Source of the DNA: an uncultured Tateyamaria sp.
Lineage (GTDB): Bacteria > Pseudomonadota > Alphaproteobacteria > Rhodobacterales > Rhodobacteraceae
Length of the DNA stretch: 64,000 nucleotides
Direction: 5' to 3'
NCBI RefSeq assembly: GCF_947503415.1
Contig: NZ_CANNDS010000002.1
Location: 62,001-126,000, forward strand
Every line of letters begins with the position of its first letter. Position 1 is the first letter of the stretch. The translations under genes were made by a program, and so were the position numbers. Under the pieces are notes generated by a model. It had not been told where the DNA came from. It did no database searches and was given only the letters and a program-made list of their open reading frames with translations. Below are positions 1-64,000 of this stretch, in pieces.

Positions 1-181
1 AGCCCCGACGTGGTTGTCCATGATCATTGGGATGGCGGATATCGCCCGCGTGATCAGAAATCCGATCCCGCTGGCGGCGCCAAAAACAAGTCCCGCTCAT
101 CATCAAGATGAAAATTATGAACTGGCTTCACATTCAGCCGCGTGAGAAACAGTCAGAATATCGCGCGCGAAAGGGATCCCG

Positions 182-1198
182 ATGTCCGACGCTTTGACAA
201 CACTGCTTGCCGAAAAAGGCACCTTACTGGCCGATGGTGCGACAGGCACAAACCTGTTCGCTATGGGCCTGATGTCAGGCGACGCGCCCGAGCTTTGGAA
301 CGAGCAAGAGCCCGCCAAGATCAAAGCCTTGTACAAAGGGGCGGTTGATGCAGGCAGTGACGTGTTTCTCACAAACTCCTTTGGCGCCAACGCTTCGCGG
401 CTGAAGCTGCACGACGCGGGCCATCGTGCCTTCGAATTAAGCCGGATCGCCGCTGAACTGGGGCGGGACGTGGCCGATGCCGCCGGAAGGAAAGTCATTG
501 TCGCCGGGTCCGTCGGCCCGACAGGGGATATCATGGAACCGGTTGGCAGCCTGACCCATGCAGACGCAGTCGAGATGTTTCATGAGACCGCCGCAGGCCT
601 GAAGGCCGGAGGTGCAGATATCGGCTGGCTCGAAACCATCTCAGCGCCCGAAGAGTACACGGCCGCGGCAGAAGGGTTCGCGCTTGCAGACCTGCCTTGG
701 GTCGGCACGATGAGTTTTGACACCGCCGGTCGCACCATGATGGGCGTGACCAGCACCGATATGGTGAACCTTGTGGCAGGGTTGGACTTTGCACCATTAG
801 CGTTTGGAGCAAACTGTGGCACTGGCGCATCCGACCTGCTGCGCACGGTGCTGGGCTTTGCCGCCACGGGAACAGAATTGCCCATCATTGCCAAGGGCAA
901 TGCCGGCATTCCCAAATACCACGATGGTCACATTCATTATGACGGAACCCCGGAACTGATGGCGGACTATGCGGCACTTGCCCGTGATTGCGGCGCAAGC
1001 ATCATCGGTGGGTGCTGTGGGACAACTCCTGCCCATCTGGAGACGATGCGCAAAGCACTGGACACACGCCCCCGGCAGGCAGCACCGTCGCTGGAGGCGA
1101 TTGTCGAGGCTTTGGGCGCGTTTTCGTCTGCTGGCGACGGCACCGGAGATGATGCAACCCGCCCGCCCCGCAAACGCCGTGGCCGACGCGCCGCCTAG
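182..1198 (+). CDS. bmt: Betaine/homocysteine S-methyltransferase family protein
   Basis: A 338-residue protein of the zinc-dependent homocysteine S-methyltransferase family, which moves a methyl group from a donor such as glycine betaine or a methylated corrinoid to homocysteine, giving methionine. The zinc ligands are visible as Cys212 in GANCGTG and Cys278/Cys279 in GGCCGT; the N-terminal DGATGTNL is the usual barrel start. AAAGGGA lies just upstream of the ATG. The C-terminus ends in an unusual Arg/Lys-rich tail (residues 328-336). Its neighbours (corrinoid protein, DUF1638) point to one-carbon methyl transfer. The donor cannot be read from sequence; betaine is the family-based guess. It converges on the radical SAM gene with overlapping stops. 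Confidence 0.9.
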   Translation: MSDALTTLLAEKGTLLADGATGTNLFAMGLMSGDAPELWNEQEPAKIKALYKGAVDAGSDVFLTNSFGANASRLKLHDAGHRAFELSRIAAELGRDVADAAGRKVIVAGSVGPTGDIMEPVGSLTHADAVEMFHETAAGLKAGGADIGWLETISAPEEYTAAAEGFALADLPWVGTMSFDTAGRTMMGVTSTDMVNLVAGLDFAPLAFGANCGTGASDLLRTVLGFAATGTELPIIAKGNAGIPKYHDGHIHYDGTPELMADYAALARDCGASIIGGCCGTTPAHLETMRKALDTRPRQAAPSLEAIVEALGAFSSAGDGTGDDATRPPRKRRGRRAA

Positions 1199-2271
1199 AA
1201 CAGGCTGAGTTGTGCGCTGTCCTTCCGTGGCGGCTGGAACAGGTCGGTGCGCATTGGCTGCGTCTTTTCCCTTAACCCCAACCGTTTGAGCGCGACTTTG
1301 TACCGATGTTGGATCAATTCGGCATAGGCCCCCTCGCCCCGCATTCGGTGGCCCCAACGCGCGTCATAATCGCGTCCTCCGTGCATTTCACGCAAACGCG
1401 CCATGATCCGCTTTGCGCGGTCCGGGTAGTGCACAGCAAGCCATTCCTGCCAAAGTGGCGACACCTCTTTCGGAAGGCGCAACATAATCCAACTGGCGCT
1501 GCGTGCACCTGCGTCCCTGCCCGCCTCAAGGATTGCCTCAAGTTCGGAATCGGTCAGCGCCGGGACCATGGGCGATGCCATGATGCGCACCGGGATGCCC
1601 GCGGCTGCCAACTTTCGGATGGTCGCAAGACGGCGTTTCGGCAAAGGCGCCCGCGGCTCCATCGCGCGCGACAGTCTCGGGTCGAGCGTTGTAACCGACA
1701 CGCCAACACGCATCAGACCACGTTTGGCCATACGCGCCAGAATGTCGATGTCGCGTTCGATCAATGCGCCCTTGGTCACAATGGCAACCGGATGTCCACA
1801 CGTGTCCAGCACCTCAAGGCACTGCCGCATGATACCGTATTCTTTCTCTATGGGTTGGTAGGGGTCCGTGTTGGTTCCGATTGCAAGCGGCGCGACCTTG
1901 TAGCTGTTTCGCCCCAGCTCCGCGCGCAACACCTCTGGCGCATCTGGCCGCGCCACCAGCCGCGTTTCAAAATCAAGACCGGGCGAGAGACCCAGATAGG
2001 CGTGGCTTGGTCTGGCAAAGCAATAGACGCATCCATGCTCACATCCTCGATACGGGTTTATCGAACGATCGAACGGCAGATCCGGCGAGCGGTTGTAACT
2101 GATCAAACTGCGTGGGCGCTCAACAATGACTTCAGTGCGGAGCGTGGGCAAGTCCTCTTCGATATCCCATCCGTCCGCCTCCGAATGACGGGACACCGGA
2201 TCGTAGCGGTGGGTCACATTGGAGACCGCGCCACGGGCCTTGGGCGTGCTGGATTGCAGGTCGGGCTTCAT
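1195..2271 (-). CDS. PA0069-type radical SAM protein
   Basis: A 358-residue radical SAM protein. The cluster motif is visible as Cys77, Cys81 and Cys84 (CEHGCVYC), fitting the CX3CX2C pattern that binds a 4Fe-4S cluster and SAM. The surrounding RGCEHGCVYCFARPSH and the length match the PA0069 family, related to spore photoproduct lyase-like radical SAM enzymes, whose substrate is not established. The stop codon shares the CTAG at 1195-1198 with the stop of the convergent bmt gene. No function beyond radical SAM chemistry can be supported. Confidence 0.9.
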   Translation of the reverse strand: MKPDLQSSTPKARGAVSNVTHRYDPVSRHSEADGWDIEEDLPTLRTEVIVERPRSLISYNRSPDLPFDRSINPYRGCEHGCVYCFARPSHAYLGLSPGLDFETRLVARPDAPEVLRAELGRNSYKVAPLAIGTNTDPYQPIEKEYGIMRQCLEVLDTCGHPVAIVTKGALIERDIDILARMAKRGLMRVGVSVTTLDPRLSRAMEPRAPLPKRRLATIRKLAAAGIPVRIMASPMVPALTDSELEAILEAGRDAGARSASWIMLRLPKEVSPLWQEWLAVHYPDRAKRIMARLREMHGGRDYDARWGHRMRGEGAYAELIQHRYKVALKRLGLREKTQPMRTDLFQPPRKDSAQLSLF

Positions 2272-2280
2272 GTCACAAGC

Positions 2281-2418
2281 TTAGAACACAACAAGAACAT
2301 ACACCAGAAAAGACTTCGAAATCAGCCATTCCACCCTATGCCGAGGCACACAAAAGTGAGCAGCAGCGTCGCAGTAGCAGCCACCCATGTCGCAATCCGG
2401 ACAGTCCGGGTGCGACAT
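2281..2418 (-). CDS. Possible Cys-rich micro-protein (uncertain)
   Basis: An open frame of 45 residues starting MSHPDCPDCDMGGC, with six cysteines in its N-terminal 23 residues and a hydrophobic C-terminus. It lies directly upstream of the radical SAM gene on the same strand and could be a small metal-binding protein. Against this, there is no clear ribosome binding site before the ATG at 2418, and a frame this short may be chance. I know no family for it. Confidence 0.25.
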   Translation of the reverse strand: MSHPDCPDCDMGGCYCDAAAHFCVPRHRVEWLISKSFLVYVLVVF

Positions 2419-2477
2419 TCTGGACGATACATTGAAAAATAGGCACCGGGTCCAGCACCCACGCAAGAGGAAGCCAC

Positions 2478-3179
2478 ATGTCAGACGAAGACGATATCAT
2501 CCTGTCCGAGCTCGATGACGAAGAACTGGTTCAGCAGATGTTCGACGACCTCTATGACGGTCTCAAGGAAGAGATCGAAGAAGCGGTCAACATCCTGCTG
2601 GAGCGCGGCTGGGCCCCGTATGACATCCTCACAAAGGCGCTCGTGGGCGGCATGACGATCGTGGGCCACGACTTCCGGGACGGCATCCTGTTCGTGCCCG
2701 AAGTGTTGCTGGCCGCCAACGCGATGAAAGGTGGCATGTTCATCCTCAAGCCTCTTCTGGCCGAAACCGGTGCACCGCGCGTGGGCAAAATGGTGATCGG
2801 CACAGTGAAGGGCGACATCCACGACATCGGCAAGAACCTTGTGTCGATGATGATGGAAGGGGCCGGGTTCGAGGTGGTCGATCTTGGTATCAACAACCCT
2901 GTCGAAAACTATCTGGAAGCCATCGAAAACGAAGGTCCCGACATTCTTGGTATGTCCGCTCTGCTGACAACCACGATGCCTTATATGAAGGTCGTGATCG
3001 ACACGATGGTCGAACAGGGCATTCGCGATGACTATATCGTGCTGGTCGGAGGCGCGCCGTTGAACGAGGAATTTGGCAAGGCCATTGGCGCAGACGCCTA
3101 TTGCCGCGATGCGGCTGTCGCTGTGGAAACGGCGAAAGAATTCGTGGCGCGCAAACACAACCAGATGGCGGCGGGGTAA
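2478..3179 (+). CDS. Corrinoid (cobalamin-binding) methyltransferase protein, MtbC/MtaC type
   Basis: A 233-residue two-domain corrinoid protein. Residues 15-95 form the helical cap (B12-binding-2) domain; residues 104-228 are the Rossmann-type cobalamin-binding domain with the DxHxxG motif at Asp113-His115-Gly118, where His115 is the lower cobalt ligand, followed by the expected SALLTTTM and GGAPLN segments. Such proteins carry a methyl group between a substrate-specific methyltransferase and homocysteine or tetrahydrofolate. AAGAGGAAG precedes the ATG. Clustering with bmt and DUF1638 is typical of roseobacters. The substrate methyltransferase partner is not in the window, so the methyl source stays unknown. 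Confidence 0.92.
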   Translation: MSDEDDIILSELDDEELVQQMFDDLYDGLKEEIEEAVNILLERGWAPYDILTKALVGGMTIVGHDFRDGILFVPEVLLAANAMKGGMFILKPLLAETGAPRVGKMVIGTVKGDIHDIGKNLVSMMMEGAGFEVVDLGINNPVENYLEAIENEGPDILGMSALLTTTMPYMKVVIDTMVEQGIRDDYIVLVGGAPLNEEFGKAIGADAYCRDAAVAVETAKEFVARKHNQMAAG

Positions 3180-3216
3180 GCGCCCCGGTCGCCCGCTGTG
3201 TTTCGGGGGACGACAT

Positions 3217-3762
3217 ATGCTGCTTGACACACCCACTCCGGACTTCGGTGCACCAGCGCCGCATTTTCGATTGCCTGACGCCAATGGGGTCCAGCATGAC
3301 CTGAACGACCATTTGGGTGACAAGGGCCTGCTGATCGCATTCATCTGCAATCACTGCCCATATGTCATCGCCATAGCAGAGCGTTTGGCCGCGGATGCAA
3401 AATGCCTTGAACGTGACGGTGTAGGCGTTCTGGCCATCATGTCGAACGACTACGACAGCTACCCGGCGGATGCGCCGGACAAGATGATCGCCTTTGCCGA
3501 CAAATACGGGTTCGATTTTCCATATCTTGTCGATGCGGACCAATCGGTGGCCCGCGCGTATGGGGCTGTCTGCACACCTGACTTTTTTGGTTTCGACGGT
3601 ACGGGCCGCTTGCAATACCGCGGGCGGCTGGACGATGCGCGCATGGGGGATGCCACGCAACGGACCCCTGAACTGTTGATCGCGATGCGCATGATCGCAG
3701 ACACCGGACTAGGGCCCTCAGACCAGATGCCCAGTATGGGCTGTTCCATAAAATGGCGCTGA
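3217..3762 (+). CDS. Thioredoxin-like / AhpC-TSA family protein
   Basis: A 181-residue thioredoxin-fold protein with a CNHCPY motif at Cys44/Cys47, a CxxC redox site found in a peroxiredoxin-like family of small cytoplasmic proteins. No signal peptide is seen. The ATG at 3217 is chosen because GGGGA lies 6 bases upstream and the family similarity begins there; the longer open frame back to 3073 overlaps the corrinoid gene and is not credible. It is 37 bases after the corrinoid gene and its 3' end overlaps the DUF1638 gene by 10 bases, so the three probably form one transcript. Its redox substrate is unknown; protection or activation of the corrinoid system is only inference. Confidence 0.85.
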   Translation: MLLDTPTPDFGAPAPHFRLPDANGVQHDLNDHLGDKGLLIAFICNHCPYVIAIAERLAADAKCLERDGVGVLAIMSNDYDSYPADAPDKMIAFADKYGFDFPYLVDADQSVARAYGAVCTPDFFGFDGTGRLQYRGRLDDARMGDATQRTPELLIAMRMIADTGLGPSDQMPSMGCSIKWR

Positions 3763-4385
3763 ACGACGCCGAGCTGACGGAACAGGGGTTGGCCGCCACG
3801 GGCACAGGCCGCATCCTGTTGATCGCCTGCGGGGCGCTTGCGCGCGAAATCATCGACCTGAAAGCGGCCAATGGCTGGGATCACATGGACCTGACCTGTC
3901 TGCCCGCGAAATTGCACCTCTATCCCGACCAGATCACGGATGCGGTGCGCACGGCTGTTGCCAAACACCGCGCCACCTACGACACGATCTTTGTGGTCTA
4001 TGCCGACTGCGGCACAGGCGGGCTGCTGCAGGCCGCCTGCAAGGACATGGGTGTCGAATTGGTATCAGGCCCGCATTGCTACAGCTTTTTCGAAGGAAAT
4101 GAACGCTTTGCCAGTCAAAGCGAAAGTGAAATTACCACCTTCTACCTGACGGATTTCCTCGTTCGGCAGTTCGAAGCCTTTATCCTCAAACCCATGGGGC
4201 TCGACCGCCACCCCGAACTGCGGGACATGTATTTCGGCAATTACGAAAAGCTGGTCTATCAGGCCCAAACCGATGACCCAGCCCTGACCGAAAAGGCGCG
4301 CAGGGCTGCCGACACGCTTGGCTTGGCATTCGAACGCCGCCTCACGGGCTATGGCGATCTCGAAACCACGCTCAAGCAGCTTTAA
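3753..4385 (+). CDS. DUF1638 domain protein
   Basis: A 210-residue DUF1638 protein. The family occurs next to corrinoid methyltransferase genes in roseobacters and methylotrophic archaea; its biochemical role is not established. Visible family-like segments are LLIACGALAREI near the N-terminus and YADCGTGG in the middle, the latter with a conserved cysteine. The start at 3753 overlaps the preceding thioredoxin-like gene by 10 bases, which suggests translational coupling. Involvement in methyl transfer is inferred from context only. Confidence 0.88.
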   Translation: MALNDAELTEQGLAATGTGRILLIACGALAREIIDLKAANGWDHMDLTCLPAKLHLYPDQITDAVRTAVAKHRATYDTIFVVYADCGTGGLLQAACKDMGVELVSGPHCYSFFEGNERFASQSESEITTFYLTDFLVRQFEAFILKPMGLDRHPELRDMYFGNYEKLVYQAQTDDPALTEKARRAADTLGLAFERRLTGYGDLETTLKQL

Positions 4386-4399
4386 TCCAACATTCTCTT

Positions 4400-4419
4400 G
4401 GCTGAAAATATCCCGGGGG
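4400..4419. repeat. Dispersed post-stop motif, copy 1
   Basis: GGCTGAAAATATCCCGGGGG begins 14 bases after the DUF1638 stop codon. A near-identical copy lies after the ABC-F gene (36489-36507). The two share the same position relative to a plus-strand stop, so they may be remnants of a genome-wide intergenic element or belong to transcript 3' ends. Confidence 0.5.
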
Positions 4420-4515
4420 TTTGGGGATCGTCATTGGAACGCCATTGGTCCGAGAGACAATGGCGATGCCCCCAATCACATGCATGAATCGCGTCGCCAT
4501 ACGGCGTCATTTGGA

Positions 4516-4920
4516 TCAACCGGCGGCCACCAGTTGAATACGTTCGATCATCGCACGCAGCCCGTTTGAGCGTTGCGCTGACAGGTGATCGTTCAACCCC
4601 AAGCGCCCCATTTCCGCGCGGGCATCAACGGCCATCACCTCAGCCAAGGGCAGCCCATTATACAGCCGCCGCAGCACCGCGATCAGTCCTTTGACGATCA
4701 TCGCATCACTGTCCCCGTCAAACCGAAACACCCCATCCTCGACCTGCGGATGCAACCAGACCTGACTGGCGCAACCGTCCACCTTGGTTGCGGGCACCTT
4801 GAGAGCGTCTGGAAGTGGCTCCATCGCCTTGCCTTGTTCGATGACATAGCGGTAGCGATCTTCCCAATCCTCAAGGAACTCGAAATCCTCGACAATCTCT
4901 TCAAAGCTTTCCGTTGCCAT
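4516..4920 (-). CDS. sufE: SufE family cysteine desulfuration protein
   Basis: A 134-residue SufE-like protein that accepts sulfur from a cysteine desulfurase (SufS) and passes it to Fe-S cluster assembly. The acceptor cysteine is Cys50 in VDGCASQVWL, the signature of the family. The ATG at 4920 gives the usual SufE length; upstream in-frame sequence to 5052 lacks family similarity and would overlap the divergent lipoprotein gene. The gene stands apart from any suf cluster in this window. Confidence 0.92.
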   Translation of the reverse strand: MATESFEEIVEDFEFLEDWEDRYRYVIEQGKAMEPLPDALKVPATKVDGCASQVWLHPQVEDGVFRFDGDSDAMIVKGLIAVLRRLYNGLPLAEVMAVDARAEMGRLGLNDHLSAQRSNGLRAMIERIQLVAAG

Positions 4921-5051
4921 CTTTTGCCCCGTCTGTGGTGTTGTGCCTGACCTAGGGGTCCCGGCTCCAAAGGTCCAGTGCGACAAAGGACGCTTTTCAA
5001 CCGCGCCCGCATCCGTTACCACATGGGCCAAAAGCAAAGTGCGAGCGGACA

Positions 5052-5585
5052 ATGCGCCTGATCCTACCTTCCCTTCTGGTTGCGACCTTGACCCTGTCGG
5101 CGTGCAGCGCCATGCGCGACAGCCGTGCGAACCCGATGAATTGGTTCGGCAACAGCCGATCGGAACCCGTGCAAGTCGACGCCCCCGCCGAGACCAATCC
5201 CCTTATCCCGCAAAACACCCGCGCCGGGTTGTTTGCGAACCTGCGTGACCAAGCCGAAATCTACGTCGGCACCCCGATAGATCAGGTGACTGATCTGGTG
5301 ATCGAGCGGGTGCCAGGTGGCGCCATCGTGCGAGCCACGGGAATTGCAGGGCAGGACCGCGTCTATGACGTGCGCCTGACCACAGACAATGATGAAAACG
5401 TGCCGGTTGACGGTGTTCTGACATACCAACTGCGCGGCATCCACGAAGAGCGCGCCACGCGCACCCTCAGTCAACGGGTGCGCACTGTAACGGCAGCACG
5501 TCGGTTGACCGATCAGGAATTGGCGGAAATCAGTGTGATCCGCGTCGAAGGCCTGCGCAACGCGCAATCCACGACCCGCCGCTAG
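5052..5585 (+). CDS. Putative lipoprotein of unknown function
   Basis: A 177-residue protein beginning with a lipoprotein signal peptide: a hydrophobic stretch from residue 4 ending in the lipobox LSAC, with Cys18 as the expected lipidated residue. The mature part has a Pro/Asn-rich linker, then a compact domain (residues 60-170) with VERVPGGAIVRATG. I do not recognise a characterised family. It is divergent from sufE and convergent with rnd. It is probably anchored to the inner or outer membrane, facing the periplasm. Confidence 0.8.
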   Translation: MRLILPSLLVATLTLSACSAMRDSRANPMNWFGNSRSEPVQVDAPAETNPLIPQNTRAGLFANLRDQAEIYVGTPIDQVTDLVIERVPGGAIVRATGIAGQDRVYDVRLTTDNDENVPVDGVLTYQLRGIHEERATRTLSQRVRTVTAARRLTDQELAEISVIRVEGLRNAQSTTRR

Positions 5586-5593
5586 CGGTTAAC

Positions 5594-6754
5594 TCAATCC
5601 AGTGGAATGATCTGAACGTCGGCACCTTTGGCGGTCAGGGCTACCCGTCCGTCGCACAACCGCAGCGCATCCGTGCCAAACACTTCCGAACGCCATCCCT
5701 TGAGCGCGGGAACATCGCGCATTCCTGCCGCAAGCGCGTCAAGATCGGATGCCGACGCGATCAGCTTGGCAGCGACGCCTGCGCTTTCGGTTTTCGCCTT
5801 GAGCAACACACGCAACAGATCGGCCAGGGCCGGGTTCACCTGCAGCTTTTCGCGCGACCGGTCCGGGCGCGGCATGGCATCCGGGTTCATGTCAACGCCA
5901 CGTGCCACCGCCGCAAGGATACCATCCGCGATGTCGCCCTTGCGGGCTTCGCGCAGCAGCAACCGGGATCGTCCCAGATCCTCGAAGGATTTCGGCTTGT
6001 TGCTGGCCAGTTCCACCAACGCATCATCCTTGAACACCCGGTTGCGAGGGATATTGCGTGTTTGCGCGTGGTTTTCACGGAACGCGGCCAATTCCTTGAC
6101 CACGGCCAGAAACTTCGACGAGTTCGTGCGCGTCTTGACCCGTTTCCACGCGTCTTCGGGTTTGATGATGTATGTTTCGGGGCTCAGCAGTGTTTGCAGT
6201 TCTTCCGACACCCACCGTGCCCGCCCGCTTTCTGACAGTTTGCCCGCCAGAAACTCGTAGATCTGCCGCAGATGGGTCACGTCCGCGATGGCATAGGTCT
6301 TTTGCGCATCCGTCAGCGGACGACGTGACCAGTCCGTAAAACGCGACGTCTTGTCGAGCGGTTGTTTCGCGATTTTGCGGACCAACGTCTCGTATCCGAC
6401 CTGCTCGCCAAAACCGCAAACCATGGCCGCGACTTGCGTGTCGAACAAGGGTTCGGGAAACACCTGCGCGTCGACGTAGAAAATCTCCAGATCCTGACGT
6501 GCCGCGTGAAACACCTTGACCACTGACGTGTCACGGAACAGCTCGTAAAGCGGTTCCAGTGACAGGTCCTTGGCCAGAGGGTCGACCAACACGGCGTTGC
6601 TGTCATCCGTGCCGGGCATTGCCAGCTGCACAAGACATAATTTGGAATAGTAGGTCCGTTCGCGCAGGAATTCTGTGTCAACGGTCACATACGGGTGCGC
6701 ACGGGCTTCGCTACAGTATTTGGCCAGCGCATCCGTCGTAGTGATGGTTCTCAT
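5594..6754 (-). CDS. rnd: Ribonuclease D
   Basis: A 386-residue 3'-5' exoribonuclease of the DEDD family, involved in tRNA 3' end maturation. The ExoI motif VDTEFLRERTYY gives Asp26/Glu28, the ExoII region has FHAARQDLE, and ExoIII shows YAIADVTHL with the tyrosine of the DEDDy group. An HRDC domain follows (about residues 205-290). Length matches the family. It is a single gene between the convergent lipoprotein gene and purN. Confidence 0.95.
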   Translation of the reverse strand: MRTITTTDALAKYCSEARAHPYVTVDTEFLRERTYYSKLCLVQLAMPGTDDSNAVLVDPLAKDLSLEPLYELFRDTSVVKVFHAARQDLEIFYVDAQVFPEPLFDTQVAAMVCGFGEQVGYETLVRKIAKQPLDKTSRFTDWSRRPLTDAQKTYAIADVTHLRQIYEFLAGKLSESGRARWVSEELQTLLSPETYIIKPEDAWKRVKTRTNSSKFLAVVKELAAFRENHAQTRNIPRNRVFKDDALVELASNKPKSFEDLGRSRLLLREARKGDIADGILAAVARGVDMNPDAMPRPDRSREKLQVNPALADLLRVLLKAKTESAGVAAKLIASASDLDALAAGMRDVPALKGWRSEVFGTDALRLCDGRVALTAKGADVQIIPLD

Positions 6755-6820
6755 ATGCGGTTCTTTTTGTTGCTTTTCACCGTCTGGTTGTCTGGTCCTA
6801 CACCAACAAGCACGCGCTGG

Positions 6821-7411
6821 CTAGAGCATCAGAGGCGTCTCATCACCAGCGGCGAAACGGCGCAACACTGCAGGGTAAAGACGGTGCTCCTGCGTCAGGA
6901 CGCGGGCAGCCAGATCGTCGGGCGTGTCACCCTCGAGAACTGGCACACGCGCCTGCCCGAGGATCGGTCCATCATCCAGTTCGGGCGTAACCAGATGGAC
7001 GGTACACCCGTGTTCCGCGTCGCCTGCGTCCAGCGCCCGCGCATGTGTGTTCAGGCCCCTGTACTTGGGCAAAAGAGACGGATGGATATTCAGCATGCGA
7101 CCGCGCCACGGCGTCACGAACCCGGCGGTCAAGACGCGCATGAAGCCCGCCAGACAAATCAGGTCCAACTCAAATGGTTCAAGCGCGGCGGTGATGGCCG
7201 CCTCAAAGGCTGGACGGTCCCGCCCAAACGGCCGGTGATCCACAACGATCGTGCCAAGCCCCGCATCCTTTGCCCAGGCGATCCCGCCTGCATCAGCATT
7301 GTTCGACACAACGACAACTGGCTCTGCGGGATGGGATGCATCCATGTCCTCGACAAGCGCACGCATGTTCGATCCGCCGCCCGAGACAAAGATCCCGACG
7401 CGTTTTTTCAA
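6821..7411 (-). CDS. purN: Phosphoribosylglycinamide formyltransferase
   Basis: A 196-residue GAR transformylase, the third step of purine synthesis, using 10-formyl-THF. Catalytic residues by family alignment are Asn108, His110 (NIHPSLLP) and Asp146 (DDGPI), with the phosphate loop SGGGSNM at residues 10-16. Its ATG overlaps the stop of purM by 4 bases (ATGA), so the two are translationally coupled. Confidence 0.97.
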
Positions 7412-8454
7412 AGAAGGGCTCCGGTGTACGATACGCCCTGCCCAACTTCGACCGTTCCAATGCGTGTCACGGCCTGACCTTCGGCTTGCAATGCGGCGGT
7501 CACCTCAGCCTCGGCATCCTGTGCCACGACCACCACCATGCCCAAGCCGGAGTTGAACGTCTTGAGCATCTCGGGTTCCGCCAACCCACCCTGCTCAGCA
7601 AGCCATTGGAATACAGGGGGCAAAGACCATGCATTCAGGTCAATGGTAGTCCCCAGACCTTCGGGCAGAACGCGCGGCAGGTTTTCGGTCAAACCCCCGC
7701 CAGTGATGTGCGCAAAACCATGCACACCACCCGCCTTGATGGCCGCAAGTGCCGCTTTGACATAAAGCCGTGTGGGCGTCAGCAAAGCCTCGCCCAGCGT
7801 TCCGTCGGCCCAAGGGCATGCGTCGCCCCAACCCAGGCCGGAACTTTCGACAATTTTGCGGACCAGCGAGTAGCCGTTGGAATGCACGCCATCCGATGCG
7901 AGCCCCAACAGAACATCGCCCGCAGCCACCTGCGACGGCAAGGCCGTCCCACGCTCCATCGCGCCCACGGAAAATCCTGCAAGATCAAAATCACCAGCGG
8001 GGTACATACCGGGCATCTCTGCGGTCTCGCCACCGATCAATGCACAGCCCGATGCTTCGCACCCGCGCGCGATCCCTTCGATGATCCGAGCCGCCTGATC
8101 CAGCTCCAGCTTGCCCGTCGCGAAATAATCGAGGAAAAACAGTGGCTCAGCGCCTTGACAGACAAGGTCATTGACGCACATGGCCACCAGATCGACACCC
8201 ACGCCATCGACGTTGCCGGTGTCAATTGCGATGCGGAGCTTCGTGCCGACACCGTCAGTGGCCGCCACCAATACCGGATCGACGAAACCAGCGGCTTTCA
8301 GATCGAACAATCCGCCGAAACCGCCAAGCCCCGAAGCGACGCCCGACCGCTTGGTGGCCGCTGCCGCCGGTTTGATCCGCTCGACCAAGGCGTTGCCTGC
8401 GTCGATATCGACACCTGATTCGGCATAGGTCAGTCCGTTCTTCTTGCTGGTCAT
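7408..8454 (-). CDS. purM: Phosphoribosylformylglycinamidine cyclo-ligase
   Basis: A 348-residue AIR synthetase (FGAM to AIR, ATP-dependent). Family features are [28 protein letters not shown] and [15 protein letters not shown]. It is the first gene of the purM-purN pair. The divergent porin gene starts 190 bases away, so both promoters must lie in 8455-8644. Confidence 0.97.
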
Positions 8455-8644
8455 GCGTCTACTCCACCGCGACTTGCGTGCCCCTTATCGTGAAGACAGG
8501 TGCTGTTGCAAAAGGAAATGTTTTGCAGCCGACGAAGAACTCCGTTCACCTGCGAGTAACGCCGATTCACGGTTTTGTTATGGGCATATTCAGAATTGTG
8601 ATTTGGTGCGACGGTGGGCTTCTACCCAATCGAAAGGCCCGCTC

Positions 8645-9736
8645 ATGTTGATTCGCCGCATTCTGCTTTCATCGTCTGTGGCCGCTGCCGCATTGTCCGC
8701 GCCATACGCTCAGGCACAGGTGGTCAACATCAAGGATGGCGGCTTTACTTTCACCTTCGGCGGCCAGATCAACCGGGGCATCATTTTCACGGATGACGGG
8801 GTCGAAAGTAACGATTTCTTCGTCGACAACGACAATTCGTCGACCCGTCTTACAGCGCGCGCGGCCTACGAATTCGGCGACTATGTTTTCGGGGCGTTGA
8901 TCGAGTACGAATTCGAGTTTTCCTCCTCCAACTCCATCAGCCAGCTCAATTCTGACATCGGGACGTCGGTGTCCAATGAACGCAAATTCGAGCTGTTCAC
9001 CCGCACCCCGTTCGGCAACTTTGCCTATGGTCAAGGCGATGCCGCCTCGAACGGGATTGCGGAGATTGACCTGTCCGGCACCTTCATCGGCAACAATTCA
9101 GCCGTCGGATTGATTTCCGGCGGGCAGATATTCCGCACCGCCGCCGGTGGTTTCAGCAGCAACACTGTGGGTGATTTCTTTTCAAACTTCGACGGGATTA
9201 CGCGGATTGAACGGTTTCGCTATGACACACCCAAGTTTGGCGGCGGATTTACCGCGTCGGTGTCGTTTGGCGAAGACAATCAGAACGACATCGCATTGCG
9301 CTACAGTGGCAAATTTGGCGACATACGCGTGCGCAGCGGCATCACCTACGCAGAGCTTGATGATACGGACCGGATTGCCGGGTCTGTATCCGCTTTTCAC
9401 GATCCCACCGGTATCAACTTTACCTTCGCGTCAGGCCAGGATGACCTGAACGTGGCCGGGCGTGATGATCCCGGATACTACTACTTCAAGCTTGGCTATC
9501 AGAAGAAGGACCTGCTGCCTTGGGGAAGCACCTCCTTCGCGGTGGATTACTATGACGGCAGCGATCAGGCCGTGAACGGAAGCACCTCTGAAAGCTACAG
9601 CATCTTTGCTGTCCAAAAGATCGACAAGATCGACACCGAGGTCTACGCGGGCTTCCGCACCTTCGATGCCGCCACGCCCACGGAGTCTTTCCGGGATATC
9701 GACACGATCTTCATCGGCGCGCGCTACAAATTCTAA
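8645..9736 (+). CDS. Outer membrane porin
   Basis: A 363-residue porin-like protein. Residues 1-25 are a signal peptide (basic start, Ala-rich core, cleavage near AQAQ). The mature chain is rich in alternating aromatic/Gly beta strands (GGQINRGIIF, YEFGDYVFGALIEYEFEF) and ends in a strand finishing with Phe (IFIGARYKF), the C-terminal signature for BAM-assembled barrels. The ATG at 8645 is chosen because the signal peptide begins there; the frame back to 8444 is not credible. Substrate specificity cannot be told. Confidence 0.9.
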   Translation: MLIRRILLSSSVAAAALSAPYAQAQVVNIKDGGFTFTFGGQINRGIIFTDDGVESNDFFVDNDNSSTRLTARAAYEFGDYVFGALIEYEFEFSSSNSISQLNSDIGTSVSNERKFELFTRTPFGNFAYGQGDAASNGIAEIDLSGTFIGNNSAVGLISGGQIFRTAAGGFSSNTVGDFFSNFDGITRIERFRYDTPKFGGGFTASVSFGEDNQNDIALRYSGKFGDIRVRSGITYAELDDTDRIAGSVSAFHDPTGINFTFASGQDDLNVAGRDDPGYYYFKLGYQKKDLLPWGSTSFAVDYYDGSDQAVNGSTSESYSIFAVQKIDKIDTEVYAGFRTFDAATPTESFRDIDTIFIGARYKF

Positions 9737-9740
9737 GGCG

Positions 9741-9764
9741 CGGGCCGTATTGACACGCGGCCCG
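9741..9764 (+). terminator. Hairpin after the porin gene
   Basis: A 7-bp perfect stem (CGGGCCG paired with CGGCCCG, 10-base loop) starts 5 bases after the porin stop codon and ends before the tRNA. There is no T-run, so intrinsic termination is uncertain; it may only stabilise the porin mRNA 3' end. Confidence 0.35.
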
Positions 9765-9788
9765 GCGATGGTATCCCACACCCATGGC

Positions 9789-9865
9789 GGGCCTGTAGCT
9801 CAATTGGTTAGAGCAGAGCGCTCATAACGCTTTGGTTGCGGGTTCAAGTCCTGCCGGGCCTACCA
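9789..9865 (+). tRNA. tRNA with CAU anticodon (Met or Ile2)
   Basis: A complete 77-base cloverleaf: acceptor GGGCCTG pairing (with two G-U pairs) to CGGGCCT, D-stem GCTC/GAGC, anticodon stem GAGCG/CGCTT around loop CTCATAA, T-stem GCGGG/CCTGC with loop TTCAAGT, and an encoded CCA. The anticodon is CAU. It lacks the three G-C pairs at the base of the anticodon stem expected in an initiator. The GGGCCTG acceptor start resembles alphaproteobacterial isoleucine tRNAs, so it may be tRNA-Ile2 (lysidine-modified) rather than elongator Met. Confidence 0.96.
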
Positions 9866-9873
9866 ACCGCCTT

Positions 9874-10320
9874 TCACGCCTTCCGCACGTGCCAGCCGAC
9901 CGTCATGGTGACAACTGTATCACCGTTGCCATCGCGGATATCGACAGTGATGTCGAAGGCTGACTTGCCCACCTCTTCGAATTCCTTGACCAACTCGGGA
10001 CCGGGCCGTTCGGTTTTGGCATGCGCTTCAAGGCGTCCCTTCGCGATCTTGACGTAAGAAATGCTGGCGCCCGAGGCCACAGGCCGCGCCTGAAAGATCA
10101 TTGGGCCAAACGCACCCGCAAGGGCGGCACCCGAGGCCGCTTCGCCCAAGGTGAACATCGCGCCCGCATGCTGGCTTTGAATGTGGTTTGACGTTTCGTC
10201 TCGCTGGTCGAGCGCGGTTACGCCAACGCCGTCCCCGACTTCGATCACCTCGATGCCGACATAGTTCGCGAAAGGCACCGCCTGGCTCAATTGGGAACGG
10301 ATCATCTCGTATTGGGTCAT
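9874..10320 (-). CDS. PaaI/YiiD-like hotdog-fold thioesterase (DUF4442-like)
   Basis: A 148-residue protein of the hotdog-fold thioesterase superfamily. Visible features are SQHAGAMFTLGEAASGAALAGAF, the long central helix after the substrate loop, and a C-terminal beta sheet (FDITVDIRDGNGDTVVTMTV). The ATG at 10320 is preceded by a good GGAGG site and is preferred over the longer frame to 10377. The acyl-CoA substrate is unknown. Confidence 0.8.
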   Translation of the reverse strand: MTQYEMIRSQLSQAVPFANYVGIEVIEVGDGVGVTALDQRDETSNHIQSQHAGAMFTLGEAASGAALAGAFGPMIFQARPVASGASISYVKIAKGRLEAHAKTERPGPELVKEFEEVGKSAFDITVDIRDGNGDTVVTMTVGWHVRKA

Positions 10321-10395
10321 CTTGCGCCTCCAGTCAGGGTTCGTGCAAAGTAGAAACCGATCCGCACGGTGCAGCAAGCGTGCCGCTGCGGCACG

Positions 10396-11712
10396 TCAGC
10401 GGGCAATCACGATGTCCGCGCGCAAGCCACCCATGCGGCTGCTGCGACCCAAGCGCAACGTACCACCATGCGCGCGCGCAATGTCCGTTGCGATGGCAAG
10501 GCCCAGACCTACACCTGATCCCTGATCCTGATTTCGCGCCGGATCAAGCCGGATGAACGGGCGCTGTGCGTCTGCGCGCTGCTCTTCCGGGATGCCCGGG
10601 CCGTCGTCTTCCACGCGAAACCGCAATGACTTTTCGGTGACCCGAATGGAGACCTCGGCCCTGCCTCCATAGCGCACAGCGTTCGACACAAGGTTATCAA
10701 GGGCGCGACGCATGGCCAAAGGCCGCAACATGGCGGTCCCCTCGCCTTCCACCTCGTTCAAAGTCACCGGCTGCCCGGCCCGCTGAGCATCTTCGACGAT
10801 GGTTTTCGTCAACGCCACGGGATCCACGCATTCCGGCTCGCCCTCGCTCTCGCCCTTCGCAAAGCTCAGAAACGCATCGATCATGCGCTGCATGTCGTCC
10901 ACATCCTGTTCGAGCGCTTCACGTTCATCATCATCCAGCATGGACAGGGACAAACGCATGCGGGTCAGAGGCGTGCGCAGATCGTGGCTGACCCCGGACA
11001 GCATCAACGTCCGCGTCTCTATCTGCCGTTCGATGCGATTGCGCATGTCCACAAACGCAGTGCCCGCCGCCCGCACTTCCGTCGCTCCGGCAGGTGAGTA
11101 AGGCACCGCCCGCCCCCGACCAAAGGCTTCGGCTGCCACCGCAAGCCGCTTGATGGGGCGCAACTGATTGCGCATGTAGATAAAGGCAATGACAGTGATG
11201 ATGACACTGAAAAACACCATGTTGACCAGCAACTGATGCGGGGCCACCGCCGACACGCGTCTGCGATCAAACGTGACTTGCACAGCCCCAAGCGCGGTAT
11301 CTAGAACCAGCCGCACGCGCCGATCAAATGACAGATCCACAGTCTTGATCTCCGGCACAGCCGACATCAGCCTGTCGATGACAATAATACCCGAAAAGTC
11401 GTACCAGATGCGTTGGTTGCCTTCGCTCAGCGCCTGAGCGGACACCGGTGTCACGGTTATGGCCAGTGGAGCAAGTTGCGCTGCAGCAGATTCAATCGCC
11501 GTCCGCGAAGGCGCATTTTCGATGACACTCAGAACAAGCCGAACTTCCCGGGCCGCCGCCGACGACATCTGCCGCGTCACCTGCTCGAAATGGCGCTGGA
11601 TAAAGACCACCGACACGACCAACTGCACCACGATGACCGGCAGCAGCAGGATCAAGGCGGCCCGCGCATAGATACCGCGCGGCATATACTGTTTGAGCCA
11701 GGCAAAGGACAT
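10396..11712 (-). CDS. EnvZ-like membrane sensor histidine kinase
   Basis: A 438-residue sensor kinase. Two membrane segments (about 17-38 and 163-180) flank a periplasmic sensor domain of about 120 residues; a HAMP linker follows (RNQLRPIKRLA), then the dimerisation/phosphoacceptor domain with His243 in SHDLRTPLTRMRL and an ATPase domain with the N box (DNLVSNAVRYGG), DDGPGIPE and GVGLGLAIA. The layout and H-box resemble EnvZ. No response regulator gene is adjacent. The signal sensed is unknown. Confidence 0.92.
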   Translation of the reverse strand: MSFAWLKQYMPRGIYARAALILLLPVIVVQLVVSVVFIQRHFEQVTRQMSSAAAREVRLVLSVIENAPSRTAIESAAAQLAPLAITVTPVSAQALSEGNQRIWYDFSGIIVIDRLMSAVPEIKTVDLSFDRRVRLVLDTALGAVQVTFDRRRVSAVAPHQLLVNMVFFSVIITVIAFIYMRNQLRPIKRLAVAAEAFGRGRAVPYSPAGATEVRAAGTAFVDMRNRIERQIETRTLMLSGVSHDLRTPLTRMRLSLSMLDDDEREALEQDVDDMQRMIDAFLSFAKGESEGEPECVDPVALTKTIVEDAQRAGQPVTLNEVEGEGTAMLRPLAMRRALDNLVSNAVRYGGRAEVSIRVTEKSLRFRVEDDGPGIPEEQRADAQRPFIRLDPARNQDQGSGVGLGLAIATDIARAHGGTLRLGRSSRMGGLRADIVIAR

Positions 11713-11755
11713 GCGCTAGACCCTAACGAGCCACGATCCGGGACGAAAGACCACC

Positions 11756-12667
11756 ATGCTGCCACCAGATGATTTTGATCCGCCCGTCGGTGTGGCCGAA
11801 GTGCTTGAACCCGGCCTGCGCCGCATCGTGGCGCCCAACCCGTCGCCCATGACCTATCGTGGCACGAATACCTATCTCCTAGGCACCACAGCGCTTGCCG
11901 TGGTTGATCCCGGCCCTGCGCATGACGCGCATCTTGATGCAATTCTGGGTGCGCTCGGGCCGGGTCAGACTGTGTCGCATATTGTCGTCACGCACGCGCA
12001 TCTTGACCATGCACCGCTTGCCGGACCGCTGGCAGCGGCCACGGGAGCTCCGGTCCTGGCCTTTGGCGCTGCCACTGCGGGACGCAGCGCGGTGATGCAG
12101 GCGCTGGCCTCTGGTGGCTTGGCCGATGGGGGCGAAGGCATCGATGCGCAGTTTCAACCCGATATCCATCTCGCCGACGGCGATATCGTTGCGGGACCGG
12201 ATTGGTCACTGGATGTCGTCCACACGCCCGGCCACCTTGGCAATCACATTTGCCTTGGCTGGGGCACTGCATGCCTGACGGCGGATCACGTCATGGGATG
12301 GGCCAGCTCGCTGGTGTCGCCACCTGACGGCGACCTCACGGACTTCATGGCCTCTTGCGAGAAACTCGCCGCGCGGGACTGGCGCGTGTTCTATCCCGGC
12401 CACGGTGCGCCGATCCTCGACCCGGCAGCCCGGCTCACGTGGCTGATAAAGCACCGGCGGGAACGCGAAGCTGCCATTCTCGCCGCTTTGGACGCTGGCC
12501 CGGCCACGGCTGAACAGATTGCATCGGCAGTCTATACCGACACGCCGTCCGCCTTGTTGCCAGCCGCCACGCGCAACGTTTTGGCCCACTTGATTGATCT
12601 TCTGGGCAAATCTGCGGTTCGTCCGCTTGATCAGCTTGGCGCAGACACGCGTTTTACACGCACTTGA
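11756..12667 (+). CDS. MBL-fold metallo-hydrolase (LACTB2-like)
   Basis: A 303-residue metallo-beta-lactamase-fold hydrolase. The metal motif THAHLDH gives His80, His82, Asp84 and His85; further ligands are in HTPGHLGNH and DHVMGW. A C-terminal winged-helix-like part (residues about 225-300) resembles the LACTB2/glyoxalase-II-like group. It is divergent from the sensor kinase gene. The substrate (ribonucleolytic or thioester) cannot be decided. Confidence 0.88.
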   Translation: MLPPDDFDPPVGVAEVLEPGLRRIVAPNPSPMTYRGTNTYLLGTTALAVVDPGPAHDAHLDAILGALGPGQTVSHIVVTHAHLDHAPLAGPLAAATGAPVLAFGAATAGRSAVMQALASGGLADGGEGIDAQFQPDIHLADGDIVAGPDWSLDVVHTPGHLGNHICLGWGTACLTADHVMGWASSLVSPPDGDLTDFMASCEKLAARDWRVFYPGHGAPILDPAARLTWLIKHRREREAAILAALDAGPATAEQIASAVYTDTPSALLPAATRNVLAHLIDLLGKSAVRPLDQLGADTRFTRT

Positions 12668-12707
12668 ACGCCCATAATTTTTTTGTGCGCAGGCACCGAA
12701 ATCCCTC

Positions 12708-12736
12708 TGGACGACCTGAATCGCCCTTGCTATACG
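12708..12736 (+). promoter_or_regulatory. Candidate promoter of tRNA-Asn
   Basis: TGGACG (12708-12713) and TATACG (12731-12736) are spaced by exactly 17 bases and lie 11 bases before the tRNA 5' end. The match to the TTGACA/TATAAT consensus is partial (four of six in each box). Confidence 0.4.
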
Positions 12737-12747
12737 GCGCAAACCGT

Positions 12748-12822
12748 TCCGGCGTAGCTCAGCGGTAGAGCAGTTGACTGTTAATCAATTGGTCGTAGGT
12801 TCGATCCCTACCGCCGGAGCCA
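12748..12822 (+). tRNA. tRNA-Asn (GUU)
   Basis: A complete 75-base tRNA with acceptor TCCGGCG/CGCCGGA, D-stem GCTC/GAGC, anticodon loop CTGTTAA with anticodon GTT, T-arm TTCGATC and encoded CCA. Its last 47 bases (12776-12822, from the anticodon stem to the CCA) are repeated exactly at 27727-27773, making it the attachment site of the integrated element. Integration left this copy intact. Confidence 0.98.
12776..12822 (+). repeat. Left attachment repeat of the element (47 bp)
   Basis: The 3' 47 bases of tRNA-Asn, identical to 27727-27773. Both flanking bases differ (t versus a before, a versus t after), so 47 bp is the full length of identity. Tyrosine integrases commonly use the anticodon-to-CCA half of tRNA genes as the crossover region. 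Confidence 0.95.
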
Positions 12823-12830
12823 AAGAATTC

Positions 12831-12864
12831 AAGGACTTAGCGCTCACCCGCTAAGTCCTTTTTC
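12831..12864 (+). terminator. Rho-independent terminator after tRNA-Asn
   Basis: A perfect 12-bp stem (AAGGACTTAGCG with CGCTAAGTCCTT, loop CTCACC) followed by TTTTTC. It ends tRNA-Asn transcription 9 bases after the CCA. It lies inside the element, beyond the attachment repeat, so the element supplied it; this would stop tRNA read-through into the element. Confidence 0.9.
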
Positions 12865-12947
12865 TTTCTGAGCACAGAATAAGTACAGAAAATACTGCCC
12901 GGATCGGTGTTTGTGGATCGCTTGTGACCCGTTGGCTTGTGCTTGCG

Positions 12948-13706
12948 CTAACTATCAGTCTCTAAACGCTTTTTCTCCTCCGCAGCATATTGTCGTAGAG
13001 ATTTTCCCTTTTCCTTGCGCTGAGTGGATCGGTGCAGTTCAAGACGTCCGGCAGTATTGAGCCCGATCTGCCAATTCCTTCGGGTCCAATACACTCCTTC
13101 GGCTACGTCGAGGTTGTCAGGGTCGATAGTCAGGTCGGCAGCACCCATATGCCGTTCCTCGTCTGTGATGGCCGGATTTGGCGAAGTCTGTTCATAGACG
13201 TAGGTAAGATGTATCCGCCCAGAGTGCTGATCCCGGTGGGGCTTCGCGGTAATCGAATGCGAACGCCCGTCAGTCGAACTGAGGCCAGCCTCGACCTTCA
13301 ATCGGAACAAGGAGGCCGTTACCTGAACGGCCATAGCATCCACCTGTTCTTGCGTTGAGTGCAACTCATCTTTGTCAATGACCGAGTAAGCCTGTGCCCC
13401 ATCCAGCATCTTCTTGATAGTCGGCCAGTTGGAGCCAGTTGTCCCAAGCCATACTCCATTCAGGTCAGGTAGCCATCTGTTGAGAGCGGGTATCCAGCGC
13501 CACACAATCCGCCAAGGTGCCCAGTAGCCGGTGGGTCCGAAAAAACCGGCGAGGAAACCCAAGAGCACGGGAGGAAGGTATCGGATGAGGTGCTGATCGG
13601 TCATCATAAAGCCCAACAGCAGACCAATGTCGTCGGCGTAAAGCGAGGCCGCCACAACCAACGCGACAGCGGAACCAATCCATCTCCAAGGCAACAGTGC
13701 ATACAC
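12948..13706 (-). CDS. Cap15-like CBASS effector (2TM plus beta-domain)
   Basis: A membrane protein with two N-terminal hydrophobic helices (about residues 9-24 and 41-60 from the chosen start) and a beta-rich soluble domain from about residue 75 (WLPDLNGVWLG, then alternating strands ending TAGRLELHR), plus a charged tail. This is the architecture of Cap15 (S-2TM-beta) effectors, which sense a cyclic nucleotide with a beta-barrel and disrupt the inner membrane. The GTG at 13706 is chosen: GGAGA lies 7 bases upstream, and it leaves 93 bases for divergent promoters. A longer frame to 13844 would overlap the nucleotidyltransferase gene. 252 residues. The call rests on architecture and neighbours. 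Confidence 0.75.
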   Translation of the reverse strand: MYALLPWRWIGSAVALVVAASLYADDIGLLLGFMMTDQHLIRYLPPVLLGFLAGFFGPTGYWAPWRIVWRWIPALNRWLPDLNGVWLGTTGSNWPTIKKMLDGAQAYSVIDKDELHSTQEQVDAMAVQVTASLFRLKVEAGLSSTDGRSHSITAKPHRDQHSGRIHLTYVYEQTSPNPAITDEERHMGAADLTIDPDNLDVAEGVYWTRRNWQIGLNTAGRLELHRSTQRKEKGKSLRQYAAEEKKRLETDS

Positions 13707-13799
13707 GATTCGTTCTCCGATTCTTTTCTGGCCCAATTCCCTTGAATTTCGTCGGCGCCCCCACCAGATAGAGGGGAACGACAGACGCAGGTGCGCAAA

Positions 13800-14909
13800 A
13801 TGTATGATTTCTCGAAGCAGATTTCCAGCTTTCATAACCAACACGTCCGGCTTAGCAACGACCAGCGCGCGGACATGAAACGCAGACGCGAAACCAATCT
13901 CGACCGAATCGAGAAGGGCCTAGAAGAACTGGAAAAGCCAGCCTTCAAAGAGACCATCAATCAAGGCGGTTACGCTCAAAAGACCATGACCCAAGCGCCG
14001 GAATCCGATCAGGAAAGCCGGTACGACATCGACCTTGGCATCGTTTTCGATCAGGACGATGCCAAGGGACCGAGAACCACCCGTGATTGGGTTCGCCAAG
14101 CAATCGCCCGCAAGGCGACGAATATGAAGAACGATCCGGTGACCAAGAAAAAGTGTGTCCGGGTTGTTTATGCGGACGGGTATCAGTGTGATTTTCCCGT
14201 ATTCCGTAGGCGCTGGACCGATGCAGGCTGGCGCTACGAACTGTCTTCGGGCGACGAGTGGGTTGCCTCCGACCCTGCCGCCATGAACCAGTGGATTGAG
14301 CGAGAGGTGTATTGGAAAAGCCCGGAGACTTCGGGCAGCTACCAGCTACGACGCGTCATCCGATTTGGTAAGTTCTTCTCGAAGACCCATGCCAAAAGGC
14401 TCAATAGGTCTTTTCCCGGCGGTTTGGTCGCTACCGCGCTATTCATCGAGTGTTACGCGGCAGACGACGGCCGTGACGACAGGTCCTTCCGTGAAACCCT
14501 TCGCAACCTGTCACTGCGTTCGAAATACACGCCCGTTTATGCCAACGGAGACCAAGTATCCGACGACAAGGATACCGACCGCATTGGGAGGCTGATCGAC
14601 CAAGCAAAGGACTCCGTAAAGGAACTCGACAAGCTCGACGCGGACGACACCACAGATTCAGACGCCAACAAGATTTGGAAGACCGTCTTCCGACATAGCC
14701 TTTTTGACGATGCTTCAAAGAATGCAGCAAACAGCTCCAGTGCTCCCCTTGAAACCAAGAGCGCTCTTGGTGGTGCGGGTCTGGCCGCACCGTTCCTAGC
14801 CTCGAAAGCAGCCGCCGCACTCTCAGATAGCGAAAAGCAATCGCGAATGGAGTCGGCGGTCAGCGCCCGGAAAGAGAGCGGGAGTGGTGGCAAACCTTGG
14901 GCGGAGTGA
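13800..14909 (+). CDS. CBASS CD-NTase (cGAS/DncV-like nucleotidyltransferase)
   Basis: A 369-residue nucleotidyltransferase of the CD-NTase (SMODS) family, which makes a cyclic oligonucleotide signal on phage infection. The active site is visible: GGY (residues 56-58) with the downstream T in AQKT, then DID (Asp76/Asp78) and a third acid in CDFPVF (Asp131). The spacing and the DFPVF strand resemble the DncV clade. The ATG at 13800 is preferred over GTG at 13791. The C-terminal 60 residues are Ala/Ser-rich and probably disordered. It overlaps the E2-like gene by 4 bases (GTGA). The nucleotide product cannot be predicted. Confidence 0.88.
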   Translation: MYDFSKQISSFHNQHVRLSNDQRADMKRRRETNLDRIEKGLEELEKPAFKETINQGGYAQKTMTQAPESDQESRYDIDLGIVFDQDDAKGPRTTRDWVRQAIARKATNMKNDPVTKKKCVRVVYADGYQCDFPVFRRRWTDAGWRYELSSGDEWVASDPAAMNQWIEREVYWKSPETSGSYQLRRVIRFGKFFSKTHAKRLNRSFPGGLVATALFIECYAADDGRDDRSFRETLRNLSLRSKYTPVYANGDQVSDDKDTDRIGRLIDQAKDSVKELDKLDADDTTDSDANKIWKTVFRHSLFDDASKNAANSSSAPLETKSALGGAGLAAPFLASKAAAALSDSEKQSRMESAVSARKESGSGGKPWAE

Positions 14910-15580
14910 CAATACCGAACGCCCTCTATTCTGAGGTGCAAGAGGCCGTAGCTCAGCATCAGCCAGAGCTGAGCGTTTCACGAACAGAAAGTCTAATTGT
15001 TCTTGAGGGTCAGTTCCTTGTTTGTGGACCCGATGGACCGGTCGATACGCCGGATGGGGTCTTCGATTCCTGCAAAATTAAGGCGGGAGTGACCGCGGGA
15101 TTTCCTACTGAGGAACCAGTCGTTTTCGAGACCGGAGGGCGTATTCCGCAGATCGCTGATCGCCATGTTTTTCCAGAGGATGGGAACTGCTGCCTAGGCG
15201 TATGGGAGGAGTGGTTATTGATGGCTCCGGATCATCGGTTTGAGACCTTTCTGACTGGACCGATGCACGACTATTTCGTCAGCCAGACCCACTTTGAAGT
15301 CAATGGCACATGGCCCTATGGTGAAAGATCACATGGCATTCTCGGCGTTTTAGAAAGCTATGCTGATCTTCTCGGGGTGCCCCCCGACGCAAAAATTATC
15401 ACAGACTATCTTCACCTGCTGTCTCGCCAGAAATTAAAGGGACACGCTTTGTGTCCTTGCGGTAGCGGAAAACGCCTTAGGGACTGTCACAGCGATGATC
15501 TTCGAAGGTTGAGCCAAAGAATTCCATCGTTTATGGCAAAGCGGATGCACGCCACGATCACACCACGAAAAGCCGCCTAA
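14906..15580 (+). CDS. E2-like CBASS accessory protein with SEC-C tail
   Basis: A 224-residue protein. The N-terminal part fits a ubiquitin-conjugating-enzyme (E2) fold of the prokaryotic type: FPTEEPVVFETGGRIP, then DRHVFPEDGNCCLG, where one of Cys95/Cys96 sits where the E2 catalytic cysteine is expected. The last third carries CPCGSGKRLRDCH (residues 183-195), a SEC-C zinc-binding motif. The GTG at 14906 overlaps the CD-NTase stop (GTGA), so the two are translationally coupled. E2-only CBASS loci lack the E1 and JAB parts, as here; such proteins act on the CD-NTase. The SEC-C fusion is unusual. Confidence 0.75.
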   Translation: MTIPNALYSEVQEAVAQHQPELSVSRTESLIVLEGQFLVCGPDGPVDTPDGVFDSCKIKAGVTAGFPTEEPVVFETGGRIPQIADRHVFPEDGNCCLGVWEEWLLMAPDHRFETFLTGPMHDYFVSQTHFEVNGTWPYGERSHGILGVLESYADLLGVPPDAKIITDYLHLLSRQKLKGHALCPCGSGKRLRDCHSDDLRRLSQRIPSFMAKRMHATITPRKAA

Positions 15581-15628
15581 GAAACTGCTGGGGTCGGCGA
15601 CCTCGAAGGCCGCCAACTGCAGAAAGGC

Positions 15629-16105
15629 CTAGTCCTTTGATTTCTTGCGCATCGGGACATCCACACCTTTTTTTCGCATAACAGCCGCAACAGATGCGAC
15701 TGAACGCGTATTGGTCTTAGCGTCGGGGAACTCGGCCACGACCTGATCCACAATCGCCGCATAGCCCAAATTCTCGTCCATCAGCAGCTTCTCAGTGAGG
15801 CGGCTGATCGTCAGCTTTGGCGTGCCGGTCTCGGCTGCACCCTCAGCCTCATGGTTCGCTTGCTCGGCGTCTTTGGTAGCCTCGGCCTTGGTCTCGTCGG
15901 CTTCGGTCGCACCGAGCTCTCTGACTTCGACAAAGACACTGCCCGGATGCTCGCCTTGCTTCTTTTGTGCGAGGTCAATACGCCCGCAGAAGCCCACGGC
16001 GGTCCAACCCTCTTTGCCTTCTTGAAGGACTGCATGGGAGTAGGTTCGGTCCGTCTTGCGGGTGTGTTCTGATCCGTCTGGGGCAATTGCAACATAGGTG
16101 GTCAT
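15629..16105 (-). CDS. Hypothetical protein with acidic linker and basic HTH-like C-terminus
   Basis: A 158-residue protein not assigned to a family. Residues 1-65 form a small domain (MTTYVAIAPDGSEHTRKTDR...); residues 70-105 are an Ala/Glu/Thr-rich linker; residues 105-150 are helical with a possible DNA-binding arrangement (ISRLTEKLL, YAAIVDQVVAEFPDAKTNTRSVASVAAVMRKKG) ending in a Lys/Arg tail. The start at 16105 has AAGGAGA just upstream. It lies between the CBASS-like locus (convergent) and the DUF6119 gene (divergent). It may regulate or serve the element; this is inference. Confidence 0.7.
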   Translation of the reverse strand: MTTYVAIAPDGSEHTRKTDRTYSHAVLQEGKEGWTAVGFCGRIDLAQKKQGEHPGSVFVEVRELGATEADETKAEATKDAEQANHEAEGAAETGTPKLTISRLTEKLLMDENLGYAAIVDQVVAEFPDAKTNTRSVASVAAVMRKKGVDVPMRKKSKD

Positions 16106-16276
16106 CGCAGGTCTCCTTTTCAGCTTTGATGATCCTATGTTGTCGGGAAGCAGACTCCCCGCGAACCCCCTGAAAATATGGAAAAATGCCATTGTTAATT
16201 CTCAGGCAGAATTTGCTCAAACTCACATTGTATTCTTCGCACAACGAGGTACCATCGAAGCATTTGGAGGCCTCCT

Positions 16277-17953
16277 TTGCCGCGAGTAAAACACTACCAA
16301 TTCAACATGCGCCTACTCCGAGCAGGACGAACCGCCGCAACCGCATTTGGACCAAGCTTTGCACCGGGAGAACCCCGCGAACTTGAACAACGGCCTTGGG
16401 AAAGTATTGACGGCGCGACCCTCTATGTTGGTCAAATTTACAATAACCCGCCAGGCTGGACAGACTTTATTCGAACCGGCAGCCCTGATCTTCCTGGCGA
16501 CCTGTTTGCCAGTGGTGCTGGTGCCGTTCTGTTTGTGCCAAGTGGGGGAAGGATACTAGCGATCTGTTTCGGTCATGTGCACATCGCATTAAATGATGAC
16601 GCATTCGTTAGGCAATTCGGCCTGAAAGTCACACTCAATGCAGTTTCACGCGAGAAACTACGCAGTTTGGACACGGCAACACCTGATGCCGTGACTGTTC
16701 AAAAGCGGGTTCAAACCAGCAAGGATAGCGACCTACAAGCATTCGGTGTCGATATGTATCGAGACCTTGCAAGGGTTGCGGCAGGCACGCCTAGAAACAA
16801 GGACTTCGCACAATTTGTAGCTGGCAAGGATGCCCTGAAAGTAATTGCAAAGGACAAACCTGACCAAGTGCAAGCGCTTTGTGACCGAATGCTGGCTATG
16901 TATCTCCTAGAGGATTACAAGGCAGATTTTTCTTGGGTTGATCGTATGCAGATGGTCTCCGAAAAGGACGTGATCGCCCAGTTAGACGAAAAGCTATTTG
17001 AAGCGCTGGACAAATTGCGAGCGGGAGAGAACGCCGACCTGCACATGTCGCCCCCAGAAATCGTCGATTACACTGAGGGGAATCAGCTTCACTACAATGG
17101 CTTCGGAAGTAATGGCTCCGATTTTGAAAGCCTCTCGATAGAGGATTACGTTGCTGAGCTTAATCGGTGCGAGTTTGACGGTGAGGTGATCGAACTCAAA
17201 GAAAAGCACTACATCTCGGCAAAGAAAGACAACGAAGAGAAGTTCGATCAGAAATGGAAAGTTTATGACTGCTTCATTTTCGAAACCTCTCTTGGGGAAA
17301 ACGGCAACGAAAAACACTACGTGCTGTTTGCAGGGTGCTGGTATTGTGTCGATCAGGACTTCAAGGCCGAAGTAGATGAGGCTTACGACGCCCTCGAGAA
17401 AGTTAATATCGTGGGGCCGACCACGTGCTTGAACGAACGAACTCTAATCGAAGAGCTTGTGAATACCCGTGACGATCTTCTGAAACTGGACCAACAGAAG
17501 ATCAACCCGAAAGGTGTAAAATACGGCAACTTGGAGCCATGCGATTTCTTCTCCGCATCGCGCGAATTCATCCACCTCAAAGACGGACATTCGTCCGGAT
17601 CAATAAGCCATCTGTGGTCTCAGGGAGTTGTGAGTGCTGAAGCGTTTTTGACCGATCACGATTTTAAGGTGAAACTTCGTAGAATTGTCAAAAGTGAGAG
17701 CGACAAAAAGGCAGGCGGCACGGTGTTTGAGGAACTTTTGCCGATGGCGGCTCAAAAGCCCATTCGAACAGACTTCAAGGTAGTGTACGGCATAATGAGG
17801 AAACCATACAAAGACGGATCATTGGGTTTGCCGTTTTTCTCCAAGGTCAGTCTGCAAGCCGCCGTCAAACGACTGGAAGAGTTCGGCATTCCCGTTGCGT
17901 TGGAGCTCATTCAAAAGCCCGCTTCAGATGCTGAGGCTGGCGAAGACGAGTAG
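16277..17953 (+). CDS. TIGR04141/DUF6119 sporadically distributed protein
   Basis: A 558-residue protein matching what I recall of the TIGR04141 (DUF6119) family: a start of the type YQFNMRLLRAG, a GAVLFVPSGGRILAICFGH strand pair, then LKVTLNAVSREKLRSLDT and a KRVQTSKDSDLQAFGVDMYRDLARV segment typical of the family. The family is patchily distributed among mobile elements; its function is not established. The start is TTG at 16277, supported by GGAGG 6 bases upstream. A+T-richer than the core genome. Its presence beside CBASS-like and Shedu-like genes suggests a defence role, which is inference. Confidence 0.8.
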   Translation: MPRVKHYQFNMRLLRAGRTAATAFGPSFAPGEPRELEQRPWESIDGATLYVGQIYNNPPGWTDFIRTGSPDLPGDLFASGAGAVLFVPSGGRILAICFGHVHIALNDDAFVRQFGLKVTLNAVSREKLRSLDTATPDAVTVQKRVQTSKDSDLQAFGVDMYRDLARVAAGTPRNKDFAQFVAGKDALKVIAKDKPDQVQALCDRMLAMYLLEDYKADFSWVDRMQMVSEKDVIAQLDEKLFEALDKLRAGENADLHMSPPEIVDYTEGNQLHYNGFGSNGSDFESLSIEDYVAELNRCEFDGEVIELKEKHYISAKKDNEEKFDQKWKVYDCFIFETSLGENGNEKHYVLFAGCWYCVDQDFKAEVDEAYDALEKVNIVGPTTCLNERTLIEELVNTRDDLLKLDQQKINPKGVKYGNLEPCDFFSASREFIHLKDGHSSGSISHLWSQGVVSAEAFLTDHDFKVKLRRIVKSESDKKAGGTVFEELLPMAAQKPIRTDFKVVYGIMRKPYKDGSLGLPFFSKVSLQAAVKRLEEFGIPVALELIQKPASDAEAGEDE

Positions 17954-18080
17954 AACATTCTCTCATATCTGATATTTAGTCAGATGGGTCGAGCATCATA
18001 ACTTATTGACCTGCTCTGATATTTTGTGAAATCGGCTCAAAAAACACTGCGTCTAGTACTGCTTAATGGACCGAATTGGC

Positions 18081-18106
18081 CCCGCCCAGCATTTACGCCG
18101 GGCGGG
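18081..18106. other. Strong hairpin between DUF6119 and next gene
   Basis: CCCGCCC and GGGCGGG pair perfectly, with a further GC/GC inner pairing, in the stretch between the two converging genes. No T-run follows on either strand. It may act as a bidirectional transcription barrier. The rest of 17954-18149 shows nothing I can identify. Confidence 0.4.
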
Positions 18107-18149
18107 ATCGTCGCATCTAGGCTGGTTCTGCGAAAACACGGGCAATGAG

Positions 18150-18482
18150 TTAGCTGCGATACCTGCCACGAACAGCATATTCTCCACCGTTTTCAGAGAA
18201 AGCCATATTATTGAAGGCAGACGCGTTGGTTGCCAACTTGGCAAATTGGGCCAGACCGCTGGGCAACTTTCTTTGGGCTTTAGCTAAGATATGAGAAGCC
18301 AGCAAGACGACTTTGAATGCGTTGGCTGGATCATCAGATAGGTTTGGATCATCGGCTATAACCGCCGCTAGGTCCATGGCCGCGCGAACATGGGGGCGCC
18401 GATACCCAAGTTCTGAACGCGCTTCACAAATGGCGTCCTTCAGCTTAGCGGTGCGAATGGTGTTTTCGGATACGAGTTCCAT
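18150..18482 (-). CDS. Hypothetical protein, 110 aa
   Basis: A 110-residue protein I do not recognise. It is mostly helical by composition (IRTAKLKDAICEARSELGYRRPHVRAAMDLAAVIADD). The ATG at 18482 has AAAGGAGA 6 bases upstream, a strong ribosome binding site, which supports expression. No membrane segment or motif is seen. It lies within the run of minus-strand genes of the element. Confidence 0.65.
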   Translation of the reverse strand: MELVSENTIRTAKLKDAICEARSELGYRRPHVRAAMDLAAVIADDPNLSDDPANAFKVVLLASHILAKAQRKLPSGLAQFAKLATNASAFNNMAFSENGGEYAVRGRYRS

Positions 18483-18641
18483 AGGTAGTCTCCTTTTGAT
18501 TGATAGGAGCCCTATGTGTGATCCTTCAAAGTTAAGCCTTTTACTCCGTGCGGTGTGCAAAAGTTTACGCAACACCGAAACAGAAGAAGGCCCCCAGCCA
18601 ATTTCTGATGAGGGCCGATAGTATTCTGACTTTATTGGTGT

Positions 18642-18881
18642 TTAGGCGTTCAGGCGTTCGTGTGAGTCGGCCACATCCATGCTGGTGATGCCGCCGCGTT
18701 CAAGCTCCTGGGCGTCATTGCGAATTTGCATCAGCACCTTACCCATGTCGGTATCAAGCGCCCGCAAATAGGCCTTCTCGAAGGTTTCCCCGTCCTGCTG
18801 CATCGACTTTGCCAGCTTATCCAGTTCCGCCTCTGCGGCTTCACGATTTTGTCCTGCGGCCTTCCGCACATCTTTAGTCAT
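18642..18881 (-). CDS. Coiled-coil hypothetical protein, 79 aa (downstream part of a split frame)
   Basis: A 79-residue helical protein beginning MTKDVRKAAGQ. GAGGAG lies 7 bases before the ATG at 18881, so it can be translated alone. The same frame is open upstream to an amber codon at 18963-18965, beyond which it continues as the 43-residue frame 18963-19094. The intervening codons also encode heptad-like coiled coil, so this is probably the C-terminal part of a once longer protein of about 150 residues. Function unknown. Confidence 0.6.
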   Translation of the reverse strand: MTKDVRKAAGQNREAAEAELDKLAKSMQQDGETFEKAYLRALDTDMGKVLMQIRNDAQELERGGITSMDVADSHERLNA

Positions 18882-18962
18882 GGTCTTCTCCTCAATGGGC
18901 GAGTTCGCCCGTTTGGCCGTCGCTCGGGCGGTCTCCACTTGGTTTTCAAGCTGTTCGACCTC

Positions 18963-19094
18963 CTAGGCCAGTTCAGCGACTTCCTGGGCTTCTGCTTCAT
19001 CACGGGCCAGCCGCATCAAAGCGTCTTCCAAGTCTTTCTTGCGTGCTTCCAGCCGTGCCAATTCAGCGGCGTGGCGTTGTCCTTCTTGGCTCAT
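18963..19094 (-). pseudogene. N-terminal fragment of coiled-coil gene, ended by in-frame TAG
   Basis: The ATG at 19094 overlaps the stop of the upstream 219-aa gene (ATGA), a classic coupled start. It encodes 43 residues of coiled coil (MSQEGQRHAAELARLEARKK...) and stops at TAG (18963-18965). Directly after the TAG the same frame reads EVEQLENQVETARATAK and runs without a stop into the gene ending at 18642. A single base change from GAG, CAG or AAG to TAG would explain it; read-through is the alternative. Confidence 0.5.
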
Positions 19095-19750
19095 CGTGTG
19101 GCCTCCATCTCTTTCAATTCGGCTTGCGCCTCGCGGGACACGTAGGGTTGCGGGGACGATGCCTTGATGCGGAGCAATTCCACCCGGAGGCTTTCGGCCA
19201 CCCGTTCCTCAGCATCGGCAAGAGAAACGGCGTGGCGTTCCCGGATCGGGGTATCGATGCCAAAGGTGCGGGCGAGCTTGACGCCGCCTGACTGGATCAG
19301 AGCTTTCACCAGGGGTTCGGCAGCCCGATTGTTCGTAAGTGCCCGCTCCACGGCAGTCAGATCGCCACCGGCACCCGAAACCTGCCCAACGTCTTTCCGC
19401 AACGCATCCGCATAGGCATCCCACGAGGACGTTAGGGCATTGAGGGCTTCGTCCACCGCAACAGCGAGCTTGGCCCTCTTGGAGGTGGCATCAAGCGCAG
19501 TCTCGGCGCGACGCCGGCGGTTGTTCCGTTCAGCGCTGGCATTTGCGGCGCACTGGCGCTCGTTCAGTTCAACAAGGGCATCGTCAACGATAGAGATGCG
19601 CTCGGCCAATGCGGCAGCAGTTCCACCCGGTTTCTTTCCGGCAATTATGGCGTCACGGGCTTCGGCGCGGGCATTTTGGAGTTCACCGGTTAGGCGTTCC
19701 CGCTCGGATTGTAGGTCGGCAATCCGTTTGCCCAATTCATTCTTGTCCAT
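19091..19750 (-). CDS. Coiled-coil hypothetical protein, 219 aa
   Basis: A 219-residue protein with an N-terminal coiled coil (ELGKRIADLQSERERLTGE..., to about residue 95) and a more globular C-terminal half containing a hydrophobic segment around LVKALIQSGGVKLARTFG. I do not recognise a family; the layout could suit a structural or remodelling protein of a phage satellite but there is no direct evidence. Its stop overlaps the start of the next small gene by 4 bases. Confidence 0.7.
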   Translation of the reverse strand: MDKNELGKRIADLQSERERLTGELQNARAEARDAIIAGKKPGGTAAALAERISIVDDALVELNERQCAANASAERNNRRRRAETALDATSKRAKLAVAVDEALNALTSSWDAYADALRKDVGQVSGAGGDLTAVERALTNNRAAEPLVKALIQSGGVKLARTFGIDTPIRERHAVSLADAEERVAESLRVELLRIKASSPQPYVSREAQAELKEMEATR

Positions 19751-19930
19751 ATCATCCTCGGTTCGTTGTCGTCGGGGAGCGGACGGCTAAGGTCGAAACC
19801 GCCAAAGCGCCTCAACCGTCCGCATTTTGCCCAGACAAGAAAAGGAGGTGATTGCCTGGCACAATCACACGATGCCGCGTCGGCGCGGCCTGGTGAACCA
19901 GCGTTTGACTACCGAACGTGAAATGCTGGC

Positions 19931-20311
19931 TCAGGCTTCGCCCATCAGGTCGAGTTCCATTTGCCGGATAAGATCGGTTGGAACGCCGGGATTATTCAGA
20001 AATTGGCCAGGGTTATCTTTCAGGTCAGACCGGTAAGAGCGCCAACATTTTGCGTTGGGGCAATCAACATCTCTTTCGATAAATGCCCGCATTGCCGGTG
20101 TCACCCATCCGCGGGGAAAGGCCATGCTGCCGTGAACGTAATACATACCAGCCAAAAGGCGGACAGTGTTTGATCTCATGGTAAGATTTGGAAGCGGCGG
20201 AAAGTCATCCAGTGCTTCGGCCACCAGTTCCTCTGCAAGTTCCTGAGTTTTGGAATACTGATGCGCGGGCAAAGGCGGGACTGGCCGGGTGCTGCTCTCT
20301 TGCGCTTGCAT
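19931..20311 (-). CDS. Hypothetical protein, 126 aa
   Basis: A 126-residue protein with a Pro-rich N-terminus and a conserved-looking core (LTMRSNTVRLLAGMYYVHGSM, RGWVTPAMRAFIERD, CPNAKCW). Two nearby cysteines (CPNAKC) might bind metal but there is no second pair. No family is recognised. It sits between the Shedu-like gene and the coiled-coil genes, same strand, as part of the element's minus-strand cargo. Confidence 0.6.
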   Translation of the reverse strand: MQAQESSTRPVPPLPAHQYSKTQELAEELVAEALDDFPPLPNLTMRSNTVRLLAGMYYVHGSMAFPRGWVTPAMRAFIERDVDCPNAKCWRSYRSDLKDNPGQFLNNPGVPTDLIRQMELDLMGEA

Positions 20312-20525
20312 CCAGGTTCTCCAGATTGTTGCTGTTCAACAGCATGATGCCGTGCGGGCTTCAAAAGGTAAGCCAGCAAGCCGTCCATCTGACATTCGAT
20401 CAATGGAGCTTTCCCTAAAGATAAATTTGAAATCAAATACTTGGATTCCAGCGGCGACATCAAGTACAGTACCGGGAACTGAATCGACTGTAGCTACCGC
20501 CCGATACTGATCGTTGTCTTGACGC

Positions 20526-21326
20526 TCACTTCCGTACCCTAATCGTTTCAGATGCCTTGACCCAAGAATCAACGCGTTTTCCGTTTTGCATCGACACTTG
20601 TTTTGGCGCGACAGAACCTGCCTTCAGAACGTCATGCAATGCCTTGCTCACCCGTAAATGCGTAGGTTCCATCCATGCTACCATTTGGCCATCACAGATT
20701 TCATCACCAAGAACATCGATAAACTCGTTGTGTCGCACCCCGATATTCAAAGCGCAATTTCCGTTCAAGTTTTCCGCCAGACTGTCGAATGACATGATCT
20801 TGAAGTTAGGGGTTTCATACGACTTAACCAGTTGCTTTCGCTGTGGACTATTTTCTATTTCGGCCCTACGCCCATGTACTAATATGAACTTGAACGTAGT
20901 GGGGTGTCTTGCCATGTGTGCTGGAACCTGCAGTGTGCTCAACGATGCTAGAAATCCAGCCGCGTTGGCTTGGTCGTTTAACCAAGCCTCCCAAGTCTTT
21001 ATCTGGTGGATGGCTTTCTGAAATTCCGAACTGATTTCGTTGCTATTGGGCTTAAAATAGCGGGAAGATGGCTTCTCTATCTCAATGAGGACAGCGTGCC
21101 AATCGATGCTGCTTTTCGAGAAAAAGAAGAAATCTGATTTGTAATCGGCACCAAATGGCAATTTTCGAAGAACGAGTCCAAAATGAACGCCGTGATTTTG
21201 CACGAACATCCGCGGAATCAATCCCGTATGTTGCTCAATAAAGTCTTGATAAACTTGCTCTTTGTGCTGCTCGTCAAGCAAGCTGAGATACTGGGACTTA
21301 AGGTCCTCGTTGGTTGAAGTGCTCAT
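20526..21326 (-). CDS. Shedu-type (DUF4263) putative anti-phage nuclease
   Basis: A 266-residue protein of the DUF4263/SduA type. The core reads YQDFIEQHTGLIPRMF, then YKSDFFFFS (Asp65), LIEIEKPSSRYF (Glu82, Glu84, Lys85) and AIHQIKTWEAWL, matching the PD-(D/E)XK-like layout of Shedu nucleases. The exact ExK lysine is not clear: the motif here is EIEKP. Shedu proteins are single-gene phage-defence nucleases. There is no N-terminal sensor domain of large size, so it is a short version. The gene is distinctly A+T-richer than flanking core genes. Confidence 0.82.
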   Translation of the reverse strand: MSTSTNEDLKSQYLSLLDEQHKEQVYQDFIEQHTGLIPRMFVQNHGVHFGLVLRKLPFGADYKSDFFFFSKSSIDWHAVLIEIEKPSSRYFKPNSNEISSEFQKAIHQIKTWEAWLNDQANAAGFLASLSTLQVPAHMARHPTTFKFILVHGRRAEIENSPQRKQLVKSYETPNFKIMSFDSLAENLNGNCALNIGVRHNEFIDVLGDEICDGQMVAWMEPTHLRVSKALHDVLKAGSVAPKQVSMQNGKRVDSWVKASETIRVRK

Positions 21327-21540
21327 CTAAAAGAACCCACATTTTTTAGTAGAGACCATCGCACAGGGCCTAATGGCTCTCAACACATTGCAATCACTAG
21401 GGCAAAATGAACTTTTGCACATCTCGCAACATCACCTGGTCTGGGCTACTAGCGATCTTTCACTTCGCCCCGCAGCACACCCTATTTTCCAAGTTAGATC
21501 AAAGTTCTAATCGAAGGAAGGTCCGACTTGCGTTCGATAG

Positions 21541-21828
21541 TTATTGGTCCTCAAAATAGGGCGTGGCCACGATCCATTCCACCAATTGAGTGCGGGTTTC
21601 ATCGTCAAGGTCCTTGCGTCTTTCGACTGCCCCGATTGCTTCGTCTCTCACCTTTGCGGATTGCCAGGGAACGGGATCATGTCCGGCACTCATCTCGGCC
21701 AGCACCCCATCGTCTGGGTCATGCAGATAGCCCAAGCAGATGCGCATGGTCACGCCGCCATCGGCAAATACCACGGTGGCAACGCCGCCAGGTCGTACCA
21801 GGTTTATCTGATTAATCGGATCAGTCAT
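21541..21828 (-). CDS. Hypothetical protein, 95 aa
   Basis: A 95-residue protein starting MTDPINQINLVRPGG, with a beta-rich start and a helical C-terminal half (DDETRTQLVEWIVATP). The ATG at 21828 overlaps the stop of the terminase-small-like gene by 8 bases, implying co-translation. No family recognised. Confidence 0.6.
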   Translation of the reverse strand: MTDPINQINLVRPGGVATVVFADGGVTMRICLGYLHDPDDGVLAEMSAGHDPVPWQSAKVRDEAIGAVERRKDLDDETRTQLVEWIVATPYFEDQ

Positions 21829-22462
21829 CAGATGTTCCCCCGGTCTCCTGTGGCGTCCCCTGGACGACTTCGGCGTCAATCGTGTCGTGTCGTTTATCCG
21901 AGACCATTTCGGTTACCACGGGCTTCCGTACAGCCCCTTCCGGCTGAACCAGCTTGGGTTTGGCTGGCAAGGAGGTTTGAACGCTCGTAGAATTGTTGAT
22001 CTGGACATTGGTCTGGGCGGGTCCATCCACAGAACTCATCCGCAGAGATAGGAGCTTGTTCAAGACACGGGGATCGACGCTCGCCGTCTCGAAACGGTAA
22101 ACCGACTCGAAGTCGTCATCCAACTCAGGTTCACCCGTTTCAGGATCGAAGCACTGAACCCATTTGCCAGTCCCCATCTCCAAGGCCGTCTGGACCACCC
22201 GCATGGTCAATTCTTCTTCGAAAGCTGCCAGGGCCTCGTCCCATGCTTCTGCAAAGTCAGGATGCTTCGCACGCCGGTCATAGAAGGTTCGCCGGGTCAG
22301 GCCAGTCATGTTCGCCGCATAAGTGATGTGACCGAACTGACGGAGATAGAGCAGAAACTCGTCGCCCTTCTCGCCGTAGATCGGGCGGGTAATCGCTGCA
22401 ATCTTGGAAGGCATCCGCGGGTCGCTGGCCGGTTTGATCCGGTTCATCCTCATCAAGCTCAT
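21821..22462 (-). CDS. Terminase small subunit-like HTH protein
   Basis: A 213-residue protein with an N-terminal helix-turn-helix region (FLLYLRQFGHITYAANMTGLTRRTFYDRRAKHPDFAEAW) followed by a helical segment ending in a disordered acidic/Thr-rich tail. The HTH plus the KHPDFAEAW-type follow-on is what phage small terminase or phBC6A51-like proteins show. In satellites a small terminase redirects packaging of helper capsids. No large terminase is in the window. The start among closely spaced ATGs (22462, 22453, 22447) is not decided. Confidence 0.65.
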   Translation of the reverse strand: MSLMRMNRIKPASDPRMPSKIAAITRPIYGEKGDEFLLYLRQFGHITYAANMTGLTRRTFYDRRAKHPDFAEAWDEALAAFEEELTMRVVQTALEMGTGKWVQCFDPETGEPELDDDFESVYRFETASVDPRVLNKLLSLRMSSVDGPAQTNVQINNSTSVQTSLPAKPKLVQPEGAVRKPVVTEMVSDKRHDTIDAEVVQGTPQETGGTSDD

Positions 22463-22793
22463 TGTGGTGCCTATTCTGTCTTCGTCACTGTGCTTGGCTG
22501 AGGTAGGCGCCGATTAAGCCCTTGAAGTCATTCATGCCCCAGACGCCAGAACGCCCAACTCGGTATCAATGGGACGGCCTGTCTGTGCGGGTTGACGACT
22601 TCGGATTTTTCCACGGACAGCATCCTCGTTGCCGTTCGAGGTCAGAATGTCATGTTCCGTTGGAGCCGTATGCCAGCGATTTACAAGGGAGTGTGCCGGC
22701 TCACAACGTTGCGCAGTCCCGTTCTTCCAAGCTGGAAGAGTTCTACGTCAACAAGGCGTTTTCGGAGCCATATGTAACATATTGTTTTTATTG

Positions 22794-22813
22794 ACTTGTT
22801 GACGATGTTGAGC
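22794..22813 (-). repeat. Iteron-like inverted repeat, left arm (20 bp)
   Basis: Exact reverse complement of 22928-22947; the arms are separated by 114 bases. Confidence 0.9.
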
Positions 22814-22927
22814 GTCGTTGAACGTTTTCGCTATATATATCCGGATTGCACTTGGCCCTGTGTCCTGGTCAGTGCCCTATGCCTGATCGGCTTATTCTAC
22901 CAAGATAAATTACTTTAAGCTCAACAT

Positions 22928-22947
22928 GCTCAACATCGTCAACAAGT
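22928..22947 (+). repeat. Iteron-like inverted repeat, right arm (20 bp)
   Basis: Exact partner of 22794-22813. The first 15 bases beyond the leading G recur in direct orientation at 22993-23007. Confidence 0.9.
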
Positions 22948-23044
22948 GTTCCGAAACAAGGCCTTAGGCGCGTCGCGCTTAGATCAACGAAACTCAACAT
23001 CGTCAACGCCGTGACCGAAATACTGCGCTCCGATATGCAGAGCA

Positions 23045-25324
23045 CTACTCATCAGGAGAATGATACCCTGCTGATACACGGCCACCAAGCCTGACGCCCC
23101 TGCTGTATTTCCACCCCAGAACTTCCATAGCCCGCCTTAGACGCTGCGCATGGCCCTTATTCTGCCGGTCGCTCTCTAGGCCAAGGTAGCTGAGCAGGTC
23201 TTGGGTATGCACTTTGTCTGCTAGAGGAGGCTCACGCAACGGCGAGGCAACCTGCCCCCCTTCGATCATTTCCTCAGCATAGTCACCCGTACCGTTCTCA
23301 AAGGCCTGCCGTTCCGCTTTTCGGTTGCTGAGCATGTCGGCCAGTTTATCGACCCAAGGATCATCAACGGTTTCGTCAGCTTGACGCTCTGCGGCCATCG
23401 ACCACAACTGCTCGGGCAAAACGTGACCAACGCCCGACTTGAACAATGAGTCAGCCTCAGCCCAAAGTTGGTCCCGGTGCTCATCAATCCAGTCCAGATC
23501 AACCCTGGAACCCGGTGCCATCTCCAAAGGCCAAAAACGCCGAGCGCCAGTGGGGTCACTCAAGTATCCGCCTTCGTTTACAGTGCCCGCAAATACCACA
23601 CGGCGTTGATGATCCTCGGTGTTGCGACCATAGGGCGTCCGATACCTGTCTGTGGCTCGGGACATAAACGCTTTGAGAACGTCCATGTCACTTGCCCGAA
23701 GACCGGCCAATTCGGCAAACTCGTGGACCCAGACACCTTCAAGGTTCATGGCTGCATCTTTGTTCCGAAGATCGCCAAGCTCTGCGTCACTGAACCAATC
23801 CGGTGAAAACAGGTCCCGAATGCCGGTAGATTTCAGAGAACCTTGAGGCCCCTTGATGACTGGCATCGTGTCCAGCTTGCAGCCCGATTGCCTTTGACGA
23901 GCCACGGCACCGACCATAAAGCACTGTGAGACAGCTTCTGTGTAGTCGTCCCGGCGACACTGAAAGGCGTCTGTGAAGAGGTCCTTTACCCGGCTGGTTC
24001 CATCCCAGGTCAAGCTATCCAGATAATCAAGGATCGGGTTGAATTTGAAGAAATAGGCAACAGTTGTGATTGCGTCCTGAACGTTTTCCTTTGACGGCTG
24101 GTAGTCCTTACGTTGGTGCTGTTCCATCAACCATGTGCGAGCCAACAAGAGCAGCTTGTCAGTCAGCACACGGCCATAGTCTTCACCCCAAGGCAGTTCG
24201 CCCATCAGGACGACACGCTGCTTGAGTTCATCAAATCGAGGATCAAGCTTGGAGCCGTTGATTGCCTTGAGGGCGTTCTTGGCCGTGTCGGGTGCAACGC
24301 CAGTATTCTTATTGACGGCCAAACCACCTTCATGCACTGGCCGTCTTTTGGGAACGGTTATTGCGTTTGTAGAAAGGTCTTCCAGGTCGTCTTCGAAGTC
24401 CTCCGCAGCGGGTGTCCTCGGAATGGCATCCTCGACGCCTGCGTCTCGCAGCAGCTTGTGAAGGGTACGATACGTCACACGAGGGCCCTTGGCGTCAGCG
24501 TGCAAGCTATCCCAACGCAACCCGATCAGATTGCCATCATCCGCATATGCGGGGTCTTGGGTGCACCAGTCCACAAACTCCTGACGACCGTCCCCCGCCG
24601 TTGCATGGTGGCAGGCCTGCATCAAAGTCAGCCAATTGTCGTGGTCAGAAAAGTCGGCAGGATCAAGGTGCACAAGCATCTGCGCCAATTCCTCCTGATC
24701 ATGCTCACCCCCGCCAGTTGCCACGCTGCCTGATGGTCTTCGGATCAGATCGACAAGGGCCTTGGGAGCAGCCTCGGCACCGAAAGCGTCAAGCTCGGGC
24801 GTGTCGGCTTTCCAGGTGTAGGTTTTCTGGCTATCGGGATGGATCGAACCAGGGGCAACGACCTGACGACCAACCGTCTTGAACTCAATGCCGGGAAACT
24901 GATCGTTCAGGCTGTCTCTGGTGGAAACGTCCTTTGGCTTAGTCATGTAGATATGCAAGCCACCCGAGCCTGTTTCAACGGTCGAATAGAGGTCCGGGTC
25001 CATGCCAGTCCAAAGAACCAGTTCGACAAACGGATTGATTGGGGACGCCAAAGTTTGGCCGTCAGGAAACGCCCGTGGGTCCACATCCAAGACCAATTCA
25101 AAGGGACGCAGACGAACGCCGACGTTGTTCCCCGCGTCCATGTGTTTGATTTGGTCCTCGGATTGATAGGGACGCTTCATCCAGTTGCTGTCGATCGGCG
25201 ATTTGCCCCGTTTGCGTTTCTTGCCCTTGACCTCATCTTCAGCCGAGAACCTATGCAAAGGCAGAAGCTGGTATCCGCTGGCCAGCAAGGGCATCAGTTG
25301 TGACGCATCGGTATGAACACCCAT
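23045..25324 (-). CDS. Prim-Pol primase / VapE-type helicase replication protein
   Basis: A 759-residue multidomain replication protein. The N-terminal part (about 1-200) is a bifunctional primase/polymerase domain with the acidic DVD pair (Asp80/Asp82, ELVLDVDPR) and GSGGLHIYM; a PriCT-like helical domain follows (about 220-300); the C-terminal half is a VirE/VapE-type P-loop ATPase with Walker A GPQGSLKS (492-499) and HEFAEL. Such proteins start and drive replication of phages and satellites. The ATG at 25324 is preferred over an upstream GTG and nearly abuts the previous gene's stop (25326). It lies beside the repeat-rich candidate origin. Confidence 0.9.
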   Translation of the reverse strand: MGVHTDASQLMPLLASGYQLLPLHRFSAEDEVKGKKRKRGKSPIDSNWMKRPYQSEDQIKHMDAGNNVGVRLRPFELVLDVDPRAFPDGQTLASPINPFVELVLWTGMDPDLYSTVETGSGGLHIYMTKPKDVSTRDSLNDQFPGIEFKTVGRQVVAPGSIHPDSQKTYTWKADTPELDAFGAEAAPKALVDLIRRPSGSVATGGGEHDQEELAQMLVHLDPADFSDHDNWLTLMQACHHATAGDGRQEFVDWCTQDPAYADDGNLIGLRWDSLHADAKGPRVTYRTLHKLLRDAGVEDAIPRTPAAEDFEDDLEDLSTNAITVPKRRPVHEGGLAVNKNTGVAPDTAKNALKAINGSKLDPRFDELKQRVVLMGELPWGEDYGRVLTDKLLLLARTWLMEQHQRKDYQPSKENVQDAITTVAYFFKFNPILDYLDSLTWDGTSRVKDLFTDAFQCRRDDYTEAVSQCFMVGAVARQRQSGCKLDTMPVIKGPQGSLKSTGIRDLFSPDWFSDAELGDLRNKDAAMNLEGVWVHEFAELAGLRASDMDVLKAFMSRATDRYRTPYGRNTEDHQRRVVFAGTVNEGGYLSDPTGARRFWPLEMAPGSRVDLDWIDEHRDQLWAEADSLFKSGVGHVLPEQLWSMAAERQADETVDDPWVDKLADMLSNRKAERQAFENGTGDYAEEMIEGGQVASPLREPPLADKVHTQDLLSYLGLESDRQNKGHAQRLRRAMEVLGWKYSRGVRLGGRVSAGYHSPDE

Positions 25325-25325
25325 T

Positions 25326-25565
25326 TCAAGCCCCCGCACGTTTGGCGTTGTAGGCCTCGATCACAGAACGTTCATAGAAAACGGCTGTTCCGATCTTCAC
25401 GTAATCAGGACCGGCATTCTTGTATTTGGTGTTGTTGCGGCGGTTGCGAAAGGCCATCAGCGAAGTTGCAGGATGCCCGGTCATGGCCGCGGCTTCCTTC
25501 GTCGTCAGAAGGTCTTTCAATGGTGTGCCAAAAGGCTTGGGGGCGTTATCTTCGTTCTTAGGCAT
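25326..25565 (-). CDS. Small HTH DNA-binding protein
   Basis: A 79-residue protein with a MerR/AlpA-like winged HTH (LLTTKEAAAMTGHPATSLMAFRNRR, then VKIGTAVFYERSVIEAYNAKRAGA). The final helix with a conserved YERS-type strand is typical of excisionase or AlpA-type regulators. It precedes the primase gene and may control it. This is the second such protein in the element. Confidence 0.78.
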   Translation of the reverse strand: MPKNEDNAPKPFGTPLKDLLTTKEAAAMTGHPATSLMAFRNRRNNTKYKNAGPDYVKIGTAVFYERSVIEAYNAKRAGA

Positions 25566-25747
25566 GGCAGGCCTCCTATGTGCTAAAGTATCGACCGGAT
25601 TGCCTCAGCCGCTCAGCATGGCAATCCGGTCTATTGATCAGAACAATACCGCGCCCAAATCCCCCCGCATACCAACACTTGACCCGCACGCAACGAACGC
25701 TAGTGTAAGGAATTCTATAGGCTGACCTTCAAAGCTGACCGTGGGCT

Positions 25748-26170
25748 TTACCAGTCGCCTCTGTATGGCCGAAGACCAGGGCGTCGTCCCGTTGGCCGAT
25801 GTGGCTGACCCGGCTGGATCGCCCGTTTCTTTGCAAGATTGATGAGGTCACGGTCATTCCAAAAGAGACCGAGCGTCGAATGTTCCAGCGCAAATCCCGG
25901 CTGCGAGAATAACAGCGGTCCATCAGAAGCTTCGATTTCACGCGGCGTGTAGCCAATCGGGTAGACGTCAGCGTGGACAGCGATGGTCCAAAGTGTCATT
26001 GGGTCGAACGGTCCCCAGCCGACCGAGGCACAGCCTTCCGTCAGATCACGGTGGAAAATGCCGGTCGTTTCCAGTTCGCAGGCCTTGAGAACCGCAAGCT
26101 CTATCTTGGCAGCTTGTTCGGGCGATACGCCCTTTCCTTGCCAATCATCCATTTCTGTCTGGTGGGTCAT
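25748..26170 (-). CDS. Hypothetical protein, 140 aa
   Basis: A 140-residue protein, with ATGA coupling to the AlpA-like gene upstream (ATG at 26170 overlaps that stop). The middle reads LTEGCASVGWGPFDPMTLWTIAVHADVYPIGYTPREIEA; the C-terminus is basic and Pro/Arg-rich. No family recognised. Position suggests an element maintenance or regulatory role. Confidence 0.6.
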   Translation of the reverse strand: MTHQTEMDDWQGKGVSPEQAAKIELAVLKACELETTGIFHRDLTEGCASVGWGPFDPMTLWTIAVHADVYPIGYTPREIEASDGPLLFSQPGFALEHSTLGLFWNDRDLINLAKKRAIQPGQPHRPTGRRPGLRPYRGDW

Positions 26171-26355
26171 GCGGCCCCCGACATCATGAAAGCGTCAAGG
26201 TCGTCACGGTGGTAACGAACAATCCGGCCAACGGTTCGGTAAGACGGACCAGTGCCTTTGCTACGCCAATTGTGCATGGTGCCAGGCGAGACTGAAAGGT
26301 ATTTGGCAGCGGCCTCGGTTGTCATCCAAGGGGTGTCAGTTTGTGGGTTGCTCAT
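26167..26355 (-). CDS. AlpA/Xis-like HTH regulator
   Basis: A 62-residue helix-turn-helix protein (WMTTEAAAKYLSVSPGTMHNWRSKGTGPSYRTVGRIVRYHRDDLDAFM), a textbook excisionase/AlpA (HTH_17) domain. AlpA-type proteins switch on excision or the replication module of satellites. The ATG at 26355 is chosen because the domain starts there; the upstream extension to 26421 has no similarity. It lies directly downstream of integrase on the same strand. Confidence 0.88.
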   Translation of the reverse strand: MSNPQTDTPWMTTEAAAKYLSVSPGTMHNWRSKGTGPSYRTVGRIVRYHRDDLDAFMMSGAA

Positions 26356-26371
26356 GCTGATAACTCCAAAA

Positions 26372-26389
26372 TCCAAATGCGTCCAAATG
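26372..26389. promoter_or_regulatory. Candidate operator: TCCAAATG direct repeat
   Basis: TCCAAATG occurs twice with a 10-base period (26372-26379, 26382-26389), 17 bases upstream of the AlpA-like ATG. One helical turn spacing suits two HTH units on one DNA face. Confidence 0.35.
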
Positions 26390-26461
26390 GACAGCGATGA
26401 AATCAGGTTATCAGCTTGCAACGTCTTGATATGCCAACGAGTTAAGGCATCGTACCATCAT

Positions 26462-27586
26462 TTACGCAACGCCTGCCTTGGCCAAGACCAAATCCTCTAA
26501 GGCTTGAGAATGGGGCCGAAGGGCTTCCACCAAATGCGTCTGATGCACATACCCGCCAGAAGCTCCTGGAAGCCGTTGACCCAACAGAAGCGCCCCTTCT
26601 GCATATGGCACACCAGCAGCAATCATCATCGTTCTGGCATGGTGGCGAAGTGCATGCGGAGACGGAACACCAGCCCGCTTTGGCTCGGCAACGTGGCCTG
26701 TGGCTGACCTAGGTGACGGCCAAAGCCAGGGCGAGTTAAGAGGCTCGTCTTCCTTCATTCTGGCCTTCAAGGTTTCGGTCAACCAGCGACCGGTTGGGAA
26801 GGACCAAGCTCCACCCGTTTTCATGTGGGTGAAAGTCAGCACGCCCGCCTCGGCATCGAAGTCGGCACATTTCACGCCAAGCAGAGACGTTCTCCGTGCA
26901 CCCGTCAAAAGGAACGTCCGTTGCATGTCACGCATCAGGGGAGACATGGCTTCGGTCGTGGACCAGAAATCGGCCATGTCCAATTCCCCGACTTCCCGTT
27001 TCGGGGTTGCAGGGACACGAAGGGCATCAACGGGGTTTGCCCCAATCGTTTCGTCATGGCGGCGGGCCGTATTCACAAGAGCTCGGACAGTGCGCATGAC
27101 TGAACCACCCGTGGTCTTGCCGTGACGCTTTGTGAGCTGGTCCATAAGCTCTCGGCATTCCTGACGCGTAATGTCAGCCACGGCACGACGCCGAAGACGC
27201 CCGAGGTAGTTGTCCATATGGTACTGGTAATTCCTGACCGTGGCGTCGGACAGTTCACGTTCCTTCAAGTGCTCTTTCAGGGCTTGTTCCAACGTGATGC
27301 CGGTGGGCTCCGGCCCCGCCGTGGGATCGACGCCAGACTGGATCGTGGCCATGAGTTTTCGAGCCTCGTTCCTGGCCTCAGCCAAACGGATATGGTCAGC
27401 CCGTCCGATCTTGACCCTTACAGTTCGAACGTGCCGCTTTTCCCGGCGGACGTCGCTTTGAACGGCAAAGGTCTTGCAGGTCTTATGGCAGATGCACATC
27501 AGCCCCTTCACATCGGTATCCCGATGGATGCCCGAGCCAAGTGAGAGGTCCCTGATACGGGCCTCGGTGAATTTGAATATGGTCAT
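26462..27586 (-). CDS. int: Tyrosine site-specific integrase
   Basis: A 374-residue phage-type integrase. An N-terminal arm-binding domain (about 1-90, DUF4102-like) and a SAM-like core-binding domain (98-185) precede the catalytic domain, with Arg231 (LLTGARR), HxxR at His311-Arg314 (SPHALRHH) and the nucleophile Tyr346 (GGYVHQ). It would recombine the 47-bp tRNA-Asn site. It is the last gene before the right attachment repeat, transcribed away from it. Confidence 0.95.
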   Translation of the reverse strand: MTIFKFTEARIRDLSLGSGIHRDTDVKGLMCICHKTCKTFAVQSDVRREKRHVRTVRVKIGRADHIRLAEARNEARKLMATIQSGVDPTAGPEPTGITLEQALKEHLKERELSDATVRNYQYHMDNYLGRLRRRAVADITRQECRELMDQLTKRHGKTTGGSVMRTVRALVNTARRHDETIGANPVDALRVPATPKREVGELDMADFWSTTEAMSPLMRDMQRTFLLTGARRTSLLGVKCADFDAEAGVLTFTHMKTGGAWSFPTGRWLTETLKARMKEDEPLNSPWLWPSPRSATGHVAEPKRAGVPSPHALRHHARTMMIAAGVPYAEGALLLGQRLPGASGGYVHQTHLVEALRPHSQALEDLVLAKAGVA

Positions 27587-27726
27587 GGAAAGTACAGTCC
27601 CGAGTACAGCGTTTGCGATTGATCCAGGTGGGCCTGGATGGTGCTACCGGGATGATATTGCTATGTTTTCAAGGGGTCGTACGCCCTGAATGAGGCCAAA
27701 TGGACCATGATTTACTCGCAATCGCA

Positions 27727-27773
27727 GACTGTTAATCAATTGGTCGTAGGTTCGATCCCTACCGCCGGAGCCA
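27727..27773 (+). repeat. Right attachment repeat (tRNA-Asn 3' fragment)
   Basis: Exact 47-bp copy of the tRNA-Asn 3' part, lacking the acceptor 5' strand and D-arm, so not a functional tRNA. It marks the right end of the element. Confidence 0.95.
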
Positions 27774-28268
27774 TTTTCCTCTTTCTATCCAGTTGAAAGC
27801 CTGAGAGGCGCAGGCTTGCGGTGTCCGTAAGGGCTACATCGAAAGATGGCATCTCTTGCGAAGCCGCCGTGCGTGGTCATCGTCAAAGGAAAGTTCGTCT
27901 ACCGCAGACGAACTCCAAAAGACCTCAACGACCTCCATTCGCACACTATTTTTGCGACTTGTCTTAGAAATCAGGATGATAGCTCAGAACGCGTGCCCCG
28001 GGTCAGGCGAAGTGCACGGCAAAGACGTCGCGCACATGTTTCACAGATAGCGCAAGCCCTGTACGCACATCGCCCTCAAAAATGCACGAACCGAGTGCTC
28101 AAACCAACCTTCTGTCGAAGATGAAAAGACAACCACGCCACAACGCGCCGGACGCCTATGACGCGCGGTCAGCGCCCTTCGACCGTCCCCGTGCCTTGAA
28201 CTCGCGCCGTCTTTGTTGCTCTAAGGATCGACACGCCAACCGGGCGGATCTCTTCAAGGGCGCGCACC
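27774..28268. other. Chromosomal gap right of the element
   Basis: 495 bases without an intact gene. A T-rich stretch (TTTTCCTCTTTC) follows the attachment repeat and was probably the original downstream flank of tRNA-Asn. It also holds the possible integrase remnant at 27846-28124. The remainder shows nothing I can identify. Confidence 0.6.
27846..28124 (+). pseudogene. Possible remnant of an integrase N-terminus (DUF6538-like)
   Basis: A 92-residue open frame beginning MASLAKPPCVVIVKGKFVYRRR. The segment VKGKFVYRRRTPKDL resembles the YYFRRRVPKDL signature of the DUF6538 domain at the start of many alphaproteobacterial tyrosine integrases, and the following residues have a related periodicity. 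No catalytic domain follows. Its place next to an occupied tRNA site supports an old integration scar, but similarity this short could be chance. Confidence 0.35.
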
Positions 28269-29537
28269 ATGACCACCACGAACAGTTCTTCGGCACCTCT
28301 TCCCGATCACGCCACACACCTGTTCAGCCCTTATGACCTGAACGGTAAAGCGATAGCTCCGAACCGTTTTTTCAAGTCGGCCATGAGCGAAGTGCTCGCC
28401 GTTCAGGGCGTGCACCTGCCCACCGATGGGCACTTGCGCGTCTACGCGCGTTGGGCGCGCGGCGGAACGGGGATCATCGTGACGGGCAATGTCATGATTG
28501 ACCCGAGCGCTTTGGGCGAGCCCGGAAATGTCGTGCTTGAAAACGACACCCATCTAGATCGCTTTGCCGCTTGGGCCGATGCCGTGCATCAGGCCAACCC
28601 GGATGCGCATGTCTGGATGCAGATCAATCACCCCGGCAAGCAAACACCGAAATTTCTGACCACACACCCCGTGGCCCCAAGCGCCGTTCCTCTGGGCAAG
28701 GCGTTGGAAAACACCTTTGCCCCACCCCGCGCCCTGAACCATGAAGAGATCGAGGGCCTGATCCGCCGCTTCGCCACCTCTGCCGGGCTGGCGCAAAAAG
28801 CGGGCTTTGATGGTGTGCAAATCCACGGCGCACACGGGTATCTGGTCAGTCAGTTCCTGTCGCCTCACCACAACCGCCGCACAGATCAATGGGGTGGCAC
28901 GCCCGAAAACCGCCGGCGCTTTGCCTTGGAAACTTACCGCGCTGTCCGCACAGCCGTTGGCCCCGACTTTCCGGTGTCGATCAAGATGAACAGTGCCGAT
29001 TTCCAAACTGGCGGGTTCGAAGGGGACGAAGCCTTTGAACTTATCGCCGCATTGTCAGCCGAAGGCATCGACCTGATCGAGATTTCCGGTGGCAACTACG
29101 AAAGCCCGGCCATGACGGGCGCCAAGCAATCCACCACGGAGCGGGAGGCGTATTTCCTCGAGTTTGCCTCCAAAGCCCGAAACCACACTGACGCCGCCCT
29201 TGCGGTCACCGGCGGGTTCCGGTCCGTGCGCGCAATGGAAGCGGCCGTCGCGTCAGGTGCCACCGATTTTGTCGGCATCGCGCGTGCGCTCACGCTTGAC
29301 CCCGATCTGCCAAAGCATGCCGCGGACAATCCGGACTACACCTGCGACGTCGGGCGTCCCAGCACAGGGTTCCGCGCATTGGACATGATGTTCATGATCG
29401 CGATTTCTTACTACGAATCCCAGATCAGGCGCATGGCACGTGGCCAGAACCCGGACCCGTCCATGTCGGCGTGGCGCACTGTCCTGCAAAGCGGAACGGC
29501 TCTGGGCAAGGCTGCGTTCCGCAAAAGACGCGCCTGA
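28269..29537 (+). CDS. NADH:flavin oxidoreductase, old yellow enzyme family
   Basis: A 422-residue FMN-dependent TIM-barrel enzyme that reduces activated C=C bonds. Family features are FFKSAMSEVLA, WMQINHPGKQ, GFDGVQIHGAHGYLVSQFLSPHHNRRTDQWGG and VTGGFRSV. The His-Gly-Ala-His active site region is intact. No 2Fe-2S/FAD extension of the enoate reductase type, so a single-domain OYE. Substrate unknown. Confidence 0.93.
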   Translation: MTTTNSSSAPLPDHATHLFSPYDLNGKAIAPNRFFKSAMSEVLAVQGVHLPTDGHLRVYARWARGGTGIIVTGNVMIDPSALGEPGNVVLENDTHLDRFAAWADAVHQANPDAHVWMQINHPGKQTPKFLTTHPVAPSAVPLGKALENTFAPPRALNHEEIEGLIRRFATSAGLAQKAGFDGVQIHGAHGYLVSQFLSPHHNRRTDQWGGTPENRRRFALETYRAVRTAVGPDFPVSIKMNSADFQTGGFEGDEAFELIAALSAEGIDLIEISGGNYESPAMTGAKQSTTEREAYFLEFASKARNHTDAALAVTGGFRSVRAMEAAVASGATDFVGIARALTLDPDLPKHAADNPDYTCDVGRPSTGFRALDMMFMIAISYYESQIRRMARGQNPDPSMSAWRTVLQSGTALGKAAFRKRRA

Positions 29538-29539
29538 CG

Positions 29540-30466
29540 CTAACCGTCCGCGCGATCCGCCTCGATCAAACGCTTGTACGCGGCCCGTAACTGCAAAAAG
29601 ACCGGGCCCGCACGACCACCACCGATCACGCGCCCATCGATGTCGAACACCGGTGTCTGCGCGCCAAACGTACCGGTCAAGAACGCCTCGTCAGCAGCAT
29701 AAGTATCGACCAGCGAATAGTTCCGCTCAAAGACAGGGATGCCTTCGGACCGGCACAGATCAATCACCTTCTGCCGCGTGATGCCGTTCATGCAATAATC
29801 CCCGGTCGAGGTCCAAACCGCTCCCTTCTTGACGACAAAGAAGTTGCAGGCATTTGTGGTGTTCACAAAGCCGAACGGGTCCAGCATCAGCGCCTCGTCC
29901 GCTCCGGCCCGAACCGCATGGTTCAGCGCGATGATACAGTTCAGCTTGGAATGCGAGTTCAGCTTGGCATCCTGCGTCAACGGCAGCCCGCGATGATGCG
30001 GCACCGTATGCAGCCTTATGCCTCGCTCGACCACGCTCTCGTCCGGCTTGGAATGCTCGGCAATAATGACAACTGTCGACCCCCACAGGCTCAGATGCGG
30101 ATGCTGGAACGGCTTGGCCTTCCGCCCGCGCGTCACCATCAACCTGACATGAACATCCGTCTGCATGTCGTTGGCCTGCAAGGTTTTCCACACCGCCTCC
30201 TTCAGCGCATCACGATCCAACCCAATGTCAATCTCGGTATAGGCCGACGCTTCGAACAGGCGATCCAGATGATCGTCAAAGAACGGAATGTGCCCGTCAT
30301 AAAGGCGCAACCCCTCCCAGATCCCGTCGCCAAGCATGAACCCGCTGTCATACACCGACACCACCGCCTCGGCGCGCGGTACGATGCGTCCGTCAACATA
30401 AATCAGGATGTGATCATTGCGGTCGTCAGCTGCGGCGTCGTGCGTGGAAACGTGCGTGTCAGTCAT
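29540..30466 (-). CDS. Class IV aminotransferase (D-amino acid/branched-chain type)
   Basis: A 308-residue fold-type IV PLP aminotransferase. Features are YVDGRIVPRAEAVVSVYDSGFMLGDGIWEG near the start and HSKLNCIIALNHA, whose Lys174 fits the PLP lysine, followed by GADEALML and EEAFLTGT-type DEAFLTGT. The start at 30466 has GGGAGAG upstream; the open frame runs far further upstream across the epimerase gene and is not coding there. D-alanine versus branched-chain use is not decided. Confidence 0.9.
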   Translation of the reverse strand: MTDTHVSTHDAAADDRNDHILIYVDGRIVPRAEAVVSVYDSGFMLGDGIWEGLRLYDGHIPFFDDHLDRLFEASAYTEIDIGLDRDALKEAVWKTLQANDMQTDVHVRLMVTRGRKAKPFQHPHLSLWGSTVVIIAEHSKPDESVVERGIRLHTVPHHRGLPLTQDAKLNSHSKLNCIIALNHAVRAGADEALMLDPFGFVNTTNACNFFVVKKGAVWTSTGDYCMNGITRQKVIDLCRSEGIPVFERNYSLVDTYAADEAFLTGTFGAQTPVFDIDGRVIGGGRAGPVFLQLRAAYKRLIEADRADG

Positions 30467-30526
30467 GAGGTCTCTCCCTTGGGAAGATGAATTGCACAGC
30501 TGCGACCGCTTTGCCATGGTGCACGG

Positions 30527-31444
30527 ATGGGCAAGACCTACACGATCCGCTCGAACCGTCTGACGGCTATTTGGGACCCCGATGGCGCGCGATTGCGCAG
30601 CCTGTCCCTTGATGGCGGGCCGAACATGGTGCTGGACGTGGATGATGCGGTCTCCGGCAGACTGCGCGACGCATATGCTGGTACGATTGTCGGGCCGTTG
30701 GCCAACCGCGTGCGGGGTGGCACGGTGCCGTTGAACGGTGCAACCTATCAGATGCCCTGCAACGAAGACGGGATCACGGCCCTGCACAGTGGCCCGCACG
30801 GGTTGGACCGCGCAACGTGGACCGTCGCGGCCCAAGATCGGTCTGCCCTGCACTTCACCCACCAGCTGCCCGACGGATATGGCGGGCTGCCCGGACATCG
30901 GGACATCGATCTGTGGTGTGACGTCATGAACGACACCCTGACGCTGCGGATCACCCTGACCACGGATGCGCCAACTCCGGTCTCGATTGCGCATCACCCG
31001 TATTGGCGCGTGACCCCGGACCATTTGCTGCAGATCAACGCCGCGCACTACCTGACCACGGATGATACGAACCTGCCGACCGGACAGATTGCGCCCGTGG
31101 CAGACACGCCTTTCGACCATCGCATGCCCCGCGCCATCGACACGGCGACAGACCACAATTTCTGTATCGCAACTGCCAGACGCGACCGACCGCACGCGGT
31201 GGCCATGCTGATCACCCGGGACCATATCTTGCACATCGCCAGCACCGAACCCGGGCTACAGGCCTATAGCGGGGCCTTCCTGCCCGATATCCCTGCAACC
31301 AACGTCGCACCGCTCGCGGGCATCGCACTTGAACCGCAGGGCTGGCCGGACGCCGTCAACAATCCCGAGTTTCCCAGCGTAATTTGCACGCCCGATCACC
31401 CGTATTCACAAACAACTGAGTACAAGGTGCAGTCCGCCACATAA
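30527..31444 (+). CDS. Aldose 1-epimerase family protein
   Basis: A 305-residue beta-sandwich epimerase that interconverts sugar anomers. Family features are GPLANRVRGGTVPLNG, ALHSGPHGLDRATW, and AHHPYW, which hold the catalytic histidine region, and LEPQGWPDAVNNPEFP near the end. Divergent from the aminotransferase gene with a 60-base gap. Confidence 0.9.
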   Translation: MGKTYTIRSNRLTAIWDPDGARLRSLSLDGGPNMVLDVDDAVSGRLRDAYAGTIVGPLANRVRGGTVPLNGATYQMPCNEDGITALHSGPHGLDRATWTVAAQDRSALHFTHQLPDGYGGLPGHRDIDLWCDVMNDTLTLRITLTTDAPTPVSIAHHPYWRVTPDHLLQINAAHYLTTDDTNLPTGQIAPVADTPFDHRMPRAIDTATDHNFCIATARRDRPHAVAMLITRDHILHIASTEPGLQAYSGAFLPDIPATNVAPLAGIALEPQGWPDAVNNPEFPSVICTPDHPYSQTTEYKVQSAT

Positions 31445-31539
31445 TTGCCACATTTCAGCCACCCCCACGGCACAGTGTCGTGCTGGGGTGATCGTGCCGC
31501 AGAGTTTCGCGGCCAACGCAAAATGTAAAAGGTGATGAA

Positions 31540-31632
31540 ATGTCGAGCAAACAACGCCCCCCGGCCCCACAAGTGCCACCGAAAAAAGACGCCAAACCCG
31601 CGCCCATCATTACGGACTACGCCAGTATCTGA
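31540..31632 (+). CDS. Possible 30-aa Pro-rich peptide
   Basis: A short open frame (MSSKQRPPAPQVPPKK..., ending ITDYASI) preceded by AAAAGGTGA at good spacing. The ribosome binding site is the main support; I know no family. Confidence 0.35.
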   Translation: MSSKQRPPAPQVPPKKDAKPAPIITDYASI

Positions 31633-31673
31633 GGATGGGTGACATGGCCATGGTGGCGCGATAAAACACGCCC

Positions 31674-32003
31674 ATGGGCGATCCTGTCTCTTCTATCCGC
31701 AACCTTGGCCCCGCCATGGACGCTGCCTGCAAAACGGCGGGCATTCCCGATGCGGACACATTGCGCGCCCTGGGCGCTGACGAAACCTATGCCCGCCTGT
31801 TGCGCACCGGCATGCGGCCGCACTTCATCGGCTATTATGTGCTGGTCATGGGCCTTCAGGGTCGGCCGTGGAACGACTGCAAGGGTGATGAGAAAAAGGC
31901 CCTGCGCAAACGCTTCGACGCGATCAAGGCGCACGCCTTTGACAAAGGTCTCAGCGATTTCGAACGCGCCCTGAACGAGATTGGCGTGATCGCCAAACCC
32001 TGA
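31674..32003 (+). CDS. TfoX C-terminal domain protein
   Basis: A 109-residue protein of the TfoX/Sxy C-terminal type: SIRNLGPAMDAACKTAGI and LRALGADETYARLL are the signature helices. The TfoX N-terminal domain is absent. Stand-alone copies are common in Rhodobacteraceae; DNA-binding or competence roles are not established for them. Confidence 0.85.
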   Translation: MGDPVSSIRNLGPAMDAACKTAGIPDADTLRALGADETYARLLRTGMRPHFIGYYVLVMGLQGRPWNDCKGDEKKALRKRFDAIKAHAFDKGLSDFERALNEIGVIAKP

Positions 32004-32071
32004 GGTGTTCGGAACTTTCGCACAGGTTGTCTGGTTGGTCCTTCAACAGACAGCAAACGAAAGGCCAAGTC

Positions 32072-32242
32072 ATGGACCTCATTCGCATCATTCTCGCCGT
32101 TATCCTGCCCCCGCTGGGCGTGTTCCTGCAGGTCGGCATCGGCAAACATTTCTGGATCAACATCCTGCTGACCCTGCTTGGCTACATCCCCGGCATCGTG
32201 CACGCCGTGTGGGTCATTGCCCGTACACCTGAACATGCCTGA
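32072..32242 (+). CDS. YqaE/Pmp3 family small membrane protein
   Basis: A 56-residue protein with two hydrophobic helices (IRIILAVILPPLGVFLQVG and FWINILLTLLGYIPGIVHAVWVI), the Pmp3/YqaE layout, a small inner-membrane proteolipid linked to salt and membrane-potential stress. The ATG at 32072 is the domain start. Its 3' end overlaps the DUF4112 gene by 8 bases. Confidence 0.9.
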   Translation: MDLIRIILAVILPPLGVFLQVGIGKHFWINILLTLLGYIPGIVHAVWVIARTPEHA

Positions 32243-32612
32243 TCACACGGATCAGCTTGAACATCTTGACCGCATCGCCCGGACCATGGACCGGGCGGTG
32301 CGGTTGCCCGTTGTGGGCGTGCGCGTCGGGTGGGACAGCATTCTGGGCCTGATCCCCGGTATCGGCGACGCCCTGACACTTGGGCCTGCGGGCTACATCG
32401 TATGGAAGGCGCATAGAATGGGTACGCCCGGTGCGCTCAAGGCGCGCATGCTGGGCAACATCGGCATCGACGCATTGATCGGGTCCATCCCACTTGTGGG
32501 CGATCTGTTCGACATCGGCTGGAAAGCCAACACCCGCAACGTCGCCTTGTTACAGCGTCACTTCGAAGTGCAACCCGGTTCATCACCGCGCGCTGCTGTC
32601 ACGCAGTCTTAA
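32235..32612 (+). CDS. DUF4112 domain protein
   Basis: A 125-residue DUF4112 protein: VGVRVGWDSILGLIPGIGDALTLGPAGYIVWKA and LIGSIPLVGDLFDIGWKAN are its two amphipathic, Gly-rich membrane-associated segments. Overlap with the YqaE gene suggests a two-gene operon related to membrane stress. Function unknown. Confidence 0.88.
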   Translation: MPDHTDQLEHLDRIARTMDRAVRLPVVGVRVGWDSILGLIPGIGDALTLGPAGYIVWKAHRMGTPGALKARMLGNIGIDALIGSIPLVGDLFDIGWKANTRNVALLQRHFEVQPGSSPRAAVTQS

Positions 32613-32678
32613 CCCAAACGCTGAACAGTCGCGGGCCCCCCGTATGTTGTGTTTGGCGCTGAGGCGGCCACCAGACCG

Positions 32679-32714
32679 GTGCACAGGGGGTGTACGGGGG
32701 GTGCACAGGGGGTG
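32679..32714 (+). repeat. 21-bp tandem repeat (two copies)
   Basis: GGTGCACAGGGGGTG occurs at 32679 and again at 32700, a 21-base period. It lies in the G-rich gap (32613-32844) between the DUF4112 gene and the ndk terminator, where I see no gene. Confidence 0.7.
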
Positions 32715-32844
32715 CATGGCTGTCACAGCCGCAAACGCGCAATTATCAGGCTTATTTTCAATGACTTAAATGGCGGAGTGAACGTGCCGAACCGTCAGAA
32801 AACCACCTGTTGCGCGCACGTGCCGTTTACCACTCATCAACCAA

Positions 32845-32878
32845 CAAAAAACCGGCGCGCCCGAAAGGCACGCCGGTT
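32845..32878 (-). terminator. Rho-independent terminator of ndk
   Basis: On the minus strand, a stem of ACCGGCG with CGCCGGT plus inner GGC/GCC pairs is followed by a run of six or more T. It lies 31 bases after the ndk stop codon. Confidence 0.88.
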
Positions 32879-32908
32879 CATCATGTCTGCACGGAAGGTG
32901 CGGTTGGC

Positions 32909-33331
32909 TTAGCCCACCAGCTCCAGACCCGAGAAGAAGTACGCGATCTCAACCGCAGCCGTCTCAGGCGCGTCGGACCCGTGGACCGAATTCTCACCCA
33001 CGCTCTCCGCAAACTCGGCCCGGATGGTGCCTGCGTCCGCATCGGCGGGGTTGGTCGCACCCATCACTTCACGGTTCTTGGCAATGGCGCCTTCGCCTTC
33101 CAGAACTTGTGCCACGATAGGCGCCGACGCCATGAACTCACACAGCTCGTCATAGAAGGGACGCTCGGCGTGCACCTTGTAGAACTCGCCGGCTTGCGCC
33201 TTGGTCAGATGGATGCGCTTTTGCGCCACGATCCGCAGGCCAGCGTCCTCGAATTTCTTGTTGATCGCACCGGTCAGGTTGCGGCGTGTTGCATCGGGTT
33301 TGATGATGGAAAAGGTGCGCTCGAGAGCCAT
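32909..33331 (-). CDS. ndk: Nucleoside diphosphate kinase
   Basis: A 140-residue NDK that balances NTP pools with a phosphohistidine intermediate. The active-site histidine is in [25 protein letters not shown] is the typical start. Full length. An intrinsic terminator follows. Confidence 0.97.
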
Positions 33332-33391
33332 GGATATCTCCTGTCAGCAGCGCGCGGGACCGTCCCGTGCGCGAAAATCATCGGCCCACTA

Positions 33392-34585
33392 TCATGGGGT
33401 TTTGACGTTGGAAACCCCTGTCTCTTCGCGGTCCCACAGGGCGGCCAGCACCGCCATGACCATCGCCAGCATCAAGGTGATCAACATCAGCGACAACAAG
33501 GCCACCGGCGTGGCAGAGGCGCCCAGTACCGCCGTCGTGGCCCAGCTCAGCGCCGCACCCAGCCCGAGCGCCACAGCCCCGTTCACGCCCGACGCACTGC
33601 CCGCCAGATCAGGCCGCACCGACAACGCTCCGGCATTGGCATTGGCCAGCGACAGTCCGTTCCCGATGCCGACCGTCACCGTGCTCAGAAACAGCGGCAC
33701 AACCCAAAGACCACCGGCACTGTAGTACAGAAACGCGGCCCCCAGCCCGGCAATGGGCAAAGCGCGACCCGTCAGGATGAGCCGGATCGGACCCACCCGT
33801 TGCACCAGCCGCGCCGACAATCCCGCCCCCACCATGAAGCCCGCCGTGGTGGTCCCCAGCGCAATGCCGATCTGCGCCGGACCCATCCCAAACACATCCG
33901 CCGCGACAAAGGGCGCGCCGGTCAGAAACACATAAAACGTCCCGACCCCAAGGGCTTGCAGCCCGACATAGGCCCAGAACAGCCGCGCTCGCAGCAGCGC
34001 CCCGATCTGAAATCGCTGTCTGCGCCCACCTTCATGCGTCTCACCCAGATCGCGCAGACACCACAGCAACAGGCCCGCCCCCAGCAGCGCATAGGTGACA
34101 AACACAGACCGCCAGCCAAAGGCCGTCTCCAGCAGCCCGCCCACCATGGGCGCCAGCATCGGAGCGACTGCCATGGCAGATGCAATCAGCGACAGCTTCG
34201 CCGCCGCCACGCGCCCCTCATACATGTCGCGCACCACGGCAGAGGAAAGAATACCGCCCCCCACGGCCACCGCCTGCCCGGTCCGCGCAATCAGAAACAG
34301 CGTGATGTTCTCTGCCAGCAAACACAGAACCGATGCCACCACATACAAAGCCAAAAGCCCAAGGATCACAGGCCGCCGCCCAAACCGATCCGACAGCGGC
34401 CCCAGCACCAGCTGCAACACCGCCGCCGCCAGCATATAGAGCGAAATGGACCGCCCCATGACCGCCTCGGACACGCCAAAGGCTTCGCGCATCGCGGGCA
34501 AGGCCGGCAGGAACATGTTCAGCGTCAGCACCGTCAGCGCCGTCAACAGAACAAGGGTCACAAGATGGGGCGCGGGTCTGCTCAT
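33392..34585 (-). CDS. Bcr/CflA family MFS multidrug exporter
   Basis: A 397-residue transporter with about 12 membrane segments. The N-terminal LNMFLPALPAM and the loop SDRFGRRP are the DHA1/Bcr-CflA signature. Exports drugs or other small compounds by proton antiport; substrate unknown. Divergent from the ABC-F gene. Confidence 0.92.
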   Translation of the reverse strand: MSRPAPHLVTLVLLTALTVLTLNMFLPALPAMREAFGVSEAVMGRSISLYMLAAAVLQLVLGPLSDRFGRRPVILGLLALYVVASVLCLLAENITLFLIARTGQAVAVGGGILSSAVVRDMYEGRVAAAKLSLIASAMAVAPMLAPMVGGLLETAFGWRSVFVTYALLGAGLLLWCLRDLGETHEGGRRQRFQIGALLRARLFWAYVGLQALGVGTFYVFLTGAPFVAADVFGMGPAQIGIALGTTTAGFMVGAGLSARLVQRVGPIRLILTGRALPIAGLGAAFLYYSAGGLWVVPLFLSTVTVGIGNGLSLANANAGALSVRPDLAGSASGVNGAVALGLGAALSWATTAVLGASATPVALLSLMLITLMLAMVMAVLAALWDREETGVSNVKTP

Positions 34586-34630
34586 CCGCAGGGGCTAGCA
34601 CGCCCCGCACCCCTCTGCTAGAGCGCGCCC

Positions 34631-36478
34631 ATGTTGCGCATTTCAGACATCACCTACGCCGTTGCGGGCCGCCCCCTGTTCGAAGGGGCCAGCGCCGTCA
34701 TTCCCGAAGGCCACAAGGTCGGCCTCGTGGGGCGCAATGGCACGGGCAAGACCACGCTCTTCCGCCTGATCTATGGTGAACTGGCACTGGAATCAGGCGA
34801 CATCTCCCTGCCCTCCGGCGCGCGCATCGGCGGTGTGGCGCAAGAGGTGCCCGCATCGCAGACGTCGCTCATCGACACGGTGCTGGCCGCCGACACCGAA
34901 CGCGCAGCCCTGCTTGCCGATGACAGCCAGGACCCCGCCCGCATTGCCGAAATCCAGACCCGCCTGGCCGATATCGACGCTTGGTCCGCGGAGGCCCGCG
35001 CCGCCACGATCCTCAAGGGGCTGGGCTTTGACGACGACGAACAGCTCAAACCCTGCGCCGATTTCTCCGGCGGCTGGCGCATGCGCGTGGCCCTCGCCGC
35101 CGTCCTCTTTGCGCAGCCTGATCTGCTGCTGCTTGATGAACCCACCAACTATCTCGACCTCGAAGGGGCGCTTTGGCTCGAATCGTACCTCGCCAAATAC
35201 CCTCACACGGTGGTCATCATCAGCCACGACCGTGGTCTGCTGAACCGCGCCGTCGGTGCGATCCTGCACCTCGAAGACCGCAAGCTGACCTATTACCAGG
35301 GCCCCTACGACCAGTTCGCCCGGCAACGCGCCGAAAAGCTCGCGAACGCCGCCGCCATGGCCAAAAAGCAGGACGCCCGCCGCGCCCACCTGCAATCCTA
35401 TGTGGACCGCTTCCGCTACAAGGCGGACAAGGCCCGGCAGGCGCAATCCCGGCTCAAGGCGCTGTCGAAAATGCAGCCCATCTCCACCCCACAAGAGGCT
35501 GGGCTCAAACGGTTTGACTTCCCCAACCCCGAGGAACTGTCGCCGCCCATCATCCACATGGACGGCTCCAGCACCGGCTACGGCGACACCACGGTGCTGT
35601 CCAAGCTGAACCTGCGAATTGATCAGGACGACCGCATCGCACTTCTGGGCAAGAACGGGCAAGGCAAGTCCACGCTGTCCAAATTCCTGTCGGATCGCCT
35701 GCCGTCCATGTCGGGCAAGATGACCAAATCGTCCAAGCTGCGCATCGGCTACTTCGCCCAACACCAGGTGGACGAACTGCACATCGACGAGACCCCGCTC
35801 GACCACCTGCGCCGCGAACGCCCCACCGAAAGCCCCGCCAAATGGCGTGCGCGTCTCTCGGGCTTTGGGCTCATGGCGGATCAGGCCGACACAGTCGTGG
35901 GCAAGCTGTCAGGTGGCCAAAAAGCAAGGCTTTCGCTGCTGCTGGCGACACTCGACGCCCCGCATATGCTGATCCTCGACGAACCCACCAACCACCTCGA
36001 TATCGAATCCCGCGAGGCTCTGGTCGAAGCGCTCACCAACTACACCGGTGCTGTGATCCTGGTCAGCCACGACATGCACCTGCTGGAATTGGTGGCCGAC
36101 CGGCTGTGGCTCGTCTCAAACGGGACAGTCAAACCGTTCGAAGACGATCTGGAAGCCTACCGAAAGCTGCTGCTCAGCGACGGCAAAGCGCCAAAACAAG
36201 CCAAACCAACAGCGCCAAAACCCAAGAAACCCAGCCGCGACGCCATCCTCGCCCTGCGGTCCGAGGCGCGCAAATCCGAAGCCCGCGTCGAAAAGCTGAA
36301 CCAGATGCGCGACAAACTCGCGACCAAGCTGGCCGACCCGGATCTCTACGAAGACACCAAGATCGGCGAGATGGAGGTCTGGCAAAAGAAATACGCCGAA
36401 GTCATGGATGCGCTGGGGCGCGCCGAAAGCCTGTGGATGCAGGACCTCGAAAAACTCGAAACCGCCGAACGGGCCTGA
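34631..36478 (+). CDS. ABC-F ATPase (Uup/YheS-like)
   Basis: A 615-residue soluble protein with two ABC modules and no membrane domain. Walker A motifs are GRNGTGKTT and GKNGQGKST, signatures FSGGWRMR and LSGGQKARL, with LLLDEPTNYLDLE and LILDEPTNHLDIE. The C-terminal 90 residues are a charged coiled coil of the Uup/YheS type. ABC-F proteins act on the ribosome in translation; the exact subtype is not decided. Confidence 0.94.
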   Translation: MLRISDITYAVAGRPLFEGASAVIPEGHKVGLVGRNGTGKTTLFRLIYGELALESGDISLPSGARIGGVAQEVPASQTSLIDTVLAADTERAALLADDSQDPARIAEIQTRLADIDAWSAEARAATILKGLGFDDDEQLKPCADFSGGWRMRVALAAVLFAQPDLLLLDEPTNYLDLEGALWLESYLAKYPHTVVIISHDRGLLNRAVGAILHLEDRKLTYYQGPYDQFARQRAEKLANAAAMAKKQDARRAHLQSYVDRFRYKADKARQAQSRLKALSKMQPISTPQEAGLKRFDFPNPEELSPPIIHMDGSSTGYGDTTVLSKLNLRIDQDDRIALLGKNGQGKSTLSKFLSDRLPSMSGKMTKSSKLRIGYFAQHQVDELHIDETPLDHLRRERPTESPAKWRARLSGFGLMADQADTVVGKLSGGQKARLSLLLATLDAPHMLILDEPTNHLDIESREALVEALTNYTGAVILVSHDMHLLELVADRLWLVSNGTVKPFEDDLEAYRKLLLSDGKAPKQAKPTAPKPKKPSRDAILALRSEARKSEARVEKLNQMRDKLATKLADPDLYEDTKIGEMEVWQKKYAEVMDALGRAESLWMQDLEKLETAERA

Positions 36479-36488
36479 TCCTTCTTCC

Positions 36489-36507
36489 GGCTCAAAATAT
36501 CCCGGGG
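36489..36507. repeat. Dispersed post-stop motif, copy 2
   Basis: GGCTCAAAATATCCCGGGG, one base different from the copy at 4400, again just after a plus-strand stop. It is followed by a stem-loop (36512-36530, TGAGGGGC/GCCCCTCA). Confidence 0.5.
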
Positions 36508-36511
36508 AGAT

Positions 36512-36530
36512 TGAGGGGCAGCGCCCCTCA
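36512..36530 (+). terminator. Hairpin after the ABC-F gene
   Basis: An 8-bp perfect stem TGAGGGGC/GCCCCTCA with a 3-base loop, 33 bases after the stop codon. It is followed by ACCCCAAAAA, not by T, so if it terminates it is not a classical plus-strand intrinsic terminator. Confidence 0.45.
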
Positions 36531-36579
36531 ACCCCAAAAATGAATCGCATGCGCCAAAGGCGCTCAATCTGAAAACGCC

Positions 36580-37203
36580 ATGATCGACACCGCCTTCCTC
36601 ATCACCGCTTTCGTGACCATGTTCGTGGTGATCGACCCCATCGGCTTGGCCCCGCTGTTCGTGGCCCTCACCCAAGGTGTGCCGGAACGCCAGCGCCGTG
36701 CCATCGCGGTCCGCGCCTGTGCCATCGGCATGATCATCCTGATCGTCTTTGCCCTCTTCGGCGAAGCAGTCCTTGGCTTCATCGGCATCTCCATGCCCGC
36801 CTTCCGGGTCGCAGGCGGCATACTGCTCTTCCTCACTGCCCTCGACATGCTGTTCGAACGGCGCACCAAACGGCGCGAGGATCAGTCCGAGGACACAGAC
36901 CATGACGACCCGTCCGTCTTCCCGCTGGCCATCCCGCTGATCTCCGGCCCGGGCTCCATCGCGTCCGTGATCCTGCTGACAGGTCAGAAACCGGGCGTCG
37001 AAGGTCTGGCCCTCGTCCTCGCCATTACAGCACTGGTCCTGTGCGTCTGCCTTGTGCTGTTTCTGGCCTCCAGCCTGCTCGAACGTGCGTTGGGCAAGAC
37101 CGGCATCACTGTCGTCACCCGCCTTCTCGGCATGCTGCTCGCAGCCCTGTCCGTGCAGTTCGTTCTCGACGGTTTGCGCAACTTTGGCCTGATGCCGGGC
37201 TGA
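36580..37203 (+). CDS. MarC family integral membrane protein
   Basis: A 207-residue protein with six membrane segments, including MFVVIDPIGLAPLFVALTQG and PLAIPLISGPGSIASVILL, the two family repeats. MarC was once linked to antibiotic resistance, but its role is not established. Confidence 0.92.
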   Translation: MIDTAFLITAFVTMFVVIDPIGLAPLFVALTQGVPERQRRAIAVRACAIGMIILIVFALFGEAVLGFIGISMPAFRVAGGILLFLTALDMLFERRTKRREDQSEDTDHDDPSVFPLAIPLISGPGSIASVILLTGQKPGVEGLALVLAITALVLCVCLVLFLASSLLERALGKTGITVVTRLLGMLLAALSVQFVLDGLRNFGLMPG

Positions 37204-37225
37204 AACCCGAACCCAATTGCCCTAT

Positions 37226-37816
37226 ATGAGCGTCATGAGCAGCGATAACATTGCACAACTGATCTATCTCGGAACCTTCGCGCTGGTGCTGGGCGGCGGG
37301 TTTCTCCTGACCAACAAACTCAAGCTCAGCAAAACGCTGCAAATGGCATCGGCTTGGGTCCTGATCTTTCTGGGTGCCATCGCCGTGGTCGGCCTCTGGG
37401 ACGATATTCAGGGCGACCTGATGGCGAACCAGACCCGGTTCGACGACAGCGGCACGATCACCATCCCGCGCAGCTTTGACGGACACTACTACCTGACACT
37501 CGACATCAACGGCGAACCGACGGACTTTATCGTGGACACCGGTGCCACCGACATCGTGCTGAACCGATCCGACGCGGAAACGGCAGGCCTGGATCCGGCC
37601 AACCTGAACTTTCTGGGCCGTGCAGCCACCGCAAATGGCGAAGTGCGTACCGCACCCGTCCGCTTGGATACGGTCGCGATTGGCCCACACGAGGACACGA
37701 ATGTGCCAGCCGTCGTGAACGATGGCGCGCTGGATCAGTCCCTGCTTGGCATGGGGTATCTGCAACGCTGGGGCCGGATCGAGATTGCGGGCGGGGAAAT
37801 GACGCTCAGCCGCTAG
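37226..37816 (+). CDS. TIGR02281-type retropepsin-like aspartic protease
   Basis: A 196-residue membrane-anchored protein: two hydrophobic segments near the N-terminus (about residues 7-25 and 36-54) and a clan AA aspartic protease domain with FIVDTGATDIVLN, one catalytic Asp per chain, so it works as a dimer. LLGMGYLQRW is the second family motif. The start may be 37226 or 37235. Its stop overlaps the convergent holC stop in one CTAG. Confidence 0.88.
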   Translation: MSVMSSDNIAQLIYLGTFALVLGGGFLLTNKLKLSKTLQMASAWVLIFLGAIAVVGLWDDIQGDLMANQTRFDDSGTITIPRSFDGHYYLTLDINGEPTDFIVDTGATDIVLNRSDAETAGLDPANLNFLGRAATANGEVRTAPVRLDTVAIGPHEDTNVPAVVNDGALDQSLLGMGYLQRWGRIEIAGGEMTLSR

Positions 37817-38268
37817 GTTTCGGCCTTCTTCTCCCACCGCCCACTTTCTTCGGACCAGTATTGCGCCGACGCGCCCGCGTCTTTGAGCGCCTTCCATTGC
37901 GCCCGCGCCGTATCCAAGGCAGCCGGGTCATTGCCGTCAAACAAGACGCACACCCGTTCCAATGCGGCCACTTCTTCCGCCGTGACCTCTGCCCCGTCAA
38001 TCGTCATGACGCAGGTGGCTTCGTTTGCGGCCGGGCCCGTGGTCAACAAGACAGGCTGGTCCGCGTCATGCGGACCTCCGGCCATGCCATGCGGCAGAAA
38101 CCCCTCATCCGCACCGAGCCACAGCTTTTTGTCGAGCCAACCAAGCCGTCCGGCATCCGGCCCACGCACGGCCACGCGCCAACCCGCCTGCAAGGCCTTG
38201 CCCAGCAGCATGGTCAGCGTGTCTTCGAGCGGGCGCCGGGTCAAATGGTAAAAATAGGCGGCTCCCAT
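37813..38268 (-). CDS. holC: DNA polymerase III chi subunit
   Basis: A 151-residue HolC, which links the clamp loader to SSB. Features: AAYFYHLTRRPLEDTLTMLLGKALQAGWR at the start and LERVCVLFDGNDPAALDTAR in the middle. It lies just downstream of pepA, one base after its stop, the usual pepA-holC order. Confidence 0.93.
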   Translation of the reverse strand: MGAAYFYHLTRRPLEDTLTMLLGKALQAGWRVAVRGPDAGRLGWLDKKLWLGADEGFLPHGMAGGPHDADQPVLLTTGPAANEATCVMTIDGAEVTAEEVAALERVCVLFDGNDPAALDTARAQWKALKDAGASAQYWSEESGRWEKKAET

Positions 38269-38269
38269 G

Positions 38270-39742
38270 TCACTCCGTCTCGTATCCGTCTGCCACCAGC
38301 CGGTTCAGGGCCATGACACCCCACCCAGTGGCGCCCGCAGGCGCAAGAGCGGTCGAAGACTTGACCGACGCCACGCCAGCGATGTCCAGATGGATCCACG
38401 GCGTTTCGTCCTTTACAAAGCGCTGCAAAAACTGTGCCGCCGTCACAGACCCGGCCGGACGGCCACCAATATTCTTCATATCCGCAATCCGTGACTTGAG
38501 CAGATCGTCATAGGCTTTGCCCAACGGCATGCGCCATGCACCCTCATGCTCTTTCTCTGCCGCCTTCAGGAAAGCATTGCAGAAGTCGTCATTATTGGAA
38601 AACACACCCGCATTCTCGTGCCCCAGACCAATGATGATCGCGCCGGTGAGTGTTGCCAGATCGACCATTCCAGCAGGCTCGAACCTCTCTTGCGCATACC
38701 ACATCACGTCACACAGCACCAAACGCCCTTCGGCGTCGGTGTTGATGATCTCGACCGTGTCGCCCTTCATGGATGTCACCACGTCGCCCGGACGGGTCGC
38801 ATTGCCGGACGGCATATTCTCGACAAGTCCAACAAGACCCACAACATTCGCCTTTGCCTTGCGCTTGGCGATGGCGCGCATCGTGCCCGCGACAACGCCG
38901 GCACCGCCCATATCCATGGTCATGTCTTCCATGCCACCTGCGGGCTTCAGGCTGATGCCGCCGGTGTCAAAGACTACACCCTTGCCCACCAGCGCCAACG
39001 GTGCCGCATCCTTGGCGCCGCCATTCCACTGCATGACGACGACCTTCGACGGGCTGTCCGATCCCTGCCCCACGGACAACAGCGTGCGCATGCCCAACTT
39101 CTCCAGATCGGCCTCTTCCAGGACTTCGACCTCAAGGCCCAGATCCTTCATTTCGGCCAGACGATTGGCGAACTCGGTCGTGGTCAACACGTTGGCGGGT
39201 TCATTCACCAGATCGCGGGTCATGAAAGCGCCGTCAGCAATCGCCATCAACGGGCCTGCAGCGATTTCAGCGTCTTCGGGTTTCGAGCACATGACCGTCA
39301 CGCCGGTCTCATTGTCTTCCGCGTCCGTCTTATGAGCGGAAAAGTCGTAGTCCCGCATCACAAGGCCGAAGGCAACGTCGGCAATGCGCCGCGCACCGTC
39401 AGCGGCCAGCAGAACCGCCTTGCCTCCCCGCACCTTGCCCAACGCGGCCCCCGCCTTGCGCGCATCCTCGACCGAGTGGTTGCGCGGCAGACAGATCACA
39501 TCAAGCGCTTCTGCCGCCATCCCAACGGGCCAGGCGAACGTTGTCACCTGACCGGCCTTCACCTTTTCGAACCCTTCGCTGTCGACAAAGCGCTGTACGG
39601 CCCCTTTTGTCAGACGGTTCGCGCGGCGTGCGCTCTGTTCCAGCTTGCCCTCGGGCGAAACGATCACGGCCACACGGCCCTCGTGCCCGGCAAGCGCATC
39701 AAGGTCTGTGGCAGTGAAGGTGACGGGGGTCAGGTTGGTCAT
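38270..39742 (-). CDS. pepA: Leucyl aminopeptidase (M17)
   Basis: A 490-residue dinuclear-metal aminopeptidase. The metal site signature NTDAEGRLVL and the VFDTGGISLKPAGGM segment (with catalytic Lys) are present. Full length. First gene of the pepA-holC unit. Confidence 0.96.
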   Translation of the reverse strand: MTNLTPVTFTATDLDALAGHEGRVAVIVSPEGKLEQSARRANRLTKGAVQRFVDSEGFEKVKAGQVTTFAWPVGMAAEALDVICLPRNHSVEDARKAGAALGKVRGGKAVLLAADGARRIADVAFGLVMRDYDFSAHKTDAEDNETGVTVMCSKPEDAEIAAGPLMAIADGAFMTRDLVNEPANVLTTTEFANRLAEMKDLGLEVEVLEEADLEKLGMRTLLSVGQGSDSPSKVVVMQWNGGAKDAAPLALVGKGVVFDTGGISLKPAGGMEDMTMDMGGAGVVAGTMRAIAKRKAKANVVGLVGLVENMPSGNATRPGDVVTSMKGDTVEIINTDAEGRLVLCDVMWYAQERFEPAGMVDLATLTGAIIIGLGHENAGVFSNNDDFCNAFLKAAEKEHEGAWRMPLGKAYDDLLKSRIADMKNIGGRPAGSVTAAQFLQRFVKDETPWIHLDIAGVASVKSSTALAPAGATGWGVMALNRLVADGYETE

Positions 39743-39904
39743 GGCATGCTCCGGAGTTCAGTTTGGCCTAGACGTAACGCGCCCCCGACCAACTGACCAG
39801 CACATTGGACAGTTTAGGAGTTTTCCCCGGCCCCGCCTTGGGGTAGGTTCGCGACCAACGCTGCCGCGTCCCAAATCGCACGCAAGACACAACCGGGGGG
39901 CCCA

Positions 39905-41032
39905 TTGGTCAGATTTGACCGCTATATGTTGTCACAGCTCCTGTGGCTGTTTGGGTTCTTTGCACTGGTTCTGGTTGCCGTGTTCTGGATCAATCGCGCT
40001 GTGCAATTGTTTGACCGCCTGATCGGCGACGGACAAACGGCGTTGGTGTTTCTTGAATTCTCTGCGCTTGGCTTGCCACGGCTGATCACCACGGTCCTGC
40101 CTATCGCCACCTTTGCAGCGGCCGTTTACGTGACAAACAGGCTGAACAATGAAAGCGAGTTGACAGTGATGATGTCCACGGGCTCGTCCCCGTGGCGTCT
40201 GGCGCGACCCGTTGCCGTGTTCGGGATCATCTCCGCGCTCATGATGTCGGTCCTGAGCCACATTCTGGTTCCTGCCGCCAGCGAGCAACTGTCAGAGCGA
40301 GAGGTCGAAATCTCCCGCAACGTGACCTCACGCCTGCTGACAGAGGGAACCTTTCTCAGCCCCACAAAAGGCGTGACGTTCTATACCCGTGCAATTGGTG
40401 AAGACGGCGTTTTGAAGGACGTGTTTCTGGCCGATCGTCGCGCGCCGGAAGAACGGGTCATCTACACGGCGGCCGAAGCATACCTTGTGCGCAATGGCGA
40501 CGGCACCTCGCTCATTATGATTGACGGCTTGGCGCAGCGCCTTGCGATTTCCGACAACCGGCTATCGACCGGCAAGTTTCAGGATTTTTCCTTCGATATT
40601 TCGCCTCTGATGGAAACCGACGATCAGATCGCGCCATCTTTGCAATACCTGCGGACCGATGCGTTGATGACGGAATGGGAGCAAGTCGCGCGCGATACTG
40701 GCTCAACAGTTGGCGCCGTGGCCGAAGAGTTGCACAGCCGGTTTGCGCGGGCGGCCTTTTGCTTTGTCACGGCGATGATCGGGTTCGCCACACTGCTCGT
40801 GGGGGGCTATTCCCGCTTTGGCGTATGGCGCGAAGTCGTGATTGCATTTCTCATCCTTATCGCGCTGGACGGCATGCGCAGTGCGCTGTCTGGTCCAGTT
40901 CTTGCGGACGCGCGACTGTGGCCGATCCTCTATCTGCCGTCGATCATAGGATTGTTGCTGACATCCGGGCTGCTCTGGTATGCCTCTGGCGGCGGCGCTC
41001 GCCTGCGACGATGGCGGAGGAGCGCGGCATGA
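39905..41032 (+). CDS. lptF: LPS export ABC transporter permease LptF
   Basis: A 375-residue inner-membrane permease of the LptB2FG transporter. The typical RFDRYMLSQLLWLFGFFALVLV start is conserved, so the TTG at 39905 (GGGGGG upstream) is chosen over the ATG at 39926. Six membrane segments flank a periplasmic beta-jellyroll domain. First gene of the lptF-lptG-lptD-surA-pdxA-rsmA run; it overlaps lptG by 4 bases. Confidence 0.95.
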   Translation: MVRFDRYMLSQLLWLFGFFALVLVAVFWINRAVQLFDRLIGDGQTALVFLEFSALGLPRLITTVLPIATFAAAVYVTNRLNNESELTVMMSTGSSPWRLARPVAVFGIISALMMSVLSHILVPAASEQLSEREVEISRNVTSRLLTEGTFLSPTKGVTFYTRAIGEDGVLKDVFLADRRAPEERVIYTAAEAYLVRNGDGTSLIMIDGLAQRLAISDNRLSTGKFQDFSFDISPLMETDDQIAPSLQYLRTDALMTEWEQVARDTGSTVGAVAEELHSRFARAAFCFVTAMIGFATLLVGGYSRFGVWREVVIAFLILIALDGMRSALSGPVLADARLWPILYLPSIIGLLLTSGLLWYASGGGARLRRWRRSAA

Positions 41033-42126
41033 TCCTCCATATGTATTTCGCGCGCCGGTTTGCGCTCGCGATCCTGTCAATCGCGGCGATCCTGGCGGCT
41101 CTGGTCATGCTGGTGGATCTCATCGATCAGACCCGAAAGTTCGCCGATTATGGTGTCGGGTTCGGGCAGCGCGTTGTTCTGACCCTTTTGAATGTTCCCG
41201 AAACGCTGAACCAGATCCTGCCATTGATCATGATCCTCGGCACAGTCGCACTTTTTGTGTCGCTTGCACGGTCCTCTGAACTGGTCGTCACGCGGGCCGC
41301 CGGACGATCTGCCATTCGTGCGCTGGTGGGGCCTGTCGTGGTGTCGCTGGTCTTGGGTGTTCTTGCGACCACCACCCTTGGGCCCATCGTGGCCGCGACA
41401 TCCAAGCAATACGCAACACTGGCCGAGACCTACCGCTCCGGTGGCGTATCAGCGGTGTCCATTTCCGAAGAAGGGCTGTGGCTTCGTCAGGGAGGTGAGA
41501 CCGGGCAAACGGTGATCCGGGCGACGCGTTCCAACGCGGACGCTTCGGTTCTTTATGGCGTCACCTTTATTGCCTACGCACCAAATGGCGGCCCGGTGCG
41601 CCGGATCGAAGCAGCCAGTGCCGCCTTGCAGGACGGTGCCTGGTCCCTGCGCAACGCCAAGGCGTGGCCGTTGACCACCGGACTGAACCCTGAGGCCAAT
41701 TCCGTGCAACATGACGTGCTGGAGATCCCCTCCACCCTCACGCTCGACGGGATACGAGAGCGTCTGGGTACACCCGCCGGTGTGTCGATCTGGGACATGC
41801 CAGAATTTATCACGCAGTTGGAGCAGGCCGGTTTTTCGGCCCGCAAGCATGTGGTGTGGCTGCAATCGGAATTGGCACGCCCGATCTTTCTGATGGGGAT
41901 GGTTCTTGTTGCCGCCGCCTTTACGATGCGGCATACCAGATTTGGGGGAACCGGCACGGCGGTGCTGGCGGCAGTGTTGCTGGGGTTTGGGTTGTATTTC
42001 ATCCGTAGCTTTGCACAGATATTGGGCGAGAACGGCCAGATTCCGGTGCTGCTTGCCGCGTGGGCGCCTCCGGTTGCATCCATTCTCTTGGCACTTGGAC
42101 TTTTGTTGCAGGCAGAAGATGGCTGA
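41029..42126 (+). CDS. lptG: LPS export ABC transporter permease LptG
   Basis: A 365-residue partner of LptF with the same fold: an N-terminal helix pair (MILHMYFARRFALAILSIAAILAALV), a periplasmic domain and C-terminal helices. The ATG at 41029 overlaps the lptF stop (ATGA); the open frame further upstream belongs to lptF's region. Confidence 0.95.
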   Translation: MILHMYFARRFALAILSIAAILAALVMLVDLIDQTRKFADYGVGFGQRVVLTLLNVPETLNQILPLIMILGTVALFVSLARSSELVVTRAAGRSAIRALVGPVVVSLVLGVLATTTLGPIVAATSKQYATLAETYRSGGVSAVSISEEGLWLRQGGETGQTVIRATRSNADASVLYGVTFIAYAPNGGPVRRIEAASAALQDGAWSLRNAKAWPLTTGLNPEANSVQHDVLEIPSTLTLDGIRERLGTPAGVSIWDMPEFITQLEQAGFSARKHVVWLQSELARPIFLMGMVLVAAAFTMRHTRFGGTGTAVLAAVLLGFGLYFIRSFAQILGENGQIPVLLAAWAPPVASILLALGLLLQAEDG

Positions 42127-44311
42127 CATGCGACTGGTCCTGCGACACCTACTTTTTATTGCCTGCGCGATTGTATGGACGGGATATGCCCATGCGCAGG
42201 CGCAACCCGATGTACCGCCAGATGAACCAGCCCCCGCAGTTTTGGTTGCAGACGATATCGAGGTGACGCGCGACCGCCGTTTGGTGGCACGCGGCAACGT
42301 TGAAGCGTTTCAAGGCACGACGCGGCTAAGCGCGCAGGCCATCGAGTACAATCCAGACACCGGTGCCCTGACGATCACCGGTCCCATTGTGCTCGATGAC
42401 GGTGCAGGCATCGTCATTCTGGCCAGCCAGGCCGAACTGAGCCAAGACCTTCAGGACGGCCTGCTGACCGGTGCCCGTTTGGTGCTGAACGATCAGTTGC
42501 AACTGGCATCTGTGCAGATGAACCGCGTTGGGGGGCGTTACACCCAGCTTTACAAAACAGCCGTCACCTCGTGCCGCATATGCGAAAACGACCCGAGCCC
42601 GCCGCTCTGGCAGATTCGCGCCAAGCGCGTCGTGCACGATCGCGAAGCGCGACAGCTTTACTTTGACGGCGCACAGCTGCGCATTCGAAACACTCCGATC
42701 CTTTATCTGCCCCGGCTTCGCCTTCCTGATCCGACACTCGACCGTGCCACTGGGTTTCTCATTCCTGAAATCCGGTCGAACTCGCGTTTGGGCACCGGCT
42801 TGCGCGTGCCGTATTTCATCAAGATCGGCGACCACCGGGACCTGACGTTGACCCCCTACGTAACGGGTGACACACGGACATTGGAGTTCAGGTATCGCCA
42901 GGCCTTCAAACGGGGACGGATCATCATACAGGGCGCTTATTCCGATGATGACCTGCAACCGGATGACACCCGCGGCTACCTTTTTGCCGCTGGGGAGTTC
43001 GCACTGAACCGTGGTTTTGTACTCGAATTTGATCTCGAGTCGGTTTCGGACGATGCATATTTGAATGATTACGGCTTCTTCGGCAAAGACCGCCTGGACA
43101 GTACAATCCAGTTAAGCCGCACGCGCCGGGACGAATTCATTCGGTTGTCGTACATCAACTTCAAATCGCTGCGGGATGATGAAGACGATGACCTTTTGCC
43201 ATCGGACGTTGTCGATGCCCTGTACGAACGGCGATTCCACCCCAGCGTGATTGGTGGCGAAATCCGCTTGTCCGCTGAAGCACATGCTCATGAACGCCAA
43301 TCGAACGTGAACTTTGACGCCGATGGCGACGGGGTTGTGGATGGGCGCGACGTCCTGCGTTTCAATGTGGAGGCGGGATGGCTGCGAACCTTCCAATTCG
43401 GCGGGCTGCAGATGCAGACTGAGCTGGGCATCGCAGGCGATGTCATCCGTGTCAGCGATGATGCGACATTTGACGACGGTGACAGCGGGCTTGCACCGAA
43501 GGCCGGGATCACCTTGCGCTATCCGTTGGTCAAGCGCGGCGACAACGGCGTTCGGCAATTCATTGAGCCGATAGCGCAATTCGCGTGGACGGGCGGCGAT
43601 GGTCTGGATGTACCGAATGACGAGAGCACGCGCGTCGAATTTGACGAAGGCAATTTGCTGTCGCTCAGCCGTTTTCCAGCCCCGGACCGACGCGAACGCG
43701 GCTGGGCGTTTGCATATGGTGGCACGTGGGCGCGGCTTGATCCCGATGGATGGTCAGCCAGCCTGACCGTGGCGCAGGTTTTGCGACAGGACGCGCAACC
43801 GGACTTCAATGACACCTCCGGTCTGTCGGGCACGGCGTCGGACTTCCTTCTCGCAGGGCAACTGGAATTTGACGGCGGCCTTGCCGTATCCGGACGCACC
43901 CTGTTCAACGACAGCTTTGACGTTTCGAAAGCCGAAGTGCGCGGAGACTGGAGCAATGCAAGCCTGGACATCAGCGGCAGCTATATCTGGATCTCCGAAG
44001 ATCCGGCCATCGAATTGCCGTCGCCTATTGGTGAGTTCACCTTTGACGGCAGCTACAAGATCGACCGGTTCTGGACAGCCAGCGCAAACTGGCGCTACGA
44101 CCTTGAAGAAGGGCGCGCAGCAACAGCGGGCGCCGGGATTGCATATAGCAACGAGTGCGTGCGCGTGGGTCTGTCGGTCAATCGCAGCTTCGCGGACTCG
44201 ACAACACTTGAGCCCTCCACCAGTCTGGGGTTAACAGTGTCCTTGCGCGGGTTTTCGGTGAATACCGGCGACCGGGTGGAAACACGATCATGCGGAAAGC
44301 AGGCGAAATGA
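42119..44311 (+). CDS. lptD: LPS assembly outer membrane protein LptD
   Basis: A 730-residue outer-membrane protein that inserts LPS in the outer leaflet. A signal peptide (about 1-27), an OstA/LptA-like jellyroll domain (VLVADDIEVTRDRRLVARGNVEAFQG) and a long beta-barrel rich in aromatic strands are visible. Cysteines at SCRICEND suggest periplasmic disulfides as in the family. It overlaps lptG by 8 bases. Start 42119 or 42128. Confidence 0.94.
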   Translation: MADMRLVLRHLLFIACAIVWTGYAHAQAQPDVPPDEPAPAVLVADDIEVTRDRRLVARGNVEAFQGTTRLSAQAIEYNPDTGALTITGPIVLDDGAGIVILASQAELSQDLQDGLLTGARLVLNDQLQLASVQMNRVGGRYTQLYKTAVTSCRICENDPSPPLWQIRAKRVVHDREARQLYFDGAQLRIRNTPILYLPRLRLPDPTLDRATGFLIPEIRSNSRLGTGLRVPYFIKIGDHRDLTLTPYVTGDTRTLEFRYRQAFKRGRIIIQGAYSDDDLQPDDTRGYLFAAGEFALNRGFVLEFDLESVSDDAYLNDYGFFGKDRLDSTIQLSRTRRDEFIRLSYINFKSLRDDEDDDLLPSDVVDALYERRFHPSVIGGEIRLSAEAHAHERQSNVNFDADGDGVVDGRDVLRFNVEAGWLRTFQFGGLQMQTELGIAGDVIRVSDDATFDDGDSGLAPKAGITLRYPLVKRGDNGVRQFIEPIAQFAWTGGDGLDVPNDESTRVEFDEGNLLSLSRFPAPDRRERGWAFAYGGTWARLDPDGWSASLTVAQVLRQDAQPDFNDTSGLSGTASDFLLAGQLEFDGGLAVSGRTLFNDSFDVSKAEVRGDWSNASLDISGSYIWISEDPAIELPSPIGEFTFDGSYKIDRFWTASANWRYDLEEGRAATAGAGIAYSNECVRVGLSVNRSFADSTTLEPSTSLGLTVSLRGFSVNTGDRVETRSCGKQAK

Positions 44312-45537
44312 GCGGTACGACATTCAGAAAAACCATGATCGCAGCATGCGCGTTGGCGCTGTGCTCGTTTCAGGTTTCGGCACAGGATCTTTTTGCTCCC
44401 GTTGCGCAAGTTGACCAGCGCATCATCACTGAATTCGAAGTGCAACAGCGGCAGCGCTTTTTGCGTGTGCTCGGTGCCAGCGGCTCAAGCCGGAGCGAGG
44501 TGATAGAGGAATTGATCCGCGACCGCTTGCGTGAAGATGAAACGCGACAGTCGGGCATCGTACTTGGCCCCGATGAACTGGCGCAGGGTCTCAGTGACTT
44601 TGCGGCCCGCGCGCAATTGTCGACCGAAGAGTTCGTCGAAGGGTTGGCAAGCGAAGGCATCGCGGAAGAGACCTTCCGAGATTTCGTAAATGTCTCGATT
44701 GTTTGGCGCGACTACATCCGTGCCCGTTTCGGCAACCGCGTCCGCGTCGATGATCGCGAAGTGGACCGCGCAGTGGATTCCGCCCGTGGCAACTCGGGCA
44801 TCGAAGTGCTTGTGTCCGAGATTATCATCCCTGCCCCACCCCCTCGGGCCGAGCAGGTACTTGAGCAAGCAGAAGCGATTTCACAAGCCACAACAGAAGC
44901 CGAGTTTTCGGATTTCGCGCGCCGTTTTTCGGCCACCGCATCTCGTGGTGCCGGTGGTCGGCTGCCGTGGACCCCGATCAGCGAATTGCCCCCGGTCCTG
45001 CGCCCTCTTTTGCTGGCGCTTGGCCCGGGTCAGGTAACTGCACCATTGCAGATCCCGAATGCGGTTGCCCTGTTCCAGCTGCGCGACATTCGCGAGACGG
45101 CCGCGCCGCAGCGCAGTTTTTCCGCTATTGAATACGCGGCCTACTACATTGATGGCGGGCGCACCCCCGAAGCGCTGGCACGTGCACGCGCCATCTCGGC
45201 CCGTGTTGACCGCTGCGACGACCTGTTCGGAATTGCAAAGGGTCAGCCCGACAATGTTCTGGACCGTGGCAGCCTGCCGCCAGAGGAAATTCCCGACGAC
45301 ATTGCCATCGAATTGGCAAAACTGGATCCGGGTGAGGTGTCGACCGCGCTGACCCGTGCAGGCGGCAACACATTGGTGCTTTTGATGCTGTGTGGCAGAA
45401 CGCCAGCGCTTGAGGAAGATCAGGTCATCGACCGGGACGCCATCGCCACCCAGCTGCGCAACCAGCGTCTGAACGCATTCTCCGAAACACTGCTGGCGGA
45501 TCTGCGCGCGGAAGCTGACGTGCGCATTTTCGAATGA
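44308..45537 (+). CDS. surA: Periplasmic chaperone/PPIase SurA-like
   Basis: A 409-residue periplasmic chaperone that escorts outer-membrane proteins. Signal peptide (about 1-25), a SurA N-terminal domain (VAQVDQRIITEFEVQQRQRFL) and one parvulin-type PPIase domain (VSEIIIPAP... GGRLPWTPISELPP... APLQIP) are visible. The ATG at 44308 overlaps the lptD stop (ATGA). Its position next to lptD fits a role in LptD assembly. Confidence 0.93.
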   Translation: MSGTTFRKTMIAACALALCSFQVSAQDLFAPVAQVDQRIITEFEVQQRQRFLRVLGASGSSRSEVIEELIRDRLREDETRQSGIVLGPDELAQGLSDFAARAQLSTEEFVEGLASEGIAEETFRDFVNVSIVWRDYIRARFGNRVRVDDREVDRAVDSARGNSGIEVLVSEIIIPAPPPRAEQVLEQAEAISQATTEAEFSDFARRFSATASRGAGGRLPWTPISELPPVLRPLLLALGPGQVTAPLQIPNAVALFQLRDIRETAAPQRSFSAIEYAAYYIDGGRTPEALARARAISARVDRCDDLFGIAKGQPDNVLDRGSLPPEEIPDDIAIELAKLDPGEVSTALTRAGGNTLVLLMLCGRTPALEEDQVIDRDAIATQLRNQRLNAFSETLLADLRAEADVRIFE

Positions 45538-46496
45538 CCGCAGCCCCCGTCGCCATATCATGTGGCGAACCTGCGGGCATAGGCCCGGAAATCGCTGCAA
45601 AGGCGTGGGACGCGTTGCGGCACGACGTGCCCATGATCTGGATCGGTGACCCGAAGCATCTTCCGGATGGCACTTCGTGGACCGAGGTTGAACACTGTGC
45701 CGATGCTATCGGTGCCGATGCTCTGCCAGTGTTGCGCCACGATTTCCCGGCGCCGGTCACAGCAGGAAAACCTGTCCCGGAAAATGCACAAGGCGTGATC
45801 GATGTCATCGCGCGCGGCGTAGAACTCGTAAGCACGGGCGCGGCATCGGCGCTCTGCACGGCCCCCATCCACAAGAAAGTGCTTATGGATGGAGCGGATT
45901 TTGCTTATCCCGGCCATACCGAATACCTCGCAGCGCTGACCAAAGCGACCCGTGCCGTGATGATGCTTGCGTCAGAGAACTTGCGGGTCGTGCCAACAAC
46001 AATCCATATCGCGCTGGAAGACGTCTCTACGACGCTCACCCCTGACCTACTGCGCGAGACCATCGAGATTACTGCAGACGGATTACGCGACCAGTTTCAT
46101 CTGTCCGCCCCCCGCATTGCCGTCGCTGGTTTGAACCCCCATGCGGGCGAAGGGGGCGCCATGGGGAAACAAGAGACAGAATGGATTGCCGATCTTGTCG
46201 CTGACATGGCGGCACAAGGTCTGGACGTCACCGGCCCATGGCCTGCGGACACGATGTTCCACGCCGCCGCTCGCAGCCGATACGATGCCGCGGTGTGCAT
46301 GTATCACGACCAGGCGCTGATCCCGATCAAAACCCTCGACTTTGACAGGGGCGTGAACGTGACCCTGGGATTACCGATCATCCGCACATCGCCGGACCAT
46401 GGCACAGCCTTTGACATTGCGGGACGTGGCATTGCCAACCCGACCAGTATGATCGAAGCCATCAGGCTGGCGCACAAGATGGCAACGCAGACATGA
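45534..46496 (+). CDS. pdxA: 4-hydroxythreonine-4-phosphate dehydrogenase
   Basis: A 320-residue enzyme of pyridoxal phosphate synthesis. Metal/substrate segments are GHTEYLA (His), [14 protein letters not shown] and [23 protein letters not shown] is the family start. It overlaps surA by 4 bases and rsmA by 4 bases. Confidence 0.97.
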
Positions 46497-47335
46497 GTGC
46501 CATCGACGATCTGCCGCCTCTGCGTGCCGTCATTGCGGCGCACGGGCTGAGTGCACGCAAATCGCTTGGCCAGAACTTTCTGTTGGACCTGAACCTGACA
46601 GCCAAGATCGCACGGCAAGCAGGCAACCTGAGCGATACGGACGTGCTGGAGATTGGCCCCGGCCCCGGCGGTCTGACACGCGGCCTCTTGTCCGAAGGTG
46701 CACGCAAGGTGCTTGCCATCGAAAAAGACGCGCGCTGCTTGCCCGCACTGGCAGAGATCGCGGACCGCTATCCGGGTCAGTTGCAGGTCATCGAGGGGGA
46801 CGCGCTTGATATCGACCCGCTGGAACACCTCACACCGCCGATCCGGGTGGCAGCGAACCTGCCCTACAATGTCGGAACCGAATTGCTGGTGCGCTGGCTG
46901 ACACCGCCCACATGGCCACCCTTCTGGCAATCCCTGACGCTGATGTTCCAACGCGAAGTGGCAGAACGCATCGTGGCGCAGCCGGGCTCCAAGGCGTATG
47001 GCCGCCTCGCCGTGCTGTCTCAATGGCGTACAGATGCGCGGATTGTTCTGTCCTTGCCGCCAGACGCGTTCACGCCGCCGCCAAAGGTATCAAGCGCGGT
47101 TGTGCATCTGACAGCACTTCCCGCACCAAAGTTTGACGCTGACCCGGCTGTGCTCAGCCGTGTTGTTGCTGCCGCATTCAATCAGCGCCGCAAGATGCTG
47201 CGGGCGGCGCTCAAAGGCACGGCACCCGATATCGAAGACAGGTTGATCGCCGCGGGCATCAAACCCACGGACCGGGCCGAACAGGTTCCAATTGAAGCTT
47301 TCTGCGCCCTTGCACGTGAAGTCGCGAAGGGCTGA
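46493..47335 (+). CDS. rsmA: 16S rRNA dimethyladenosine transferase
   Basis: A 280-residue KsgA-type enzyme that dimethylates two adenines near the 16S 3' end. Motifs: [23 protein letters not shown] (SAM loop) and [11 protein letters not shown] (catalytic NLPY). Last gene of the lptF operon. Confidence 0.97.
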
Positions 47336-47338
47336 ACG

Positions 47339-47364
47339 AAAAAGGGCGCGCCATTGGCACGCCC
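47339..47364 (-). terminator. Rho-independent terminator of the DUF4167 gene
   Basis: On the minus strand, GGGCGTGCC and GGCGCGCCC form a 9-base stem with a 3-base loop and one mismatch, followed by TTTTT. It lies just after the DUF4167 stop and between it and the convergent rsmA stop. Confidence 0.82.
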
Positions 47365-47385
47365 GTTCGCAGCAATGCACTGATC

Positions 47386-47970
47386 TTATTCGGCAGCTTC
47401 CGGCGCAGACCCATCAGCATCCGGTTGCGGCGCATCGGCCTGTTCGGGTGCAGGCTCAGCCTTGGGTTTGCGCGACCGGCTGCGCGTGGATTTTGGTTTG
47501 GGCTTGGGCTGGCTCTCTGGTGTTTCCACCAGACCGCTGTCCCCATCCGCTTCCACCACGTCGGGCTGCGGGGCCTGAGCGGGATCAGCCGCAGTGCCGT
47601 CGTGCTCCTGCCGCGGCGAGCCTTCCTGTTCTTGCCGGGCCGCGCGTTCACGGTCGCGTTCAGCCTGACGTTCACGGTTCTGGCGGTCCTGTTCTTCCCG
47701 GCGCGCGTCGATCTCGCGCTGCGCCTCGCTCAGCATGCGCAGGTAATGTTCCGCGTGCTGCTGGAAGTTCTCGGTCGCGACGCGATCCCCGGCCAATTGC
47801 GCATCACGCGCCAACTGGTTGTATTTGTCTATGATTTGCTGCGGCGTACCGCGCACCTTGCCCTCTGGACCCGAACTGTCAAACACCCGGTTGACGACGT
47901 TACCGCCACCCCCACCGGAATTGCGGTTGCGGTTGTTCTTTGACCGGGACCGTGATCTCGAAGACTTCAT
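47386..47970 (-). CDS. DUF4167 domain protein
   Basis: A 194-residue protein. The N-terminal DUF4167 (about 8-85: RGTPQQIIDKYNQLARDAQLAGDRVATENFQQHAEHYLRML) is typical of alphaproteobacteria and follows a basic Arg/Ser/Asn-rich tract. The rest is a low-complexity charged and Pro-rich tail. It may bind RNA or nucleic acid, which is inference. It often lies beside prmC-prfA, as here. Confidence 0.92.
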   Translation of the reverse strand: MKSSRSRSRSKNNRNRNSGGGGGNVVNRVFDSSGPEGKVRGTPQQIIDKYNQLARDAQLAGDRVATENFQQHAEHYLRMLSEAQREIDARREEQDRQNRERQAERDRERAARQEQEGSPRQEHDGTAADPAQAPQPDVVEADGDSGLVETPESQPKPKPKSTRSRSRKPKAEPAPEQADAPQPDADGSAPEAAE

Positions 47971-48173
47971 GAATGTGTTCAGCTCTCTGGCATAATTCTT
48001 TTGGATCGCCCGTGCCGCATCATCTTGGTTGCGTGTCACAGTCTCTTGGCGATCTTGTGGATGGGACGCTGGCGCTTGGCCGGGGCCGCTACATCGGCGT
48101 CTGAGGAATGAATAAGCACGGACATGCCCCGACGACAAGGGTTAAAGGGGCATTTTCGGTATTTTTGATCAGA

Positions 48174-49010
48174 TCACGCCGGATTCCGCGCAAGAACCAC
48201 ACGGTCGCGGCCATCAAGGTCGGGCATGACGTCCACTGTGCCCCATCCCCGACGTTCAAAAATCGCACGAACATCTGGCCCTTGTTGTGAGCCAATCTCG
48301 CACAGGACCCGGCCCTCGGCTGTCAGGTAACTTCCGGCTTGATCCGCAATGATCCGGTAAGCTGACAGGCCATCCCCCTCGTCTGTCAGCGCCATGCGCG
48401 GTTCATGGTCACGCAGTTCAGGAGACACTTCCTCCATCTCGAAGGCCGACAGGTAAGGTGGGTTTGCGACAATCAGATCAAAACGACCTTCGGCTGGATC
48501 AAACCAGTCGCCTTGCAGGATTTGTGCGCGCGACGCGACCTTGTGCAACACGGCATTGGCCGAGGCTTGCAGGCATGCCGTCTCAGACAAATCGATGCCG
48601 ACACCCTTTGCATCGCTCCGTTCTGCCAGCAGCGTCACCAGCAGACAACCAGACCCGGTGCCAAGGTCAAGCAGGCGTTCGAAATCCTCGGACAGGGCGG
48701 CTTCGACCAGTGTTTCAGTCTCGGGTCGTGGATCCAGAACCTCCGCGCTGACCTTGAACCGCCGACCATAGAACTCCCGCTCTCCAATCAGGTGGCTGAC
48801 CGGCACGCGCACCGCGCGCAATGCGATCAAATGATCATAGCGGTCTGCGATATCCGGCGCGATGTCTTCGGGCGCAATCAGGGTGACCCGCGCCGCATCG
48901 ACCTGTGCAGCGTGCGCCAGCAAAATGCGCGCGTCCCGCGCCGGGTCCGGCACACCTGCAGCGCGCAGCCGCGCAGTGGCGGCAACCATGGCTTCAGCGG
49001 CGGTCGTCAT
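48174..49010 (-). CDS. prmC: Release factor glutamine methyltransferase
   Basis: A 278-residue SAM enzyme that methylates the glutamine of the GGQ motif in release factors. The SAM loop [12 protein letters not shown] and the catalytic NPPY (IVANPPYLS) are present. It overlaps the prfA stop by 4 bases (ATGA), so modifier and target are co-translated. Confidence 0.96.
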
Positions 49011-50056
49011 GTGCCCATTTCGGCCATCATCCGCGCCTGAGCATCTGCCGTCAGCGCATCAATGACCTCATCCAGGTCCCCCTGCATGACCTGATCCAGC
49101 TTGTAGAGCGTCAAGTTGATCCGGTGGTCAGTCATGCGACCTTGCGGGAAATTATAGGTGCGAATGCGCTCTGACCGGTCTCCGGACCCCACCTGTGCGG
49201 CGCGGTCGGCAGAGCGTTCGCTGTCCACGCGGTTACGCTCCTGATCATACAGCCGCGCGCGCAGGACCTGCATTGCGATCTCTCGGTTGCGATGCTGGGA
49301 TTTTTCAGAACTGGTGACAACGATCCCGGTCGGTAGGTGCGTGATGCGCACCGCACTGTCCGTTGTGTTCACGTGCTGCCCCCCTGCCCCGGAGGATCTC
49401 ATCGTATCGATACGAATATCATTGGGGGCAATGTCGATATCTACATCTTCGGCTTCCGGCAATACGGCCACAGTCGCGGCAGATGTATGGATGCGGCCAC
49501 CGGACTCCGTAGACGGCACCCGCTGCACACGGTGCACACCGCTTTCATACTTCATGCGCGCAAAGACATTGTCGCCCTTGATATGCGCAACCACCTCCTT
49601 GATGCCGCCCAGCTCGGTGGCTTGTTCCTCAATGATCTCGATCTTCCAACCACGGGCTTCTGCATAACGCTGGTACATGCGCAAAAGATCGCCAGCGAAC
49701 AGCGCGGCCTCATCCCCGCCGGTGCCCGGGCGTATTTCCAGCATCGCGGGCTTGGCATCAGCGGCATCCTTCGGCAACAGCGCCAACTGCAACGCGGCCT
49801 CTGCGTCTGGAAGTGCCGCCTTGAGCCGCGGCAATTCTTCTTCCGCCAGTTCCGCCATATCAGGGTCGGACAACATCGCTTCGGCCACTTCCATGTCGTT
49901 TACGATCTGCTGATATGCCGCGATTTGATCGACCACAGGCTTGAGGTCGGAATACTCCTTGGCAAGGGTCGCAATGTCGCCTGACCCGTCAGCCATCGCC
50001 GCCTCAAGATACTGAAAGCGCTGGGTGATCTGGATAAGGCGGTCTTGAGGGATCAT
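49007..50056 (-). CDS. prfA: Peptide chain release factor 1
   Basis: A 349-residue RF1 that ends translation at UAA and UAG. The GGQ motif ([20 protein letters not shown]) and the anticodon-like PxT region ([21 protein letters not shown]) are present. The ATG at 50056 is chosen; the TTG at 50074 is a less likely start. Cells with RF1 can stop at the amber codon in the element's split gene. Confidence 0.96.
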
Positions 50057-50118
50057 AACGCGGGTTTGATCCAAGCCGGGTCTTTGGTCAAGGGGCGCTT
50101 CATGCTATATTCCCGACC

Positions 50119-50409
50119 ATGAAACGCATGATTATCCTTTCGCTGTTGGTGGCCAGCCCCGCGTTGGCCGATGTGACATCCCCATCCGGCAAAACGGTCG
50201 AGTGTTACTGTACGGACAAGGCCGGTGCACGGATCGAGCTTGGCCAGACGATCTGTTTGCAGGTCGACGGCCGTATGTTCATGGCGCAATGCCAGATGTC
50301 GTTGAACTCGCCCATGTGGCGCGAGGTCGAAGAAGGATGCCTTAGTTCATCCCTTCTGGGCGGCGACCAGCAACCGCTCCAATCGTTCGCGGTTGACGCC
50401 GAAATCTGA
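50119..50409 (+). CDS. Small secreted hypothetical protein
   Basis: A 96-residue protein with a signal peptide (about 1-17, ending ALA) and three mature cysteines (VECYCTDKAG, ICLQ, AQCQMS). No family recognised. Its 3' end overlaps the convergent DUF1499 gene by 63 bases. Confidence 0.7.
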   Translation: MKRMIILSLLVASPALADVTSPSGKTVECYCTDKAGARIELGQTICLQVDGRMFMAQCQMSLNSPMWREVEEGCLSSSLLGGDQQPLQSFAVDAEI

Positions 50410-50763
50410 CCGGCCAAAGCGCAGTCGGGCATACATTTTCAGCAGCCCGTCGCCATACTCAACCGTCGTGTAATCCGGAAAGCCAATCCACTTGGATCGG
50501 GTGATGTAGGTAATACGCCCCTCATCGACCGATCCCGCGATCACGTGTGTTCGGGGCAGATCACGTGCAGCGGCATCGACCCGCGCCAGTGCCGCACGTT
50601 CCACGTCGGCCACACGGATCGCGCCCCCGACCATGTTCTGGTTTTGCGTCTCGGCTATCGATACATGCCAGCGTTCCGGATCACTTGGGGCAAGCCGTAC
50701 GAAACCAAGTACACCAACTGCCACTACACAAATTAAAACAACGACGTACATGGCAAACTTCAT
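50347..50763 (-). CDS. DUF1499 domain protein
   Basis: A 138-residue protein with an N-terminal membrane anchor (about 4-24) and a DUF1499 domain (RITYITRSKWIGFPDYTTVEYGDGLLKMYARLRFGRSDFGVNRERLERLL). The role is unknown. Convergent overlap with the secreted protein gene is unusual. Confidence 0.88.
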   Translation of the reverse strand: MKFAMYVVVLICVVAVGVLGFVRLAPSDPERWHVSIAETQNQNMVGGAIRVADVERAALARVDAAARDLPRTHVIAGSVDEGRITYITRSKWIGFPDYTTVEYGDGLLKMYARLRFGRSDFGVNRERLERLLVAAQKG

Positions 50764-50805
50764 CCCGATCTCTTTGTCTGGTCGCGTGTTGACCCGCCAA
50801 TCGGA

Positions 50806-51753
50806 TCACCGATAGGCAACGCCCGGCAAAATGCACAGCAACTCATAGAGGATGTTTGCGCCCGTCAGTGCCGTGTTCCCCGATGTATCGTAGGGGGGCG
50901 AGACTTCAACCAGATCACAACCGATAACGTTCAGTCCCTTGAGAGCGCGGATCAACTGCATCGCTTGCGGCGTCGTCAACCCGCCGATCTCGGGCGTCCC
51001 CGTGCCCGGAGCATAAGCCGGATCCAGGCTGTCGATATCGTAGGTGATGTAGGTCGGCACATCGCCGATATCCCGCCGGATTTCAGCACCAAGCTGGCTG
51101 AGGTCCCGCCCCCAAAATTCAGACGCAAGGAATTGTTGAAAGCCCCAGCCTTGGGCTTCCGTGAAATCCTCGGCCGAATAGCCGGTGCCACGCAGCCCCA
51201 CTTGGTAGACCTTGGAAGGTTGGATCAGCCCCTCGTCATAGGCGCGACGAAAAACGGTCCCGTGGGTCTCTTTCTCTCCGAACATCTCTTCATTCACATC
51301 GGCATGTGCATCGACATGGACGAGGGCCACGGGTCCGTGTCGTTTCGCAATGGCGCGCAGAATCGGGAGCGTGATCGAATGATCGCCACCGATTGCCATA
51401 GGTACAGCGTCATATTCCAGGATCGTGTCGTAACTCTCTGCAATGATGCGCAAGCTGTCCGTCAGTGAAAACGTATTGATCGCCAGATCGCCAATATCAG
51501 CGACCTGCAAGCTGTCGAACGGAGCGGCCCCCGTCTGCAAGTTGTAAGGGCGGATCATCGCAGATTCGGCGCGCACCTGTTTGGGGCCGAACCGCGTGCC
51601 CGACCGCCACGATGTGCCAATGTCCATGGGCACGCCCATAACGGCCACATCCAGCTTTTGAAGCTCATTGGAGCAGGGCAGGCGCATAAAGGTGTTGGGA
51701 CCCGAGAACCGCGCCAGGTCGTTGCCGCTGAGCGGCTGGTTCTTAAGCGCCAC
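50806..51753 (-). CDS. speB: Agmatinase/ureohydrolase, paralog 1
   Basis: A 315-residue manganese ureohydrolase. Metal motifs GGDHSIT, VDAHADV and DIDSLDPAYAPGTGTPE hold the two-metal ligands. The GTG at 51753 has GGAGG 8 bases upstream and overlaps the previous gene's stop. Whether agmatine, guanidinobutyrate or another guanidino compound is the substrate is not decided. Confidence 0.92.
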   Translation of the reverse strand: MALKNQPLSGNDLARFSGPNTFMRLPCSNELQKLDVAVMGVPMDIGTSWRSGTRFGPKQVRAESAMIRPYNLQTGAAPFDSLQVADIGDLAINTFSLTDSLRIIAESYDTILEYDAVPMAIGGDHSITLPILRAIAKRHGPVALVHVDAHADVNEEMFGEKETHGTVFRRAYDEGLIQPSKVYQVGLRGTGYSAEDFTEAQGWGFQQFLASEFWGRDLSQLGAEIRRDIGDVPTYITYDIDSLDPAYAPGTGTPEIGGLTTPQAMQLIRALKGLNVIGCDLVEVSPPYDTSGNTALTGANILYELLCILPGVAYR

Positions 51754-52711
51754 CGCGCATCCTCCATCCCAGAAGCTGGCAGATCTCGGTCGCCACATGG
51801 GCGCCCGCGATGGCCGTGGCACCTGTCGTGTCAAAGGGGGGCGAGACTTCGACCACGTCACCGCCTTGAATGTTGATCCCAGCCAGACCCCGCAGCAGCG
51901 CCGCCGCCTGCGCGCTCGACAACCCACCCCAGACTGGGGTGCCGGTACCGGGGGCAAAGGCAGGGTCCAGCCCGTCGATGTCAAAGCTCAGATAGACTGG
52001 CCGATCGCCCACGATCTCTTTGGCGCGGCTGGCAACCATATCCGGACCGATCCTGTGGAATTCAGGCGCGTCGATGATGTTCACGCCCAGCGTATCTTCA
52101 TTCGTGGTTCTGATCCCGATCTGCACCGACGTGGACGGATCGACGATCCCCGACTTCACCGCCTTATAGAACATGGTGCCATGATCCACGCGGCTCATAT
52201 CATCATCGGCCCACGTATCGGTGTGCGCATCAATCTGGATCAGCGACATGGGCCCATGTTTTTCGGCATAGGCTTTAAGGATCGGGAACGAGATGTAGTG
52301 ATCGCCCCCCAACACAACACTCGCGGCCCCCGCCTGAAGGATACCGCGAATATGCCCTGTCAGCGTGTCCGGAAAGGCCGGGATGTTGGCATAGTCAAAG
52401 GCCACATCGCCATAATCCACAATCACCCGCTCGCTCAGTACATCAAAGGGCCAACCATAGGGCGCGTCGGGCGCTTGCAGGCTGGATGCCTCGCGGATCG
52501 CGCGTGGCCCCAACCGCGTGCCGGGCCGGTTCGTCACCGCCTGATCAAACGGCACACCCGTCACGGCGATATCCACGCCCGTCAGGTCCTTGGTATAGCG
52601 CCGCCGAAGGAATGACGTGGCCCCGCCAAAGGTCAGCTCAAACGACGGCCCGCGCGGATCATCGCGGGTAAAGGCGTGGTCCATCTGCGTCTTGGCATCT
52701 TCAAGAGCCAT
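51743..52711 (-). CDS. Agmatinase/ureohydrolase, paralog 2
   Basis: A 322-residue ureohydrolase with GGDHYISFP, IDAHTDTW and DIDGLDPAFAPGTGTP. It differs clearly from the adjacent paralog, so the pair is an older duplication or two substrate specificities. It shares a base with the M20 gene stop (TGATG). Confidence 0.92.
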   Translation of the reverse strand: MALEDAKTQMDHAFTRDDPRGPSFELTFGGATSFLRRRYTKDLTGVDIAVTGVPFDQAVTNRPGTRLGPRAIREASSLQAPDAPYGWPFDVLSERVIVDYGDVAFDYANIPAFPDTLTGHIRGILQAGAASVVLGGDHYISFPILKAYAEKHGPMSLIQIDAHTDTWADDDMSRVDHGTMFYKAVKSGIVDPSTSVQIGIRTTNEDTLGVNIIDAPEFHRIGPDMVASRAKEIVGDRPVYLSFDIDGLDPAFAPGTGTPVWGGLSSAQAAALLRGLAGINIQGGDVVEVSPPFDTTGATAIAGAHVATEICQLLGWRMRGGA

Positions 52712-53877
52712 CAGCGGGCCACCGGCTGCGCTGTCTCGACCAGACGCGCAAAGAAGGATGCCCCAATGGGCGCAATCTCGTCGTTAAAGTTGTATTTTGG
52801 ATGATGAACGCCTGCGCCGTCACCCTGCCCCAACATCAGATAGGCCCCGGGCCGTTCCTCAAGCATGTATGAAAAGTCCTCAGCCCCCATCACAGGCTCG
52901 ACATCATCCTCAACACCCACGTCGCCCGACACTTCCGCTGCAATCTGAGCGGCAAAGGCGGCTTTGTCCCCGTCGTTCACCGTGGGCGGATAGCCGAAAT
53001 CAATGTCCAATTCCGCCTCGCACCCGTAGGCCGTCGCCGTCCCGGCAACGACCTCTTTCATCCGGCGCACGACCATCGCCTGCACATCCTTGTCGAAGGT
53101 GCGGATGGTGCCGTTGATATAGGCCGTTTCGGGGATCACGTTGTCGGTCGTCCCGGTATGGATCTGCGTGGTCGAGATCACCAGTTGCTGCAAAGGTTTG
53201 TGGTTGCGACTGACGATGGTTTGCAGCGCTGTCACCACGCCGCAAGCGGCCACAACCGGATCAACCGTGTCATGAGGCCGTGCTGCATGGCCGCCCTTGC
53301 CCGTTACGCGAATATGGAACGTGTCGGCGGCTGCCATGATAGGCCCACCACGCGTGTGAAACTTGCCGAAATCCTTGCCGGGCGCGTTGTGAATGGCATA
53401 GACCTCGCCGATGCCAAACCGCTCCATGATGCCTTCCTGCACCATGACCTCACCGCCACCGCCATCTTCCTCGGCCGGTTGGAAGATCAGCGCGACACGG
53501 CCCGAGAAGTTACGCGTCTCCGTCAGATACTTCGCTGTCCCCAGCAGCATCGCTGTGTGCCCGTCATGTCCGCACGCGTGCATCTTGCCGGGATGGGTCG
53601 AGGCGTAAGGCACCCCCGTCTCTTCCTCAATCGGCAGCGCGTCAAAGTCGGCGCGCAAGCCAATGGTTGGCCCATCCCCCTGCCCGTTGATGATGGCCAC
53701 GACGCCCGTTTGGGCGATGCCATCATGCACCTCGTCCACGCCAATCTCCGCCAATCGTTCAAGGATAAAGGCGGATGTCTTGGGGCAATCAAAGGACAGT
53801 TCCGGGATCGTGTGCAGATGCTGCCGCCACGCCGCCATATCCGGTGCAAGATCGCCAATGCGGTTGATGATGGGCAT
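52711..53877 (-). CDS. M20 family amidohydrolase
   Basis: A 388-residue zinc amidohydrolase of the hippurate/IAA-amino-acid hydrolase group: HACGHDGHTAML and PAEEDGGGGEVM hold metal and catalytic residues. Preceded by AGGAG. It opens an operon with the two ureohydrolases, suggesting stepwise breakdown of an acylated guanidino compound; that is inference. Confidence 0.93.
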   Translation of the reverse strand: MPIINRIGDLAPDMAAWRQHLHTIPELSFDCPKTSAFILERLAEIGVDEVHDGIAQTGVVAIINGQGDGPTIGLRADFDALPIEEETGVPYASTHPGKMHACGHDGHTAMLLGTAKYLTETRNFSGRVALIFQPAEEDGGGGEVMVQEGIMERFGIGEVYAIHNAPGKDFGKFHTRGGPIMAAADTFHIRVTGKGGHAARPHDTVDPVVAACGVVTALQTIVSRNHKPLQQLVISTTQIHTGTTDNVIPETAYINGTIRTFDKDVQAMVVRRMKEVVAGTATAYGCEAELDIDFGYPPTVNDGDKAAFAAQIAAEVSGDVGVEDDVEPVMGAEDFSYMLEERPGAYLMLGQGDGAGVHHPKYNFNDEIAPIGASFFARLVETAQPVAR

Positions 53878-53940
53878 GGGTGGACTCCTGTAGCGGGGAT
53901 GCGTCACATGTCAGCAAACCTGAAACCGCGAGGGGCTGCA

Positions 53941-54762
53941 ATGGGTGACGCGCTAATCCACGACCAAACGGCGGGCATCGAACGGCTGTTGGAAATCATG
54001 CGCCGTTTGCGGGACCCGGAAACAGGCTGCCCGTGGGACATCGAACAGACATTCAAAACCATTGCGCCCTACACGATCGAGGAAGCCTACGAAGTGGCCG
54101 ACGCGATCGAGCGGCAGGATTGGGCTGAGCTTGAGGGCGAGCTGGGCGACCTGCTGCTGCAATCGGTCTACCACACGGCCATGGGCGAAGAGGCCGGACA
54201 TTTCAGCTTCCAATCCGTGGTCACGAACATCTCGAACAAGATGGTGGACCGACACCCGCACGTGTTCGGAGACGAGTCGCGCGAAAAATCCGCCGATCAG
54301 CAAACCCGCGATTGGGAAGCAATCAAGGCCAAGGAACGCGCAGGCAAAGCGCAAAAAGGCGCGTTGGAGGGCGTGGCGATGAACCTGCCTGCCTTGTTGC
54401 GCGCCGTAAAGCTGCAAAAGCGTGCCGCGCGCGTCGGTTTTGACTGGCCCCAAACCACGCAGGTGCTGGACAAGATCAAGGAAGAAGCTGCCGAACTGGT
54501 CGAGGCTCGCGACACCATGGGCCACGAAGAAATGGTGGACGAGATGGGAGACCTCTTGTTTGTCGTTGCCAACCTTGCCCGCCACCTTGGCGTCGAACCC
54601 GAGGAAGCCCTGCGCCGGACAAATGCCAAGTTCACCCGGAGGTTTGAAGGGATTGAGGCCGCGTTGGCAGCGCAGGGGAAGCGCCCGCAAGACAGCGATC
54701 TGGCGGAAATGGATGCGTTGTGGGATGCGGTGAAAGCCGACGAAAAGGCTAAAGGCTCGTGA
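53941..54762 (+). CDS. mazG: Nucleoside triphosphate pyrophosphohydrolase
   Basis: A 273-residue protein with two MazG domains: N-terminal (GCPWDIEQTF, EEAYEVADAI, ELGDLLLQ) and C-terminal (EEAAELVEA, DEMGDLLFVVANLARHL). It hydrolyses NTPs to NMP and PPi, cleaning pools. GAGGGG lies before the ATG; the upstream frame to 53158 is antisense to the M20 gene. Confidence 0.94.
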   Translation: MGDALIHDQTAGIERLLEIMRRLRDPETGCPWDIEQTFKTIAPYTIEEAYEVADAIERQDWAELEGELGDLLLQSVYHTAMGEEAGHFSFQSVVTNISNKMVDRHPHVFGDESREKSADQQTRDWEAIKAKERAGKAQKGALEGVAMNLPALLRAVKLQKRAARVGFDWPQTTQVLDKIKEEAAELVEARDTMGHEEMVDEMGDLLFVVANLARHLGVEPEEALRRTNAKFTRRFEGIEAALAAQGKRPQDSDLAEMDALWDAVKADEKAKGS

Positions 54763-55618
54763 TACCCGGCATCCACTCAATCTGCTTCAAATCAGAGGCG
54801 TAACGAGCTGAAAGTTCAGATCTTTCCAGTTCTGTAAACGCCGCAAAACCACGCGATTTCGTGTCATTGGACTGTGCGTCAATCACCGCTTTCCATGTAG
54901 CGCGGGCGAGTGTTTCACCCGACCGATACCGGACCTGAAGTGCTTCGAGTGCCGCGTCGGTCGCACTTTGGTTCACGATGCGGTCCGGTTCCTGCAGGTC
55001 CAACTCGTGCACCTCGGGCACAAGGCGGGTTAAAAGATCAACGTTCGTACCGCGCACCGCATAGGGAACGACAGTCATTGTCGCGGGCTGCAAAATGTCA
55101 TGCATCAGCGTCACAAGCTCTGGCCAGCCACGGTCGATGTTCATGTAGGCGGCCTGGACATCCGCAAAGGCGGGCATCGCGTTGTCTTCGGCCCGCTTGC
55201 GAAAAGAGGACACAAACATCTGATCATATGGGCGCACAACCAGCATCAGGTGCGCAATAGGTCCAGACCACGCCGCACGCAACGCGGCACAGCGGGCTTC
55301 TGCAAAAGGATAGAACTTGCCCTGCATGAATTCGTACATTCGTCCGGGGATGTTTTCTTCGGACAGAATGAACGGCCTGCCATCGCGGTACCCATTCAGG
55401 CATTCCGCCGCTTTTTCCGCCGCACTCGCGGCATCCACACGGTGACCTGACGGCAAACGCAGCGCCAGGTTGCCGGACGGAATCCCGTCGCGACCGGGAT
55501 AGCCGGTTGTCCACCCGGCCCGGTCAAGAACCGCGCGGTTGGTGTGCAGGCACATCTGAAAGGACGATGTCCCGGTGCGATGCGCGCCAGCATGAATATA
55601 GATCGGAGCGTCAGCCAT
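54749..55618 (-). CDS. Sulfotransferase-like P-loop protein
   Basis: A 289-residue protein with an N-terminal P-loop-like IHAGAHRTGTSSFQ, as in PAPS-dependent sulfotransferases, and LMLVVRPYDQMFVSSFRKR, resembling the 3'-phosphate-binding region. The start is one of several close ATGs (55618 chosen). It converges on mazG with a 14-base overlap. Substrate unknown; the sulfotransferase call is by motif only. Confidence 0.65.
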   Translation of the reverse strand: MADAPIYIHAGAHRTGTSSFQMCLHTNRAVLDRAGWTTGYPGRDGIPSGNLALRLPSGHRVDAASAAEKAAECLNGYRDGRPFILSEENIPGRMYEFMQGKFYPFAEARCAALRAAWSGPIAHLMLVVRPYDQMFVSSFRKRAEDNAMPAFADVQAAYMNIDRGWPELVTLMHDILQPATMTVVPYAVRGTNVDLLTRLVPEVHELDLQEPDRIVNQSATDAALEALQVRYRSGETLARATWKAVIDAQSNDTKSRGFAAFTELERSELSARYASDLKQIEWMPGITSL

Positions 55619-55736
55619 GATCATCGCCATTACGTCAGCGCGCCTGCGTCACGCAAGGTTTTGCGCACGGCACAGCGCGGCTTCTGGACAAGGGGTGCCA
55701 AAGGGGCCACGGTGCGGCTCACGAACAGGAGGCAGC

Positions 55737-56678
55737 ATGGCACCGCGCAAGATCATCATCGACACCGACCCCGGTCAGGACGATGCCGTTGCAATCTTGC
55801 TGGCTTTGGCCAGTCCGGAAGAAATCGAGGTGTTGGGCATTACTGCTGTCGCAGGCAACGTGCCACTTGATCTGACATCGAAAAATGCCCGCATAATCTG
55901 CGAGTTGGCAGGCAAAGTTGACGTTCCTGTGTTTGCAGGTTGTGACCGCCCGCTGGGTCGCGACCTTGTCACGGCAGAGCATGTTCACGGCAAAACCGGC
56001 TTGGACGGGCCGGACCTTCCCGACCCCACGATGCCGCTGCAAGACCAGCATGCCGTGGATTACATCATCGACACGCTAAACAACGAAGATGCAGGCACCG
56101 TAACGCTGTGTCCTCTTGGTCCCCTGACCAATATCGCAACCGCGTTTCAACGCGCGCCGGAGATCGTCGAGAAGGTCCAGCAGATTGTACTGATGGGCGG
56201 TGCCTACTTCGAAGTCGGCAATATAACACCGGCGGCCGAGTTCAACATCTATGTCGACCCGGAAGCCGCTGATATCATTTTTAAAAGCGGCGTTAATATC
56301 GTGGTTATGCCGCTTGATGTCACCCACAAGGTGCTGGTGACAAAACCGCGAAACGATGGCTTCCGCGCTCTGGGCACACCGGTTGGTGTTGCGGTTGCTG
56401 AAATGACCGACTTCTTCGAACGCTTCGACAAGGAAAAATACGGCTCAGCCGGGGCGCCACTGCATGATCCTTGCGTGACGGCGTACTTGATCAAGCCAGA
56501 GCTGTTCACGGGACGCCATATCAATGTGGAGATTGAAACCGCGTCAGAGCTGACATTGGGGATGACCGTTGCCGATTGGTGGGGCGTCACGGACCGTCCC
56601 GCCAACGCTACCTTCATCGGCGGCATTGATGCGGATGGCTTCTTTGACCTGCTGACAGATCGTCTGGCGCGATTGTGA
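55737..56678 (+). CDS. Inosine-uridine preferring nucleoside hydrolase
   Basis: A 313-residue nucleoside hydrolase with the DTDPGQDDAVAI calcium-binding start, LGPLTNIA and VLMGGAYFEVGNITPAAEFNIYVDPEAA. Salvages nucleosides by cleaving the N-glycosidic bond. AGGAGG lies before the ATG. Overlaps the GNAT gene (GTGA). Confidence 0.94.
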   Translation: MAPRKIIIDTDPGQDDAVAILLALASPEEIEVLGITAVAGNVPLDLTSKNARIICELAGKVDVPVFAGCDRPLGRDLVTAEHVHGKTGLDGPDLPDPTMPLQDQHAVDYIIDTLNNEDAGTVTLCPLGPLTNIATAFQRAPEIVEKVQQIVLMGGAYFEVGNITPAAEFNIYVDPEAADIIFKSGVNIVVMPLDVTHKVLVTKPRNDGFRALGTPVGVAVAEMTDFFERFDKEKYGSAGAPLHDPCVTAYLIKPELFTGRHINVEIETASELTLGMTVADWWGVTDRPANATFIGGIDADGFFDLLTDRLARL

Positions 56679-57124
56679 GCGCGGTTCTTACACTTGCCAC
56701 GCCAGAGCATTTTGATCGGCTCGACGCACTGGTTGCGGCCTTCCATGCCGAGGAAGGCATCGATCTGGCCTCCGATGCCCGGGGTGCGGGTATCCAACCT
56801 TTGCTTGACGGAATTCCCCATGGCGCAGTCTACTTGATCGGTCCGCCACGTGCGCCGATAGGCTATGTTGTAATCACCTTTGGGTGGTCCATCGAATTCG
56901 GTGGCATGGACGGTTTCGTGGACGAGATTTTCATCCGCCCCGGCGTGCGTGGCCGTGGGATCGCGACCGAAGTGCTGCTGTCCCTGCCGCGCGCGTTGGG
57001 TGAGGCAGGTGTCAAAGCCCTGCATCTCGAAGTCGGCGCTGATAACGTGACGGCCCAACGCCTCTACACCCGCGCCGGGTTCAAGCTGCGTGACGGCTAC
57101 CACCTGATGACACGTATGCTCTAG
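56675..57124 (+). CDS. GNAT family N-acetyltransferase
   Basis: A 149-residue acetyltransferase with the acetyl-CoA motif FIRPGVRGRGIATEVL and C-terminal NVTAQRLYTRAGF. The GTG start overlaps the nucleoside hydrolase stop. Substrate unknown. Confidence 0.9.
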   Translation: MSAVLTLATPEHFDRLDALVAAFHAEEGIDLASDARGAGIQPLLDGIPHGAVYLIGPPRAPIGYVVITFGWSIEFGGMDGFVDEIFIRPGVRGRGIATEVLLSLPRALGEAGVKALHLEVGADNVTAQRLYTRAGFKLRDGYHLMTRML

Positions 57125-57156
57125 CCAAGGCTCGGCCCCCACCCTATGTCAGGCCC

Positions 57157-58548
57157 ATGACCCTGCACATTCCCTTCGACAACAGCTACGCCACCCTGCC
57201 CGGTGGTTTCTACACCCGCCTGAACCCTACCCCGGTCAAAGGGGCGGACATGCTCGCCTGGAACACGACGCTGGCGGACGAGTTGCGCATCGAAGGCACC
57301 GACCCAACCGTGTTTGCAGGCACAACCGTGCCGGACGGCGCGGCCCCTTTGGCCCAGCTTTACGCAGGCCACCAGTTCGGCAACTACAACCCCCAGCTTG
57401 GCGACGGGCGGGCAATCCTGCTGGGTGAAGTGATCGACCATCACGGGAAACGGCGCGATATCCAACTCAAGGGGTCCGGCCCGACGCCCTACTCTCGCAT
57501 GGGCGATGGGCGCGCTTGGTTGGGCCCGGTCTTGCGCGAGTATGTGGTGAGCGAAGCAATGCACGCCCTTGGCATCCCAACGACCCGCGCTTTGGCCGCT
57601 GTCGCGACGGGTGAGCCTGTCTACCGCGAACAAGGCGCCCTGCCCGGTGCTGTCCTCACGCGCATCGCCTCAAGTCACCTGCGCGTCGGCACGTTCCAGA
57701 TCTTTGCGCATCGCGGTCACATCGATGAATTGCGCACCCTGACTGACTACGCCATCGCGCGCCACCACCCGGATGTTGACGGACCCATGGGATTGCTAAA
57801 GGCAGTCTGCGCAGCCCAAGCCGAACTGGTCGCTGCATGGATGTCCGTGGGTTTCATCCATGGCGTCATGAACACCGACAACTGCACCATCTCGGGCGAA
57901 ACAATCGACTACGGCCCCTGCGCCTTCATGGATGCCTATCACGAAGGGCGCGTGTTCTCCTCCATCGATCAGACGGGCCGCTATGCCTATGGCAACCAAC
58001 CCCGCATCGCCGTGTGGAACATGGCGCAACTGGCGACAGCGTTGATCCAGCTTTTTGATGACAAGGAACAAGCAGTCGAGGACGCGACAGCCATCGTCCA
58101 CGCCATGCCAGAGCTGTTGCAAGCCGCATGGTTGCGCCGTTTCGGGGCCAAGATCGGGCTGGCGGATGCCACCCCGGATGACCAACCCCTGATCGAAGGC
58201 CTGCTAAGCCTCATGCAAACCGACGGCGCAGACTTCACGAACACCTTCGCCGCCTTGCCGACGGACACTGCGCGCGATCAATTCACAGACCGTGACGCCT
58301 TCGACACGTGGCACACGCGCTGGCAAGTCCGCACACCCGACCCCACCCTCATGGCGCACACCAATCCGCAGATCATTCCCCGCAATCACCGGATCGAAGC
58401 TATGATCGACGCGGCAGTGGCAGGCGACATGGCCCCCTTCCACCGCCTGATGACGGCGCTTGCAACACCGTACCAAGCCACCGACACCGACTTGCACCGC
58501 CCGCCAACACAACAGGAAATCGTACCCGCCACCTTCTGCGGCACCTAA
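57157..58548 (+). CDS. selO: Protein adenylyltransferase SelO
   Basis: A 463-residue pseudokinase-fold enzyme that AMPylates proteins in redox stress. Signature segments: YAGHQFGNYNPQLGDGRAILLGE, LKGSGPTPYSRMGDGRA, HGVMNTDNCTISGETIDYGPCAFMD. The common C-terminal Cys-x-x-U/C region is shortened. Its stop overlaps the convergent transporter stop. Confidence 0.94.
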   Translation: MTLHIPFDNSYATLPGGFYTRLNPTPVKGADMLAWNTTLADELRIEGTDPTVFAGTTVPDGAAPLAQLYAGHQFGNYNPQLGDGRAILLGEVIDHHGKRRDIQLKGSGPTPYSRMGDGRAWLGPVLREYVVSEAMHALGIPTTRALAAVATGEPVYREQGALPGAVLTRIASSHLRVGTFQIFAHRGHIDELRTLTDYAIARHHPDVDGPMGLLKAVCAAQAELVAAWMSVGFIHGVMNTDNCTISGETIDYGPCAFMDAYHEGRVFSSIDQTGRYAYGNQPRIAVWNMAQLATALIQLFDDKEQAVEDATAIVHAMPELLQAAWLRRFGAKIGLADATPDDQPLIEGLLSLMQTDGADFTNTFAALPTDTARDQFTDRDAFDTWHTRWQVRTPDPTLMAHTNPQIIPRNHRIEAMIDAAVAGDMAPFHRLMTALATPYQATDTDLHRPPTQQEIVPATFCGT

Positions 58549-59420
58549 CGGCGGTTGATCAGCACCAGCCCGATGGCGACCAGCCCAAGGGCCAGCCAAA
58601 TGGTCGTGGTCAACTGCTCACCCAGCACGATCCAACCCAGTACCACGGCAAAAACAGGTGACAGAAAGCTGAAGGACGCCACGCCCGACGCGGGGTAAAT
58701 CTTCATCAGGAAGAACCAGAACAAGAACCCAAAACTGGCGACAAACACGATCTGATAGGCAAGCCCAACCACATGGATCACCTCCAGATCGCGCAAGAGC
58801 GGTCCAAAAGCAGGGGCCAAAACCAACAATACCGGGGCCGAGATCAGAAGCTGCCAAAAGAGCTGTTGCTCTGCTGGAATGCGCGACAGCGGCGTAACCC
58901 GCACACACAGTGCAATGCCCGCCCAGCACAGCGCCGCCCCCAAGGCGAACACATCCCCCATGAGGCTGACTTGCCCCGCATCACGGTCGGCCAGCGCCAA
59001 TACTACACCGCCCATGGCAAAGCCAAGGCCAAGCAGCCGCACGCCTGTCAGGCGCTCTCCCGGGATCAGCCCGTGGGCCGCCAGCGCCAGCCACACCGGC
59101 ATCGAATAAAACAGGATCGACGTCCGCGCCACGCTGGTCAGATCAAGGGCAATAAACAGGCAGATGAATTCGATGGCAAAGAGCAGCCCGGCAACGATCC
59201 CGCCCACGCGTCCCTCGGCCGGCATGCGCAGCGTGATACCACGCGCCCACATCCACAGGCCCAATAACACAAGCGCCCCAAGCGACCGCAACCCGGCCAT
59301 GAACACCGGTTGAAAGCCCTCGTTGGCGACCTTGATGACCACCTGATTGAACCCAAGGTTCAGCGAAAACAGCGTGAGCGCCACGGCGCCAATCAGATCA
59401 ATGTGGGACTTCCGAGGCAT
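58545..59420 (-). CDS. DMT/EamA family transporter
   Basis: A 291-residue drug/metabolite transporter with ten membrane segments in two EamA repeats (SLNLGFNQVVIKVANEGF; LGAALCWAGIALCVRV). The ATG at 59420 is the family start. Substrate unknown. Confidence 0.9.
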   Translation of the reverse strand: MPRKSHIDLIGAVALTLFSLNLGFNQVVIKVANEGFQPVFMAGLRSLGALVLLGLWMWARGITLRMPAEGRVGGIVAGLLFAIEFICLFIALDLTSVARTSILFYSMPVWLALAAHGLIPGERLTGVRLLGLGFAMGGVVLALADRDAGQVSLMGDVFALGAALCWAGIALCVRVTPLSRIPAEQQLFWQLLISAPVLLVLAPAFGPLLRDLEVIHVVGLAYQIVFVASFGFLFWFFLMKIYPASGVASFSFLSPVFAVVLGWIVLGEQLTTTIWLALGLVAIGLVLINRR

Positions 59421-59540
59421 AAGCGCAGAACGGCTGGTTTGCCCGGCAATGTCAATTGCGCGCAAACATTCCCCCCCGTTTGGTCCACGATCTGTGCCAA
59501 GCTGCATTCCAGCGATTCCCCGGGGAGATGGAGAAACAAG

Positions 59541-60356
59541 ATGAGCTTGATGAAAACACTGGCCAAAGTGGCCATCGGCGTGGCTGTGGCAAAGGGTGCC
59601 AGCTCGATGATGCAAAAGCGTGGCGGCGCCGGTGGCGCGGCTGCTGGAGGCGGATTGGGCGGTTTGCTGGGCGGTTTGGCTGGCGGTCAGGGTCAAGGCG
59701 GCGCGGGCTTGCAAGACATGCTCGGCGGTTTGATGGGTGGCGCGCAGGGTGCCGGTTCAGCAGGTGGCATGGGCGGGCTTGGTGGCTTGCTTGAAGGTCT
59801 GGGTGGCTCCGGTGGGTCAGGTCAGGGTTTGCAAGGCATGCTTGGCGGCCTTGCAGGTGGTGCGGGTGCTGGCGGTTTGCTGGGCGCACTTGGTGGGGCT
59901 ATGGCGTCTCGTCCCGCCGACAATGGCGCAAGCTTCGGTCAGGTCCTGAATTCGAACTTTGATCAGACGCCCGACGAACCGATTGAACCCACCGCAGATC
60001 AAGAGGCAGCCGCCGCCCTTATGCTGCGCGCCATGATTCAGGCTGCAAAGTCCGACGGCAAACTGGACGACGCGGAACAGGAAAAGCTGATGGGACAGCT
60101 TGGCGGTGATGTGGATGCCGAGGAAGCTGCATTTGTCCGTACCGAAATGCAGCGTAGCGTCGATGTGAACGGGCTTGCTCAGGACGTGCCGCAGGGCATG
60201 GGGCCACAGGTCTATGCGATGTCAGTCCTGGCGATAGATCTCGATTCACAGGCCGAGGCGCAATACTTGCACGGCCTGGCGCAAGCGCTGGGAATGGACG
60301 CGGCAAGCGTCAACAATATCCACAGTGAATTGGGCGTGCCGTCTTTATATGCCTGA
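59541..60356 (+). CDS. DUF533/TerB-like protein with Gly-rich region
   Basis: A 271-residue protein of the DUF533 (YebE-like) type. A hydrophobic N-terminus (LMKTLAKVAIGVAVAKG) is followed by about 100 residues of Gly/Leu/Ala repeats (GGLLGGLAGG and similar), then a TerB-like helical domain from about residue 150 (AAAALMLRAMIQAAKSDGKLDDAEQEKL). The low-complexity middle may vary in length between strains. Probably inner-membrane associated; function unknown. Confidence 0.85.
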   Translation: MSLMKTLAKVAIGVAVAKGASSMMQKRGGAGGAAAGGGLGGLLGGLAGGQGQGGAGLQDMLGGLMGGAQGAGSAGGMGGLGGLLEGLGGSGGSGQGLQGMLGGLAGGAGAGGLLGALGGAMASRPADNGASFGQVLNSNFDQTPDEPIEPTADQEAAAALMLRAMIQAAKSDGKLDDAEQEKLMGQLGGDVDAEEAAFVRTEMQRSVDVNGLAQDVPQGMGPQVYAMSVLAIDLDSQAEAQYLHGLAQALGMDAASVNNIHSELGVPSLYA

Positions 60357-60371
60357 GTGGAACGGGCCGCG

Positions 60372-61655
60372 CTACGTGCTCGGCCCCTTCGACTTCGGTT
60401 TGCGCCGACGTCTGTTCGACGGTTTGGACGTGCCGGGTGCGCCGGGACGTCCGCCTCCGGGCTTGCCACCGGGTCTGCCTCGACCACGACCGCGTCCGCC
60501 ACCCGCAGGCTTTGCATCCGGGTCCGGCATCGGTTCCCATGGCCGACCAGAGGTGACCGGAATGGTCAACTTCATGACCTTTTGGATGTCCTTGAGATAA
60601 TCCATCTCGTCCGGTGCACAGAACGCCACGGCAGAGCCATCCTTACCCGCCCGCGCCGTCCGACCAATGCGGTGAACATAGGCTTCGGGCACATTCGGTA
60701 GTTCATAATTGTAGACGAACTTCACGTCCGGGATATCCAGCCCGCGTGCGGCCACATCCGTCGCCACAAGCACCCTCACTTCGCGCGCCTTGAACGCGGC
60801 CAACGCCCGCTCGCGCTGGCCCTGCCGCTTGTCGCCGTGAATGGCGGCAACGGCAAAACCCTTGCGCTCAATCGCACGTGCCAAGCGGTCCGCCCCATGC
60901 TTGGTCCGGGTAAAGACCAGCGCCCGGTTTTCCCGGTGCTTGTCAAGCAGTTCAATCAACAGCGCCGACTTTTCGGCCTTGGCAATGAAGTGCACACCTT
61001 GGGTGATCTTGTCGGCGGCCTTGCCCGGCGGGTTCACCTCGATCCGGATCGGGTTTTGCAGGTACGACTGCGCAATCTCGTTCATCTGCTTGGGCATGGT
61101 CGCGGAAAACAGCATGGTCTGGCGATCGTCGCCCATCAGCGCCGCAATCTTGCGCAGCGCATGGACAAAGCCCAGGTCCAGCATCTGGTCGGCCTCGTCC
61201 AGCACCAGAAAATCGGTCTGGTCCAGCTTCACCGCCTTGCGTTCCACCAAGTCCAGCAAACGCCCCGGCGTCGCCACCAGAATATCCGCCCCCTTTGACA
61301 GGCGCTGGATCTGCGGGTTGATGGAGACCCCCCCCACGACGATCTGCACCTTCATCTGGGTCAGTGCACGCAACACCTGCGCAATCTGCCCCGCCAGTTC
61401 GCGCGTCGGGGCCAGGATCAAACAGCGCGCCGTCTTGGGGGCCGCCTTGCCGCCCTCTTCCATCAGCCGCGCAATCAGCGGAATACCAAAGGCGGCCGTC
61501 TTGCCGGTGCCGGTCTGGGCCAGCCCCATCACGTCGCGCCCGTTCAGCGCATGCGGGATCGCCTGCGCCTGAATAGGGGTCGGTTGGGTCAGGCCCATCT
61601 CTGCCACGCGTTTCGCCAACGCATCGGGCAGGTTCATCATGTCAAAATCGCTCAT
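60372..61655 (-). CDS. DEAD-box RNA helicase (RhlE-like)
   Basis: A 427-residue RNA helicase: Q motif, AQTGTGKT, PTRELAGQ, DEADQML, SAT, and HRIGRTARAGK. A Gly/Arg/Pro-rich tail of about 50 residues follows, typical of RhlE. The ATG at 61655 is chosen. Confidence 0.94.
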   Translation of the reverse strand: MSDFDMMNLPDALAKRVAEMGLTQPTPIQAQAIPHALNGRDVMGLAQTGTGKTAAFGIPLIARLMEEGGKAAPKTARCLILAPTRELAGQIAQVLRALTQMKVQIVVGGVSINPQIQRLSKGADILVATPGRLLDLVERKAVKLDQTDFLVLDEADQMLDLGFVHALRKIAALMGDDRQTMLFSATMPKQMNEIAQSYLQNPIRIEVNPPGKAADKITQGVHFIAKAEKSALLIELLDKHRENRALVFTRTKHGADRLARAIERKGFAVAAIHGDKRQGQRERALAAFKAREVRVLVATDVAARGLDIPDVKFVYNYELPNVPEAYVHRIGRTARAGKDGSAVAFCAPDEMDYLKDIQKVMKLTIPVTSGRPWEPMPDPDAKPAGGGRGRGRGRPGGKPGGGRPGAPGTSKPSNRRRRKPKSKGPST

Positions 61656-61731
61656 GGCCCCCAGTGAACCCATCCTATGTCAGCGTCAACCGCAATTGCC
61701 CCTGCCCTGATCCTTCGTTAAACGCACCACC

Positions 61732-62151
61732 ATGACGTCCAAACGCGCCACCATCACCGACCGCAGCGAAGCCAAGGGGCTGCGCATGACCCAGCCGCGC
61801 CGGGTGATCGCGCAAGTGTTGGAGGAGTCGGATGATCATCCGGACGTCGAGGAACTCTACAACCGGGCGAGTGCGGTAGATTCGGGCATTTCCATTGCGA
61901 CCGTCTACCGCACGGTGAAGCTGTTTGAAGAGGCAGGCATTCTCGACAAGCTGGAATTCGGCGATGGCCGCGCAAGGTACGAGGATGCGGAGCGCGAACA
62001 CCACGACCACCTGATCGACATGAATTCGGGCGAGGTGATCGAGTTTGTCGATGCCGAAATCGAAGCGCTTCAGGAAAAGATCGCCGAAAAGCTGGGCTAC
62101 GAACTGCGCGGCCACCGCCTTGAACTCTACGGCGTGCCGCGCAAGCGGTGA
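61732..62151 (+). CDS. Fur family regulator (Fur/Mur type)
   Basis: A 139-residue Fur-family repressor. HTH SGISIATVYRTVKLFEEAGIL and the metal site EREHHDHLIDMNSGEVIEF are visible. In alphaproteobacteria this type usually senses manganese (Mur) rather than iron; the CxxC of the structural zinc site is absent. Sits upstream of the NYN gene. Confidence 0.9.
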   Translation: MTSKRATITDRSEAKGLRMTQPRRVIAQVLEESDDHPDVEELYNRASAVDSGISIATVYRTVKLFEEAGILDKLEFGDGRARYEDAEREHHDHLIDMNSGEVIEFVDAEIEALQEKIAEKLGYELRGHRLELYGVPRKR

Positions 62152-62169
62152 CCCCAAAAAGGAGGCCCG

Positions 62170-62868
62170 ATGGCCGACCGTGACCGCCCCCTGCTCGCCG
62201 TTTTGATCGACGCCGACAACGTGCCCGCCAAATTTGCCGACGCCATCCTGCGCGAGGTGACGTCGATCGGCGAGCCGGCCCTGCGGCGCGTCTATGGCGA
62301 CTGGACGTCCGGCAGGCTCAAGGCGTGGTCCGAACGCATCCTTGAACTGGGTCTCGTGGCGCATCAGGACACGTCCAACACGACCGGCAAGAACGCCAGC
62401 GATATCGGACTGGTGATCGACGCCATGGACATCCTGCACGGGCGGCGCTTTGACGGATTTGTCATCGTGTCCTCAGACAGCGATTTCACCGCCCTTGCCA
62501 ACCGCCTGCGCGAGGATGGCCTGACCGTCATCGGCATTGGCGAGGCGAAGGCCCCCGAAGCGCTGCGCAATGTCTGCAACCGCTTCATCCTGATCGAAAA
62601 CCTCGTGGGCGAGCCGCAACCCTCCAAGGGACGCGCCAAAGCCGATGATGCCTTGTCACTGATCGAAGGGGCCATCGACAAGATCGACCAGGAAGACGAC
62701 TGGTATGCTCTGGGTCAGATCGGTCAGGCGATCCAGAACGCGCACCCCGATTTCGACACGCGGACCTATGGCCACAAAAAACTGTCGGCGCTGGTCGAGG
62801 CCCTGAAAGGGGTCGAAACCCGCAAACAGGGCAATCAGCTGATGATGCGCCTGAAGCGGGCTGGCTGA
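62170..62868 (+). CDS. NYN-domain (LabA/DUF88) protein with OST-HTH/LOTUS domain
   Basis: A 232-residue protein. The N-terminal NYN/PIN-like nuclease domain carries VLIDADNVP, KNASDIGLVIDAMDIL and SSDSDFTALANRL with the conserved acidic residues; the C-terminal OST-HTH domain (YALGQIGQAIQNAHPDFDTRTYGHKKLSALVEAL) usually binds RNA. Probably an RNA-processing enzyme. AAGGAGG lies before the ATG. Confidence 0.9.
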   Translation: MADRDRPLLAVLIDADNVPAKFADAILREVTSIGEPALRRVYGDWTSGRLKAWSERILELGLVAHQDTSNTTGKNASDIGLVIDAMDILHGRRFDGFVIVSSDSDFTALANRLREDGLTVIGIGEAKAPEALRNVCNRFILIENLVGEPQPSKGRAKADDALSLIEGAIDKIDQEDDWYALGQIGQAIQNAHPDFDTRTYGHKKLSALVEALKGVETRKQGNQLMMRLKRAG

Positions 62869-62872
62869 TCAC

Positions 62873-63748
62873 ATGGACAATCTGCGCGGCGCGGCCATCA
62901 TGGTGCTGGCGATGCTTGGCTTCGCCGTCGAAGACGCGGTGATCAAATTCCTCGCCGGGGCAATCCCCATCGGGCAAATCGTCGGGTTTCTCGGGATCGG
63001 TGGCACGCTGGTCTTCGCCGGCCTTGCCCGCGTCCAGGGCCAACCCTTGTGGGACCGCGCGTTCCTGTCACCCGCCATCCTGATCCGCAACCTGGCCGAA
63101 GTTGTCGGGATGATCGGCTTTGTCACGGCCCTTGCGCTGATCCCGCTGTCGACCGCCTCTGCCATCCTGCAAGCCGCCCCGTTGCTGGTCACACTCGGCG
63201 CCGCTGTTTTCCTGGGCGAAGATGTGGGGTGGCGCCGCTGGGTCGCGATCTTCGTTGGGTTCTTTGGCGTGATGCTGATCATCAAACCCGGCACGGCAGC
63301 CTTCGACTGGAAACTGCTCTTTGCGGTCATGGGTGTGCTGGGCCTCGCCGCCCGCGACCTTGCGACGCGACGGGTCCCGACACATGTCAGCTCGGTCCAA
63401 CTCAGCTTTCTGGCCTTTGTCGTCGCGATCCCGGCGGCTGTATTCCTGCTCTACGTCGGCAATGACAGCATCGTGAGCCCCACCCAGCCCCAGCTTGGCC
63501 TGCTGATTGCATCGGTCGCCATCGGCAGCCTTGCATATTTCATGATCACGGTTGCCATGCGCGTGGGTGAAATCAGCTTCGTCACACCGTTCCGCTATTC
63601 GCGCATGGTCTTTGCCCTGATCCTTGGCGCGCTGGTCTTCAACGAACGGCCCGATGCGCTGACGCTGCTGGGGGCTACCATAATCATCGCCTCCGGGCTT
63701 TACACTCTATGGCGCGAACAGATCAGGAAAACGCCCGCTGCGGCGTAA
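62873..63748 (+). CDS. DMT/EamA family transporter
   Basis: A 291-residue transporter with ten membrane segments in two EamA repeats (GAAIMVLAMLGFAVEDAVIKFLAG; TRRVPTHVSSVQLSFLAF). Starts 4 bases after the NYN gene, same operon. Substrate unknown. A second DMT protein is at 58545-59420. Confidence 0.9.
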   Translation: MDNLRGAAIMVLAMLGFAVEDAVIKFLAGAIPIGQIVGFLGIGGTLVFAGLARVQGQPLWDRAFLSPAILIRNLAEVVGMIGFVTALALIPLSTASAILQAAPLLVTLGAAVFLGEDVGWRRWVAIFVGFFGVMLIIKPGTAAFDWKLLFAVMGVLGLAARDLATRRVPTHVSSVQLSFLAFVVAIPAAVFLLYVGNDSIVSPTQPQLGLLIASVAIGSLAYFMITVAMRVGEISFVTPFRYSRMVFALILGALVFNERPDALTLLGATIIIASGLYTLWREQIRKTPAAA

Positions 63749-63797
63749 AGACTCTTGTTGTTAGCGCCAACATCGCGCTAGACGCAGCGTAACTTGA

Positions 63798-64000
<203 letters not shown>

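Follow-up and report, generated by a model that had tools for sequence, protein, structure and literature searches.

The segment of the window (the whole 64,000-nucleotide stretch of DNA that was analysed) that lies between two copies of a tRNA-Asn repeat is best explained as an integrated PICI-type phage satellite, a reading to which we assign a probability of ca. 0.8. The reading is based on an insertion with defined borders at the tRNA-Asn 3' end, the presence of an integrase, a PrimPol-helicase, a putative iteron origin and TerS, signs of purifying selection, and no recognisable capsid, tail or conjugation genes. The original prediction, made from the letters of the sequence, had also proposed a PICI-like satellite; it is now supported by 14 elements with the same core, narrow sizes, a putative origin of the PICI type, absence from congeners, selection on core genes, and spread across genera.

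Borders and insertion site

The predicted 47-bp tRNA-Asn repeat was confirmed as a 47/47 match (Table 1). The start-to-start distance is 14,951 bp, in line with the size of around 15 kb that is typical of PICIs. Also as in PICIs, the att site is bounded by direct repeats and accompanied by a cognate integrase, and the identical repeat is present in relatives. The GC content of the element, calculated in 1-kb steps, is 48-60% (mostly 50-56%), and that of the nearest flanks is 57-62%.

All 20 genomes of the genus, the element's own among them, have the tRNA-Asn neighbourhood, with the best match in one of them (G216) covering only 125 bases. When related genomes were compared at this site, the element was missing from all 10 congeneric tRNA-Asn regions read, so the possibility, raised with the original prediction, that the whole stretch is core in related genomes does not hold. 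In two congeners (L074 and L078), homology restarts ca. 20 bp past a single tRNA-Asn, at window position ca. 29553-29557. Therefore, positions 27774 to ca. 29553 constitute extra DNA outside the repeat-bounded unit. PICI att sites are typically ones that prophages do not use; in the congener G199, an element with an integrase, a primase and a TerL-like gene (L077) also ends in this tRNA-Asn repeat.

Table 1. Features of the element and its borders, in window coordinates
Feature	Position	Strand	Matches and remarks
Intact tRNA-Asn(gtt)	12748..12822	+	12776-12822 (final 47 nt) is one att repeat
CBASS Cap15-like 2TM effector	12948..13844	-	PF18153; PDLC00674 2e-117
CBASS CD-NTase	13791..14909	+	PF21654, PF18144; PDLC00783 2e-100
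Cargo slot 3, CBASS E2-like protein with SEC-C motif	14897..15580	+	PDLC00861 4e-71; PF02810
g4, conserved	15629..16192	-	9/14 int-bearing elements
Cargo slot 2, DUF6119	16277..17953	+	PF19614 2e-138
g6	18150..18575	-	one relative, L020
g7, conserved	18642..18881	-	15 aligned copies
g8, conserved, 219 aa	19091..19750	-	coiled-coil-like by eye; 15 aligned copies
g9, conserved	19931..20311	-	14/14 int-bearing elements
Cargo slot 1, Shedu SduA	20526..21326	-	PF14082 1.3e-23; PDLC00378 3e-87
g10, conserved small gene, 95 aa	21541..21828	-	overlaps end of TerS
Small terminase-like protein (TerS)	21821..22462	-	phrog_4044, 4e-9
Putative replication origin	22794..23007	.	TGTTGAnnn iterons, 9-bp period
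PrimPol + PriCT_2 + VapE-helicase replication protein, 764 aa	23045..25339	-	domain and PHROG matches
xis1, second HTH/excisionase-like gene	25326..25565	-	weak HTH_17 (0.026), phrog_2655 (0.0012)
g14, conserved	25748..26170	-	no family match; relatives in 8/16 loci searched
AlpA-like HTH_17 regulator	26167..26421	-	PF12728 2e-13, phrog_66
Tyrosine integrase, 374 aa	26462..27586	-	PF13356, PF02899, phrog_1
Second att repeat	27727..27773	+	47/47 identical to 12776-12822

Gene content

Pfam, PHROGs and PADLOC matches bear out the gene calls of the original prediction (integrase, AlpA-like HTH, primase-helicase, TerS-like, CBASS-like, Shedu and DUF6119 genes). The prediction had missed one conserved gene, g10, which is found in the window and in 16 of the 16 loci searched and has no Pfam match. 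Relatives of the integrase, 67-97% identical, are present in 13 other elements. The AlpA-like gene, whose PF12728 match predicts a regulator of the AlpA/MerR type characteristic of Gram-negative PICIs, and xis1, which adjoins the primase gene directly upstream, are each present in 14/14 int-bearing elements. Genes from int through g4 and the CBASS effector gene are on the minus strand, while the DUF6119, CD-NTase and E2 genes are on the plus strand; the core genes are transcribed in one direction, as in PICIs.

The predicted absence of structural and conjugation genes also holds: at E <= 0.001, TerS was the sole match to such families among 16 element genes compared with Pfam and 10 compared with PHROGs. 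With g10 added to the Pfam set, the same scans revealed no phage structural or lysis genes, a further PICI trait. A weak, unsupported tape-measure match of g8 was observed at 0.017; no match to g8 was found in 50,697 phage records or in plasmids. PICIs carry element-exclusive genes; in this respect, g7, g9 and g10 were compared with PHROGs, and g9 and g10 also with PDB profiles; profiles of TerS, g8, g9 and g10 gave no credible relative among solved structures. Four core genes are without known relatives or function. A relative of g4 in one element (L014) matches unknown-function PHROGs at 2e-5. The element as a whole had no near match in plasmids.

The CBASS set is complete, with a CD-NTase, an effector and an E2-like protein, a combination that we take to be CBASS type II-short. 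The SduA domain match in slot 1 predicts Shedu activity. The DUF6119 gene had no PADLOC match and has relatives in L009, the element of Tritonibacter mobilis NBRC 101030, and in L017. Defence genes differ from relative to relative, and this swappable cargo agrees with the predicted defence-carrying role of the satellite. The gene caller used for the relatives was greedy and also took antisense ORFs, so that the 20 cargo ORFs scanned may include non-genes.

Putative replication origin

The repeat-rich noncoding region of the original prediction was located between the primase and TerS genes, at 22463-23044, and contains iterons. Iteron clusters at 22794-22821 and 22919-22947 are inverted relative to each other (20 bp perfect, 114 bp apart), and a further iteron copy is present at 22984-23007. 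As in PICI origins, the region is 3' of the replication gene and has two iteron sets that flank a spacer; PICI spacers are AT-rich, and at only 57% AT this part of the likeness is weak. We consider the region a putative iteron origin of the PICI type. The 9-bp inverted iteron plan is common to three roseophages, RDJL6, RDJL1 and Tedan. Judging from the sequences, the type of iteron may change together with the type of helicase.

A family of related elements

A TerS-based search defined a family of 16 loci with 54-96% TerS identity and two distant ones. Common to the 14 int-bearing elements (this one included) are int, AlpA, the second HTH gene, the primase/helicase locus, TerS and four small genes; the shared core was counted as eight genes. 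The 11 complete copies, this one included, are 13.8-15.7 kb long (mean 14,878, SD 641 bp); loci at contig ends (L010, L012, L013), partial loci (L021, L023, L024) and distant loci (L025, L026) are outside this count. The variance of total sizes was 0.41 million compared with 1.46 million for summed segments (permutation p=0.0025, for elements that are related to each other). Size constancy calculated on cargo slots alone was not significant (n=8, p=0.36).

Where computable, dN/dS of core genes was 0.05-0.25, indicating purifying selection; for TerS, the value against L009 was 0.07. For copies in two other hosts, the aligned DNA is 82-94% identical, and the host chromosomes are 69-80% identical. 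Repeat-flanked copies are present in hosts of different genera. The comparison thus supports a mobile PICI-like lineage with exchangeable defence cargo that appears to spread between genera.

Links to RDJL roseophages

A search of roseobacter phages for a helper led to RDJL-type phages through the PrimPol, a distant TerS, the primase-gap-TerS order of related phages and the iteron plan; this lead is new here. The N-terminal ca. 310 amino acids of the primase (the PrimPol half) are 67-70% identical to primases of RDJL roseophages (62-64 kb), while the helicase half has no close phage relative. In a PrimPol tree, RDJL sequences nest among satellite sequences, and an AU test leaves the satellites as one clade unrejected (p=0.248). 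A first tree had little resolution; the later one omits L013, L016 and L017, whose N-termini are unrelated, and RcRudolph, which has a long branch; L088 was in neither tree, and L012 and L090 were not included. Primase types vary among elements. With the full primase as query no viral contig was matched, and with the primase alignment four were: two are consistent with RDJL Phi 1 and Phi 2, and two are RDJL-like, one with the primase only (L100) and the other (L101) also carrying DNA polymerase, TerS and TerL. The candidate identification of xis1 with the small gene preceding phage primases was rejected.

The TerS is distantly similar to that of RDJL6 (29% over 127 aa). The TerS family profile picked up TerS of RDJL6 and RDJL1 and missed DLP4, RcRudolph and L101. 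Single-sequence tblastn with TerS gave no match at E 0.01 in the 50,697 phage records, and none was obtained in plasmids or viral contigs with the single sequence or in viral contigs with a two-sequence profile. The primase-gap-TerS order recurs in five other phages; in RDJL6, primase and TerS are ca. 7 kb apart, and further genes separate the primase, the iterons and TerS from one another.

RDJL Phi 1 is reported to be lytic, and its TerL is placed in the P22-like headful cluster (PMC3070671). RDJL TerL, a query validated on phages, was found in 0/16 genomes holding a whole or partial element, which fits a lytic helper without showing one.

Comparison with known satellites and phages

Elements of the cf-PICI class are defined by capsid and packaging genes of their own, including TerL, and no capsid or TerL genes are among the element genes scanned. 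Cpm genes are a SaPI feature; no Cpm-type gene was matched in the element within general family scans. SaPIs resemble the element in size (ca. 15 kb), in having their own TerS in some cases and in an origin of two iteron sets, but use Stl/Rpr control where the element has AlpA (PMC6092414). Gram-negative PICIs, as described for EcCICFT073 and PmCI172, are alike in int, AlpA, primase, an iteron origin immediately 3' to the gene for replication, a size of ca. 15 kb, core genes in one direction and a reported lack of structural genes, with TerS in some (PMC6092414). The element differs from them in a PrimPol common with RDJL-type phages, a TerS of those phages' family, the four core genes without known relatives, and Rhodobacterales hosts; no capsid-redirecting gene was matched within the family scans made. 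PICMIs are also marine and share int, AlpA, primase and defence cargo; their integration site is fis, the type element measures 6,110 bp, its authors report finding no terS homologue, and the helper is a virulent phage (PMC10803314). In contrast, elements of the present family are at tRNA genes (here tRNA-Asn), are ca. 15 kb long, and have a TerS-like gene.

RDJL roseophages (Xiamenvirus), Tedan and Mesyanzhinovviridae/Pamexvirus phages share with the element the PrimPol and the primase-then-TerS order and, in the case of the three roseophages, the 9-bp inverted iterons, but are complete phages of 56-65 kb that have structural genes. We take the Mesyanzhinovviridae/Pamexvirus phages to be kin of YuA.

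Alternative explanations

PrimPol homology and the primase-gap-TerS order, both in common with RDJL/YuA-kind phages, would also be expected of a decayed prophage of that kind, stripped of its structural genes and reduced to a carrier of defence genes. Decay is at odds with the same compact core in 14 int-bearing elements, purifying selection on that core, the confined sizes and a g8 without match in phage records, and we consider it very unlikely. The recognised defence genes of cargo slots 1 and 3, and those of relatives, could instead mark a defence island that stays at home. Its TerS and primase would serve as decoys to block the packaging or replication of phages, and its rare moves would rely on general transduction or natural transformation; natural competence can mobilise StCI satellites (PMC13376191). 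Since integrase and both HTH genes are kept in 14/14 elements, the origin pattern is kept, and repeat-flanked copies occur in hosts of different genera, this explanation is improbable.

A third alternative leaves the satellite reading intact and concerns the helper only: the helper could be a temperate or unrelated phage, and the RDJL PrimPol likeness would then reflect old or incidental gene exchange. The differing primase types, the AU test, the distant TerS likeness and the separation of primase and TerS in RDJL6 are all compatible with this, and we regard it as a serious possibility, at somewhat less than even odds. Against it, the TerS family, PrimPol, gene order and origin plan all point to one phage group, and we put the chance that the helper is an RDJL-type siphophage or its kin (56-65 kb) at about even.

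Proposed life cycle and significance

For the satellite, we infer helper dependence, induction, packaging and transfer. Infection by a helper phage would turn the element on through AlpA-type control, and the integrase would excise it. The PrimPol-helicase would open the cognate iteron origin, producing concatemers. The satellite TerS would mark satellite DNA for the helper large terminase, leading to headful packaging into helper shells, normal or remodelled. The packaged element would be injected into a new cell and re-enter tRNA-Asn, where CBASS and Shedu, perhaps with DUF6119, may guard the host against other phages. More tentatively, we envisage an Alphaproteobacteria lineage of PICI-like satellites that exploits lytic RDJL-type roseophages and exchanges replication modules with these phages. 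Phage PrimPol would fall inside satellite diversity, helicase halves would have been swapped, and own iteron sequences would follow a common 9-bp plan, so that the same type of machine would be used with private address codes and one headful terminase.

There seems to be no earlier description of phage satellites from Rhodobacterales: a limited literature search, with Roseobacter, Alphaproteobacteria and Ruegeria items judged mostly by title, found none for Rhodobacterales/Rhodobacteraceae. If the reading is correct, it names a satellite family together with a testable helper class that has isolated phages (RDJL), and reveals a route for CBASS, Shedu, ThsB-like and restriction genes between genera.

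Boundaries and gene content of the insertion

The original prediction placed 14,951 bp of satellite-like DNA between two copies of a 47-bp direct repeat of tRNA-Asn. The two copies proved to be identical and to lie exactly this far apart (see the table below), and GC content is lower inside the element than outside. Family scans agreed with the predicted gene content, identifying an integrase, an AlpA-like HTH protein, a Prim-Pol/PriCT_2/VapE protein (the primase-helicase), a TerS-like gene, Shedu, DUF6119, and a three-gene CBASS (Cap15-like 2TM effector, CD-NTase, and E2-like protein). As also predicted, structural and conjugation families were absent from the element genes at an E-value of 0.001, TerS being the sole exception; g8, a conserved small gene, had a weak match to a tape-measure family (0.017). 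The element is a bounded insertion with replication and packaging-type genes.

Features of the insertion and its flank, and sampled cargo of related elements
Feature	Position in window	Content	Basis
tRNA-Asn(gtt)	12748-12822	last 47 bases are the first repeat copy	
Second repeat copy	27727-27773	unchanged 47-base end of tRNA-Asn	
Accessory DNA beyond right repeat	27774-~29553	short integrase-like fragment, old-yellow-enzyme-like gene	both by eye
Cargo of L010		PLD/DrmC-like	PADLOC/Pfam
Cargo of L011		D12 methylase, DndB/DpdB-like	PADLOC/Pfam
Cargo of L014		C5 methylase, ThsB-TIR	PADLOC/Pfam
Cargo of L017		restriction enzyme (NaeI-like)	PADLOC/Pfam
Cargo of L018		restriction enzyme	PADLOC/Pfam
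Cargo of L019		GmrSD-like, HEPN	PADLOC/Pfam
Cargo of L020		SNF2 helicase, weak PDC-M38A match, MUG113	PADLOC/Pfam
Cargo of L022		restriction enzyme, DUF3800	PADLOC/Pfam

The insertion site in congeneric genomes

The tRNA-Asn neighbourhood was located in every one of 20 genomes of the genus, among them the window's own (the best match in genome G216 is 125 bases only). A comparison with related genomes had been proposed as a check for an unoccupied tRNA-Asn, and the element was absent from all ten congeneric regions compared, with only weak integrase or primase matches in L076 and L077. Seven regions contain one repeat copy in ca. 10 kb, L075 and L076 contain two, and in L077 a 45-bp copy adjoins another integrase. 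In L074 (genome G212) and L078 (G202), the chromosome picks up ca. 20 bp past the tRNA, at window positions ~29553-29557; both are clear empty sites. Because homology resumes there, the non-syntenic DNA beyond the right repeat counts as extra accessory DNA outside the repeats, and is probably the residue of an older insertion. Some 5.3 kb of other DNA precedes the return of homology in L079, while L072, L073, L080, and L081, without homology to the window downstream of the tRNA, are candidate empty sites.

In congeners, the tRNA-Asn repeat is occupied by other elements. L077 (G199 C7:1-7988) carries an integrase, a primase, and a TerL-like gene, and could be a cf-PICI-like element or a prophage end. 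In L075 (G201 C1), an integrase is accompanied by genes for a DNA methylase and an Abi-alpha-like protein, and L076 (G213 C5) has a weak integrase match.

A family of elements with a common core and exchanged cargo

A TerS-profile scan of genome contigs returned 18 loci, of which 16 are 54-96% identical and the other two distant; among 394 genomes drawn from the window's family, TerS was found in eight, two of these matches being distant. All 14 int-bearing elements, the window's included, share one gene order: int, AlpA, xis1 (a second HTH gene), TerS, g10, g9, g8, and g7. A primase or helicase gene separates xis1 from TerS in each, and g4 is present in nine. The repeat is tRNA-Asn in most elements, tRNA-Thr in L019 and L022, and tRNA-Cys in L018. 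The 11 copies in which both repeats are present range in length from 13,779 to 15,693 bp (mean 14,878, SD 641), and total length is less variable than that of independently shuffled segments (p = 0.0025; the elements are related). Constancy on the cargo slots alone was not detected (n = 8, p = 0.36).

The distant relatives L088 (G308) and L090 (G403), with TerS 33-46% and PrimPol 33-43% identical, suggest a wider satellite group. L023 (Paracoccus onchidii) has a truncated TerS and g10 near tRNA-Asn, with no int or primase detected, and is possibly a remnant. The contig of L014 (G002, JAFKDC010000022) is titled Enemella evansiae in a genome placed in the window's family, so a wrong label or a mixed assembly is likely.

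In a sample of 20 larger cargo ORFs from the relatives, 14 had a match in PADLOC or Pfam (see table) and six had none (L009, L012, L016, one of L017, and two of L015). Slot 1, the first cargo position, holds Shedu in the window's element versus a 284-aa protein without a match in L009, the two elements being otherwise alike. We conclude that cargo is swapped between elements.

In literature available without subscription, neither Rhodobacterales nor Rhodobacteraceae was paired with 'phage satellite(s)'; papers that pair the term with Roseobacter, Alphaproteobacteria, or Ruegeria/Tritonibacter, most judged by title, concern other elements where looked into.

Movement between hosts and selection on the core

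Element DNA is 93.7% identical to that of L009 (Tritonibacter mobilis) over int-alpA, 87.5% from xis1 to g10, 82% over g9-g7, and 90.2% from DUF6119 to CBASS; for L010 (Thalassovita gelatinovora), the three stretches present give 94.0, 86.6, and 82.8%. These hosts are named as different genera, and therefore at least one is not of the window's genus. When 5 kb of the window's chromosomal DNA was aligned, both hosts matched in pieces only (69-80%), and two congeners matched over the full length (83-86%). In 13 core comparisons with computable dS, dN/dS was 0.05-0.25, with several of the dS values above 1 and rough; four comparisons (g9 and g10 versus L011 and L019) were saturated. From element versus chromosomal identity and from these ratios, we conclude that the element has spread across genera and that selection maintains the core genes, TerS included.

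A putative replication origin

The primase-TerS gap of the window's element contains TGTTGA hexamers at 9-bp steps. They form two clusters in inverted orientation, perfect over 20 bp and 114 bp apart, with one further copy. This is the PICI origin layout as described in section 6 of PMC6092414, but the spacer here is only 57% AT. Among the 14 satellites, the strongest exact-hexamer period is 9 bp in nine, in each of which the count was matched in at most 1 of 1000 Markov resamples, and 8 bp in three (L011, L017, L019); L016 and L020 have no convincing period. A more stringent test, requiring inverted tandem pairs, was passed by six of the 14 and by roseophages RDJL6, RDJL1, and Tedan, with motifs unlike those of the satellites, and failed by the tested stretches of phages DLP4 and RcRudolph. 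Period peaks in other phages were at 8 bp (DLP4, QDWS359), weakly at 9 (Donnerlittchen, DoCa5), and at 12 (phiH2). By eye, the iteron motif seems to track helicase type.

Kinship with RDJL phages and the candidate helper

In the proposed mechanism, a helper phage would induce the element, the satellite TerS would direct the helper's large terminase to package by the headful mode, and the cargo would defend against rival phages; we guess that g7-g10 may serve capsid-size control or interference.

Over residues ~10-312, the primase shares 67-70% identity with its counterparts in RDJL6, RDJL Phi 1, and RDJL Phi 2. A tree of 19 rows places these three phages inside the satellites, joined first to L019 (97/97), second to L022 (98/99), and third to the window group (96/96); a tree holding the satellites together as one group was not rejected (p = 0.248). 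The helicase half is of one type in the window, L009, L010, L015, and L018 (73-98%) and of another in L011, L019, and L020 (75-85%); those of L013, L016, and L017 are 37-49%, and that of L022 34-41%, identical to those of the phages.

Searched against the reading frames of RDJL6, RDJL1, and Tedan only, the TerS profile finds TerS of RDJL6 (2e-8) and RDJL1 (3e-8) and, weakly (0.0025), a Tedan frame close upstream of TerL. It misses TerS of DLP4, RcRudolph, and the RDJL-like contig L101. In five further phages (DLP4, QDWS359, Donnerlittchen, phiH2, and DoCa5), a gap of ca. 630-750 bp with no annotated protein gene comes after the primase; the next gene is annotated as TerS in three and as hypothetical in Donnerlittchen and phiH2, the phiH2 gene being matched by RDJL6 TerS. 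RDJL6 shares this order, with other genes interposed: its primase runs to 30836, iterons are found at about 34.4-34.7 kb, and TerS runs from 38027. In PMC3070671, RDJL Phi 1 is reported to be lytic, to be organised like YuA and M6, which are termed temperate, and to have a TerL in the P22-like headful cluster.

The proposed search of roseobacter phages for a helper gave a lead: the PrimPol half of the primase, the origin plan, and, more distantly, TerS are akin to those of RDJL phages. Of 16 genomes with the element or part of one (the host of L014 left out), none matched RDJL6 TerL, a query that detects RDJL1, RDJL2, and Tedan and misses RcRudolph, DLP4, and phiH2. The window's host genome has one Terminase_6N match (G000 C4).
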